A DNA stretch of 45,358 nt from an uncultured Pseudomonadota bacterium (GTDB lineage Bacteria > Pseudomonadota > Gammaproteobacteria > Steroidobacterales > Steroidobacteraceae): contig CAIYLH010000128.1 in assembly GCA_903927005.1 (NCBI GenBank), forward strand, positions 1 to 45,358, in the 5' to 3' direction. Numbering within the stretch: the stretch's first letter is position 1; the number at the start of each line of letters is the position of its first letter. Positions 1 to 45,358 of the stretch are shown in pieces. A program made the position numbers and the translations under genes. The notes under the pieces were generated by a model that was given only the letters and a program-made list of their open reading frames with translations, made no database searches and was not told where the DNA came from.

Positions 1-1
1 C

Positions 2-118
2 GGCAACGTCGCGAAAGGCATCCTTAGCCGCGAGGGGGTGTCCCTCGTCCGTGCACGGGAACGAGTCATCGCCACGGCACGCGCGGGCAAGCCGGACACC
101 TCGTCCGCGCAAGGCTAA
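2..118 (+). CDS. Possible 3' end of a CDS cut by the left edge
   Basis: An open frame enters from the left edge and ends at TAA 116-118, giving about 38 codons. Most third positions are G or C, like the confirmed genes of the window, and this is the main support. The peptide ends in a basic, Arg-rich stretch (LVRARERVIATARAGK) that I do not recognise. Frame 3 is also open here, so chance cannot be excluded. Nothing can be said about function. Confidence 0.4.
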   Translation, partial: GNVAKGILSREGVSLVRARERVIATARAGKPDTSSAQG

Positions 119-214
119 GGAAAGCGAGTGTCGGGGCGGCGGCATGAGCACCAGCGACCGCGTGCAACCGGGCAGGCCGGGCACCCTTAAGCAGCCCCTA
201 AAGCCAATTAAAGA

Positions 215-243
215 TTTACCTTAGGTGAAAAACTTAACATAAT
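215..243 (+). promoter_or_regulatory. Candidate sigma70-like promoter upstream of the diguanylate cyclase
   Basis: TTTACC (215-220) and CATAAT (238-243) are separated by 17 bp. They lie in a conspicuously AT-rich patch (about 205-250) within GC-rich DNA, 40-70 bp before the first plausible start codons of the GGDEF gene. The -35 matches the consensus at 4 of 6 positions and the -10 at 5 of 6. This is a motif match only. Confidence 0.35.
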
Positions 244-308
244 GATAGATAGGGACGACCGAACAGGGACTCGCTCGGTGAGTGTCGGCGCCAGGGAAAT
301 TAAGGAAC

Positions 309-1412
309 ATGGCCCAGCCACGCACCGCCAACGCCATTGCCGTCGACACCGCCGCCGACGATCGGGAGTGGCTCGACCAACTCGGCAACGAGCTGGTTAC
401 CGATGCCCTCGGAGCACGCGAGCCGCTCGAATCGCTGCAGCGAGTGACCCGTGCACTGCATCGGCATTTCCGGCTCGTGGTCTGCGGCTTGTTCCTCGTA
501 GACGAAACAGGTTCCCTGCAGCACGACACCCACGTCGGCCCAACGGTGATGGCGTACAAGGTCGGGCAGCGCTGGACGTACCAGCACAGCATCGTCGCGC
601 GCTGTCATCGAACAGGCGAGCCGCAGTTTGTTCCGAATGTCCTGTCGGATGAGGATTACATCCGCACGGATGCAGCCGTACGCACCGAGTTTGTGATCCC
701 GCTGCGCTTCCATGGCGAAACGCTAGGCGTCCTCAATCTCGAGGCGAGTAATGCACGCACCTTCAGCGCACCCGTGCGAGCCCGCCTGCTGAAACTCGCA
801 GATCGCATCGCCGGCGTGATCCATCTGGCCGTCATCGGCCACCGCCTGAACAAAACGACCCAGGAACTGGCGGCCGCAAACCGCCGCCTGACTGCTACCG
901 CGCGCAAACTGCGCCGACTCGCCACGCGCGACGCGCTAACCAGAATCCCCAACCGCCGCCAGTTCGAAGAATCCGTCACGCAGGCGCTCGCACGCCAGCG
1001 ACGCACCGGCGAGGACGTCTCGCTGATGCTGATCGACGTCGATCGGTTCAAGGAATTTAACGACAAATACGGGCACCACCGCGGGGATCGGGTACTGGCG
1101 CGCGTGGCGCGTGCGTTGAAGACTGCGCTGCGGCGGGAAACTGACTTCGTCGCTCGCTATGGCGGCGAGGAATTCGCCGCGATTGTGAACTGCGACGCGT
1201 CCGGCGCCACCGTGCTGGCCGACCGCCTCTGCGCCGCAGTCCGTCAGGTTGCCATCAAGCATGAGCGTAGCGCGCTCGGATTCGTGACGATCAGCGTCGG
1301 GGTCGCCGGGGCAGGCCCGCGTGCGACGCGCGATTCGCTCGTGCAGCGCGCCGATCGTGCGCTCTACCTCGCCAAGCGCGGTGGTCGTAACTGCTCGCGG
1401 GTCAGCATTTAG
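309..1412 (+). CDS. GAF-GGDEF diguanylate cyclase
   Basis: Predicted cytoplasmic enzyme making cyclic di-GMP from two GTP. The 367-residue protein has an N-terminal GAF-type sensory region (about residues 35-178), a helical linker (about 180-208) and a GGDEF domain (about 209-364). The active-site loop reads GGEEF (285-289), a functional variant. An RxxD inhibitory site (276-279) lies five residues upstream, so product inhibition is expected. No transmembrane segment or signal peptide is visible, so the GAF ligand should be cytoplasmic. The ATG at 309 is used; an in-frame GTG at 282 would add nine residues. It stands alone upstream of the agmatine operon on the same strand, about 190 bp away. 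A regulatory link to that operon is not shown by the sequence. Confidence 0.9.
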   Translation: MAQPRTANAIAVDTAADDREWLDQLGNELVTDALGAREPLESLQRVTRALHRHFRLVVCGLFLVDETGSLQHDTHVGPTVMAYKVGQRWTYQHSIVARCHRTGEPQFVPNVLSDEDYIRTDAAVRTEFVIPLRFHGETLGVLNLEASNARTFSAPVRARLLKLADRIAGVIHLAVIGHRLNKTTQELAAANRRLTATARKLRRLATRDALTRIPNRRQFEESVTQALARQRRTGEDVSLMLIDVDRFKEFNDKYGHHRGDRVLARVARALKTALRRETDFVARYGGEEFAAIVNCDASGATVLADRLCAAVRQVAIKHERSALGFVTISVGVAGAGPRATRDSLVQRADRALYLAKRGGRNCSRVSI

Positions 1413-1604
1413 ATCTGCGGCAGCAGGAGCGACCGATCGGCGGCCTCTTCCGCGCCAAGGCTCAGGCGTACCGTCGCAACAGCGATGGCTAGGGCGCGAT
1501 TACGACCGCTGAAACGCCATCGCCTGCTCAGCGGCAAAGAATCGTTTTCCTTTTGCCTCGCGCGGTGCTCGAATGGCGTGGCCTGCCCAGATGAGGAGCC
1601 TTAC

Positions 1605-2654
1605 GTGACCGACCCGAGCACCAGCGGTTTGCGACTGCCGGCGGAATTCGAACGCCATGCCGCGACCTGGATGGCCTGGCCTTGCCGTGAGGAGATCTGG
1701 GCCGACCAGATGGAGGCCGTGCGCGACGACTACGCCCGCCTCGCGCGGACCATTGCGCGATTCGAGCCGTTACGCATGGTGGCCAGAGCCGAGCATGCCG
1801 CCGATGCACGCCGTCGCTGTGGGGCCGGCATCGAGGTCGTCGAGATCGCGATTGACGACTCCTGGACCCGCGACTCCGGTCCGATCTTTCTGATCGACGA
1901 CGCCGGCGGCCGGGTCGCCGCCTCGTTCCGATTCACCGCCTGGGGACACAAGTACCATCCCTACGCGGACGACGCCGCACTCGCCGGCCGGATTGCAGGC
2001 CAACTTGAAATTCCGGTGATCGCCTCCGTCCTCGCCCTCGAAGGTGGCGCCATCATCAGCGACGGCGAGGGGACGCTGGTCACGACCGAAAGCTGTCTGC
2101 TGCACCCGAACCGAAATCCCGGCCTGTCGCGTGCAGAAATCGACGCCGAGTTACGCCGCGTCCTCAAGGTTGAAAAGGTCGTCTGGCTGCCCGGCGATCC
2201 CACCGAACTGGAAACCAACGGCCACGTCGACGGACTGTTCACGTACTGCGCCCCCGCCCGCGGGCTGCTTGAGCGAATCGACGATCCCTCGGACCCCCGC
2301 CATGCCATCCTCGCCGAGAATCGCCGCGCACTGGAGCTGGCAACCGACGCCCGCGGCCGCCGGATCGAGTTCGCCACGATCGGCGAGGCTCCGCACTCGA
2401 CGACGGTAGGCGAACGCTACTGCCGTTCATACGTCAACTTCTACATCGTCAACGGTGCAGTCATTGCGCCAGCCTATGGCATTGCGATGGATGAACAGAT
2501 CGCCGCAACCCTTGCACAAGCCTTCCCGGAGCGTGAGATAGTCATGCTGCCGATCGGCGCGATCGCAGTCGGCGGCGGCGGCTTTCACTGCATCACGCAG
2601 CAGGAACCTGCCCCGGCTTTCCGTGGCATCGCACGAGCATCGAGCGCAACATGA
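1605..2654 (+). CDS. aguA: Agmatine deiminase
   Basis: Hydrolyses agmatine to N-carbamoylputrescine and ammonia, the first step of the agmatine-to-putrescine route. The 349-residue protein belongs to the Porphyromonas-type peptidyl-arginine deiminase fold family. Catalytic residues are visible: Asp90 in WTRDSGP, His207 and Asp209 in NGHVDG, and the nucleophile Cys329 in GGGGFHCITQQ. The start is the GTG at 1605, preceded by GAGGAG (1593-1598) at 6 bp. A longer in-frame extension to 1485 has no such site, and its sequence does not look like this family. The stop overlaps the aguB start (ATGA), indicating translational coupling. It is the first gene of a six-gene aguAB-potFGHI operon. Confidence 0.96.
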   Translation: MTDPSTSGLRLPAEFERHAATWMAWPCREEIWADQMEAVRDDYARLARTIARFEPLRMVARAEHAADARRRCGAGIEVVEIAIDDSWTRDSGPIFLIDDAGGRVAASFRFTAWGHKYHPYADDAALAGRIAGQLEIPVIASVLALEGGAIISDGEGTLVTTESCLLHPNRNPGLSRAEIDAELRRVLKVEKVVWLPGDPTELETNGHVDGLFTYCAPARGLLERIDDPSDPRHAILAENRRALELATDARGRRIEFATIGEAPHSTTVGERYCRSYVNFYIVNGAVIAPAYGIAMDEQIAATLAQAFPEREIVMLPIGAIAVGGGGFHCITQQEPAPAFRGIARASSAT

Positions 2655-3538
2655 GAAACGTCACCTTTGCCGCTGTCCAGTTCGCCTGCAGCTGGGACAA
2701 GGACGACACGGTCGCCCGCGCGGAACGGCTGGTGCGCAGCGCCGCCAGCCGCGGTGCGAACGTGATTCTGGTGCAGGAGCTATTCGAAACGCCGTACTTC
2801 TGCGCTGTAGAGAAGCGCGAGTACTACGATCTCGCCCGCCCACTGGATGGACACCCGACGATCGAGCGCTTCCAGAGTGTCGCCGCCGAATTGGGCGTCG
2901 TGATCCCGGTCTCGGTCTACGAACGCGCCGGCAACGCCCTGTTCAACTCGGTCGTCGTCGTCGACGCCGACGGCCGGATCGCCGGCCACTACAGAAAGAG
3001 CCACATCCCGCAGTTCCCCGGTTATGAAGAGAAGTATTACTTTTCACCCGGCGACACCGGCTTTCGGCCGATTCAGACGCGCTTCGGCGCACTGGGAATC
3101 GCAATCTGCTGGGACCAATGGTTTCCGGAAGCGGCGCGTGCGCTGGTGCTCGCCGGCGCCGAATACCTGTTGTATCCAACCGCGATCGGCAGCGAGCCGG
3201 CCGATGCCGGCATGGATTCGATGGAGCACTGGCGCATGGTGATGCGCGGCCATGCCGCGGCGAATATGGTGCCGGTAATCGCGTCAAACCGCATCGGCTC
3301 GGAAACCACCGACGGCGTCACGGTCGACTTCTACGGCTCGTCGTTCATTGCAGGCCCAACCGGCGCGCTGGTGGCCGAGGCTGATCGCAGCACTGAGACG
3401 GTGCTGACTGCGACGTTCGACCTCGATGCGGTACGTGACTTTCGCCTGCAGTGGGGCTGCTTCCGGGACCGACGGCCCGATCTGTATGGGGCATTGTCGA
3501 CGCTCGATGGGCGTACTCGGGCAGGGCAGGGACTCTAG
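2651..3538 (+). CDS. aguB: N-carbamoylputrescine amidohydrolase
   Basis: Nitrilase-superfamily enzyme that converts N-carbamoylputrescine to putrescine, CO2 and ammonia, completing agmatine breakdown begun by AguA. The protein is 295 residues, the normal family length. The Glu-Lys-Cys triad is present: Glu43 (VQELFETPYF), Lys116 (HYRKSHIP) and Cys153 (ICWDQWFPE). Residues around the pocket, including the PGYEEKYYF segment, match carbamoylputrescine amidases rather than generic nitrilases. It overlaps aguA by 4 bp and is followed 5 bp later by the binding-protein gene of a polyamine importer. Import and two-step conversion of agmatine therefore appear to be co-transcribed. Confidence 0.96.
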   Translation: MRNVTFAAVQFACSWDKDDTVARAERLVRSAASRGANVILVQELFETPYFCAVEKREYYDLARPLDGHPTIERFQSVAAELGVVIPVSVYERAGNALFNSVVVVDADGRIAGHYRKSHIPQFPGYEEKYYFSPGDTGFRPIQTRFGALGIAICWDQWFPEAARALVLAGAEYLLYPTAIGSEPADAGMDSMEHWRMVMRGHAAANMVPVIASNRIGSETTDGVTVDFYGSSFIAGPTGALVAEADRSTETVLTATFDLDAVRDFRLQWGCFRDRRPDLYGALSTLDGRTRAGQGL

Positions 3539-3543
3539 CGCGC

Positions 3544-4665
3544 GTGTCTGCGCCCCGATCCTGCCGCTGCCGACACCGACTCGTCGCCACGCTTGCTGCG
3601 ACGTTTGCGCTCGTCGCGGGGCAGGCCAACGCGGGACCAGACCAGAAAGTGCTGAACGTCTACTCCTGGGCGGAGTATTTCCCGGCCCCAATGCTGCGAC
3701 GCTTTGAGTCCGAGACCGGCATCCACGTCAACTACACCGTCATGGACTCCAATGACGTCATGGAAACGACGCTATCCGCTGGCCATTCGGGCTTTGACCT
3801 GGTCACCGTCAACGCCTCTCCGCATCTCGCCCGCGAGATCCCGAAGCATCTCTGGCAGCCGCTCGACAAGAGCCGCATTCGCACGATCGGTAACGCTGAT
3901 CCCTCGATCATGCGTACGCTGCAACGCGTAGACCCGGGCAATCGGTACGCCATTCCGTGGATGTGGGGAACGGTCGGCGTCATGGTCAATCCCGACAAGA
4001 TCCGCGCCGCCTCCAGCGAGCCGTCGCGGGCCATCGACAAGGTCTTCAAGCCGGAGGTGATTGCTCGTTACCAGGACTGTGGTGTGACGATACTCGACTC
4101 CTGGGTGGACGTACTGCCAGCGCTGTCAGCATGGCTTGGCCACAAGGACATTGCGGCCGACCCCGCCTCGCTGCGCGAGCTGGCCGCGGCATTCAACGCA
4201 ATACGCCCGTACCTGCGGCGGATCAGCACCTCTGGCTACTACCAGCAACTGGGCGAGGGAGAAAGCTGCGTGGCATTGGGCTACTCGGGCGATGCGATGA
4301 TCGCCCGACGGCTCGCCGCGGACGCGGCCAACGGCGTGCGGATCGAATACGCCTTCCCTGAGACACAGGTTGGCGTCTACGTCGACAGCTTCGCGATTCC
4401 AGCCGACGCCCCGCACCCAGCCAACGCCCATGCGTTCATTGAGTTCGCGATGCGCCCGGAGATCTCGGCCGAAGTCGCCGCCTACATCGGCTTCGCAACA
4501 GGCAATGCAGCGGCAATCCCCTTGCTGCCTGCCGAAGTGCGCAACAATGCCGGCATCTATCCACCTGCGGAGGTGCGCGAGCGCTTCTCGCTGGGGCGCG
4601 CCTTCACGCCGACCGAAGAGCGAGCGCTCGGAAAAGCCTGGCTGCGAATGAAGAGCGGGCACTAG
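3544..4665 (+). CDS. potF: PotF-type periplasmic polyamine-binding protein
   Basis: Solute-binding protein of a polyamine ABC importer, 373 residues, in the PotD/PotF/SpuD family. The start is taken as GTG 3544, just after the aguB stop. It gives a signal peptide with a basic N-terminus, a hydrophobic core (LVATLAATFALVAG) and an ANA cleavage site. The mature protein opens with the family hallmark VLNVYSWAEYFP. From memory of the E. coli PotF pocket, the two amine-binding Asp residues are kept (YSGD and VDSFAIPADA), the pocket Trp of the GWAGD motif is Tyr (GYSGD), and the Asp after the first Trp is Glu (SWAEY). The ligand may therefore differ from plain putrescine; agmatine is suggested by the aguAB neighbours. 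The symbol denotes family only. Confidence 0.9.
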   Translation: MSAPRSCRCRHRLVATLAATFALVAGQANAGPDQKVLNVYSWAEYFPAPMLRRFESETGIHVNYTVMDSNDVMETTLSAGHSGFDLVTVNASPHLAREIPKHLWQPLDKSRIRTIGNADPSIMRTLQRVDPGNRYAIPWMWGTVGVMVNPDKIRAASSEPSRAIDKVFKPEVIARYQDCGVTILDSWVDVLPALSAWLGHKDIAADPASLRELAAAFNAIRPYLRRISTSGYYQQLGEGESCVALGYSGDAMIARRLAADAANGVRIEYAFPETQVGVYVDSFAIPADAPHPANAHAFIEFAMRPEISAEVAAYIGFATGNAAAIPLLPAEVRNNAGIYPPAEVRERFSLGRAFTPTEERALGKAWLRMKSGH

Positions 4666-4679
4666 GGGAGAGCGCAGCG

Positions 4680-5780
4680 GTGACAACGGCACAAACCACG
4701 ACCGCAGCGGTCAGCATCCGCGAGGTTTCGAAGGCCTTCGACGGCACTGCGGTCCTGAACTCGGTGTCGCTTGAGATCCGTGCAGGGGAGTTTCTCGCTC
4801 TGCTCGGCGGCTCCGGCTGCGGCAAGACGACCCTGCTGCGCATCATCGCGGGGCTCGAGACTCCGGATCAGGGCAGCCTCTGTATAGGCGGCAAAGAGCT
4901 GACTCTGGCGCCGCCATACGAGCGGCCGGTCAACATGATGTTCCAGAGCTACGCACTGTTCCCGCACCTGTCGGTCACGGAAAACATCGCCTACGGGCTG
5001 CGGGCCGCAGGCATGCCTGCCAACGTCCGCAATACGCTGGTCAGCTGGGCGCTTAAGCTCGTCCATCTCAGTGCACTCGGGCATCGCCGACCCGCACAGC
5101 TGTCAGGCGGCCAGCGCCAACGCGTCGCACTTGCGCGTTGCCTGGTCAAAAAGCCCGACGTACTGCTGCTCGATGAGCCGATGGCAGCGCTCGACCGAAA
5201 CCTGCGCGAAGACATGCAACGGGAGCTGGTACGAATCCAGCGCGAGGTCGGGACGACGTTCGTACTGGTCACGCACGACCAGGACGAAGCGATGTCGATG
5301 GCTGATCGCATCGCGGTCATGGAGCAGGGGAAAATCATCCAGTGCGGCTCGCCGGCCGAGATCTACGCGCGACCGGAATCGCGGTTCGTCGCGCGTTTCC
5401 TCGGGCGGGTGAACCTGTTTGAGGGTCTCTATGCCATAGATGCAGCGGGGCGCGCCGGCATCACGACCGCCGAGGGCCGCGTCCTGCACGTCGCAGGCGC
5501 CGCCGGCATGGATCACGGCAGCGCGTGCACAGGCGCGGTGCGGCCCGAGCGCATGGTGCTCGGCAGCGAACCGACCGGCTGTGCGACGGACTTCGTAGGG
5601 ACGGTGGAAGATCTGGCGTATTTTGGCGACATCACCCGGGTCATCGTTCGCATCGACAATGCGACCCGAATAGAGGCGACGCAGGTCAACCGGACAGGGG
5701 AACGCGCGACATGGCTCGCGCGCGGCTCATCGGTGCACATCGGCTGCGAGCCCGCCGACGTCGTCGTACTCCTCGCATGA
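4680..5780 (+). CDS. potG: Polyamine ABC transporter ATP-binding protein (PotA/PotG type)
   Basis: ATPase subunit of the importer formed with the preceding binding protein and the two following permeases. The protein is 366 residues. It has a Walker A GGSGCGKTT (43-51), a Q-loop in MMFQSYALFPH, the ABC signature LSGGQ (141-145), Walker B VLLLDEP (161-167) and an H-loop in VTHDQDEA. A C-terminal TOBE-type regulatory domain (about 280-366) is typical of the spermidine/putrescine class. The GTG start at 4680 is supported by AGGGGAG ending about 9 bp upstream. Its stop overlaps the next ATG (ATGA), so translation is coupled. The cytoplasmic ATPase probably works as a homodimer under the two permeases. 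Confidence 0.93.
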   Translation: MTTAQTTTAAVSIREVSKAFDGTAVLNSVSLEIRAGEFLALLGGSGCGKTTLLRIIAGLETPDQGSLCIGGKELTLAPPYERPVNMMFQSYALFPHLSVTENIAYGLRAAGMPANVRNTLVSWALKLVHLSALGHRRPAQLSGGQRQRVALARCLVKKPDVLLLDEPMAALDRNLREDMQRELVRIQREVGTTFVLVTHDQDEAMSMADRIAVMEQGKIIQCGSPAEIYARPESRFVARFLGRVNLFEGLYAIDAAGRAGITTAEGRVLHVAGAAGMDHGSACTGAVRPERMVLGSEPTGCATDFVGTVEDLAYFGDITRVIVRIDNATRIEATQVNRTGERATWLARGSSVHIGCEPADVVVLLA

Positions 5781-6664
5781 ACGCGAACCGCCCACCGCTT
5801 GGGGCACTGGTAACGCTCAGCTGGCTGGTCGTTTTCGTTGCAGTGCCGGTTGCGCTGGTACTCATGCTTGCGTTCGGAGAAACCGCCGATCGCATCCCAC
5901 CTATAGCACCACTGCTTGAGCACTCCCACGGCCACCTGGTCGCGCACCTGACCGGCAACCATCTGGGCGAGGTGCTGCGTGACCCGCTTTATCAGCTGGC
6001 CTTTGCAAATGCCCTGCGCAACGCCGTAGAAACCACTGTCCTGTGCGCGCTCATCGGCTTCCCGATCGCCTACGCGATAGCGCTGGCGCCCGAGCGCCGA
6101 CGGCGCGTCTACCTGCTGCTTGCGATCCTGCCGTTCTGGACCTCGTTCCTGATGCGTACCTACGCCTGGATCGGTCTACTGCGCGACTCTGGGCCGCTGA
6201 ACCAACTGCTGCTTGCAATGGGCATAGTCGACCGACCGGTACACATCCTCTACTCACCGGCAGCGGTGCTACTGGTGATGGTGTACTCGTACCTGCCGTT
6301 CTTCATCCTGCCGATGTACGCGGTCCTCGAGAAACTGCCGCGCGACCTGCTCGAGGCAGCCTCGGACCTTGGCGCGCGGCCAGCGTACGTATTCCGCACG
6401 GTGACGCTACCGTTGTCACTCCCTGGCTTGCTGGCAGGTTCACTGCTGGTATTCGTACCGGCGCTCGGTGAATACATCATCCCAGACCTGGTCGGGAACT
6501 CCGATACGATCATGCTCGGCGGGGTGTTATGGACAGAATTCTTCGAGAACCGTGACTGGCCGACCGCGGCGGCATTAGCGGCTGTTGCGTCAACCCTGCT
6601 GATCGTACCGACGCTGATCGTGCGGCAGAGAATGGCTCAGGCCCGGGCGGGGGTCAGCGCATGA
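5777..6664 (+). CDS. potH: Polyamine ABC transporter permease (PotB/PotH type)
   Basis: First inner-membrane permease of the importer, 295 residues with about six hydrophobic segments. The first is near residues 9-32 (LVTLSWLVVFVAVPVALVLM). The EAA loop that contacts the ATPase is clear: LLEAASDLGARPAYVF, followed by LPLSLPGLLAGSLLVF. The ATG at 5777 overlaps the stop of the ATPase gene by 4 bp. Upstream in-frame codons overlap that gene out of frame and are not needed. Its own end overlaps the second permease by 4 bp. Assignment to PotB/PotH rather than PotC/PotI follows from gene order and length. Confidence 0.93.
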   Translation: MNANRPPLGALVTLSWLVVFVAVPVALVLMLAFGETADRIPPIAPLLEHSHGHLVAHLTGNHLGEVLRDPLYQLAFANALRNAVETTVLCALIGFPIAYAIALAPERRRRVYLLLAILPFWTSFLMRTYAWIGLLRDSGPLNQLLLAMGIVDRPVHILYSPAAVLLVMVYSYLPFFILPMYAVLEKLPRDLLEAASDLGARPAYVFRTVTLPLSLPGLLAGSLLVFVPALGEYIIPDLVGNSDTIMLGGVLWTEFFENRDWPTAAALAAVASTLLIVPTLIVRQRMAQARAGVSA

Positions 6665-7482
6665 GGCGAGCCCGCCCGGCATACTGGCGAATCGTCTCGC
6701 TCTACGCGGGCCTCGCGTTCCTGTACGTGCCGATCGCGTGGGTCATTGCGTACTCCTTCAGTGGCGCAACCACCGCCGGCGTCTGGCGGGGCTTCTCGCT
6801 GAAATGGTATGCCGCCCTGGCCGACAACGACGCGCTACGCCTGGCGACAATGCGCTCGCTGCTCCTGGCCGCGCTTGCCGCAACGCTTGCAACAGCGCTT
6901 GGCCTCGCGGCTGGCTACGCCTTATCCCGCCACAGCCACTTTCGGGGGCGCGGCTCGCTGGGCAGCCTGCTCGCGATCCCGCTGTTCGTGCCTGAGATCC
7001 TGATTGGGTTTTCGTTTCTGATGCTGTTCGTCGCAATCGAGAGCGTGACGGGCCTTGCTGTAGGAAAGGGGCTGCTACCGCTGGTGGTCGGCCACGCCAC
7101 ACTCGGTATGCCAGTGGTCGCATCCGTCGTGATGGCACGACTCGCCGGGCTGGACCGCTCCTACGAGGAGGCGGCGATGGACCTCGGCGCCAGGCCCCTG
7201 CGAGTATTTCTGACCGTCACGCTGCCGCTGATGGCGCCGGCGCTGGCGTCCGGCTGGCTGCTCTCGTTCACGCTGTCATTCGACGATGTGATCACTTCGA
7301 GCTTCGTGGCAGGGCCTGCGTTCGCGACGCTGCCGATGTACATCTACTCGTCAATTCGCGTCGGTGTGAGCCCTGTGATCAACGTGCTGGGCACCTTGAT
7401 CATCGGCGGCGTCGCGACGCTGGTCACCCTTGCCATGCTGGCGTCGCGCGACGCCGCGGGACCGGCGCGAGGTCGGCTCTAA
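6661..7482 (+). CDS. potI: Polyamine ABC transporter permease (PotC/PotI type)
   Basis: Second inner-membrane permease, 273 residues with six predicted membrane segments. The cytoplasmic EAA loop reads YEEAAMDLGARPLRVFLTVTLP. The FDDVITSSFVAG segment near the C-terminal end is characteristic of the PotC/PotI group. It is the last gene of the aguAB-potFGHI operon, overlapping the preceding permease gene by 4 bp. The convergent acyl-CoA dehydrogenase gene ends 43 bp downstream, and I see no clear hairpin terminator in that gap. Confidence 0.93.
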   Translation: MRRARPAYWRIVSLYAGLAFLYVPIAWVIAYSFSGATTAGVWRGFSLKWYAALADNDALRLATMRSLLLAALAATLATALGLAAGYALSRHSHFRGRGSLGSLLAIPLFVPEILIGFSFLMLFVAIESVTGLAVGKGLLPLVVGHATLGMPVVASVVMARLAGLDRSYEEAAMDLGARPLRVFLTVTLPLMAPALASGWLLSFTLSFDDVITSSFVAGPAFATLPMYIYSSIRVGVSPVINVLGTLIIGGVATLVTLAMLASRDAAGPARGRL

Positions 7483-7525
7483 ACGCGTTAAGCGGCGCAC
7501 CCGGCGACCATCGAGCTCTGGTCTG

Positions 7526-8665
7526 TCAACTGCGGCCGAGCAACTCCCGGCCGATAATGATCCGCTGCACGTCGGATGTTCCCTCATAGATCTGACACAC
7601 CCGCACATCGCGGTATATCTTCTCGACCGGATAGTCCCGCACGTAACCATAGCCGCCGAGCACCTGAATCGCCGCAGACGCGACTTTTTCAGCGGCCTCG
7701 GAGGCGAACAGTTTCGCCATGCAGGCTTCTTTCAGGCACGGCCGCCCAGCTTCCTTGAGCGCGGCCGCCGACAACACGAATTCGCGCGCCGCCGCCACCT
7801 GAGTCGCCATGTCTGCAAGGCGGAACAGCACCGCTTGATGCCCGGTCAGGGGCTGCCCGAAAGCCTGCCGCTCCTGCGCGTAGCGCATCGCATAGCTGAG
7901 CGCCGCCTCCGCCATGCCCACGCTCTGGGCGGCGATGCCGATTCGCCCGATCTCAAGGTTCGCAAGCGCAATCCGGTAGCCGTCGCCCTCGGCGCCAATC
8001 CGTAGGGCGTCCTCTACGAAGACCTCGTCGTAGGCCAGCTGCGCGGTATCGGAGGCCTGTTGGCCGAGCTTGTGCTCGACGCCCGCGACCCGGAACCCCG
8101 CCGCATCGGTAGGCACCAGAAAGGCACTGATGCCGCGCTTGCCGGCAGCCGGGTCGGTCACCGCGAAGGTAATCACGGTCTTGGCGATGCGCCCGGAGGT
8201 GATGAATTGCTTAACGCCGTTGAGCCGGTAGCCGCCCTCGACTCGCCTGGCGGTCATTCGCAGGTTCGCCGCGTCCGAGCCTGCCTGCGGCTCGGTCAGG
8301 GCAAACGCGCCAATCTGTTCGCCAGTCGCGAGCGGGCGGAGGAAGCGGGCCTGCTGGGCGGGTGTGCCACTGACCACCAGAATTGCGCATACCGGCGCAT
8401 TGTTGACGCTCATGACGGTCGACACGGCACCGTCGCCGGCGGCAATCTCCATCAGTGCGATGGCGTAGGAGACGTAGTCGAGGCCAGCACCACCGAGCTC
8501 CTCAGGCACCGTCATGCCGAGGAAACCGAGCGCGCCCATCTCGCGGAACACGTCCTCAGGAATGGCGGCGTCTGACTCCCATTGGCGCGAGTTGGGCGCC
8601 AATCGGTTGAGAGCGAAGTCACGCGCGGTGTCACGCACAAGCTCCTGAGTTTCATTGAGAATCAT
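7526..8665 (-). CDS. Acyl-CoA dehydrogenase (short/medium or branched chain)
   Basis: FAD enzyme that forms trans-2-enoyl-CoA from acyl-CoA and passes electrons to ETF. The 380-residue protein has the usual N-terminal helical, middle beta and C-terminal helical domains. Family signatures are FALTEPQAGSDAA (121-133) and LGGYGYVRDYPVEK (336-349). The catalytic base Glu361 is at the classical position (IYEGTSDVQR). This separates it from the isovaleryl-CoA dehydrogenase at 28834-30015. The ATG at 8665 has GGAG 9 bp upstream; an in-frame ATG at 8704 would add 13 residues but has a weaker ribosome site. It is divergent from the acyl-CoA synthetase at 9110, with which it may share a pathway. The exact chain-length preference cannot be read from the sequence. 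Confidence 0.92.
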   Translation of the reverse strand: MILNETQELVRDTARDFALNRLAPNSRQWESDAAIPEDVFREMGALGFLGMTVPEELGGAGLDYVSYAIALMEIAAGDGAVSTVMSVNNAPVCAILVVSGTPAQQARFLRPLATGEQIGAFALTEPQAGSDAANLRMTARRVEGGYRLNGVKQFITSGRIAKTVITFAVTDPAAGKRGISAFLVPTDAAGFRVAGVEHKLGQQASDTAQLAYDEVFVEDALRIGAEGDGYRIALANLEIGRIGIAAQSVGMAEAALSYAMRYAQERQAFGQPLTGHQAVLFRLADMATQVAAAREFVLSAAALKEAGRPCLKEACMAKLFASEAAEKVASAAIQVLGGYGYVRDYPVEKIYRDVRVCQIYEGTSDVQRIIIGRELLGRS

Positions 8666-9109
8666 CGGCAGCCACTCCAGCGCGAGGTATCGCGGATAAG
8701 TCACTGAAAGTTATCGAGAATTGCCCAACATCATGGGACTTGAGGAAATTGACCCAACGCCCTGAATTATAAGATTTATCTGCAGATCAACTTCGACCGC
8801 GAGATATCACTCCCAAGTCGCTGAACTTCGCCCACAAACATCAATACCCGCATTCGCACGAAGTGTCTCTCTCAAGCATCTGAGTTTTATGGAAATACCA
8901 GCCCATTAGCCGAACCGCTACGCCCCATGGCGCCCTTGCTCCGCCGCCGGCCCACTTTAATGCACGGATGACATTCACTCGTCCCACGCCACAGCACGCT
9001 TCTTGCAGAGCCCTGACGCGAAGTCAATTGCACGGAAGGCGGGCCAGCATTACGCCGCTCGCGTGGCATGATCGGCCGCACAAGCACCTATCTTCGAGGA
9101 AGCCGGCTG
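8666..9109. other. 444-bp divergent intergenic region
   Basis: No convincing gene. The part from about 8700 to 8900 is clearly richer in A/T than its surroundings. A perfect TATAAT on the minus strand (plus coordinates 8766-8771) lies about 100 bp before the acyl-CoA dehydrogenase start and could be its -10. A TTGATC lies 13 bp upstream of it, too close for a standard -35. On the plus strand I cannot assign a promoter for the synthetase gene with any confidence. Confidence 0.4.
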
Positions 9110-10819
9110 ATGAACGGAAGCGACGCGTTTATCTCACTGCGCGATCAGATGCTCGCGTGCACGAACGAGCCTGGCCGCCCTCCGGCGCCACTGGTCTGGC
9201 CTGCGGTCGAGCACTTCAACTGGGCGCGCGACTACTTCGACCGCGTTGCCACTGACAACGACCGGCCGGCCCTCCGGGTCGTGGACGATGCCGGCTACGA
9301 CCAGGTGCGCAGCTACCGCCAGCTGTCCGAGCGCTCCCGACAGGTAGCAAATTTCCTGGCAGCCCGCGGTGTCGGCCGGGGCGACAGCGTGCTGATCATG
9401 CTCGGCAACGTTATCCCCCTGTGGGAGACGATGCTGGCGACGATCCGCCTCGGCGCGGTGATGATTCCCGCCACCACGCTGCTGCAGCGCGACGACCTCA
9501 TCGACCGGCTCGAGCGCGGTCAGGTGAAGGCCGTCGTTACTGACGCCGGCTACACCGCCCGCTTTGACGGCCTTGCCGGCGCCCCGGTGCGCATCGCGGT
9601 TGGCGGCGCGCCTGCTGGCTGGACGGCCTTCGAGGACAGCGCGCTCGCCGGTCTTGCCGACCCTGCCGCCCCGACGGCCGTGGACGACCTGCTGCTGCTG
9701 TACTTCACCTCCGGCACCACCGCCCGCCCGAAGCTCGTGGCCCATAGCCACGTCAGCTACCCCGTCGGCCACCTGTCGACGGTCTATTGGATCGGCCTGC
9801 GTCCGGGCGATGTCCATCTGAACCTCAGTTCGCCCGGTTGGGCGAAGCACGCTTGGTCGTGCTTCTTCGCCCCCTGGAATGCAGAGGCGACCGTGCTGGC
9901 CTACCAGTACGATCGGTTCTCGGCGCGAGCGCTGCTCGACCAACTCGTGCGCTGCAAGGTCACCACCTTCTGCGCGCCACCGACCGTCTGGCGCATGCTG
10001 ATCCAGGAGGATCTGCGCCGCTGGCCGGTCACCCTGCGCGAGGTCGTCGGGGCCGGTGAGCCGCTGAACCCGGAAGTCATCGAACAAGTGCGCGCCGCCT
10101 GGGGCCTTACGATCCGCGACGGCTTCGGCCAGACCGAGACCACCGCCCTGGTCGGCAACCCGCCGGGCATGGCCGTGAAACCCGGCTCGATGGGCCGACC
10201 GCTGCCAGGCTATACCGTGGCGCTGGTCAGCCCGGACGGCGAGCTTAGCGAGGAGGGCGAGATCTGCCTCGACCTGTCGAAGCGACCGATCGGCCTGATG
10301 CGCGCCTACCTCGATGATGCCGAGAAGACAGCCGAAGTCATGCGCGACGGCTACTACCATACCGGTGACGTCGCCAGCCGCGATGCCGACGGTTACCTGA
10401 CGTACGTCGGCCGCATGGACGACGTGTTCAAGTCCTCCGACTACCGAATCAGCCCGTTCGAGCTTGAAAGCATCTTGATTGAACACGACGCCGTCGCCGA
10501 GGCCGCCGTCGTGCCGAGCCCCGACCCGATGCGGCTCGCCGTACCCAAGGCGTTCATCGTGCTGCGCGCCGGCGTCGCGCCGGATGCGGCCACCGCGTGC
10601 TCGATCTTCAAGCACGTGCAGGCACGCGTCTCGCCGTTCAAGCGCGTCCGTCGCCTGGAGTTTGCGGACCTGCCGAAGACGATCTCCGGCAAAATTCGCC
10701 GCGTTGAGTTGCGCAAGGCCGAGGTCGGCCGCATCGAAAGTCAGCAGCGCGGACCGCTGGAGTTCTGGGAACAGGACTTCCCTGAGCTACGCGCGTCGGG
10801 CGCCAGCGGCCAAGGCTGA
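9110..10819 (+). CDS. Medium-chain-type acyl-CoA synthetase (AMP-forming)
   Basis: Activates a carboxylic acid to its CoA thioester through an acyl-adenylate. The protein is 569 residues. The P-loop-like core motif reads YFTSGTTARPKLVAHSH, where the usual Gly-Leu before PK is Ala-Arg, as often seen in the AcsM/benzoate-CoA ligase branch. The later motifs GFGQTET, YYHTGDVASRD and the C-terminal KTISGKIRR, with the adenylation Lys, are intact. The ATG at 9110 has an AGGAAG element 8-9 bp upstream; an in-frame ATG at 9068 lacks one. The FIST gene starts 8 bp after the stop, so ligase, sensor and kinase appear to form one transcript. Substrate is unknown; medium, branched or aromatic acids are possible. 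Confidence 0.92.
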   Translation: MNGSDAFISLRDQMLACTNEPGRPPAPLVWPAVEHFNWARDYFDRVATDNDRPALRVVDDAGYDQVRSYRQLSERSRQVANFLAARGVGRGDSVLIMLGNVIPLWETMLATIRLGAVMIPATTLLQRDDLIDRLERGQVKAVVTDAGYTARFDGLAGAPVRIAVGGAPAGWTAFEDSALAGLADPAAPTAVDDLLLLYFTSGTTARPKLVAHSHVSYPVGHLSTVYWIGLRPGDVHLNLSSPGWAKHAWSCFFAPWNAEATVLAYQYDRFSARALLDQLVRCKVTTFCAPPTVWRMLIQEDLRRWPVTLREVVGAGEPLNPEVIEQVRAAWGLTIRDGFGQTETTALVGNPPGMAVKPGSMGRPLPGYTVALVSPDGELSEEGEICLDLSKRPIGLMRAYLDDAEKTAEVMRDGYYHTGDVASRDADGYLTYVGRMDDVFKSSDYRISPFELESILIEHDAVAEAAVVPSPDPMRLAVPKAFIVLRAGVAPDAATACSIFKHVQARVSPFKRVRRLEFADLPKTISGKIRRVELRKAEVGRIESQQRGPLEFWEQDFPELRASGASGQG

Positions 10820-10827
10820 AACCGGCC

Positions 10828-11979
10828 GTGTCCTGCGCGCAGCCGCCGATCCTTCGCTTCCACGTGCGGGGGTCCACCGAAGAAGCGGCGGCCGGGATCG
10901 CCGCCACGCACGATCCCGACGCCACACTGACCATCGTGTTCGCCTCGGCGGACTACGATCTGGCGCCGCTCGGCGAGGCCCTTGCGGCCCGCGGCGTGAC
11001 ACGCACCATCGGCGCTACCACGAGCCGGGTCATCGGGCCGCTGGGCATCGAGCCTAGCGGCATCAGCGGATTTCATCTGCCGGCCGGTCGCTTCGCCGTG
11101 GCGGATACCGTGATCCTCAACGCGGCAACCATTGGCCTACCCGAGCTACGCGATCAGGTGCGCCGCCTGCGCGCCGAGCTCGATGCGGCGTCAGGCGCGC
11201 CCGGTGGCCACCTGTTCGCCCTGCTGTTCGTCGACGCCGAGGCCCGCTGCGAGGAGCGCCTCGCAGCACTGCTCGGCATGGAGCTCAAGGGAATCCCACT
11301 GGTCGGCGGCTCCGCCGGCGACACCTATTTCAATAGCCCCGACCAGGCCCCGGTGAACACCCCGCTGCTCTACCACGGTCGCGCCTATCAAGGTGCCGCA
11401 ACCCTGAGCCTGGTCCGCTCGGCGACACCGTTGGTTGCCTACTGCCACAACCACTACGTCGCAAGCGACCAGCGGGTCGTGATTACCGACGCCGATCCAG
11501 CCCGGCGGCTGGTGCGCACGATCGACGGGCGCCGAGCACGGGACGTCTATGCAGAGAAATGTGGCTTCAAAACGATGCCACGCGACAGCGCTGACTTCGC
11601 ACCGTACCCGCTGATGATCCGTATTGGGGGGCAGTACTACGCCCGCGGCATGCAGCGGATATATCCGGACGGAACACTCGAACTGGCCTGCGCGCTGGAA
11701 ACCGGTCTGGTCGTCGCGCTGGGGCGGCCGGGCGACATGGTCTTGCTGCTCACCGAGATGTTCGACGCAATGCGTGCCGCGATAGGCCCACCCGAACTGG
11801 TCATCGGCGTCGACTGCGCGGCGCGTACCGCCTACATGGAGCAACGCCAACTGACGCCTGCAATCTCCACGCTCATGCAGGCCAACGGCGTCTGCGGCTT
11901 CGCCTCACTCGGCGAGCAGTTCAACACCATGCACGCCAACAATTCCTTCACCTGCCTGGGCATCGCCAAGTGGCCGTGA
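10828..11979 (+). CDS. FIST-domain sensory protein
   Basis: Cytoplasmic protein of 383 residues made of a FIST_N domain (about 25-205) and a FIST_C domain (about 210-365). The fold is recognised from motifs such as TIGATTSRVIG, GIPLVGGSAGD and the C-terminal NGVCGFASLGEQ. FIST proteins are thought to bind small ligands and act on partner signalling proteins; one branch (NosP) binds haem and nitric oxide and acts on an adjacent hybrid kinase. Here the gene overlaps a hybrid kinase gene by 10 bp, so the same partnership is likely. The ligand is unknown, but an amine or its oxidation product would suit the neighbourhood. The start is GTG 10828, with only a weak ribosome site. Confidence 0.88.
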   Translation: MSCAQPPILRFHVRGSTEEAAAGIAATHDPDATLTIVFASADYDLAPLGEALAARGVTRTIGATTSRVIGPLGIEPSGISGFHLPAGRFAVADTVILNAATIGLPELRDQVRRLRAELDAASGAPGGHLFALLFVDAEARCEERLAALLGMELKGIPLVGGSAGDTYFNSPDQAPVNTPLLYHGRAYQGAATLSLVRSATPLVAYCHNHYVASDQRVVITDADPARRLVRTIDGRRARDVYAEKCGFKTMPRDSADFAPYPLMIRIGGQYYARGMQRIYPDGTLELACALETGLVVALGRPGDMVLLLTEMFDAMRAAIGPPELVIGVDCAARTAYMEQRQLTPAISTLMQANGVCGFASLGEQFNTMHANNSFTCLGIAKWP

Positions 11980-13415
11980 AGAAGAAGAGCGCCGCGAGAC
12001 CACCAACCGGATCGCGCAAGCCCGCCGCACCACCGACAACGGCTGCCGCCGAACTCAAGCGATTGCGCGCCGATAACCTCGCGTTACGGAAGTCCGTACA
12101 AGCGCTCATGGACCGGGTCGAACGCGCCGTCGACGACCAGGGCAGCGCCTTCTCTTGGTTCCAGGCAGCCGCAACGCTCGAGGAAACCATTCGCCAGCGC
12201 ACCGACCAGTACGAACAGTTGAATGCCCGCCTGAAACGCGAACTCGAATCGCGGCGCGCTATTGAACTGGCGCTCAAGCAAGCGAAGGAGATGGCCGACA
12301 GCGCAAACCAGACCAAGACAAAATTTCTCGCCGCCGCGAGCCACGACCTGCGCCAGCCACTGAGTTCGGCACTGCTGTTCCTGGAGTCGATCGATGAACA
12401 GGCCGTACAGGGACTCGACCGCGACTACCTGCAGAAGGCTAGGGTCGCGCTTGCATCGCTGAGCAATCTGCTGGGCACGCTGCTTGATGTCGCGCGCCTG
12501 GACTCGGGGTCCATCGAACCGCAGTTCGCTGACTTCCCGGTATCGGCCGTGCTTGACCGGATCATGCCGGAGTTCGAAGGCGTCGCGCGTTCCGCTGGCA
12601 TCGACCTGCGCTTTGCGTCCTCGAGCGTCTGGGTACGCTCCGACATGTACCTGCTGGAAACCGTGCTGCGCAACCTGATCAGCAATGCCATTCGCTACAC
12701 ACCCAGCGGCAAGGTGCTCGTGGGTTGCCGGCGGCGCCGAGACGGCCTGGTGATCTCGGTGCACGACACCGGCATCGGCATCGATGCGGAGCATCTGGAT
12801 GCGATCTTCACCGCGTACTATCAGGTGCCGGCCGGCGGCCGCGCCCGCACCAAGGGCATCGGATTGGGACTATCGATCGTCGAGCGCATTTCGCGGCTGC
12901 TGATGCTGGCGCGGGAAGTACAGTCAGTACCAGGTCGCGGCTCGATGTTCGCGGTCAAGGTCATGCTTGGACGGCGGCCGCATCGTGTCGTTCGCGGCCG
13001 CCCCGCCGACGCGACCGCAAGCGGGGCAGAGCCCCGCAAAGCCCGCTCACTGGCGATTGTGGTGATCGACGATGATGCAGGTGTACGGCAAGGCCTCGCC
13101 GCGACCCTGCGAAAATGGGGTCACCGGCCGATCTCCGCCGAGACCGCCACCGACGCCGTTGTGCAGTTGATTGGCGCGGATCTCACGCCCGATCTGGTGA
13201 TCAGCGACTACCACCTGACGGGCGAGGTGAAAGGCGATGCGGCGGTCGAGGAAGTGCAGCGGGAGTTCGATCACCCGCCCGCAGCGATCATCATGACCAG
13301 CGACCCCGATCCGCGCCTGCACGAAGCGCTGCGCACGCGCGGCGTATCGCTGCTATCCAAGCCTTTGAACCTGTCGCGGCTGCGCTCGATACTCGACGAG
13401 GTCGCCGCTCAATAG
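11970..13415 (+). CDS. Soluble hybrid histidine kinase with C-terminal receiver
   Basis: Cytoplasmic sensor kinase of 481 residues. A Lys/Pro-rich N-terminus is followed by a long coiled coil (about 27-115), a HisKA domain with phospho-acceptor His125 (AASHDLRQP), and an ATPase domain with the N box (NAIRYTP), HDTGIGI and KGIGLGLSIVERI. The receiver domain (about 361-480) has Asp413 (VISDYHL) and Lys464 (LSKPL). There is no membrane segment and no PAS or GAF domain, so input probably comes from the FIST protein encoded just upstream. The layout resembles the NosP-NahK and ErcS'-type systems of Pseudomonas. The final output may be the response regulator gene on the opposite strand, whose 3' end overlaps by about 7 bp. 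Confidence 0.93.
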   Translation: MAVKKKSAARPPTGSRKPAAPPTTAAAELKRLRADNLALRKSVQALMDRVERAVDDQGSAFSWFQAAATLEETIRQRTDQYEQLNARLKRELESRRAIELALKQAKEMADSANQTKTKFLAAASHDLRQPLSSALLFLESIDEQAVQGLDRDYLQKARVALASLSNLLGTLLDVARLDSGSIEPQFADFPVSAVLDRIMPEFEGVARSAGIDLRFASSSVWVRSDMYLLETVLRNLISNAIRYTPSGKVLVGCRRRRDGLVISVHDTGIGIDAEHLDAIFTAYYQVPAGGRARTKGIGLGLSIVERISRLLMLAREVQSVPGRGSMFAVKVMLGRRPHRVVRGRPADATASGAEPRKARSLAIVVIDDDAGVRQGLAATLRKWGHRPISAETATDAVVQLIGADLTPDLVISDYHLTGEVKGDAAVEEVQREFDHPPAAIIMTSDPDPRLHEALRTRGVSLLSKPLNLSRLRSILDEVAAQ

Positions 13416-14062
13416 CCCGGTTTGTCCAGCAGGCGCCGCCCCTCAAGGCCCGCCTGCACGCGATTTGCGACCCCGAGCTTGCGCAAGATCGCCGAAACGT
13501 GCGCCTTCACCGTGATCTCGCTGATCCCGAGCGCGCGCGCAATGCTCTTGTTAGACATCCCACTGGAGAGCAGTTCTAGCACCCGTTTCTGGCGCAGCGT
13601 CAGCTCATCCTTGGACTCAGCGCGCGCCTCGCGCATTGCGGCAATCACCTCGGACGGCATGCACGAGCCGCCCGCAAGGATCACCTGCAGCGCGTTCACC
13701 AGAACCTGGCGCGGCGCGGACTTCGGCACATAGGCGTTGGCCCCACCGAGAATCACGTCCTGCATGATCTTCGGATCGTCCACCGCCGAGACGACGACAA
13801 CCGGGGTCGTCGGTGCGACGCGACGGACCGCGGAGAGGCACGAAAGACCGACCGCGCCAGGCAAATTCAGGTCCAGCAGCACGACGTCGAAAGACGAGTC
13901 GGAGGTGATTGCTTCGAGCACCTCCGCCTGCGAACCGGCCTCCCGAATCACAGCCGCCGGGCATGCCTGCGGCACGACCGCTCTTAGTGCATCGCAATAA
14001 AGCGGGTGGTCATCAGCGATCAGGACGCGCTGCTGCGCTGCAGCAATAGAGATGTCATTCAT
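13409..14062 (-). CDS. NarL/LuxR-family response regulator
   Basis: DNA-binding response regulator of 217 residues. The receiver domain (about 11-130) carries the acidic pair in LIADDHP, the phospho-acceptor Asp64 (VLLDLNLPG) and the conserved Lys in YVPKSAP. A LuxR-type helix-turn-helix follows (about 152-215; LTLRQKRVLELLSSG, SEITVKAHVSAILRKL). It resembles the ErbR/AgmR group that controls quinoprotein alcohol oxidation in Pseudomonas. The ATG at 14062 is chosen because AGGGA lies 9 bp upstream; an ATG at 14071 directly abuts that site. It is divergent from the aldehyde dehydrogenase gene and is the natural candidate to control that gene and the downstream qhp operon. Confidence 0.93.
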   Translation of the reverse strand: MNDISIAAAQQRVLIADDHPLYCDALRAVVPQACPAAVIREAGSQAEVLEAITSDSSFDVVLLDLNLPGAVGLSCLSAVRRVAPTTPVVVVSAVDDPKIMQDVILGGANAYVPKSAPRQVLVNALQVILAGGSCMPSEVIAAMREARAESKDELTLRQKRVLELLSSGMSNKSIARALGISEITVKAHVSAILRKLGVANRVQAGLEGRRLLDKPGY

Positions 14063-14096
14063 CTGGTCCATTCCCTGCCGCCTTGCGCGGTGCTAC

Positions 14097-14138
14097 ATAC
14101 CAAAGTATTAGCCCCGCATGATCCGTCTGTCTTATACA
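14097..14138 (+). promoter_or_regulatory. Candidate activator site and -10 upstream of the aldehyde dehydrogenase
   Basis: A perfect interrupted palindrome, ATAC-CAAA-GTAT (14097-14108), lies in the divergent region between the response regulator and aldehyde dehydrogenase genes. A plausible -10 (TATACA, 14133-14138) follows, and the expected -35 place (AGCCCC, 14110-14115) is poor. The palindrome would be centred near -42 from the predicted start of transcription. That fits class II activation by the adjacent NarL-type regulator. This is inferred from spacing alone. Confidence 0.4.
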
Positions 14139-14222
14139 ACAGGCGGGGGCTGGCCACGATACTCGACGCAAGGCGTCTCCGTCGACGCCTCGATTCAACC
14201 ACGCACCGATCAGGAGAGCACC

Positions 14223-15758
14223 TTGAACACGGCAGTCTCGACGCCTTCCTCACTTGCGAATGACCTGTCGCAGATTCAGCCTGCCAATAAGGCATTTCTG
14301 GCGCGACGCCACGGACTGCTGATCGACGGCACCTGGGTACCTGCCGCGAGCGGCAAGACCTTCGAGGTCCGCGACCCGTCCAGTGATGAGGTGATCACCC
14401 ACTGCGCAGAAGGCGACGCGGTCGATGCAGACCGGGCCGTGGCGGCCGCGCGACGCGCGCTCGAGGAGGGCGACTGGTCGCGGATGAAGCCAGTCGACCG
14501 CGAGCGACTGATGCATCGCCTCGCCGACCTGATCGAACAGCACGCCGACGAGCTTGCGGAACTCGAGGCGATCGACAACGGCAAGTCAGTCGTCATGGCG
14601 CGCTACGTCGACATCAAACATGCCATCGACGTATGGCGCTACATGGCCGGCTGGCCGACCAAGCTCGAGGGCAAGACACTGCCGATTTCGGGCAACCTGG
14701 TCCCTGGCCAGGAGTACGCGGCATTCTCCACGCGCGAGCCTGTAGGCGTGGTTGCCGCGATCATCGCCTGGAACTTCCCGCTGCTGCTTGCCACGTGGAA
14801 GTGCGCGCCTGCGCTCGCTGCCGGCTGCACGGTGGTGCTCAAGCCCGCCGAAGAAACACCGCTGACTGCGATCCGCCTCGGTGAGCTGGTCCAGGAGGCG
14901 GGTTTCCCGAAGGGCGTGTTTAACATCGTCACCGGCGCGGGCCCCTCCGCGGGCGCGGCTCTCTCGTCGCATCCTGACGTCGACAAGGTAACGTTCACCG
15001 GTTCCACCGAAGTCGGTCGCCTGATCGTACAGGCGGCTTCGGGCAACATGAAGAAAGTCACCGTTGAGCTCGGTGGCAAGTCACCGGTCATCGTCCTCGA
15101 CGATGCCGACATTGACGCTGCGATCGCGGGCGCCGCCGGCGCGATCTTCTTCAACCAGGGACAGGTCTGCTGCGCCGGTTCGCGCTTGCTGGTGGCCAAG
15201 CGCCACTTCGAGCGCGTGGTCGAGGGCGTATCGGCTGCCGCCCGAGGCATGAAGATCGGCCCGGGTCTCGATCCGACTGCGCAGATGGGGCCGCTGGTAT
15301 CCTCCGTGCAGCGCGATCGCGTCTCGCGCTACCTGAGCGAGGGCCTGGCTGCCGGCGCCCGCGCACCAGCCGGCGGGACGGCCATGAAGACCCCCGGTTA
15401 CTACGTGACTCCAACCGTCTTCACTGACGTGAACTCGCAGATGTCGATCGTCCGCGAAGAAATCTTCGGGCCAGTGCTAGTGGCGCAGCCCTTTGACGAT
15501 CTGGCAGACATCGCCAAGCTCGCCAACGACTCGATCTATGGTCTGGGCGCCAGCATCTGGACGAGCGATGTAGGCAAGGTCTTCCGCCTGGCCTCTAAGC
15601 TCAAGGCAGGCTCCGTCTGGGTCAATTGCCACACCGTACTCGACCCGTGCATGCCATTTGGCGGCTACAAGCAGTCCGGCTGGGGCCGGGAACTGGGCGG
15701 GGAGGCGGTCCATTCGTACCTGGAAAGCAAGTCCTTGTGCATCAACATCACCGGATGA
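14223..15758 (+). CDS. NAD(P)+-dependent aldehyde dehydrogenase
   Basis: Oxidises an aldehyde to the carboxylate, presumably the product released by the amine dehydrogenase encoded downstream. The protein is 511 residues, with the family motifs VVAAIIAWNFP, the general base Glu282 (VTVELGGKSP), the nucleophile Cys316 (NQGQVCCAGS) and a C-terminal PFGGYKQSGWGRELG. The start appears to be a TTG at 14223, because AGGAG (14212-14216) sits 6 bp before it. Upstream in-frame codons run into the promoter region, and no closer ATG or GTG exists. The gene is divergent from the response regulator. A strong hairpin follows before the TonB-dependent receptor. Substrate specificity is not determined by these motifs. 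Confidence 0.94.
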   Translation: MNTAVSTPSSLANDLSQIQPANKAFLARRHGLLIDGTWVPAASGKTFEVRDPSSDEVITHCAEGDAVDADRAVAAARRALEEGDWSRMKPVDRERLMHRLADLIEQHADELAELEAIDNGKSVVMARYVDIKHAIDVWRYMAGWPTKLEGKTLPISGNLVPGQEYAAFSTREPVGVVAAIIAWNFPLLLATWKCAPALAAGCTVVLKPAEETPLTAIRLGELVQEAGFPKGVFNIVTGAGPSAGAALSSHPDVDKVTFTGSTEVGRLIVQAASGNMKKVTVELGGKSPVIVLDDADIDAAIAGAAGAIFFNQGQVCCAGSRLLVAKRHFERVVEGVSAAARGMKIGPGLDPTAQMGPLVSSVQRDRVSRYLSEGLAAGARAPAGGTAMKTPGYYVTPTVFTDVNSQMSIVREEIFGPVLVAQPFDDLADIAKLANDSIYGLGASIWTSDVGKVFRLASKLKAGSVWVNCHTVLDPCMPFGGYKQSGWGRELGGEAVHSYLESKSLCINITG

Positions 15759-15776
15759 CAGCATAAGCGCATAACG

Positions 15777-15823
15777 ACGAAAACAGCCGCTGCGCCTTTA
15801 CCGGCGCAGCGGCACGAAAACAG
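15777..15823 (+). repeat. Perfect 11-bp hairpin flanked by 10-bp direct repeats
   Basis: Between the aldehyde dehydrogenase and receptor genes, GCCGCTGCGCC (15786-15796) pairs perfectly with 15803-15813 across a 6-nt loop. The hairpin is bracketed by two copies of ACGAAAACAG (15777-15786 and 15814-15823). No T-tract follows on the plus strand, so it is not a standard intrinsic terminator there. On the minus strand a short T-rich run follows the stem. It could reduce read-through, stabilise the upstream mRNA, or be a protein site. Confidence 0.6.
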
Positions 15824-15889
15824 AATGAAGGCTCAGCCGCGAGCGTCAGGGCCCGAAGCAAAGCCCGACAACCGCAATAGGGGATTCGA

Positions 15890-18208
15890 TTGAACACAAA
15901 CACCACGAAGATCCATGCCCGCAGTTCGGCGGCGCTGGTGGCAGCCATCTCCGCCATCCTCGTTCCCACCCTCGCGCTCGCCGCGGCGCCAGCCGAGGTC
16001 AGCTCCATGATCGAAGAGATCGTGGTGACGGCCCAGAAGCGCTCCGAATCGCTGCAGAACGTACCGGTGTCGATCACGGCACTGACCAGCACGCAGCTCA
16101 GCGAGATGAAGATGGATTCGCCATCCGACCTCGTCACGCAGATACCCAACCTGCAGGTGAACGGCATCGTCGGCGAGGCCTCGCCGGTGTTCTCGCTGCG
16201 TGGCGTTTCAATGTTCGACTACAGCCTCAACCAGTCGAGCCCCGTCGCCTCCTACATTGACGAGGTCTACAAAGGCAACTTCGTGCTGTTCGGCGTCGAG
16301 ATGTACGACCTGGAGCGCATCGAGGTGCTGCGCGGCCCCCAAGGCACGCTGTACGGCAAGAACACGACTGGCGGGGCGATCAACTTCATCACCCACAAGC
16401 CTGGGTTTGAGACCGAAGGCTACGTCAAGGCGGGCGTCGGCAACTACAACCGGCAGGAACTCGAAGGCGCGGTGCAGGGCGCGATCATTGACGATCGCGT
16501 CGCAGCACGCGTCGCCTTCACCTACACCAAGGCCGACGGCTGGTTCAGGAACGTGCTCGCCGGCCATCCGGATCTCGAGGGTGTCGACCAGTACGGCATT
16601 CGCGCGAGCTTCCTGTTCAAGGCCAACGATGACCTGTCGGCGACCCTTCGCTGGTCGATGAGTCACCAAAGCCCGCAGAACTACGGCATCTTCGCCATCG
16701 CGGTGCCGCCTTCCACTGACCCTGAGAACCCGGTGACCTCCGGCGTTGGCGGCCTTTACTACCGCACCACGACGGGCAACTACGGCGATCCGGCACTCGC
16801 AAATGACCAGATCTCGCAAAACTACACACCGAAGCGCCACCAGGACAACAGCGCCATCGCGCTAACCATAGACTGGTCAGCCTCCGATTCGTACGCACTG
16901 ACCTCGATCACCTCCTGGGACGACGGCAGCCTGTTCAATCCGGAAGGGACGGACGGCGCGCCGATCGACATCTTCAAGATCCCGTACATCGGCAAGACCA
17001 AGCAGATGACCCAGGACCTGCGTGTGACCTCGCGCGGCAATGGCCCGTTCAACTTCATCTTCGGCGCGTACTACCAGAACGAGAAGATCTTCAATTCCAC
17101 CGAGAATCAGTTCTTTGGTGACGTTGCCTACGACTTCAACGCCGACGGAGTGATGAACGCGCAGGACTGCCTCGACAGCGCCTTCTACGGCTGCCGGTTC
17201 TACAACCAGTTCGACCAGACCCGCAACACCTGGGCGGCCTACACCGACGACAGCTACGCGCTGAATGAGCACTGGAAGATCCGTGGCGGCCTGCGCTACA
17301 ACCACGACAATGCATCGCAGAACAATGCCTTCGCCGAGGCTCGCAGCATTACCGAGGAGCCGTTGTTCCGGATCATCCCGGACCCGACGACATCACTAAC
17401 CGCAACGGCAAGCCAGGCCATTCGCAACGCTGCCTGGACGGGCCGACTTGGACTGGATTTCACACCCTCCAAGGACGCACTGTTCTACGTCAACCTGAGC
17501 CGTGGCTACCGCTCTGGCGCATTCAACGCGCAGTTCTTCTTCGATCCCAGCGAGTTCACCTCGGTCAAGCCAGAAACGGTCGATTCCTCGGAAGTTGGCT
17601 TCAAGACTGCGTGGCTCGGCGGCACGCTGCAGCTCGATGGCGCCATTTTCAACTACTCGTACAAGAACCAGCAGATGATTGACGTACAGTCATCCGGCCA
17701 CCAGCCTCTTATCAACCTCGGCAAGTCGACCATCCGCGGCGGCGAACTCGAGTTGGTTGCACGGCCAGTGGCCTCACTGACGGTTCGCGGTGGCCTCGGA
17801 ATCCTCGACGCCAAGGTCAAGGAAGGCCTGATCAACAATGGCGTGCAGGACATCGCAGGCAAGCAGCTGCCGAACGCACCGAAGGTCTCGGCGACACTCG
17901 CCTCGGACTGGGACGCCCTGCGGGTCTCAGGCTGGCGCATGACGCTGCACGGCGATATGAGCTACTCAGCCTCGCAGTACTTCGAGCCGGCCAACATCGC
18001 GCAGCTTCGCCAGGGCGGCTACACCCTGATCAACGCCCGCGTTACGCTGCACAATACCGACAGCCATTGGGATGTGTCGGCCTGGGGCCGCAACCTTGGC
18101 GACAAGTTTGCACTGACGGCGGGCGCGAACCTGCAGAGCCTCGGGTACTTCTACAGCCACCGAAATGCGCCACGCATGTTCGGCGTTGAGGGCACTTACC
18201 GGTTCTGA
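15890..18208 (+). CDS. TonB-dependent outer-membrane receptor
   Basis: Outer-membrane active-transport channel of 772 residues, energised by TonB-ExbBD. It has a signal peptide (hydrophobic core in [20 protein letters not shown]), then a TonB box ([11 protein letters not shown], near 42-52), a plug domain (about 55-165, including [20 protein letters not shown]) and a long beta-barrel. It ends in the typical aromatic residue (GTYRF). The start is a TTG at 15890 with AGGGGA 5 bp upstream, the second TTG start in a row. It lacks the N-terminal extension of transducer-type receptors, so it should be a transporter only. Its place between the aldehyde dehydrogenase and the amine dehydrogenase operon suggests it imports the amine or a carrier of it. 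A siderophore role is possible but not suggested by neighbours. Confidence 0.92.
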
Positions 18209-18232
18209 TCGTAAAGACGACAGGCTGCGAGC

Positions 18233-18264
18233 GTGGGCCCACCGGTCGCGGTGGGCCCACTTTT
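18233..18264 (+). terminator. Hairpin with short T-run; also two copies of a 10-bp palindrome
   Basis: GTGGGCCCACC (18233-18243) pairs perfectly with 18250-18260 across a 6-nt loop and is followed by TTTT, as in an intrinsic terminator after the receptor gene. Each arm also contains the self-palindrome GTGGGCCCAC, with the two centres 18 bp apart, so a tandem operator is an alternative. The next gene starts only 21 bp beyond the T-run. A separate promoter would therefore have to lie upstream of the hairpin. Confidence 0.6.
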
Positions 18265-18284
18265 CGCCGCCGCTTAGGTATGCA

Positions 18285-19982
18285 ATGACCAGCCTCCTGA
18301 CCGCCAGCACGGTAACCGGGGACCGTAGCAAGCCGCTGCTCGAGCTAACGGTCGACGCGGTGCTGCGGCGTGCGGTCGCGGCGGATCCCGCAGCGCTCGC
18401 ACTCGCGTCGCCGCAGCAGGGTGTGCGGCTGAGCTACGCCGAGACGGACCTGAAGGTTGAGCATCTCGCACGGGGCTTCGTCGCGGCCGGCCTGCAGCCT
18501 GGCGATCGCATCGGGATCTGGGCCCCTAACTGTGCCGAGTGGTATCTGACGATGTTCGCCGCGGCACGCGCGGGGCTGATACTGGTCAACGTCAACCCGG
18601 CGTACCGAACCGCCGAACTTGAGTTTGCACTACGCCACGTTGGCGCGCGCGCGCTGGTGTATTCGGCCAACCTCAAGAACAGCAACTACGTGCAGATGCT
18701 GCGCAGCCTGATCCCGGAACTCGATGCGGCCGTCGCCGGCAAGCTCACCTGCGCCTGCTTTCCTGAACTGCGCCTATTGATTCAGATCGGCGGAACCCCC
18801 ACGCCAGGCACAATCGCATTTCCGGAGGTGATCGCCGATGGCGCGCGCCGCGACGGTGCGCCGCTCGCCAAAATCGCCGCGGCGCTCGACCCTCACCAGC
18901 CGTACAACATCCAGTTCACCAGCGGAACGACAGGCCTGCCGAAGGGCGCGACCCTCACACACTTCAATATCGTCAACAACGCCTACTTTGTTGGCGAGGG
19001 CATGCGGCTAACCGCCGCCGACCGAATCTGCATCCCCGTACCGATGTACCACTGCTTCGGCATGGTGATGGGCGTGCTCGGCGCGGTCACGCATGGCGCT
19101 GCGAGCATCTACCCGAGCGATGCTTTCGACCCACTGGCCGTGCTACAGACGGTGGCGGCGGAGCGCTGCACCGCGCTGTATGGGGTGCCGACAATGTTCA
19201 TCGCCGAGCTCGGCCATCCACGCTTTGCTGAGTTCGATCTGTCGTCGCTGCGCACCGGAATCATGGCTGGTGCGCCATGCCCGATCGCGGTGATGCGTCG
19301 AGTGCTGGACGAGATGCACATGCCTGAGGTCACGATCTGCTACGGCATGACCGAGACCAGCCCAGTTTCATTTCAAAGCAGTGCGACGGACCCACTCGAG
19401 CGGCGTGTTAGCACGGTTGGGCGCATCCATCCCCACGTCGAGGTCAAGATCGTCGACGCCGCTGGCGAGGTCACTCCATGCGGCACTCCAGGGGAGCTTC
19501 TCACGCGTGGCTACAGCGTCATGCAGGGCTACTGGAACGACCCGCAGCGTAGCGACGAGGCGATCGACAGTGGCGGCTGGATGCATACCGGTGACATCGC
19601 CGTCATCGACGAGCAGGGTTACTGCAACATCGTTGGGCGCGTCAAGGACATGATCATCCGCGGTGGCGAGAACATCTCGCCGCGCGAGGTGGAGGAATTT
19701 CTCTACCGTCATCCGGCGGTGCTGGACGTTGCCGTCGTCGGCGTGCCGGACCTGAAGTACGGTGAAGCCGTGTGCGCCTGCATTCGCCTGCGGGAAAACA
19801 TGAGCGCCACCGAGGACGAGATTCGCGCGTTCTGCCAGGGCCAGATCGCGCACTACAAGGTGCCGCGCTACGTGCGTTTCGTCGACGGCTTTCCGATGAC
19901 GGTCACCGGCAAGATCCAGAAGTTCCTGATCCGCGAACAGCAGCGCAAGGAACTTGGCCTGGTGGAGGAGTCGCACGCATGA
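18285..19982 (+). CDS. Acyl-CoA ligase (FadD/ACSF2-like), first gene of the qhp operon
   Basis: AMP-forming ligase of 565 residues that activates a carboxylic acid to its CoA ester. Core motifs are [16 protein letters not shown], the YGMTET segment, [27 protein letters not shown] and the C-terminal [10 protein letters not shown] with the catalytic Lys. The ATG at 18285 has an AGG 6 bp upstream. An in-frame extension to 18165 would read through the end of the receptor gene and the hairpin, and is rejected. Its stop overlaps the qhpG start by 4 bp (ATGA), so it is translationally coupled to the amine dehydrogenase genes. It probably acts on the acid made from the amine by QHNDH and aldehyde dehydrogenase, for example isovalerate. 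That substrate is inferred. Confidence 0.93.
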
Positions 19983-21274
19983 AGATCGACGTCGCGGTCA
20001 TTGGCGGGGGACCGGCAGGCTGCACGGTAGCGCGCCGACTCGCGCGCGCGGGCATCGACGTGCACCTGTACGCCGCAGGCGGTGTGCATGGCTGCGAGGG
20101 GCTCTCGCGACGAACCCATGAACTGCTCCTCGAGGAAGGACTTCAGTCAGCGGCGCAGGTACTGCGCGGCCCGGTATCCCGCGGCGGCAGCTGGGGCGAA
20201 GGTCGCAGCGTGTCAGGATTCGAGTGGCTGGTTGATCGCGCTGATCTTGCTGCCGAACTGCGCAAAGCTGCCGTCGCCGACCGAGTCATCCTGCACGACG
20301 ACTCGGTGCTGGAAATCGAGCCGCGTGCCAGCGGCCTGCGGCTGCGCACTCGCGCCGGCGCCGACATACAGGCACGGTTCGTCGTCGACGCCCGCGGCCG
20401 CCGCGGCCCGGAAGAGCGTGGACCGCGCATGCTGGCCGTCGGCCAGCGTTTCGCCCGCCACACGCCGCTGGAGCCGGGCACCTCCATCCACGCACTGCCC
20501 TGGGGTTGGTGTTGGCTGGTCCTGGAGGGCAGGCGGATGTGGGTGCAACTGGTGAGCCGCACCCGCCAGCGCCATCCCGAGACCTGGCTCGCCACTGCCG
20601 CGGCGGCGCTACCGGCCCTGCGCCATGCACTAGAAGGTGCAGAACCGACCTGCACGCTCGTTGCCCGTCCCTCCCATGCCCGCCGGGCGATCCGACCCGG
20701 ACCGGACCATCTGTTCCGCGTCGGCGACGCCGCCGTTGGCCCGGATCCGCTTTCAGGCCAGGGCGTCTACGAGGCGCTGCGCGGGGCCCGCGTCGTCGCC
20801 GCAGCGGTAAGCTCAGCGCTGGCAGGCGAGAGCGTGGCGCTGGTGCAGAAATTTGTGGCCGACCGATACGCGACGATCTGGGAACGTTGTCTGGCGACCG
20901 CGGCGGACTTCTACGCCGAGAACATTCCCTTAGGGACCTTCTGGGCTGACACCGCCCGCGACTACCGCGCACTCGTCCCTGCAGCAGGCACCGCAGCTGC
21001 GGCGATCGAGCGCCGACCCGTCATGGACGGCGATCGGATCCTTGAACGCGAAGTTATCGTCACCGCCGCGCAGCCGCGCGGCGTCTGGCTCGTCGATGAT
21101 GTGCCGCTCGTCGACCTATTACATTATATTCAGCAGGCCGGAAACGCGACGCTGGCCGAGGCCGCCAGCGTGCTGGATCGTCCCCGGCCCGCGATCGCAG
21201 CTGCTGTACGCTGGCTCCATTCCGCCGGAGCGCTGTCGTCGCGCGCCGCCGAAGGTATTTCCGCAGGAGGTTGA
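19979..21274 (+). CDS. qhpG: FAD-dependent peptide tryptophan monooxygenase for CTQ formation
   Basis: Predicted flavin monooxygenase that hydroxylates the Trp of the QhpC subunit during synthesis of the cysteine tryptophylquinone (CTQ) cofactor. That role is established for Paracoccus QhpG. The 431-residue protein has an N-terminal FAD Rossmann motif ([19 protein letters not shown]; GxGxxG 9-14) and the second FAD motif [14 protein letters not shown] (249-262). A C-terminal region of about 130 residues (about 300-431) extends beyond the common hydroxylase core. It overlaps the ligase gene by 4 bp and is followed 4 bp later by qhpA. Identification rests on the flavoprotein motifs plus the complete qhp context. 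Alone it could only be called a tryptophan-halogenase or hydroxylase-like flavoprotein. Confidence 0.88.
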
Positions 21275-21278
21275 ACCC

Positions 21279-22862
21279 GTGTCGATCGGTCTACCAAAAA
21301 TGTTCAGGCTTAATGCCGCCCTGCTCGGGCTGGTCCTTGCCGTTGCGCCGTCAGCGCACGCCACCGACGCGCCCAGTGGACAGGCCCTGGTGCGCACCTA
21401 CTGCTCAGGCTGCCATCTGGAGCACGACGGCGCGTTCGAGCGCATCAACTCAATCCGCAAAACGCCCGAGGGTTGGGTCATGACCCTGTTCCGGATGCAC
21501 CAGGTGCACGGACTGGCCCTGCCGGAAGATGTCCACGACGGCATTGTCCGCTACCTGTCGGATACGCAGGGGCTCGCGCCCAGCGAAGCCGCACCGGCCC
21601 GTTTTGCACTTGAACGCCGACCGAACGCCAAGGACCTGGACCTCGGGCCGGAACTTGCGACCATGTGCGGCCGCTGCCACTCGCTGGCCCGCGTCGCGCT
21701 GCAGCGCCGCGATAGCGCCGACTGGCTCAAGCACATGCACTTCCATGTAGGCCAGTTCACCTCGCTCGAGTACCAGGCCTCCGGCCGCGACCGCCCGTGG
21801 TGGACCATCGCCTCGACCGAACTGCCGCCCAAGCTCGGCCAGCTGTTCCCCCTCACGACGCCTGCCTGGACCGCCTGGTCGCAGCGCGCTGCTCGTGACC
21901 TTTCCGGCAGCTGGGTCGTCGTTGGCCACGAGCCGGGCGGACGAGACCTGTATGGCACCGCGGAAATCGCCGCCGATGGCCATGGCGGCTACACGGCGCA
22001 CTACCGCCTGAAGGACACCGCAGGCACCAGCGTCGGCGGCGAATCGCATGCGATCGTCTACACCGGCTACGAGTGGCGCGGCCGCGCCGAGCTCGGCGGT
22101 CGGGCCTCACGAGAAGTTTTTGCCGCCTCCGAAGACGGCTCGCGCATCGTCGGGCGCTGGTTTGATCCCGAGCACACCGAGGAAGGTGGCGACTGGACCG
22201 CGGTACGCAACGATGCGCAGCCGCAAGTGCTGGCCGTGCTGCCGCGCGCGATGAAGGCCGGTAGCTCTGGCAGCGTCATCGTGGTGGCAACCGGCATCAC
22301 GTCTCCGGCGACACTGTCACTAGGGGCTGGCACGACGACGCGAGTTCTCGCCTCCGACGCCGGCGCGCTTCGTGCAAGCGTCGAGATCGCGTCTAACACT
22401 GCCACCGGCGCTCGCACCGTCAGCATCGCAGGTGCAAGCGGGCAGGGCGCGTTCGCGGTCTACGACAAAATCGACAAGATTGAGATCAGGCCAAGTTTCG
22501 GGATCGCTCGTGTCGGTGGCGGCAAGATCGCGGCAGTAACCGCCCAATTCGAGGCGATCGGTCAGGCGAAGGACGCCGCCGGCAACACTCTCGCGCTAGG
22601 CCCCATCGCGGCGGACTGGTCGACGCTACCGTACGATGCGGAAGCTGCGCGCACGCACGATGAAGCCTTTGGCGGCGGCATCCAGAACAGCGGCCGCTAT
22701 GTGCCTGCCGGCGCCGGACTCAACCCGGTACGAGAGTTCTCAGGAAACAATACGGCCAACCTCAAGGTGGTCGCGCGCGTTCGTGACGGAACCGCGACCG
22801 TCGAGGGCGATTCGCATCTGATCGTCACCGTGCAGCGCTGGATTACGACGCCGATCTACTAA
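21279..22862 (+). CDS. qhpA: Quinohemoprotein amine dehydrogenase alpha subunit (dihaem)
   Basis: Large periplasmic subunit of the enzyme that oxidatively deaminates primary amines. It carries two c-type haems that pass electrons from CTQ to a periplasmic carrier. The 527-residue protein has a signal peptide (hydrophobic core LNAALLGLVLAVAPSAHA). Two CxxCH sites follow: CSGCH (42-46) and CGRCH (130-134). Beta-rich domains (from about 200) come next. The start is GTG 21279, preceded by a perfect AGGAGG (21265-21270) at 8 bp. In P. putida the gene is called peaA. It is followed by the maturase qhpD. A cytochrome c maturation system must be present elsewhere in the genome. Confidence 0.95.
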   Translation: MSIGLPKMFRLNAALLGLVLAVAPSAHATDAPSGQALVRTYCSGCHLEHDGAFERINSIRKTPEGWVMTLFRMHQVHGLALPEDVHDGIVRYLSDTQGLAPSEAAPARFALERRPNAKDLDLGPELATMCGRCHSLARVALQRRDSADWLKHMHFHVGQFTSLEYQASGRDRPWWTIASTELPPKLGQLFPLTTPAWTAWSQRAARDLSGSWVVVGHEPGGRDLYGTAEIAADGHGGYTAHYRLKDTAGTSVGGESHAIVYTGYEWRGRAELGGRASREVFAASEDGSRIVGRWFDPEHTEEGGDWTAVRNDAQPQVLAVLPRAMKAGSSGSVIVVATGITSPATLSLGAGTTTRVLASDAGALRASVEIASNTATGARTVSIAGASGQGAFAVYDKIDKIEIRPSFGIARVGGGKIAAVTAQFEAIGQAKDAAGNTLALGPIAADWSTLPYDAEAARTHDEAFGGGIQNSGRYVPAGAGLNPVREFSGNNTANLKVVARVRDGTATVEGDSHLIVTVQRWITTPIY

Positions 22863-22882
22863 AAGCGCACCTGAACACACCC

Positions 22883-24331
22883 ATGCACAGCACGAACGAC
22901 AGCCTCGAGTTCAACGCCTGGAACGGCCATCTCGTCCGTACCGACACCGACGCTTATCTACTGCACGTACCAACAACCGCAGTTTTCGGCGTGGATGACC
23001 TCGGACTTGCGGTGATCGACGCCTGCCGCCTCAAAGGCGGCCGGACGACCGACCAGCTGGTGACAGAACTTGCCGGCAGATTCCCGCCGGAGCGGATCCG
23101 TGCTTTCGCCGCAGAACTGAGCAAGCTCGAGGTTCTGCAGGTCTCCGGATCGCTAAAGCCAATCAACCCAACCAGCGCCAAAGTTACTGCGTTCCCGCTC
23201 AGCACGTTGGTGCTGAACGTCAACACCGGCTGCAACCTGTCCTGCACATACTGCTACAAGGAGGACCTCGTGAAGCCTTCCTTAGGCAAGCGCATGGACT
23301 TCGTGACGGCGGCACGCAGCGTCGACATGCTGCTAAAAGCCGGGGAGCAACGCGACAAGATAAACATCGTCTTCTTCGGTGGTGAGCCGTTGACCAACGT
23401 GCCGCTGATCAAGGAAGTAGTTGACTACGCCGAGGCAGTGAGCAACCGCGCCGGCAAGCGGGTAGATTTTTCTCTTACGACCAATGCGACACTCCTGACG
23501 CCCGCGTTGATCGACTACTTCGACTCCCATCGCTTCGGTATCTCGGTTTCGATGGATGGCCCGCAGGCAATTCACGATCGACACCGCAAGACGGTCGGCG
23601 GCAAGGGCACCTACGACGTTGTATCCCGCAAGGTGGCGCTGCTGCTGGAACGCTATCGCTCGCGCCCGGTCGGCGCGCGCGTCACACTTGGCGCCGGCAA
23701 CACCGGCGTCGAGGCAATCCACGAACACCTCAAGTTCGAGCTGGGTTTCCATGAAGTCGGATACGCGCCTGTGACCGCGTCGGATACCGAAGGCCACGCG
23801 CTCTCCGACGAAGAGATGCTCGAGGTGCATCGAGCCTTCGAACGACTCGGCGAGAACTACCTGCAGCACGCACTGGCCGGCCGCAACAACGGCTTCTCCA
23901 ACATGCACCAGCTCATGACCGATCTGCATGAGGGCCGCCGCAAGTCGGTGCCATGCGGCGGTGGTGTTGGGCTGCTGGCTGTCGACGCCGAGGGCGACCT
24001 GAACCTCTGCCACAGATTCACCGGCTCCGACCTGCCTACCTTTGGCAACGTCGCCACCGGCATTGACACCGTGAGCCTCGGCGCCTTCGTCGACAAGGCC
24101 GTGAATCGCGAGGGCACGCACTGCCAGACCTGCCGTATCCGCAATCTCTGCTCGGGCGGCTGCTACCACGAGTCCTATGCGCGTTATGGTGACCCGCATC
24201 ATCGCACCTACCATTACTGCAACCTGCTGCGCAGCTGGGTTGATTTCGGTGTACGCGTGTACGCAGAGATCCAGCGCGCCAATCCTGAATTCTTTGTACG
24301 CCACCTCGAGCCGAGGAGTGCTAACGCATGA
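22883..24331 (+). CDS. qhpD: Radical SAM/SPASM thioether-crosslinking maturase
   Basis: Cytoplasmic enzyme that installs the three Cys-Asp/Glu thioether bonds in QhpC before export, as shown for Paracoccus QhpD. The 482-residue protein has an N-terminal RRE-like peptide-binding region (about 10-95) and a radical SAM site CNLSCTYC with Cys117, Cys121 and Cys124. GGEP (166-169) follows. The SPASM-type C-terminal domain has Cys358, Cys376, Cys414, Cys417, Cys423, Cys427 and Cys446 available for auxiliary Fe-S clusters. Length and cysteine pattern match the family. Its stop overlaps the start of qhpC by 4 bp, directly coupling enzyme and substrate synthesis. Confidence 0.96.
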
Positions 24332-24648
24332 GTGAACTGAAGCCCACCAACAAGAAGGCCGAGCTGCTACTAAAAGCAGCCGCTGCTGGCCACGTCGACG
24401 AGGTCGTCGCAATGGACAGCGTCGCTGGCTGCTCGACGACTTTCGACCCAGGCTGGGAGGTGGATGCGTTTGGCGGCGTCGCCTCGCTGTGCCAACCGAT
24501 GGAGGCCGACCTGTACGGCTGCTCGGACCCTTGCTGGTGGCCAGCACAGGTACCGGACATCATGAACACCTATCCGAACTGGACGGACGGCAAGCCGTCA
24601 GCACAGAACGACTGGCGCGAACTCGACGCCGTGTTCCCGAAGAAGTGA
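24328..24648 (+). CDS. qhpC: Quinohemoprotein amine dehydrogenase gamma subunit (CTQ precursor)
   Basis: Small catalytic subunit, made as a 106-residue precursor. The first 28 residues form a leader and the mature chain is about 78 residues. Every crosslinking residue known in Paracoccus is present at an offset of exactly 28. The predicted thioether pairs are Cys35-Glu44, Cys55-Asp61 and Cys69-Asp77, and the CTQ pair is Cys65-Trp71. It has no Sec signal peptide, consistent with export by the dedicated transporter QhpF after crosslinking by QhpD and leader removal by QhpE. ATG 24328 overlaps the qhpD stop. Cleavage after Ala28 is inferred from the numbering offset. Confidence 0.96.
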
Positions 24649-24656
24649 GCAGCGAC

Positions 24657-25751
24657 ATGCGCATGAAATCCCCGGGCCTTCTGGCCGTCGCCCTAGTCGC
24701 GGTAGTGGCCGCCGTTGCCATCGGACCGACCGCCGCTGCAGGCGACATGCTGGTGACTGCCGCGAAGCCCGACAAGCTGTACGTCATCGACGCGGCCAAA
24801 CGCAGCGTCGTATCGGAGTTCCACATTCCGAACGCCGGCAGTCTGATCATGACGATCGTGCCATCACCGGATGGCAAAGTGGCATACGCGCTGGTCAACC
24901 GCATGGAGAGCATCTCCGGCATCGACTTGAAAACCGGCAAGGAAGTATTTCGCGCCGACCTGTCCACGCCCGGAGAGCGCGTCAAGGACTTCTGCGCGTT
25001 TACGATCACTCCCGACGGCAAAGAGCTAATCGTGTATGAACTGCCGACGAAGCTGCTGCCAAGCGAGTTTCAGGTGCAGGAACCCCGTTTCGCGGTGTTC
25101 AAGACCAATGCCGGCCGCAGCGCGAAGGCAATCCGCACCTACCCCGCGCCGCGTCGCCTGCACATGATGCTGATGCGTCCGTCGGGCAAGTCGTTCTACG
25201 CGATCGGCTTCGACCTGTACGAGTATGACGTCGCCACCGGAAAGCAGCTGAACAGCCGCGGCATCCTGAAGTGGGACATGCCTTCGCACAGCCAGCCGGA
25301 CCTGCTCGCGTTCTGGCCCGTCACCGAACCCAGTGGCGTCTTCACCAGCCCGGTGATCTCCGATGCCACCACCGACGGCAAGACCACGATGAAGACGGGC
25401 CTGATGTCCCTAGATGTCACGACCGACAAGCTTGAGTTCTTCGATTTTGAAGATACCTCGGCACTTATCTTCTCGACCGTGCTGTCACCGGATCGCAAGT
25501 GGGCGTACGGGGTCTACTCGACGCTTACCAAAGTCGACATGGAGCACCATGTCCTTGCCGGCCGGGTGCCACTCGACCACACTTTCTACTCCGTCAACCT
25601 CGCCACCGATGGTCATGAAATCTACATGGGCGGTGCGATGTGCGATGTCGGCTTCTATGACCCAGTCACGCTGGAAAAACGTGCCAATCTGAAGCTGCCC
25701 GACTGCGGCGACCAGTCGCTGGCCAGCCTCCGGGTCCTTCCTGCACGCTGA
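24657..25751 (+). CDS. qhpB: Quinohemoprotein amine dehydrogenase beta subunit
   Basis: Periplasmic subunit of 364 residues forming the seven-bladed beta-propeller that, with the gamma chain, lines the active site. It has a signal peptide (LLAVALVAVVAAVAIGPTAAAG). Propeller-like repeats follow, such as KLYVIDAAKRSVVSEF, GIDLKTGKEVF, LYEYDVATGKQ and VDMEHHVLAGRVPLDH. ATG 24657 is used. An in-frame GTG at 24645 that overlaps the qhpC stop would add four residues and cannot be excluded. The gene lies 8 bp after qhpC and 13 bp before qhpF. Length and position match known qhpB/peaB-type subunits. Confidence 0.95.
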   Translation: MRMKSPGLLAVALVAVVAAVAIGPTAAAGDMLVTAAKPDKLYVIDAAKRSVVSEFHIPNAGSLIMTIVPSPDGKVAYALVNRMESISGIDLKTGKEVFRADLSTPGERVKDFCAFTITPDGKELIVYELPTKLLPSEFQVQEPRFAVFKTNAGRSAKAIRTYPAPRRLHMMLMRPSGKSFYAIGFDLYEYDVATGKQLNSRGILKWDMPSHSQPDLLAFWPVTEPSGVFTSPVISDATTDGKTTMKTGLMSLDVTTDKLEFFDFEDTSALIFSTVLSPDRKWAYGVYSTLTKVDMEHHVLAGRVPLDHTFYSVNLATDGHEIYMGGAMCDVGFYDPVTLEKRANLKLPDCGDQSLASLRVLPAR

Positions 25752-25764
25752 ACGCCAGGGCATC

Positions 25765-27423
25765 GTGGCGACACTCTGGCCGCACCTGCGGCCAGAGCTC
25801 GCTGCGCTGGTGGGGTCTGTTTTACTCGGACTGCTGATCGCGGTTTTGTCAGCCTCCCAACCGCTGCTGACACGCATGGTAATCGACGACGGCCTGATCG
25901 GCCGCCACTTCAACCAGCTTGCGTGGGCCTGCGCCGGAATGCTGGCCATCGCACTGAGCGGTACGCTGCTGGGCGCACTACATCGAGCGATCTACGTCCG
26001 TGCTTCAGGTCACGCCCTGTTCTCGCTGCGCCGGTCTCTCTACGCACACCTGATGCGCGTATCCCCGCGCAGGCTCAGCACGATTCCGGTTGGCGATTTG
26101 GTGACGCGCCTCGATGGAGACGTCGCAGAAGTCCAGCGCTTCGGAACAGATTCGGCGGCGACCTTCATCAGCAGCCTGCTGATGCTGCTGGTCGTTAGCG
26201 CCGTAATGCTGCGCCTGTCTTGGCGCCTGTGCGTGCTGGTCCTGGCACTGTTGCCACTGCAGCTACTCGTGCGCCACTACGCCCGCCCGTCGATTGAGCG
26301 CTCAACTCGATCGGTACGCGAAGCCGCCAGCGGCATCAGCGGCTTCCTGATCGAGACCCTTGCCGGCGCTCGCGCCGTGCAGGCCGCAGCGGCGCAACGC
26401 CTCGAGGACGAACGACTCGGCGTGCTTGGCGATCACTACCTGTCACGCGTCATCCGCGCGCAACTGGTCGCCTATGCGACCAGTGGCGTTGCTGGTTTTC
26501 TTGGCAACCTCGCCACGGCAGCCGTATTCCTGCTCGGCGGCTGGTACGTGCTGCACGATGCGCTGAGCGTGGGCACGCTGGTGGCCTACGTCAGCTACCT
26601 CGGCCGCAGCGCGGGGTCGGCATCCTCTCTGGTTGGCCTGTATACCGGCTACCAGCGGGCGAAGGTCAGTTTAGAGCGACTGGGCGACCTCTCCAGACTG
26701 CCTGTCGTGCCGGACTCACCGGACGCGCTCGAGCTGCCTGCCACTGCACGCGGTGACCTGCGCCTGCAGGCGGTCACCGTACGGGCAGGGCGCGAGGGCA
26801 GCCCGGTGCTGGACGGCGTCGACCTGCAGATCGATGCGGGCACCAAGCTGGTACTCAGCGGCATTTCGGGGGCCGGAAAATCGACGCTGACCGACGTCCT
26901 GCGGCGGTTCCTCGATCCCGACGAAGGAACGGTATGGCTGGATGGGACGCTACTGACGCGCTACCGGCTCGACGACGTACGGCGACGAATCGTCGTTGTT
27001 GAGCACTCTCCCATGCTGTTCCGCGGCTCCATTCTCGACAACCTGCGCTATGGCCACCCCACTGCCAGCGACGACGCGGTCCGCCAAGCCGCGCTCCGCG
27101 CAGGCATCGACGGGTTCGTCCGCGAACTGCCTGATGGCTACGACACGCAGGTGGGCGAGGGCGGGGCGGGCCTGTCGACGGGACAGCGGCAACGGATCGC
27201 CCTCGCACGGGCAGCGCTCGGGGATCCATTGGTCGTGATCCTGGATGAGGCGACCAGCGGGCTCGACCGCGAGTCGGCGCTAGCCATCCATCGCGCGCTG
27301 GACAGCTGCTTCGCGCACCGCACGCGGCTCGTGATCACGCACCAGGCGCAGGACATCGAACAGGTGGACCAGTGGTGGCTGCTGCAGGATGGCAAGCTCC
27401 GCCGTGGAACTGCCAGTGGCTGA
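25765..27423 (+). CDS. qhpF: ABC half-transporter exporting the gamma subunit
   Basis: Exporter-type ABC protein of 552 residues with the membrane domain (about 1-310, roughly six helices) fused to an ATPase domain (about 330-552). It has Walker A GISGAGKST (366-374), ABC signature LSTGQ (470-474) and Walker B VVILDEATSGLD (about 490-501). It has no N-terminal C39 peptidase domain. The separate protease QhpE is encoded next, overlapping by 35 bp. In Paracoccus the homologue is needed to move crosslinked QhpC to the periplasm. It likely acts as a homodimer in the inner membrane. The start is GTG 25765, with AGGG about 4 bp upstream. Confidence 0.93.
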   Translation: MATLWPHLRPELAALVGSVLLGLLIAVLSASQPLLTRMVIDDGLIGRHFNQLAWACAGMLAIALSGTLLGALHRAIYVRASGHALFSLRRSLYAHLMRVSPRRLSTIPVGDLVTRLDGDVAEVQRFGTDSAATFISSLLMLLVVSAVMLRLSWRLCVLVLALLPLQLLVRHYARPSIERSTRSVREAASGISGFLIETLAGARAVQAAAAQRLEDERLGVLGDHYLSRVIRAQLVAYATSGVAGFLGNLATAAVFLLGGWYVLHDALSVGTLVAYVSYLGRSAGSASSLVGLYTGYQRAKVSLERLGDLSRLPVVPDSPDALELPATARGDLRLQAVTVRAGREGSPVLDGVDLQIDAGTKLVLSGISGAGKSTLTDVLRRFLDPDEGTVWLDGTLLTRYRLDDVRRRIVVVEHSPMLFRGSILDNLRYGHPTASDDAVRQAALRAGIDGFVRELPDGYDTQVGEGGAGLSTGQRQRIALARAALGDPLVVILDEATSGLDRESALAIHRALDSCFAHRTRLVITHQAQDIEQVDQWWLLQDGKLRRGTASG

Positions 27424-28078
27424 ACGGCCCCGTTGGCGGGTCGGCGTCATTGACAGCTGCGGGCTACTGCACGATGCCATCGCAAGCGCTCGCTTCGTCG
27501 CAGACGAAACACGCATCGTCACGCGCGAGCCGACGAGCGATCCGACCGGTCACGGTACGCGTCTGTGCGCGCTGCTGACCCGCGGCAATCCCGGCGTCGA
27601 GCTTGTGCTGGCACAAGTCTTCGACCCCGCCGGCCGCACCAGCGCTGCCACGGTCGCAGCTGCCGTCGACTGGGGTGTGGAACAGGGCGCCCATCTTTTG
27701 CACCTGAGCCTTGGGCTCGCTGCGGACCGGCAGTGCCTGGCCGCTGCGATCGCGCGAGCGACGGAGCGCGGCCTACTGGTGGTGGCCGCAGTTCCCGCAC
27801 GCGGCCCGCTGCCGTTTCCGGCCGCCTATCCAGCAGTCATTCGTGGCACCGGGGATGCCCGCTGCCAGCCCGGCGAACTGTCGCGCCTGGACGAGCTGAC
27901 GTTCGGCGGCTGCCCGGCGAGCGGGAGGAAGGGGGGCGGCGCGAGCAGCGGGGCGATGCAGGTCACGCGGGCACTGACGCTCGCCAGTGCGCCTTGCTCA
28001 AACGTACAAGCGCTGCGGGTGCTGGCGGCCACAGCGAACTATCACGGCAGGGAACGACGCGGCATCGCCGCGGAGTAG
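27389..28078 (+). CDS. qhpE: Subtilisin-like leader peptidase for QhpC
   Basis: Small cytoplasmic serine protease (229 residues) predicted to remove the QhpC leader. The triad is Asp22 (VGVIDSCG), His55 (GHGTRL) and Ser186 (GGGASSGAM). There is no signal peptide or prodomain, as expected for the cytoplasmic QhpE family. The Asn that normally forms the oxyanion hole (VAAAGN in subtilisins) is not visible; the matching stretch is VVAAVPARG. ATG 27389 is taken, overlapping qhpF by 35 bp. In-frame GTG codons at 27404 and 27416 are alternatives. It is the last gene of the operon and converges on the GntR gene, 18 bp away. Confidence 0.9.
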   Translation: MASSAVELPVAERPRWRVGVIDSCGLLHDAIASARFVADETRIVTREPTSDPTGHGTRLCALLTRGNPGVELVLAQVFDPAGRTSAATVAAAVDWGVEQGAHLLHLSLGLAADRQCLAAAIARATERGLLVVAAVPARGPLPFPAAYPAVIRGTGDARCQPGELSRLDELTFGGCPASGRKGGGASSGAMQVTRALTLASAPCSNVQALRVLAATANYHGRERRGIAAE

Positions 28079-28096
28079 TCGCATCCAGCGAGCAGG

Positions 28097-28837
28097 TCAG
28101 TCCCGGCGTGGCGCGGGCACCGGTGAATCAACGTCGATCCCGCTGATCTCGAAGCCGCGACGAAAGTCGCGTACGTGCTTGCCCATCCAGTCACGGGCCG
28201 CAACCGCATCGTGGGCCTCGATTGCCGCGAGCACATGCTGCTGCGCTACTGCAATGCGGCCGCGAGCCGGAGGCGCACGGTCAATCATCACTTCCAGCGC
28301 CGCAACGAGCAGCAGTAGTAGCGGCTCCTGGGTCATCGGCAGAACGCGATTACCGCTGGCCGCCGCGACTGCACGGAAGAAGTCCGCAACCCCAGCGACC
28401 GCCTGCTGCGCCGTCTCATGGTCGGCAGCATAGCGACTGACGGCCGCACGCAACTGCTCGATGGCCGCAGCGTCAGCATGCAGCGCCGCCTCTGCCGCAA
28501 TCGGCGGCTCGATCAACTCTAGCGTCTGCCAGACCTCGCGCACAGTCACATCGTGTAGTGCGAGCGACTGGCCGACGCGACCGGCGATCTGGTCGGCGGC
28601 AGGACGAGTCACCACCATGCGCTTCGTGCCGCGACGGCGCGTCACGAGATCTGCGCTCTCCAGTTCGCGCAACGCCTCGCGGATCGTCGAGCGGTTGACC
28701 GCGAACTGCTCGGCGAGCTCCGTCTCCGGAGGCAGCGAATCGCCTTCGCGCAGCGTGCGATCGAGAATACGCGCCGCAATCGCCGTCGCGACGCGCCGGT
28801 AGCCGGGCTCGAAGCGAATCGGTTCGAACGCGGTCAT
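28097..28837 (-). CDS. FadR-subfamily GntR transcriptional regulator
   Basis: Regulator of 246 residues with an N-terminal winged helix (about 10-80; [25 protein letters not shown]) and a C-terminal all-helical FCD ligand domain (about 100-235). Two His residues of the usual FCD metal site are visible ([11 protein letters not shown] and KHVRDF). The FH dipeptide normally found earlier reads FFR, so the metal site may be altered. It overlaps the end of the isovaleryl-CoA dehydrogenase gene by 4 bp and is therefore co-transcribed with it. It likely represses the divergent liu genes in response to an acyl-CoA. Classical liu operons use a MerR-type LiuR instead. Confidence 0.92.
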
Positions 28838-30015
28838 TCACCCGTTCCGATCAGCTCACGCCCAATCAGCATGCGCCGCACTTCATTGGTTCCGGCACCG
28901 ATGTCGTAGAGCTTCGCATCGCGCAGCAACCGACCTGTCGGATAATCGTTCGTATAGCCGTTACCCCCGAGCGCCTGGATCGCCTCCAGCGCGACACGGA
29001 CAGCAGCCTCTGACGCCTGCAGGAAGCAGGCGGCAGCGGCGCGGCGGGTTTTTGTGCCCGCGTCACAGGCCCTTGCCGTGGCGTGCACGAAGGCACGGCT
29101 GGCGTGCAGACTGGTGTACATATCGGCAATCTTGCCCTGCATCAGCTCGAAAGTCCCGATCGGCCGACCGAACTGCCGCCGCTCGCGAACGTAGGGCAGG
29201 GTAACGTCCAAAGCCGCGGCCATGAGTCCGACAGGACCGCCGGAGATGACGACGCGCTCGTAGTCGAGCCCGTTCATCAGCACCGCGACACCACCATTCT
29301 CGGCGCCGAGGATATTCTCAGCCGGGATCTCGCAATCGTCGAAAACAAGTTCGCCCGTGGATGAGCCACGCATGCCGAGCTTGTCCAACTTCTGCGCGAC
29401 ACTAAAGCCCTTGGTGCCGCGCTCAACGATAAAGGTCGTGATGCCGCGCGCGCCGGCGTTGGGGAGCGTCTTGGCATAGACCACGACGACATCGGCATCG
29501 GGGCCATTGGTGATCCACATCTTGCGGCCGTTGAGCACGAAACGATCCCCGCGCCGGTCGGCACGAAGCGACATTCCAACGACGTCCGAGCCCGCACCGG
29601 TCTCGGACATCGCCAGCGACCCTACGTGCTGCCCGGAAATCAGCTTCGGCAGGTAACGGGCGGCCTGTGCGGGCGTCGCGTTCAGCCGCAACTGGTTGAG
29701 GCAGAGGTTGGAATGGGCGACGTAGCTAAGCCCCACGGAGCCGGAGGCGCGGGAGATCTCCTCCATCGCGATCACATGGGCGAGATAGCCCAGCCCCGAG
29801 CCTCCCAGCGACTCAGGTACCGTCATTCCCAGCAGTCCCTGCTCACCAAGCGCCGGCCACAGGTCGCGCGGAAAAATATCCGTCCGATCGATCTCAGCGG
29901 CCCGCGGCGCGATACGCTCCTGTGCGAAGCGATGGACCGCCTGGCGCAGCGCGATCATGTCCTCGCCGAGGCCGATATCAAGGTCATCGTCGTGCTGCGC
30001 GCCCAGGTTCGCCAT
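28834..30015 (-). CDS. liuA: Isovaleryl-CoA dehydrogenase
   Basis: Oxidises isovaleryl-CoA to 3-methylcrotonyl-CoA, the third step of leucine breakdown, with ETF as electron acceptor. The protein is 393 residues. Family-specific segments include [29 protein letters not shown] and [20 protein letters not shown]. The catalytic base sits at the isovaleryl-CoA dehydrogenase position, Glu253 in GLDYERVV. The classical position in the C-terminal domain is Ala374 ([11 protein letters not shown]), as in true members of this family. ATG 30015 has AGGA 7 bp upstream. It is divergent from the carboxylase genes and coupled to the GntR gene downstream. Confidence 0.96.
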
Positions 30016-30043
30016 GCTGGCATCCTATGTTTTGATCAGATAG

Positions 30044-30061
30044 TATAATTGTCCGACAAAT
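30044..30061 (+). promoter_or_regulatory. FadR/GntR-type operator overlapping a -10 element
   Basis: TTGTC-C-GACAA (30049-30059) is a perfect inverted repeat and matches the FadR-subfamily consensus TNGTNNNACNA at every defined position. Adding flanking bases gives AATTGTC-C-GACAAAT with one mismatch. It directly abuts a perfect TATAAT (30044-30049) on the plus strand and lies in the 63-bp divergent gap between liuA and liuB. A repressor bound here could block both directions. The adjacent GntR protein is the obvious candidate. Confidence 0.7.
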
Positions 30062-30078
30062 GGACAGGTGACCGCAAG

Positions 30079-31683
30079 ATGTTTCGCCTCAAGAGTCAGA
30101 TTGACGTTAAAAGCGCCGATTTTGGCGCGAACGTCGACGCAATGAGCGCTATCGTCGCCGATTTGCGAGAAAAGATACGACTGGCAGCTGCCGGTGGCTC
30201 GACCAAGGCCGTCGAGAAGCATCGCGACCGCGGCCGCCTGCTCGCGCGCGAGCGAATCGACCTCCTGCTCGACCCCGGCGCGCCCTTTCTGGAGTTATCG
30301 GCACTCGCGGCACATGGTCTTTATGGCAACGAAGTCCCCGCTGCCGGCATCGTGACCGGCATCGGCCGAGTGGCCGGCCGGGAATGCGTGATCGTCGCCA
30401 ACGACCCGACCGTGAAGGGCGGTACCTATTACCCGTTGACGGTGAAGAAGCACCTGCGTGCGCAGGAGATCGCCCGCGAGAATCACCTGCCCTGCGTCTA
30501 CCTGGTCGAGAGCGGCGGGGCGTTCCTGCCGGCGCAGGACGAGGTGTTCCCCGACCGGGACCATTTCGGACGGATCTTCTACAACCAAGCCAACCTGTCG
30601 GCTGCCGGCATCGCGCAGATCGCCGTGGTCCATGGCTCCTGCACCGCTGGCGGTGCCTACGTTCCCGCGATGTCCGACGAGAACGTCATTGTGCGCAATC
30701 AGGGCCAGGTGTTCCTCGGTGGCCCGCCGCTGGTCAAGGCCGCAACTGGCGAGGAGATCGATGCGGAGTCCCTCGGCGGCGCCGACGTACACTGCCGCGA
30801 ATCGGGCGTCTGCGACCACTACGCCGAAAATGACGCACACGCGCTCGCCATCGCCCGCAGCATCGTTGCACGCCTGCGCCCACCCTTGGACCGCGAGCCG
30901 CCGGTCGCGCCACGCGAACCGCTCTACGCGGCAAGTGAGCTCTACGGCGTAGTGCCCTCGAACCTGCGCAAGCCCTACGATGCCCGCGAGGTGATCGCCC
31001 GCATCGTCGATGGCTCGGAGCTGAACGAATTCAAGGCCCTGTACGGCACGACGCTGGTCACGGGGTTCGCCCATCTCGGCGGTTATCCAGTGGGCATCGT
31101 TGCGAACAACGGCATCCTGTTCTCCGAGAGCGCGCTGAAGGGCGCGCACTTCGTCGAACTGTGCGCGCGCGAGAAGATTCCACTGCTGTTCCTGCAGAAC
31201 ATCACCGGCTTCATGGTCGGACGTCGTGCCGAAGCCGGCGGCATCGCCCGCGACGGCGCCAAGATGGTCACCGCGGTCGCGGCAGCACAGGTCCCCAAGC
31301 TCACCCTCGTCATCGGCGGCAGCTACGGCGCCGGCAACTATGCGATGTGCGGCCGTGCCTATGGCCCACGGCTGATGTTCCAGTGGCCGAACGCCCGCAC
31401 CTCCGTCATGGGCGGCGAACAAGCCGCGACGGTGCTCGCCACCATCCGGCGCGACCAGCTCAAGGCTGCAGGCAAGCCGTGGACGGCCGCAGAGGAGGAC
31501 GCGTTCATGGATCCAATCCGACGCCAGTACGACCTACAGGGCCACCCGTACTACGCCAGCGCTCGCCTCTGGGACGACGGCGTCATCGACCCGATCGACA
31601 CACGCCGGGTGCTCAGCCTCGCGCTCGCAATGGTCCGTAATGCGCCGGTGGCGGATACCCGCTACGGCATCTTCAGGATGTAG
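30079..31683 (+). CDS. liuB: 3-Methylcrotonyl-CoA carboxylase beta subunit
   Basis: Carboxyltransferase subunit of 534 residues that moves CO2 from carboxybiotin to 3-methylcrotonyl-CoA, forming 3-methylglutaconyl-CoA. Diagnostic segments are [73 protein letters not shown] and the later [15 protein letters not shown]. These fit methylcrotonyl-CoA more than propionyl- or acetyl-CoA carboxylase. The geranyl-CoA carboxylase branch is similar but less likely beside liuA and liuC. ATG 30079 is preceded by AGGTGA at 8 bp. A TTG at 30049 would place the operator inside the gene and is rejected. It heads the liuBCD operon. Confidence 0.95.
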
Positions 31684-31686
31684 CCG

Positions 31687-32472
31687 ATGGACACCACTCT
31701 CCTCGAGTCCGAGCCACTGCCGGGCATCGTCCAGCTGACGCTGAACCGTCCCGCGCAGCGCAATGCGCTCGACGCCCAGTTGATCGCCGCGCTCGCTGCG
31801 GCGATCGCAACCCACAGTGCGCGCGATGCAACGCGGGTCATCGTGATTCGCGCCGCCGGGCGCGCATTTTGTGCCGGCGCCGACCTGACCGGAATGATCA
31901 CGCTAGGGCAGGCGCCGCTCGCTGAGAACATCGCCGACGCCCGCCAGCTCGCCGCGGTACTGCTGGCGCTGCGTCGCTGCCCGAAGCCCACGGTCGCCGC
32001 CGTCCAGGGCCCGGCCTTCGGCGGCGGCGTGGGACTTGCCACCGCCTGTGACATCGCCGTCGGCGGCGAGGAAGCGCAGTTTCGTCTACCCGAGGTGCGT
32101 CTGGGCATAGTGCCTGCCGTCATCTCGCCTTATGTGATCGAGGCCATCGGCCTGCGACAAGCACGCCGCTACTTCCTGAGCGGCGAGGCCATCCCGGCCG
32201 CTCGCGCTCGCGAGCTTGGTCTGCTACATGAAGTGGTCGACAGCGCCAGACTCGGCGCCGAGGCCCTGCGCATCGCAATCGAGCTCGCCGCTGGCGGGCC
32301 GCTGGCGCTGGCCAATTGCAAGGCGCTGCTCGACGAGGTCGGCCATCGCAAGCCAGACGATGCACTGACAGCGACGCTGGCAGAACGACTCGCGCACCTG
32401 CGCGCGACCGCGGAAGCGCAGGACGGACTTGAAGCCACATTGCAGCGTCGCGCACCAGGATGGGCCCGCTAA
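31687..32472 (+). CDS. liuC: 3-Methylglutaconyl-CoA hydratase (enoyl-CoA hydratase family)
   Basis: Crotonase-fold enzyme of 261 residues predicted to hydrate 3-methylglutaconyl-CoA to HMG-CoA. Family features are RAFCAGADLTGM, which forms the first oxyanion-hole contact, and GPAFGGGVGLATACDIAV, which gives the second. FRLPEVRLGIVPAVISPYV holds the catalytic-Glu region. Specific function is taken from position between the two carboxylase subunit genes, the conserved liuBCD order. It begins 3 bp after the liuB stop and its stop (TAA) shares a base with the liuD start (TAATG), so the three genes are translationally linked. Confidence 0.93.
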   Translation: MDTTLLESEPLPGIVQLTLNRPAQRNALDAQLIAALAAAIATHSARDATRVIVIRAAGRAFCAGADLTGMITLGQAPLAENIADARQLAAVLLALRRCPKPTVAAVQGPAFGGGVGLATACDIAVGGEEAQFRLPEVRLGIVPAVISPYVIEAIGLRQARRYFLSGEAIPAARARELGLLHEVVDSARLGAEALRIAIELAAGGPLALANCKALLDEVGHRKPDDALTATLAERLAHLRATAEAQDGLEATLQRRAPGWAR

Positions 32473-34448
32473 TGTTTCGTCGCCTACTGATCGCCAACCG
32501 CGGCGAAATCGCCGTCCGCGTTATCCGCAGCGCCCGTCGACTCGGCATCCACACGATCGCGGTTTACTCGGACGCTGACGCCGACGCCTGCCACGTTCGC
32601 CTCGCCGATGAAGCCTGGCACCTGGGCGCTGCCGCGCCACGCGAGAGCTATCTGGACGCCAGCAAGATTCTCGACATCGCCCGCCGCGCCGGCGCCGATG
32701 CCGTGCACCCCGGCTACGGGTTCCTGTCGGAACGCGCGGACTTTGCCGCCGCCTGTCGCGATGCTGGCATTACGTTCATCGGCCCGCCGGTTGCCGCGAT
32801 CGAGGCCATGGGCTCAAAAAGCGCCTCGAAAGAAGCCATGCAACGCGCCGGCGTGCCGGTGCTGCCGGGCTACCACGGCACCGACCAGGCTGCCGAAACC
32901 CTCGTCGCCGAGGCGCTCAAGGTCGGCTTCCCGCTGATCATCAAGCCCAGCGGCGGTGGTGGCGGCAAGGGCATGCAGATCGTCTTGAGCGCTGCTGACC
33001 TGGAACCGGCCATAGCGAGTGCGCGACGCCTTGCCGAGAGCGCCTTCGGCGACCCAACGCTGCTACTCGAACGCTATCTGCCCGCGCCGCGTCACGTCGA
33101 GGTACAGCTACTGGCGGACTCCGCCGGCACCGTCCGCTGCCTCGCGACACGGGATTGCTCGGTGCAGCGTCGTCACCAGAAACTGATCGAGGAGGCGCCG
33201 GCACCGCAGATCGCCGCCGACGTCCGCAGCCGCCTGCATGCAGCGGCTCGAGCAGTGGCGCACGCGGTCGGCTACCAGAACGCCGGCACTGTCGAGTTTC
33301 TGTACGCCGATGGCGAGTTCTGGTTCATGGAGATGAACACCCGCCTGCAAGTGGAGCACACGGTCACCGAAGAGGTGCTCGGTCTCGACCTGGTCGAATG
33401 GCAGCTGCGCATTGCCGCAGGAGAACTCCTGCCGGCCGACACCGCCGATGCAGAACCCTGCGGACACGCAATTGAAGTGCGCGTCTGTGCCGAAGACGCT
33501 GCCGCCGGCTTCGTTCCCAGCGCCGGCGCGCTGCGGTGGGTGCAGTGGCCGCACAACCTTCCCGGCGTGCGCGTCGATGCCGGCTTCGAGACCGGCGACA
33601 CCGTCTCATCGCACTACGACTCGCTGCTCGGCAAGGTCATTGCGCACGGCGCCAGCCGTGATGAGGCGATCGTCCGGCTGCGGCGGGCCCTCGCGTCACT
33701 GCGTATCGTCGGCGTCGACACCAACGCGGCGTGGCTCGCCGACGCGCTCGCGCACCCGACCTTCGCCGCCACGACGCCCACTACGCGTTTCGTCGCCGAT
33801 CATGGTGACGCGCTGGCGACTCCGGCATTACCAACGCCCGTCGAGCTTTGTCTCGCCGCGATGGCCTTCGTGTTGCGCAACCAGAACGCGGCGACTGAGC
33901 GCTCGCCATGGAGCGGCACTGACGCGTTTCGCATCGGACTACCCGCGCGACAGACGCTGTTATTGCGCTGCGGCTCGCACGAGCACGCGGTGAGCGTAGA
34001 AAGCTGCGGCGCCGACTGGCGGGTGTCGACCAGTGGGAAAGCGCACGCCATCATCGCAAGCCTCACCGGCACGACGCTGGCAGCGACCGTCGACGGCTGC
34101 CGCGCCGTCACGGATGCGTGGATCGATGGCGACCGGATGTCACTATGGCGTGGCGTGCACCGGCTCGACCTTGAGCTCATCGATCCGCGCCACGTCGACG
34201 TTAGCGCCTCGGTCCACGAAGGCGAGCTGATCGCGCGCCTGCCTGGCACCGTTGTGTCAGTTTCCGTTACGGTAGGCGACCTCGTCGCGGCGGGCGACAC
34301 GCTGATGGTCGTGGAAGCGATGAAGATGGAGCACGCGATCCTGGCGCCGAAGGCCGGACGAGTACTCACGGTGCAGTACGCCCGCGGCGACCGAGTCACC
34401 GAAGGCGCCGTGCTGGTTGAAGTCGGTGTCGAGGAGCCTACCGCCTAG
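32472..34448 (+). CDS. liuD: 3-Methylcrotonyl-CoA carboxylase alpha subunit (biotin-containing)
   Basis: ATP-dependent biotin carboxylase fused to its biotin carrier, 658 residues. It has the biotin carboxylase N-domain (LIANRGEIAVRVIR), the ATP-grasp loop (IIKPSGGGGGKGMQIV), the catalytic region VEHTVTEEVLGLDLVEWQL and a variable linker domain. A biotinyl domain ends with VVEAMKMEHAI, where the lysine biotinylated is about residue 618. ATG 32472 is used because it sits in a TAATG junction with liuC; an upstream in-frame ATG at 32460 lies inside liuC. It works with LiuB as an alpha6-beta6-type complex. HMG-CoA lyase (LiuE), usual as a fifth gene, is not encoded next to it. Confidence 0.95.
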   Translation: MFRRLLIANRGEIAVRVIRSARRLGIHTIAVYSDADADACHVRLADEAWHLGAAAPRESYLDASKILDIARRAGADAVHPGYGFLSERADFAAACRDAGITFIGPPVAAIEAMGSKSASKEAMQRAGVPVLPGYHGTDQAAETLVAEALKVGFPLIIKPSGGGGGKGMQIVLSAADLEPAIASARRLAESAFGDPTLLLERYLPAPRHVEVQLLADSAGTVRCLATRDCSVQRRHQKLIEEAPAPQIAADVRSRLHAAARAVAHAVGYQNAGTVEFLYADGEFWFMEMNTRLQVEHTVTEEVLGLDLVEWQLRIAAGELLPADTADAEPCGHAIEVRVCAEDAAAGFVPSAGALRWVQWPHNLPGVRVDAGFETGDTVSSHYDSLLGKVIAHGASRDEAIVRLRRALASLRIVGVDTNAAWLADALAHPTFAATTPTTRFVADHGDALATPALPTPVELCLAAMAFVLRNQNAATERSPWSGTDAFRIGLPARQTLLLRCGSHEHAVSVESCGADWRVSTSGKAHAIIASLTGTTLAATVDGCRAVTDAWIDGDRMSLWRGVHRLDLELIDPRHVDVSASVHEGELIARLPGTVVSVSVTVGDLVAAGDTLMVVEAMKMEHAILAPKAGRVLTVQYARGDRVTEGAVLVEVGVEEPTA

Positions 34449-34521
34449 AACACGGCGGCGGGCGGCGGTCCCGGAGGGGTCGGCGCAACACCCGCGGCAG
34501 CCCCCCCGCACCGGCTGAGCG

Positions 34522-35433
34522 TCAAGGCACAGCGTCTGTGCTGGGCGGCAGCTCCTCGATATCATCGAAATGTCGGTAGTCGTACACCGCCACGCCGTCG
34601 GCGTTGCGACTAAGCACGTCGCAGAAACTGTGGTTCCAACGAATCGCATCCGCTGCGTACTCGACTCGGCCCATCAATACCTGGCCAGTCGTCTGGTCGG
34701 TACCGCTAAGCGTCAGGCTGAGAACCGCGTTGGAAGCGGCCAGCGACTCCGGCGTTTCCTTGGCCAGCGGGCTGGTGTCGTCAATGACATGCATCAGAGT
34801 CCAACCGAGCACAAATAATGGCTGCTCCTCACGCACAAGCTCAAGGTCCACGACGCGCCGGAGCTGGAAGCCCTCCGAGGAGGTCCAGTCGTACACCAAC
34901 CGCAACCGGGCAGTCGCCTCGACAATCAGGTTCTGGCGGGCATTGGCCGCTCGCAGCATCAGCGTGCGCCGACCATAGAGCGGCCGCACGACCACCACCG
35001 CAGCGAACAGCATGCGTGCGTTCGGTCGCGAGAAGCGCGCAAACACGACGCCAGTCAACAACGCCAGATACAGCATGCCGATAAAGATCTGCAGAGCCGC
35101 GACGGAGTGCCCGTAGACCGTCTGCGGATGCATGTCACCGTAGCCGACAGTTGCCAGTGTCTCGACGCTGAAGAAGAACGCGCCCAGGTACCCGGGCGGG
35201 TTGATGTTCGCTATGGAGTCAGGCGCGATCCAGTAGAGGCAGGCAAACAACAAGTTGAAGCCGATGAAGCACAGACCGAAACCAGCGAACAGCAGCGGCC
35301 AGCGAACCGTCATCGTCAGGTGGTAGAGGTCCTGCCAGAACGCGAATGGCAGCCCGTGGCTGAGCACCTCGGTACCGCCGAGCGCGACCCGCCGCGGCTT
35401 GCGAGCTGCGTTCGGCGCGGCGCGGCCGGTCAT
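34522..35433 (-). CDS. KirBac-type inward-rectifier potassium channel
   Basis: Tetrameric K+ channel subunit of 303 residues. It has a slide-helix region (about 30-45), an outer helix (about 47-70), the selectivity filter TVGYGD (95-100) preceded by a pore helix, and an inner helix (about 107-133). An immunoglobulin-like cytoplasmic domain (about 140-290) is typical of Kir channels and absent from Kv-type bacterial channels. Its start overlaps the stop of the upstream MscS-family gene by 4 bp, so the two would be translated together. Both relate to osmotic or membrane-potential control. It is convergent with liuD. Confidence 0.93.
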   Translation of the reverse strand: MTGRAAPNAARKPRRVALGGTEVLSHGLPFAFWQDLYHLTMTVRWPLLFAGFGLCFIGFNLLFACLYWIAPDSIANINPPGYLGAFFFSVETLATVGYGDMHPQTVYGHSVAALQIFIGMLYLALLTGVVFARFSRPNARMLFAAVVVVRPLYGRRTLMLRAANARQNLIVEATARLRLVYDWTSSEGFQLRRVVDLELVREEQPLFVLGWTLMHVIDDTSPLAKETPESLAASNAVLSLTLSGTDQTTGQVLMGRVEYAADAIRWNHSFCDVLSRNADGVAVYDYRHFDDIEELPPSTDAVP

Positions 35434-37185
35434 GGGCGGCTCGCCGCTGGCACGGAGCTATCGGTTCCGCTCAGCGCAAGCAGCTCTACAGCGGCCTCGT
35501 ACAGTCTCGCCCGCAGCGCATAGCGTTCGGCAGCGCGCGAGATGTAACGCAACGAGATCTCGGTACCCCCCAGAACGGGCTTGACGTTGATTGCCGGCGC
35601 AGCCGACAGGCCGGTCAGCTGCCGGGACGGCGCCGCGCGGCGCCACTCCTCTTCGGCAAGCCGACCATTCTCGGCCGTTGCCTCCTGCACCTTGCGGCTG
35701 ATCGCGGCGACGACCGCGTACAGATCCTGGCCCGCCGGCACGATTAGCTGCAGCTCGTCCCACAGCCACTGTCCGCTGGTCGAGAAATTGAAGTAATAAC
35801 CCTGGATAGCAAAGCTGTTGGTGAAAGTGACCCGCCGTCCGGTCGGATGCCCGGAGTCGGTCCAGTTGCCCGTCTCCAGCAACACGGTATGGAACATGCC
35901 GAGTTCGACGACTTCGCCGGCGACACCGTTGATCTCGACCCAGTCACCGATCCGCATGCCATTGCGGCCCATCAGCACCAGCCAACCAATGAACGCAACG
36001 ATGAAGTCCTTCAGCGCGACGGTGAGCCCCGCACCTGCCAAACCCAATATCGTACCGAGCTGGCTGGGGGGGGCCAAAGATGACCAGCACCATCACAAAC
36101 AGTGCTGCGATCTGCAACGTGACCGTCGCCACCGTGCGCAGCGTCTCCACCTGACGGCGATCTACCTTCAACCGCTGAAGAGCCTTTGCAAGCCAGCTGC
36201 CGACGAACAACAGCAGCAGACAGGCGACAAGAATCGTCGCAACTGCGCGCAGGATCCGATGCAGGCAAATCGTCGCCTGCTCAACGACCAGCGCTTGCCA
36301 CTGGGCGTAGATCCGCATCACGTCCTGCTCGGCAACCAGTCGTTCATCCATTGCACGCAGCTCGCGCTGGTCCAGGGCAAGCTGCCGGGACTCGGCCAGC
36401 AGCACCGCGGAACCCGCTGATTGCGCTGTCGCGCGTATATGGACGCGTTGCGCGAGGGCCGTGCGTGTTTCCGCGAGGAGGGCGGCCGCCGCAGCGAGGT
36501 CGGACCTCGCAGCGTCAATTGCCGCGCGCTTGCTCCACAGTTCACGCCCACGGACCAGCATCCGCACAAGCCCGGCGCGTGGCATCGTGTCGGCAACGGC
36601 AACGCTGGCAGGACGAACGGGCGACCTATGCTCTGCAACCAACGCCTGAATCTTGCCGCGCAGATCGCCACCCGCCTCCAGCAGCGCCTTGGCGGCTCGG
36701 TCAAACTCATACTGGTCGACCTCGAACTGGGATTGCGCGAGCGCCAGCGCCGCCTCCAGCGGACCGGCCTTATCGGGCCTTGCCTTCGCGAGCGCTGCCG
36801 ACAACTGCTGGGTCTGCAGGTTGTCATCGACCAGTTGCTGCGCGGCGTGGTCCAGGCGCTGCTGCGCGGCCTGGGCGAGTGGAGTGACTGGCGGCGGGCG
36901 GTCGGTTGCCGCACGCAGGGCATCAGCGAAAGCAAGGTCCAGCAGGTGGTCGGCGGCCAACACCGCTTCCTGCGCCAGTCGCTGCTCCTCGCTGGAAGTG
37001 GCCAGAGGCTGCAACCGCATCGCAGCGTCTAGCGCGTGCCGGTCGACCAGCGGCTTGCCAATGGCCGCGCGGGCCCTCCCAGCGCGAGCGTTGATCGCAG
37101 CCGGCGCGGTGAACCACCAGCCATAGGCCACGGCGACAAGCACGGCGCACAGCGCGAGCCCGATGAGGAAGCGAAGGCGTTTCAT
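35430..37185 (-). pseudogene. MscS-family mechanosensitive channel, frameshifted in a C8 tract
   Basis: Two overlapping minus-strand frames encode the halves of one MscS-family protein. The 5' frame (to about 36066) has an N-terminal membrane anchor, a long helical, Gln/Ala-rich region and two further membrane segments, ending at VLVIFGPP. The 3' frame resumes with SQLGTILGLAGAGLTVALKD, the pore helix, and the beta domain (GDWVEINGVAGEVVELGMFH). The change occurs in a run of eight C on the coding strand (plus 36066-36073). Removing one C restores a continuous frame of about 585 codons. Either the gene is broken, the tract is a slippage site, or the base is a sequencing error. The start is ATG 37185; an in-frame GTG at 37224 is possible. 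Confidence 0.85.
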
Positions 37186-37261
37186 GCGCTGCAGTTGCTC
37201 CAGAACGGCGGCCGCCGTCCCCACAACGGGGAGGCGACGATATCACGCAGTCGCGACCTTC

Positions 37262-38665
37262 CTAGCGACTGGCCAAGGCGCCGATCAGCGTCTCCCAATG
37301 CACCAGCCCACGATAGAACGACTCAACCGGGATCCGCTCGTTGACCCCGTGGGCAAACTGCTCACTCTCGCGAATGAATGTGCCGCCGACCCCGTAGGTC
37401 GGTATGCCCGCGGCGCGGAAAACCGCACCATCCGTCGCATACGACGACTGGGTCGGGGCGATTCGAGCGCCGGGATTGGCGGCGGACACCGCCCGCGTCA
37501 CGGCCGCCATCACATCGGCCCGCAGCGGCGAGGCGTCGGAGACCAGCACTTCAGCGCTCATCTTCACCGCGACCTTGGGCCCCGCGAGGCGCTGCAGCGT
37601 CTGTAGCACCTGAGCCGCCGTCATGCCAGGGAAAACCCGGCAGCTGACTGTGGCCTTCGCGGTCAGCGGCAGCGCGTTCGGCGCATGGCCACCCTCCAGC
37701 ATCGTCGCGGTGCACGTGGTGCGCACCCGCCCGACGTAGACCGAATCCGCCGACAGCGTGTCCGAGGCATGCCGGTCGCGGGGGTTCTTCGCGAACGCCC
37801 GCATGACTGTCGCGAGCGGCGCAGGCGCCGTGCTTGCGGTCTCACGGAAGTCACCACGCGTCCAGTCATTCCACATGACCGGGAACCGGTAGCGCTCGAT
37901 CGCGGCGAGTGCGTCGGCCAATGCAAAGATCGCGTTGTCGGCTCGCGGCTGGGAGCTGTGGCCGCCGGTGCCATGAGCCTCAACGGAGTAGATCAGCGAC
38001 GCCTTCTCGGCACCCTGCACCCGGAACAGCCGTGGCCGACCATCGACCTCATCCAGCACGCCGCCGCCGAGATTGTCACTGTTGAGCGCGAACTCCGCGT
38101 CCACGAGCTCGCGGTGATGTGTCACCAGGTCCTCGGCCGTTTCGCCGTCCGTCTCCTCGTCGCCGGTGAAAACAAGGATCAGATCGCGCGTCGGCACGAA
38201 GCTGCGCGCACGCAAGGTCAGGAAGGTGGTCGCCATCAGCGCCGCCTCCTGCTTGACGTCGAGCGTGCCGCGACCGATGAAGTAACCCTTCTCCTCGACC
38301 AGCGAATACGGATTGCGGCCCCAGTCCTCGGCCCGCGCGGCCACGACATCCAGATGCACGAGCAGCGCGATCGGCCGTGCGCCGCTGCCGTCGCCGCGAT
38401 AGCGAACGACCAGCGACGAGGTGTCCTTGTGCGGAACAACAGTGATGTCACGCGCCTCGAAACCGCCTGCCGCGAAGCGCGCCGCGAGCAGCGCCGTGAG
38501 CACCGGCACACGACCCGAGTCAGGCGACGTATCGACCGCCACCAAATCCGCCAGCAGCGCGCGGGCTTGGGTCCGTGCGTCTTCCGGCGTGTCAGCCTGG
38601 ACCGGCAGCGCGGACAGCATCAGAGCCGCACAGAAACCTGCAGTGATCCGCGAGAGCGCCTTCAT
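37262..38665 (-). CDS. Secreted M20-family metallopeptidase
   Basis: Zinc-dependent peptidase of 467 residues with a signal peptide (ALSRITAGFCAALMLSALPVQA), so probably periplasmic. Metal and catalytic residues are visible: His and Asp in LLVHLDVV, bridging Asp in GRGTLDVK, the Glu pair in TGDEETDGE, an Asp in NSDNLGGG and a late His in FAHGVNE. A lid/dimerisation domain interrupts the catalytic domain around AHGTGGHSSQPRADNA. The preferred start (38665) overlaps the aminotransferase stop by 4 bp. The substrate is a small peptide or N-acyl amino acid; motifs do not separate them. Confidence 0.92.
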   Translation of the reverse strand: MKALSRITAGFCAALMLSALPVQADTPEDARTQARALLADLVAVDTSPDSGRVPVLTALLAARFAAGGFEARDITVVPHKDTSSLVVRYRGDGSGARPIALLVHLDVVAARAEDWGRNPYSLVEEKGYFIGRGTLDVKQEAALMATTFLTLRARSFVPTRDLILVFTGDEETDGETAEDLVTHHRELVDAEFALNSDNLGGGVLDEVDGRPRLFRVQGAEKASLIYSVEAHGTGGHSSQPRADNAIFALADALAAIERYRFPVMWNDWTRGDFRETASTAPAPLATVMRAFAKNPRDRHASDTLSADSVYVGRVRTTCTATMLEGGHAPNALPLTAKATVSCRVFPGMTAAQVLQTLQRLAGPKVAVKMSAEVLVSDASPLRADVMAAVTRAVSAANPGARIAPTQSSYATDGAVFRAAGIPTYGVGGTFIRESEQFAHGVNERIPVESFYRGLVHWETLIGALASR

Positions 38666-39819
38666 ACCGCACACAGGCGTCGCGCCCCCTCTATCAGTGT
38701 CGCGTCGTCCTTGGCGAAACTCAGCCGTATCAGGCCATGGTCAGTGCCATCGCTGTAAAACGCTGACAGCGGGATCGTTGCGACCTTGGCATCGCGGATC
38801 AGCCGCAGCACGAAGTCGCTGTCGCTCTGAGCCGAGATGCGGCCATAACGCGCCAACATGAAGAAACTGCCCTCACTGGGCAGCAGGTCGAATCTCGATC
38901 CGGCGAGCGCCTGCGCAAGCAGGTCGCGCTTGTGCTGGTAGAACGCCGACAAACCCAGATAGGTCTGCTCGTCAGCCAGCATCTCGGCCAGCGCGTACTG
39001 CATCGGCGTATCGGCGGCGAACATCATGAACTGGTGGATTTTGCGGACTTCTTCGGTCAGTTCCGCAGGCGCCAGGCAGTACCCGACCCGCCAACCGGTG
39101 ACGTGGTAGGACTTGCCGAAAGAGGAGACGATCACGCTACGGGCCGCAAGCTCGGCGTGGCGGGCCACACTCTGGTGCACGCCGCCATCGAACACCACAT
39201 GCTCGTAAACCTCGTCCGACAGGACGACGATGTCGGTACCACGGGTCAGCGCCGCGAGTCGTTCCAGATCCTCAGCGGAGAACACCGTCGCGGACGGGTT
39301 GTGCGGCGTGTTGATGATGATCATGCGGGTCCGCGGCGAGACACACCTTGCCACCTCGTCCCAGTCCACCCGGAAGCCGCGCTCGGGGGAAAGCTTGATC
39401 GCAACCGGAGTCGCGCCCTGCAGTCGCACGATCGGGGCGTAGCTATCGAACGCCGGCTCGAAGTAAATGACCTCATCGCCGACATGCACCAGGCCGCTGA
39501 TCGCCGCGTACAGACCCTGGCTCGCGCTGGCAACAATCGTGACCTCATCGTCAACGTCGTAGCGGGTCCCGGTGAGGTGAGCAAACTTGTGGGCAACGGC
39601 CGCGCGCAGCGCCGGCAGTCCGGTCATCGGCGCGTACTGGTTGTGACCGGCGCGCATCGCCGCCACCGCCGCATCCACAAGCCGGGGGTCACAAGCGAAG
39701 TTGGGCGCGCCCTGCGACAGGTTCAGGGCGTCGTGCTCAGCCGCAAGTTGGCCAATCACCGTAAAGATCGTCGTACCGACGTCAGGCAGCTTGGAGCGGG
39801 GCGTCGCGTGGCTTTTCAT
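38662..39819 (-). CDS. PLP-dependent aminotransferase, YbdL/methionine aminotransferase-like
   Basis: Fold-type I aminotransferase of 385 residues. Features include LSQGAPNFACDP near the N-terminus, NQYAPMTGLPALRAAVA, the NTPHNPSATVF segment, LSDEVYEHVVFDG and the PLP lysine in SSFGKSYHVTGWRVGYC. The closest group known to me is YbdL-type methionine/glutamine aminotransferases and kynurenine aminotransferases. ATG 39819 is chosen because the next 20 residues (SKLPDVGTTIF) start like YbdL; an in-frame start at 39888 gives a basic extension with no match. It overlaps the M20 peptidase gene by 4 bp, suggesting peptide hydrolysis followed by amino acid transamination. Confidence 0.92.
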   Translation of the reverse strand: MKSHATPRSKLPDVGTTIFTVIGQLAAEHDALNLSQGAPNFACDPRLVDAAVAAMRAGHNQYAPMTGLPALRAAVAHKFAHLTGTRYDVDDEVTIVASASQGLYAAISGLVHVGDEVIYFEPAFDSYAPIVRLQGATPVAIKLSPERGFRVDWDEVARCVSPRTRMIIINTPHNPSATVFSAEDLERLAALTRGTDIVVLSDEVYEHVVFDGGVHQSVARHAELAARSVIVSSFGKSYHVTGWRVGYCLAPAELTEEVRKIHQFMMFAADTPMQYALAEMLADEQTYLGLSAFYQHKRDLLAQALAGSRFDLLPSEGSFFMLARYGRISAQSDSDFVLRLIRDAKVATIPLSAFYSDGTDHGLIRLSFAKDDATLIEGARRLCAV

Positions 39820-39908
39820 CGGGGCGTATCTCGGACGGGACAGGACGACCCGTATTCTGACCGGTCCTGCCGACGGCCGCGCGGTCAAACGTCGCGGCCC
39901 GCTGCCCG

Positions 39909-41375
39909 TCAGGGACGGCCCGGGTCGGGCCGCTGGCCGCCGGCGTCGATGGCCGATGAGACGCCACGCAGCGCCCGGGAGGCGCCGTTGAAGAAGCGCA
40001 CCTGCTCCTCGTACATGGAGGCCGGCGGCTCAGCCTCCTTCCAGGCCGACCACTGGATCATCACCAACCGCTGGGCCGGATTGATGGCGATCGCCTGGCC
40101 GTAGATGCCTTCCGCCCAAAACGACTGGCGCATCGTCTCGGCGTCACCAGGGGCGCGGTGAACGGAAGGCTCCAGACCACCAAACCACCACTGGTAGCCG
40201 TACTGGCCGTCAGGGGTCGCAGGGGTCACCGAGCCGCGCGCTCGGGTCCAGCTGGTCGACCGCTGCAGCCAGTCTGCCGGCAGCAACACCTCGCCTGACG
40301 GCAGACGCCCGCCCTGCTGGACGAAGAGCGCGAACCGGCCCCAGTCCCGCAAGGTGGCGTTGAAGCCGTGGCCACCCATGTCGATCTCCCCCCGGACCAG
40401 CGCCTGCCAGACGCCGTCCCGCTCCATTGGATAGCGGCTCCAGACACGGGTCTCGAGGTAGCGGGCCAGCGTCATGCCGGTCGCCGTCTCCAGCAGTCGC
40501 CCAACCAACCATGCGCCACCGGTGTTGTATGACCAAACCTCGCCCGAGCGCACCCCCGGCATACGCTTAAGTGAACGGATCAGCTCCAGCACGCAAGGGT
40601 AGGGCTCCGGCAGCGCCTCGCAGCGGGTCAGACGCGCGAAGTCCGACTGAGGGTCCGCGTAATTTTCGTTCCAGACGGTGCCCGAGCTGTGCTGCAGCAG
40701 CTCCTGCAGCGTTACGCCGTCCCAGGCCGTCCCATTCAGTTCCGGAAGATAGCGGGTAATCGGGTCCGATACGTCATGAATGAAGCCTTCGCGGACCGCG
40801 ATCCCCACCAGCACTGACACGACCGACTTGGCGACCGAGCGGGAGGTCCACAACGTACGATCGGTATTGCCCTGCCCGTAGTACTCGTAGGCGATCCGGC
40901 CGTCCTTGAGGATCAGCAGGCCCGTAACCCGCTGGCTGCGAATGTAGTCGTCTATGCCCGCACTCTTTCCATCCGCATCGTAGCGAATGGGCGGCACTAC
41001 TCCCGCGAGCCGCTGTAACACCTTTGCTTTGCCGCGCGGCGCGTGGAACGCATCCCCGCGATAGAGCCGGTAGGTATTGCGAAAGCCGACGACCCGCGTC
41101 TCCGGGTCCCAGCTGAGCATCTCAGCCGCCGGCGGCAGGACCGCGTCGTACGGCAACGGACAATCGATGAGACCCTGCTCCCGACAGTCGGGTGGCGACG
41201 GCGCAGTCGCGATTGCCGGCGTTACGGCAACGGCACCCGCCAGGGGCAGCGCCAGGAGCAGACCGAGGAGTGCAGCGATACCTGCCGGGAGCCGCCATTC
41301 GCGCGTAACGAACCTGCCCGGTAGGCGGCGCAATCCCGACCCGAGCCGTAGCGATCCCACGATGCCTGCCACCAT
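39909..41375 (-). CDS. Beta-lactamase-fold serine hydrolase (class C/esterase-like)
   Basis: Secreted or membrane-anchored hydrolase of 488 residues. It has a hydrophobic N-terminal segment (about 29-58; AGIAALLGLLLALPLAGAVAV) and a serine beta-lactamase domain (about 130-480). The nucleophile motif is SVAK (Ser180-Lys183). The second motif reads WSYNTGG, where class C enzymes have YxN; it resembles the YNTG form of esterase and 6-aminohexanoate-dimer hydrolase relatives. Antibiotic hydrolysis is therefore not implied. The start at 41375 is supported by AGGGAG 6 bp upstream, whereas a much longer frame to 41489 has no such site. The natural substrate is unknown. Confidence 0.9.
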   Translation of the reverse strand: MVAGIVGSLRLGSGLRRLPGRFVTREWRLPAGIAALLGLLLALPLAGAVAVTPAIATAPSPPDCREQGLIDCPLPYDAVLPPAAEMLSWDPETRVVGFRNTYRLYRGDAFHAPRGKAKVLQRLAGVVPPIRYDADGKSAGIDDYIRSQRVTGLLILKDGRIAYEYYGQGNTDRTLWTSRSVAKSVVSVLVGIAVREGFIHDVSDPITRYLPELNGTAWDGVTLQELLQHSSGTVWNENYADPQSDFARLTRCEALPEPYPCVLELIRSLKRMPGVRSGEVWSYNTGGAWLVGRLLETATGMTLARYLETRVWSRYPMERDGVWQALVRGEIDMGGHGFNATLRDWGRFALFVQQGGRLPSGEVLLPADWLQRSTSWTRARGSVTPATPDGQYGYQWWFGGLEPSVHRAPGDAETMRQSFWAEGIYGQAIAINPAQRLVMIQWSAWKEAEPPASMYEEQVRFFNGASRALRGVSSAIDAGGQRPDPGRP

Positions 41376-41538
41376 GCAATGCTCCCTAGACGACCCGGCG
41401 GCGTGCCGGCTAGCGACAATGACACTAGCAGAAACCAGCGAGTCGCTCCCACAGCGTGATGTCGACACGCCTGCGCGGCCGCGACCCACGGACCCGCGAC
41501 CAACGCTGCCGACGCAACGGCCCGAGGTTCACACTATC

Positions 41539-42522
41539 TTAGTTCCGCGTGCGCCCACTCGCCTGTAACAGGCGCGCCCGCGCGGCGCGATACTCGCGCT
41601 CGAGCCGATCGACCTCGGCGCCGACGCTGCGACGCGCCTTGACGGCACCGATACCTTGTCCTGCGCCCCAGATGTCGCGCCAGGCCCTGCGACTCTCACT
41701 GGCGCTGGAGCCAAAGTTCATCTTGGCAGGATCGCTCCGCGGCAAGTTGTCGGGATCCAGACCCACAGCCGCGATCGAGGGGCGCAGGTAGTTGCCATGC
41801 ACGCCGGTAAAAAGGTTCGTGTACACGATGTCACCTGCACGGCCATCGATGATCGCATTCTTGTAGCCTTCGGTGGCGTTGGCCTCATCGGTCGCGATAA
41901 ACATCGAGCCGATGTAGGCAAGATCCGCGCCCATTGCCTGCGCCGCCAGTATTGCATCGCCACTGGCGATGCTTCCCGACAAGGCAAGCGGCCCGTCGAA
42001 CCATTGCCGAATTTCCTGCACCAGCGCGAACGGCGACTGGGTGCCGGCATGGCCGCCAGCGCCGGCGGCGACCGCAATCAGCCCATCCGCGCCTTTTTCA
42101 ATGGCCTTGCGGGCGTACTTCTCGTTGATGATGTCGTGCAGGGCAATGCCACCCCACTCGTGCACGACCTGGTTCAGATCCTCGCGCGCCCCGAGGGACG
42201 TGATGATGATCGGCACCTTCCACTTCGCGCAGGTTGCAAGATCTGCCTCAAGCCGATCGTTGGACTTGTGCACGATCTGATTGACCGCGAATGGCGCTGC
42301 CGGCCGCTCAGGATGCGCGCTCGTCCACGCGGCAAGTTCCTCGCTAATCTGATGCAGCCACTCATCAAGCTGGCTCTGCGGACGCGCGTTAACGGCCGGA
42401 AACGAGCCGACGATACCCGCCTGGCACTGGGCGATCACGAGCTTCGGCGTGGAGATGATGAACATGGGCGAGGCGATCACCGGCAGCCGCAGGGGATCGA
42501 ACAACGGGGAGGGTAAAGACAT
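41539..42522 (-). CDS. Nitronate monooxygenase / 2-nitropropane dioxygenase-like FMN enzyme
   Basis: TIM-barrel flavoprotein of 327 residues. The N-terminus (LRLPVIASPMFIIS) and the FMN phosphate region (AVAAGAGGHAGTQSPFALV, followed by LSGSIASGDAILAAQAMGADLAYIGS) are typical of the family. The His in GGHAG matches the catalytic base position of class I nitronate monooxygenases. Many relatives act in other roles, including lipid metabolism, and the adjacent divergent CoA ligase hints at such a role. No upstream partner gene is seen. The start ATG 42522 gives a standard-length protein. Confidence 0.9.
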   Translation of the reverse strand: MSLPSPLFDPLRLPVIASPMFIISTPKLVIAQCQAGIVGSFPAVNARPQSQLDEWLHQISEELAAWTSAHPERPAAPFAVNQIVHKSNDRLEADLATCAKWKVPIIITSLGAREDLNQVVHEWGGIALHDIINEKYARKAIEKGADGLIAVAAGAGGHAGTQSPFALVQEIRQWFDGPLALSGSIASGDAILAAQAMGADLAYIGSMFIATDEANATEGYKNAIIDGRAGDIVYTNLFTGVHGNYLRPSIAAVGLDPDNLPRSDPAKMNFGSSASESRRAWRDIWGAGQGIGAVKARRSVGAEVDRLEREYRAARARLLQASGRTRN

Positions 42523-42750
42523 GGTTCTGTGGGTCCGTCAGCACAGGTCGCGGGGCGGGGCGGCTTCAATACAGGCTACGGCCTGCAGTCGCAGCGGCAT
42601 GAGGATTCTACACACCGCTCAGCTGAGCTGCCTTATCGAGCGCGGCCGCATCCACTGGCTAGCGGCAGACGCCGCTAGCGGACCTGTAGCGTTTGAGTTG
42701 AAAACTGTATTGTCGGGAGCGGGATCCTCCGAGGAAAAGGGGCGCACGCC

Positions 42751-44253
42751 ATGACTGGATCGGCCGCCATCAGGACGGAGCAGCTGGACCGGGTAAGTCT
42801 GGATGCCGCCGCGCGCCGACTGGCAACTGCGCTCACCGAACGCGGCATCGGCATCGACGACGCCGTTGCCGTGCTGCTGCGCAACGACATCCGCTATTTC
42901 ACGATTACGGAGGCCTGCCGCTACATAGGCGCACGCTTTGTGGTGCTCAACTGGCACGCATCGGCCCCGGAAATCCGCGCGATCCTCGACGACAGTCGCG
43001 CCAGGCTACTGTTCGGCCATCCCGACCTGATTGCCACAGCGCATGCCGGCCTGCCTGAGAATCTTCCCCTCTGCCAGCTGCCAACCGCACTGGCGCCGGC
43101 GAAGAGCGCTGCTGCCAGCCTTGAGAGCCTGATCGCCGCCTCCGCGCCGTACGCAGGCCGGGCGCAGAAGCTGCGCGGCATCTTCCCGTACACCTCCGGC
43201 AGTACCGGTCGCCCCAAGGGCATCCTGCGTGGCTTCAACAGCGTCGCGGGCGACGTCTGGGATATCTACCGCGACCTGTCGCATAGCTTCCTGGACCTCG
43301 GCCCGGGCGATCGGCTGCACGTGTGCGCGCCGCTGTACCACACGGCCCCCAACGGCATCGCCCAGTTCGCGCTGGCCGGCGGCGAAGCCGAGCTTCTTAT
43401 CGGCGCGCGCTTTGAGCCGGAGGACTTCCTCGCAACCGTAGAGCGCGAGCGCATCACGCACGCATACCTTGTGCCGACGATGATGGTGCGGCTGCTGAAG
43501 CTGCCGGAGGCAACGCGCCGCCGTCATGACGTCTCGTCACTACGCTTCGCGGTGTCAACCGGGGCGCCTTGCCCGCGCGAGGTCAAGGATGGCATCAACG
43601 ACTGGTTCGGACCGATTCTGTGCGAAGCGTATGGCGCGAGCGAAACCAGCTTCATGACCTACATCACCGCCGCGGAGTCACGCCTGAAGCCCGGCTCGGT
43701 CGGCCGGCCAATCAACGGCGCGCTGCTGCGGATCCTGGACGACGCGCTGCAAGATATTCCAGTCGGCGAGACCGGCACGATCTACATCCGCCAGCCGCGC
43801 TTTGGCCCCTTCTCCTACACCAATACGGAGGGCGCTCTTCCGTACCAGTCGGTAGATGGGTTTGTAAGCGTCGGCGACGTGGGAAGACTGGATGCGGACG
43901 GCTACCTGTACATCAGCGACCGCAAGAAGGACATGATCATCTCTGGCGGCGTCAATATCTTTCCAGCGGAGATCGAGGCGGAGCTGCTTCGACTCGATGG
44001 TGTCGCCGACTGTGCCGTGTTCGGAATTCCGGACGATGAATTCGGTGAATCCGTTTGCGCGTTCATCCAGCCCATGCCCGGGGCAGCGCAGGACGAGGAC
44101 TCCATTCGCACACAATTGCGCGACCGGCTCGCTGGCTTCAAGATCCCCAAGCGCATCGAATACCGCGACGAACTGCCGCGCGAGGACTCAGGCAAGATCT
44201 TCAAGCGACACCTGCGTGATCCGTTCTGGGAAGGCAGGCCGCGGCGTATCTGA
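42751..44253 (+). CDS. Acyl-CoA synthetase/AMP-dependent ligase
   Basis: AMP-forming CoA ligase of 500 residues, shorter than the other two in the window. Motifs are FPYTSGSTGRPKGILRG, EAYGASETSFMTY, VSVGDVGRLDADGYLYISDR, KKDMIISGGVNIFPAEIEAEL and the C-terminal REDSGKIFKRHLRD with the catalytic Lys. It is closest in style to CaiC/long-chain fatty acid ligase-like proteins. ATG 42751 follows a strong purine-rich site (GAGGAAAAGGGG, 42731-42742). It is divergent from the nitronate monooxygenase-like gene across 228 bp. Substrate is unknown. Confidence 0.92.
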   Translation: MTGSAAIRTEQLDRVSLDAAARRLATALTERGIGIDDAVAVLLRNDIRYFTITEACRYIGARFVVLNWHASAPEIRAILDDSRARLLFGHPDLIATAHAGLPENLPLCQLPTALAPAKSAAASLESLIAASAPYAGRAQKLRGIFPYTSGSTGRPKGILRGFNSVAGDVWDIYRDLSHSFLDLGPGDRLHVCAPLYHTAPNGIAQFALAGGEAELLIGARFEPEDFLATVERERITHAYLVPTMMVRLLKLPEATRRRHDVSSLRFAVSTGAPCPREVKDGINDWFGPILCEAYGASETSFMTYITAAESRLKPGSVGRPINGALLRILDDALQDIPVGETGTIYIRQPRFGPFSYTNTEGALPYQSVDGFVSVGDVGRLDADGYLYISDRKKDMIISGGVNIFPAEIEAELLRLDGVADCAVFGIPDDEFGESVCAFIQPMPGAAQDEDSIRTQLRDRLAGFKIPKRIEYRDELPREDSGKIFKRHLRDPFWEGRPRRI

Positions 44254-44275
44254 GCGGCAGCTCAAAACCGCGTCG

Positions 44276-45022
44276 TTAAAATCCAAAACCCTTAGCAATC
44301 AGCTCTACCGACACCAGCGACAGGGCGATCTGCAGGAACAGATAATAGGCCCGCTCCGGAACGATGCGCACGATGCGCATACCGACCTGGGTGCCGACGA
44401 ACGCTGGCAGCAACATGTAGAACGACAGCGTCAGATTCGGCGTCGAAAACTGCCCCAGCGCCCAGTAGGGAACGAGCTTGGCCGCATTGACCGCCGCGAA
44501 CACAATCGCGCCGGTGCCTGCGTAGACGAGCTTTGGCAGCCGCTGCGGAAAGACATAGACCTGAAACGGCGGCGCGCCGGCATGACTTACGAAGCTCGCG
44601 AAGCCCAGCAGGCCACCCCAGAATACGCCGCGCGGCAGATCCGCTGCCCGCGGCTCCGGGGGATGGTGCCGGATGCGCCAGTTGTTTACGCAGAATCCGA
44701 GACCGATGAGGCCAACCAGGATCGCAACCCCGGCGTCCGAGACCCGCGATGCCATCAGCCAGCCGACAAAGATCCCAACAAAGGCGGCCGGGATGAGGAT
44801 GCGCAGGTTGCGGCCACTGAAGTGATGCCGGTACATCCACAAGGCGAACACGTCGCTGAATACGAAGACCGGCAACAGGATCGCCGCGGCACGGATCGGC
44901 GACATCGACAATGCCATCAGCGGCACACCGAAAGTCCCCATCGCGGCAAGCCCGCCCTTACCGAGCCCAACCAGAAAGGCGGCGGCGAATGCGATCGCAA
45001 GTATGGAAGCGTCAATATGCAT
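44276..45022 (-). CDS. TauE/SafE-family membrane transporter
   Basis: Inner-membrane protein of 248 residues with about eight hydrophobic segments arranged in two halves. The first-repeat signature is LVGLGKGGLAAMGTFGVPLMAL. The second repeat begins near LLGFASFVSHAGAPPF, typical of TauE/SafE (DUF81) proteins. Members export sulfite, sulfoacetate or other small organic anions, but direction and substrate cannot be read here. ATG 45022 is the first start of the frame. It converges with the CoA ligase gene, 22 bp away. Confidence 0.92.
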   Translation of the reverse strand: MHIDASILAIAFAAAFLVGLGKGGLAAMGTFGVPLMALSMSPIRAAAILLPVFVFSDVFALWMYRHHFSGRNLRILIPAAFVGIFVGWLMASRVSDAGVAILVGLIGLGFCVNNWRIRHHPPEPRAADLPRGVFWGGLLGFASFVSHAGAPPFQVYVFPQRLPKLVYAGTGAIVFAAVNAAKLVPYWALGQFSTPNLTLSFYMLLPAFVGTQVGMRIVRIVPERAYYLFLQIALSLVSVELIAKGFGF

Positions 45023-45101
45023 GAGCCCGAGAGCCTAACAAATCATCCATGGCAGGCGAGCGATATTGCCCCCTGGCGGTGCGCCATGGCAGGCCTGAGG
45101 C

Positions 45102-45358
45102 CTACCGCCCGGGGCGGGAACGGCAGACCGAAAAAATGCGCGCCAGCGGCGGGATGTAGCCGACCAAGCGAGGACCGACGCACCCGGCGTAGCCGACCGC
45201 GATCGCAAATTGCCCGGAGTAATACGTGCCCCACACCCACCAGTCACGCATCGCGATCGGCAGCCGGAACCGGTGGGTTGCCAGCAAGGCGTCGGACGCC
45301 AAGAACAGCAGTGCCCCGACCAGTACCCAACCACCCACTCGGAAGCTACTCAACACCA
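45102..45358 (-). CDS. YhhN-family (lysoplasmalogenase-like) protein, 5' part missing
   Basis: The C-terminal 84 or so residues of a membrane protein whose start lies beyond the right edge. The segment GALLFLASDALLATHRFRLP carries the conserved SD...R pattern of the YhhN/TMEM86 family. It is followed by a hydrophobic segment beginning WVWGTYYSGQFAIAVG. Relatives cleave the vinyl-ether bond of lysoplasmalogens or are uncharacterised. The Arg/Pro-rich tail after FSVCRS is somewhat unusual. Only the 3' portion can be judged. Confidence 0.75.
   Translation of the reverse strand, partial: VLSSFRVGGWVLVGALLFLASDALLATHRFRLPIAMRDWWVWGTYYSGQFAIAVGYAGCVGPRLVGYIPPLARIFSVCRSRPGR

Follow-up and report, generated by a model that had tools for sequence, protein, structure and literature searches.

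A quinohemoprotein amine dehydrogenase cassette beside a leucine degradation locus in an uncultured Steroidobacteraceae bacterium

Genes for amine oxidation and genes for leucine degradation lie side by side in an uncultured member of the Steroidobacteraceae, which raises the question of whether they form one pathway or two modules. The window (i.e., the whole stretch of 45,358 nucleotides that was analyzed) contains, at positions 14223 to 34448, a qhp cluster for a CTQ quinohemoprotein amine dehydrogenase (QHNDH) with an aldehyde dehydrogenase (ALDH) and an acyl-CoA ligase (LIG), followed by liu genes. A preliminary description read this block as one near-complete route from isoamylamine to HMG-CoA, and all of the enzymes that it named were recovered there. 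We divided the region into module 1 (the qhp cassette, 9068-28078) and module 2 (the liu locus, 28097-34448). The reading that we favor, at a probability of about 60%, is that a cassette of general use for turning amines into acyl-CoAs neighbors a leucine locus, the two being joined by chemistry without a shared switch.

The QHNDH subunits are encoded on the plus strand by qhpA (alpha; 21279..22862; TIGR03908, 525 bits against a cut-off of 274, a notation shortened below to the form 525/274; structure 1jmx, 377 bits; two CxxCH motifs), qhpC (gamma, with the CTQ site; 24328..24648; NF037958, 163/50 bits), and qhpB (beta; 24657..25751; TIGR03907, 352/223 bits). In an alignment, QhpC retains the cysteines, acidic residues, and tryptophan that are conserved at the CTQ site, their roles and numbering within the site being our assumption; together, the three subunits carry the two CxxCH motifs and the predicted CTQ/thioether residues. 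All maturation genes are present, also on the plus strand: the flavin monooxygenase gene qhpG (19979..21274; NF049967, 282/240 bits), the radical SAM maturase gene qhpD (22883..24331; TIGR03906, 681/453 bits), the ABC transporter gene qhpF (25765..27423), and the subtilisin-like protease gene qhpE (27389..28078; NF049966, 187/165 bits). Six of the seven qhp products (QHNDH alpha, beta, and gamma, QhpD, QhpG, and QhpE) exceed NCBIfam equivalog cut-offs, and qhpF was identified solely by Pfam domains (PF00664 and PF00005) and position, as it adjoins qhpE in relatives. The structural and maturation genes resemble those of the qhp (pea) operon of Paracoccus and Pseudomonas. Unlike in that operon, no AraC-type QhpR was noticed among the window's open reading frames, inspected by eye; the qhp genes are instead accompanied in relatives by genes for a FIST protein, a hybrid kinase, an ErdR-like regulator, and a TonB receptor.

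The remaining genes of module 1 are all on the plus strand except that for the response regulator. The cassette opens with a gene for an MbcS-like, AMP-forming acyl-CoA synthetase (9068..10819; NF047394, 396/850 bits, below the cut-off); of 17 relatives, 12 have a homologue of it (at least 50% identity) in the vicinity of qhp. It is followed by genes for a FIST-domain protein (10828..11979; Pfam FIST and FIST_C), a hybrid histidine kinase of the NahK/ErcS kind (11970..13415; NF041832, 358/400 bits, below the cut-off), and an ErdR-like response regulator (13409..14071, minus strand; NF041830, 148/390 bits, below the cut-off). A PADLOC scan of the regulator and the FIST protein gave only weak matches, all to the regulator, and the available text of three ErdR papers (PMC8402216, PMC12997753, and PMC9927547) has no bearing on amines. 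The StyD-like ALDH gene (14223..15758; NF045735, 685/850 bits) has a TTG start behind AGGAG within a longer frame from 14118, and its nearest solved structure is a phenylacetaldehyde dehydrogenase (4o5h). A TonB-dependent receptor gene (15890..18208; best model TIGR01783, 184/223.5 bits, below the cut-off) precedes the LIG gene (18285..19982; PRK12583 kind; NF009233, 821/832 bits, just under the cut-off). The 4-bp overlap by which LIG had been described as joined to the qhp operon is present, the ATGA at 19979-19982 being common to the LIG stop and the qhpG start.

Module 2 has the order known from the Pseudomonas liu cluster, namely isovaleryl-CoA dehydrogenase (IVD), methylcrotonyl-CoA carboxylase (MCC) beta, hydratase, and MCC alpha. 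The IVD gene (28834..30015, minus strand; 4o5m, 595 bits; 1ivh, 505 bits) encodes a protein nearest to solved isovaleryl-CoA dehydrogenases (595 bits). It has its own catalytic glutamate by motif comparison and carries LDYER and GAGT, which we take to be IVD-type marks, versus YEGT in ACD1, an acyl-CoA dehydrogenase encoded at 7526..8704 on the minus strand. MCC beta (30079..31683, plus strand; 3u9r) lies in a frame that is open from a TTG at 30049, the ATG at 30079 being judged the likelier start. Its top match is 9tps, labeled as a propionyl-CoA carboxylase beta subunit (808 bits). A geranyl-CoA (atu) route in place of leucine degradation is disfavored, as MCC beta is closer to the MCC structure 3u9r (786 bits) than to geranyl-CoA carboxylase 5ikl (491 bits). 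The LiuC-like enoyl-CoA hydratase (31687..32472, plus strand; NF005675, 232/350 bits; NF004227, 223/426 bits, both below the cut-off) is a putative methylglutaconyl-CoA hydratase by family and by its position among the liu genes. MCC alpha (32475..34448, plus strand) is nearest to 3u9s (559 bits) and has an AMKM motif. The block was rightly called near-complete because HMG-CoA lyase is encoded outside the window, on another contig (G000:C59:72143-73066; NF004283, 345/246 bits), which, like the following features, differs from the Pseudomonas arrangement. Here IVD is divergent and is followed by a GntR/FCD regulator gene (28097..28837, minus strand; PF00392 and PF07729) that adjoins IVD in the liu loci of the genus, and a conserved palindrome is present. 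The usual LiuR is of the MerR type.

The palindrome, a predicted GntR operator (TTGTCCGACAA; 30049..30059, no strand assigned), lies between IVD and MCC beta and is the window's sole exact site. It occupies the identical position in all nine liu loci of the genus that were scanned, and ATTGTCSGACAA occurs exactly once in the source genome, at liu. When sought in the qhp cassettes of the window and its relatives G253 and G193, the site was found only at liu; therefore, as far as this one site type is concerned, no shared regulator was found. A scan of the window allowing up to three mismatches gave 6 matches (12.9 expected), one of which, with three mismatches, is in the TonB receptor gene. The single exact copy outside liu loci among 304 loci compared (L180:1324, in a Pseudomonas chlororaphis qhp locus) was taken for chance. 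As GntR and IVD are on the minus strand, they are convergent with qhp and do not form a single operon with it. We counted the confinement of the palindrome to liu against the favored reading, and the lack of a common operator speaks against the reading of the preliminary description, i.e., one dedicated, co-induced pathway from isoamylamine to HMG-CoA. The convergent arrangement with no shared operator also suits a third reading, in which the neighbors are accidental: qhp would handle other amines (n-butylamine or phenylethylamine), the resulting acids or acyl-CoAs would go elsewhere, and the adjacency would be specific to a clade.

The distribution of the modules in the genus and family bears on all three readings. 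qhp adjoins liu in three species of one clade (the source of the window, G253, and G193); in the window, the cassette stands between ACD1 and GntR-IVD. In G155, which belongs to the same clade, ACD1, GntR, and IVD are contiguous, with no cassette at this point. G155 is unsafe as a proven preinsertion site: it groups inside the clade (91/90, not starred), so that gain of the cassette and its later loss are equally good explanations. The liu block is found without qhp in G155, G161, G341, and G102, qhp without liu also occurs in the genus, and G190 and G332 have both systems on different contigs. In the family, qhp with LIG and no liu within the flanks examined is common, and of the 17 relatives with flanks on both sides, 15 have no liu in them. 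LIG at qhp is not peculiar to the source genome: of 80 loci, 29 have a LIG homologue (at least 50% identity) no more than 10 kb from qhpC. The class sample has qhp in only 2 of 369 genomes, the source included, which is too few for neighborhood counts. The occurrence of each module without the other and the G155 arrangement were counted for the favored reading, and the separate contigs of G190 and G332 were counted against it. Accidental proximity, for which a single origin suffices since the three species and G155 form one clade, gains from the 15 relatives as well; overall, we consider it unlikely, if of appreciable weight.

Adjacency in other lineages argues against accident. It was found in 4 of 47 other genomes, in two lineages (Rhodobacteraceae DSL-40 and three Pseudomonas genomes), and was absent from the rest examined; the sample had been chosen for having qhp, which we weighed against the favored reading. 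The concern that qhp and liu might be adjacent only in this genome is thus removed by G253, G193, DSL-40, and the three Pseudomonas genomes. DSL-40 packs qhpF-E-B-C-D-A, qhpG, a ligase, IVD, both MCC subunits, HMG-CoA lyase, and hydratase into about 19 kb, and in Thauera, qhp adjoins a ligase and HMG-CoA lyase. These neighborhoods were counted for the favored reading. The DSL-40 arrangement, like a gene order in the window that reads as a route, favors a dedicated pathway too. Such a pathway is nevertheless improbable: the genus keeps each module without the other, neither the second AMP-forming synthetase nor the TonB receptor fits obviously into it, and the 33.8 kb read from DSL-40 has no ALDH homologue, a point that also weighs against the favored reading. 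On plasmids, 168 records match QhpD, 41 of them over at least 80% of its length; no liu gene was among the 23 features listed for one Cupriavidus plasmid region.

A second argument against accident is a ligase family that is common to qhp and liu clusters. Of 47 genomes examined, 13 have a LIG homologue in a liu cluster. Among 43 homologues from 50 genomes searched, 22 are at qhp and 12 at liu, with one at both and eight elsewhere. In a tree that includes these eight, the liu setting requires four changes, all four imposed by starred branches. In this tree, the qhp-side ligase of Thauera is the starred sister (100/99) of Aromatoleum liu ligases. In a first tree, the ligase of DSL-40 grouped with the liu ligases of Aromatoleum (88/91); this placement was dropped, as it did not resolve after ten more rows were added. 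Between Pseudomonas qhp ligases (7 rows) and liu ligases (6 rows), 5 of 565 columns show a consistent difference, and none of these is among columns 225-350, presumably the acyl pocket. The homologues in liu clusters, the tree, and the few column differences were counted for the favored reading. The eight ligases from other settings are spread across the tree (seven changes, a number as low in 163 of 500 shuffles). The family is therefore not bound to qhp and liu alone, which was counted against the favored reading.

The natural QHNDH substrate is known mainly through inducing amines or in vitro fit (n-butylamine and others). Both the StyD-like ALDH and a qhp system described as being under an n-butylamine-inducible regulator in the available text of one study (PMC7876137) suit accidental neighbors handling other amines, and the likeness of ALDH to phenylacetaldehyde dehydrogenases was counted against the favored reading. 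No PaaA/PaaC family protein was found in the source genome (97% complete), and therefore the standard phenylacetate route looks missing. This weakens a phenylethylamine/phenylacetate route and, with it, accidental proximity. Isovalerate is the likeliest intermediate common to both modules. The single route of the preliminary description is supported in part, as its chemistry fits and the repeated adjacency and the common ligase family stand behind it; as one unit it is undercut by the liu-only operator, the separation of the modules in relatives, and the phenylacetaldehyde dehydrogenase-like ALDH.

Under the favored reading, QHNDH would oxidize short primary amines in the periplasm, ALDH would convert the resulting aldehyde to the acid, and LIG, perhaps together with the second synthetase, would activate it, module 1 being probably controlled by the two-component/FIST system. 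In the case of isoamylamine, LIG would yield isovaleryl-CoA, which module 2 would convert to HMG-CoA, and the lyase encoded elsewhere in the genome would finish the route. The sequences themselves show which genes are present, their order and conservation, the conserved palindrome, and the common ligase family, whereas the identity of the amine and of the acid, what the palindrome does, and the joint use of the modules are inferred. A precedent, counted in its favor, exists for the alcohol. Isopentanol passes through oxidation steps in P. putida, and PP_4063, on which no paper was found in the open-licence literature, is in our assumption the liu-side ligase of this species. Isopentanol/isoprenol catabolism in P. 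putida KT2440 needs ivd:mccB:liuC:mccA, according to the available text of one study (PMC10949508), and the logic is the same, with a C5 leucine relative oxidized, activated, and drained through liu. That route begins at the alcohol, whereas here an amine would enter via a CTQ enzyme. Searches of the open-licence literature found no paper on MCC together with amine dehydrogenase or on isoamylamine catabolism via isovaleryl-CoA and amine dehydrogenase, and none on this linkage, judging by titles, for bacterial isoamylamine degradation by a dehydrogenase.

A broader proposal, for which no description was found in the literature searched, is a recurrent isoamylamine (leucine-amine) catabolic linkage. 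Isovalerate would be, physiologically, a main product of many QHNDH systems, and one ligase family shuttling between qhp and liu across alpha-, beta-, and gammaproteobacteria would mark the linkage, with the window and DSL-40 as its fully docked forms. We hold this tentatively, as somewhat less probable than its opposite. In the source organism, isoamylamine may be consumed jointly by the qhp and liu enzymes, with traces of the same pairing in unrelated bacteria. The common ligase family and the repeated qhp-liu adjacency point to one specific, testable amine for QHNDH.

The window is the entire contig C128 of a 3.99-Mb genome (97.4% complete). Its genes at 14223-34448 follow the order aldehyde dehydrogenase (ALDH), TonB-dependent receptor, acyl-CoA ligase (LIG; 18285-19982, plus strand), qhpG-A-D-C-B-F-E, GntR regulator, isovaleryl-CoA dehydrogenase (IVD), methylcrotonyl-CoA carboxylase (MCC) beta subunit, hydratase, and MCC alpha subunit, with GntR and IVD on the strand opposite to the qhp and MCC beta-hydratase-MCC alpha genes. 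The enzymes named in the preliminary description (i.e., ALDH, ligase, qhp, IVD, both MCC subunits, and hydratase) were found as listed, as was the 4-bp ligase/qhp overlap, an ATGA common to the LIG end and the qhpG start. Six qhp proteins exceeded curated equivalog cut-offs, and the aligned gamma subunit of the quinohemoprotein amine dehydrogenase (QHNDH) retains the CTQ-site residues. IVD and both MCC subunits appear to be of leucine-pathway kinds, judging from the closest solved sequences and motifs. The ALDH is closest to phenylacetaldehyde dehydrogenase, and a GC-rich 11-pair hairpin (15786-15813; z, -2.97; T-rich tail on the minus strand) lies between the ALDH and TonB receptor genes. Another amine-related group of genes lies upstream on the contig, at 1485-7482. 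It comprises an agmatine deiminase-like gene (306/382 bits, below cut-off), an N-carbamoylputrescine amidase that exceeds its cut-off (435/410 bits), and an ABC transporter for polyamines that exceeds the TIGR01187 cut-off (372/356), whereas its best matches to PotF, PotH, and PotI fall below theirs.

Gene content, conservation, a palindrome, and a shared ligase family are seen at the sequence level. In the proposed route, periplasmic QHNDH would convert an amine to an aldehyde, ALDH would yield the acid, and LIG would form the acyl-CoA; isovaleryl-CoA would then reach HMG-CoA via IVD, MCC, and the hydratase. The HMG-CoA lyase gene lies outside the window, on contig C59 of the same genome. A search of this genome for PaaA/PaaC family proteins gave none, so by routes known to us the degradation of aromatic amines would end with the acid, despite the phenylacetaldehyde dehydrogenase-like ALDH. 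One report (PMC10949508) describes a parallel route in P. putida that starts from an alcohol, whereas the route proposed here starts from an amine.

The ligase is the strongest link between qhp and the leucine/isovalerate (liu) genes. We identified 43 LIG homologues (E <= 1e-140) in 38 of 50 searched genomes; judged by position and neighbouring genes, 22 belong to qhp loci and 12 to liu clusters, 1 is next to both, and the remaining 8 are found elsewhere. LIG occurred in 13 of 47 liu loci that had not been selected for it. A first tree of 45 proteins from fetched loci (>=50% identity, 75% coverage) required at least three changes of setting on starred branches. In an enlarged tree of 55 rows, with ten added (the 8 from elsewhere, Thauera, and Emcibacter), the liu setting needed four changes, every one of them required by starred branches. 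The qhp-side ligase of Thauera was the starred sister to Aromatoleum liu ligases. The 8 homologues from elsewhere were scattered over this tree, clustering no more than by chance, which indicates that the family has other uses too. In Pseudomonas, qhp- and liu-ligases consistently differ in 5 of 565 columns; together with the two settings, this fits activation of one acid at both loci, most simply isovalerate. No publication on the LIG substrate was found in the open-licence literature.

A qhpC over cut-off was present in 26 of 396 genomes from the order, counting that of the window. Flanks were fetched for 23 of the other 25 (G277 and G237 were left out), 17 of them with stretches on both sides of qhpC, each <=20 kb and shorter at contig ends (e.g., 4.9 kb downstream in G190). 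Near qhpC in these 17, we found LIG (>=50% identity) in 13, AMP-synthetase in 12, ALDH (>=60% identity) in 10, and FIST, kinase, regulator, and TonB receptor in 11 each; AMP-synthetase, FIST, kinase, regulator, TonB receptor, and LIG were all present in nine. IVD and MCC beta fell within the flanks in two, namely, G253, with the same order as the window, and G193, in which ~5.8 kb separates qhpE from GntR. In the genus, qhpC occurs in 7 of 15 genomes and MCC beta (>=80% identity) in 10; liu is present without qhpC in G155, G161, G341, and G102, and G303 has qhpC and gave no match in the MCC beta search. Both loci lie on separate contigs in G190 and G332 and on contigs too short to judge adjacency in G372. 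Three other members have an enoyl-CoA hydratase-like gene after qhpE, where the window has GntR-IVD (34-39% to its hydratase; L107:13807, L106:13822, and G303 locus L056+L057 at 23797). In G155, an acyl-CoA dehydrogenase gene (7526..8704, minus strand, in the window) directly adjoins GntR-IVD, the point at which the window carries its 19-kb qhp cassette (9068-28078). A tree built from the two MCC subunits and IVD groups G155 with the window and G253 (91/90) and leaves G193 outside; gain and loss of the cassette are therefore indistinguishable.

We retained the 80 best of 544 qhpC loci from named genomes, many of them truncated at contig edges; of these 80, 29 had a LIG homologue (>=50% identity) within 10 kb and four more had matches of 33-39%. 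Of 50 genomes from these loci, 47 had MCC beta (E <= 1e-120); we read the regions flanking this gene in every one of them, mostly 6-8 kb to either side, and qhp genes lay <=10 kb from liu in at least four. In Rhodobacteraceae DSL-40, qhpF-E-B-C-D-A, qhpG, LIG, IVD, MCC beta, MCC alpha, HMG-CoA lyase, and hydratase span ~19 kb, with no ALDH homologue found in the 33.8 kb examined. In Pseudomonas boanensis, BN417, and resinovorans, qhpF-E-G is ~2.8 kb from IVD, and qhpA-D-C-B with LIG is located elsewhere; in P. insulae, ~23 kb lies between liu and qhp. A long regulator-like ORF between liu and qhpF-E-G of P. boanensis (L258:11518-13422) is by eye of the sigma-54 type, the kind annotated before the qhp genes of a Cupriavidus plasmid. 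In Thauera sp. 28, LIG and HMG-CoA lyase (449/246 bits) adjoin qhpF-E-G, with liu on a separate contig. As evidence to the contrary, the family of DSL-40 has qhpC in 8 of 295 genomes: Paracoccus sanguinis carries liu on a different contig, and the six further loci (two on contigs <10 kb) showed no liu cluster, with LIG in two and a partial MCC-alpha-like match in one. Adjacency thus extends beyond a single genome, to G253 and G193 in the clade and to DSL-40 and three Pseudomonas outside it. We estimate that random placement would give well under one adjacent genome in 47; the recurrence, in few lineages, is suggestive.

The palindrome TTGTCSGACAA occurs exactly between IVD and MCC beta in all nine genus liu loci scanned. 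Positions of the conserved site include 30049-30059 in the window, L093:5862, L041:5717, and L043:11479. In nine further liu loci of the family, it was exact in five, had one mismatch in two (DX2 and GL473), and was not found in GL6 and GL1. The liu site is the sole exact one in the window and the sole match within one mismatch in 40 kb around qhp in both G253 and G193; scans at qhp in G190, G332, and G303 gave none. The window's genome holds one exact occurrence of ATTGTCSGACAA and, at <=1 mismatch, 12 palindrome sites versus 12 for a reversed control pattern. The palindrome is a putative operator of the local GntR, and its conservation suggests that, in this family, a GntR/FCD regulator of the liu genes substitutes for the MerR-type LiuR of other proteobacteria. 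The qhp cassette has two-component and FIST genes of its own. A FIST protein and a NahK/ErcS-like hybrid kinase, of the kinds at 9068-14071, are likewise found close to qhp at four loci in alphaproteobacteria (L151, L169, L172, and L174), some with an ErdR-like regulator and some with the kinase cut off or the regulator missing.

The earlier proposal of one amine-to-HMG-CoA system, beginning with isoamylamine, is partly supported: adjacency recurs and a ligase family is common to qhp and liu, but each locus occurs without the other in the genus and the palindrome is at liu only. In the window, a cassette for amines adjoins a locus for leucine; the parts are known and their arrangement is new, and it offers a concrete, testable substrate for QHNDH.
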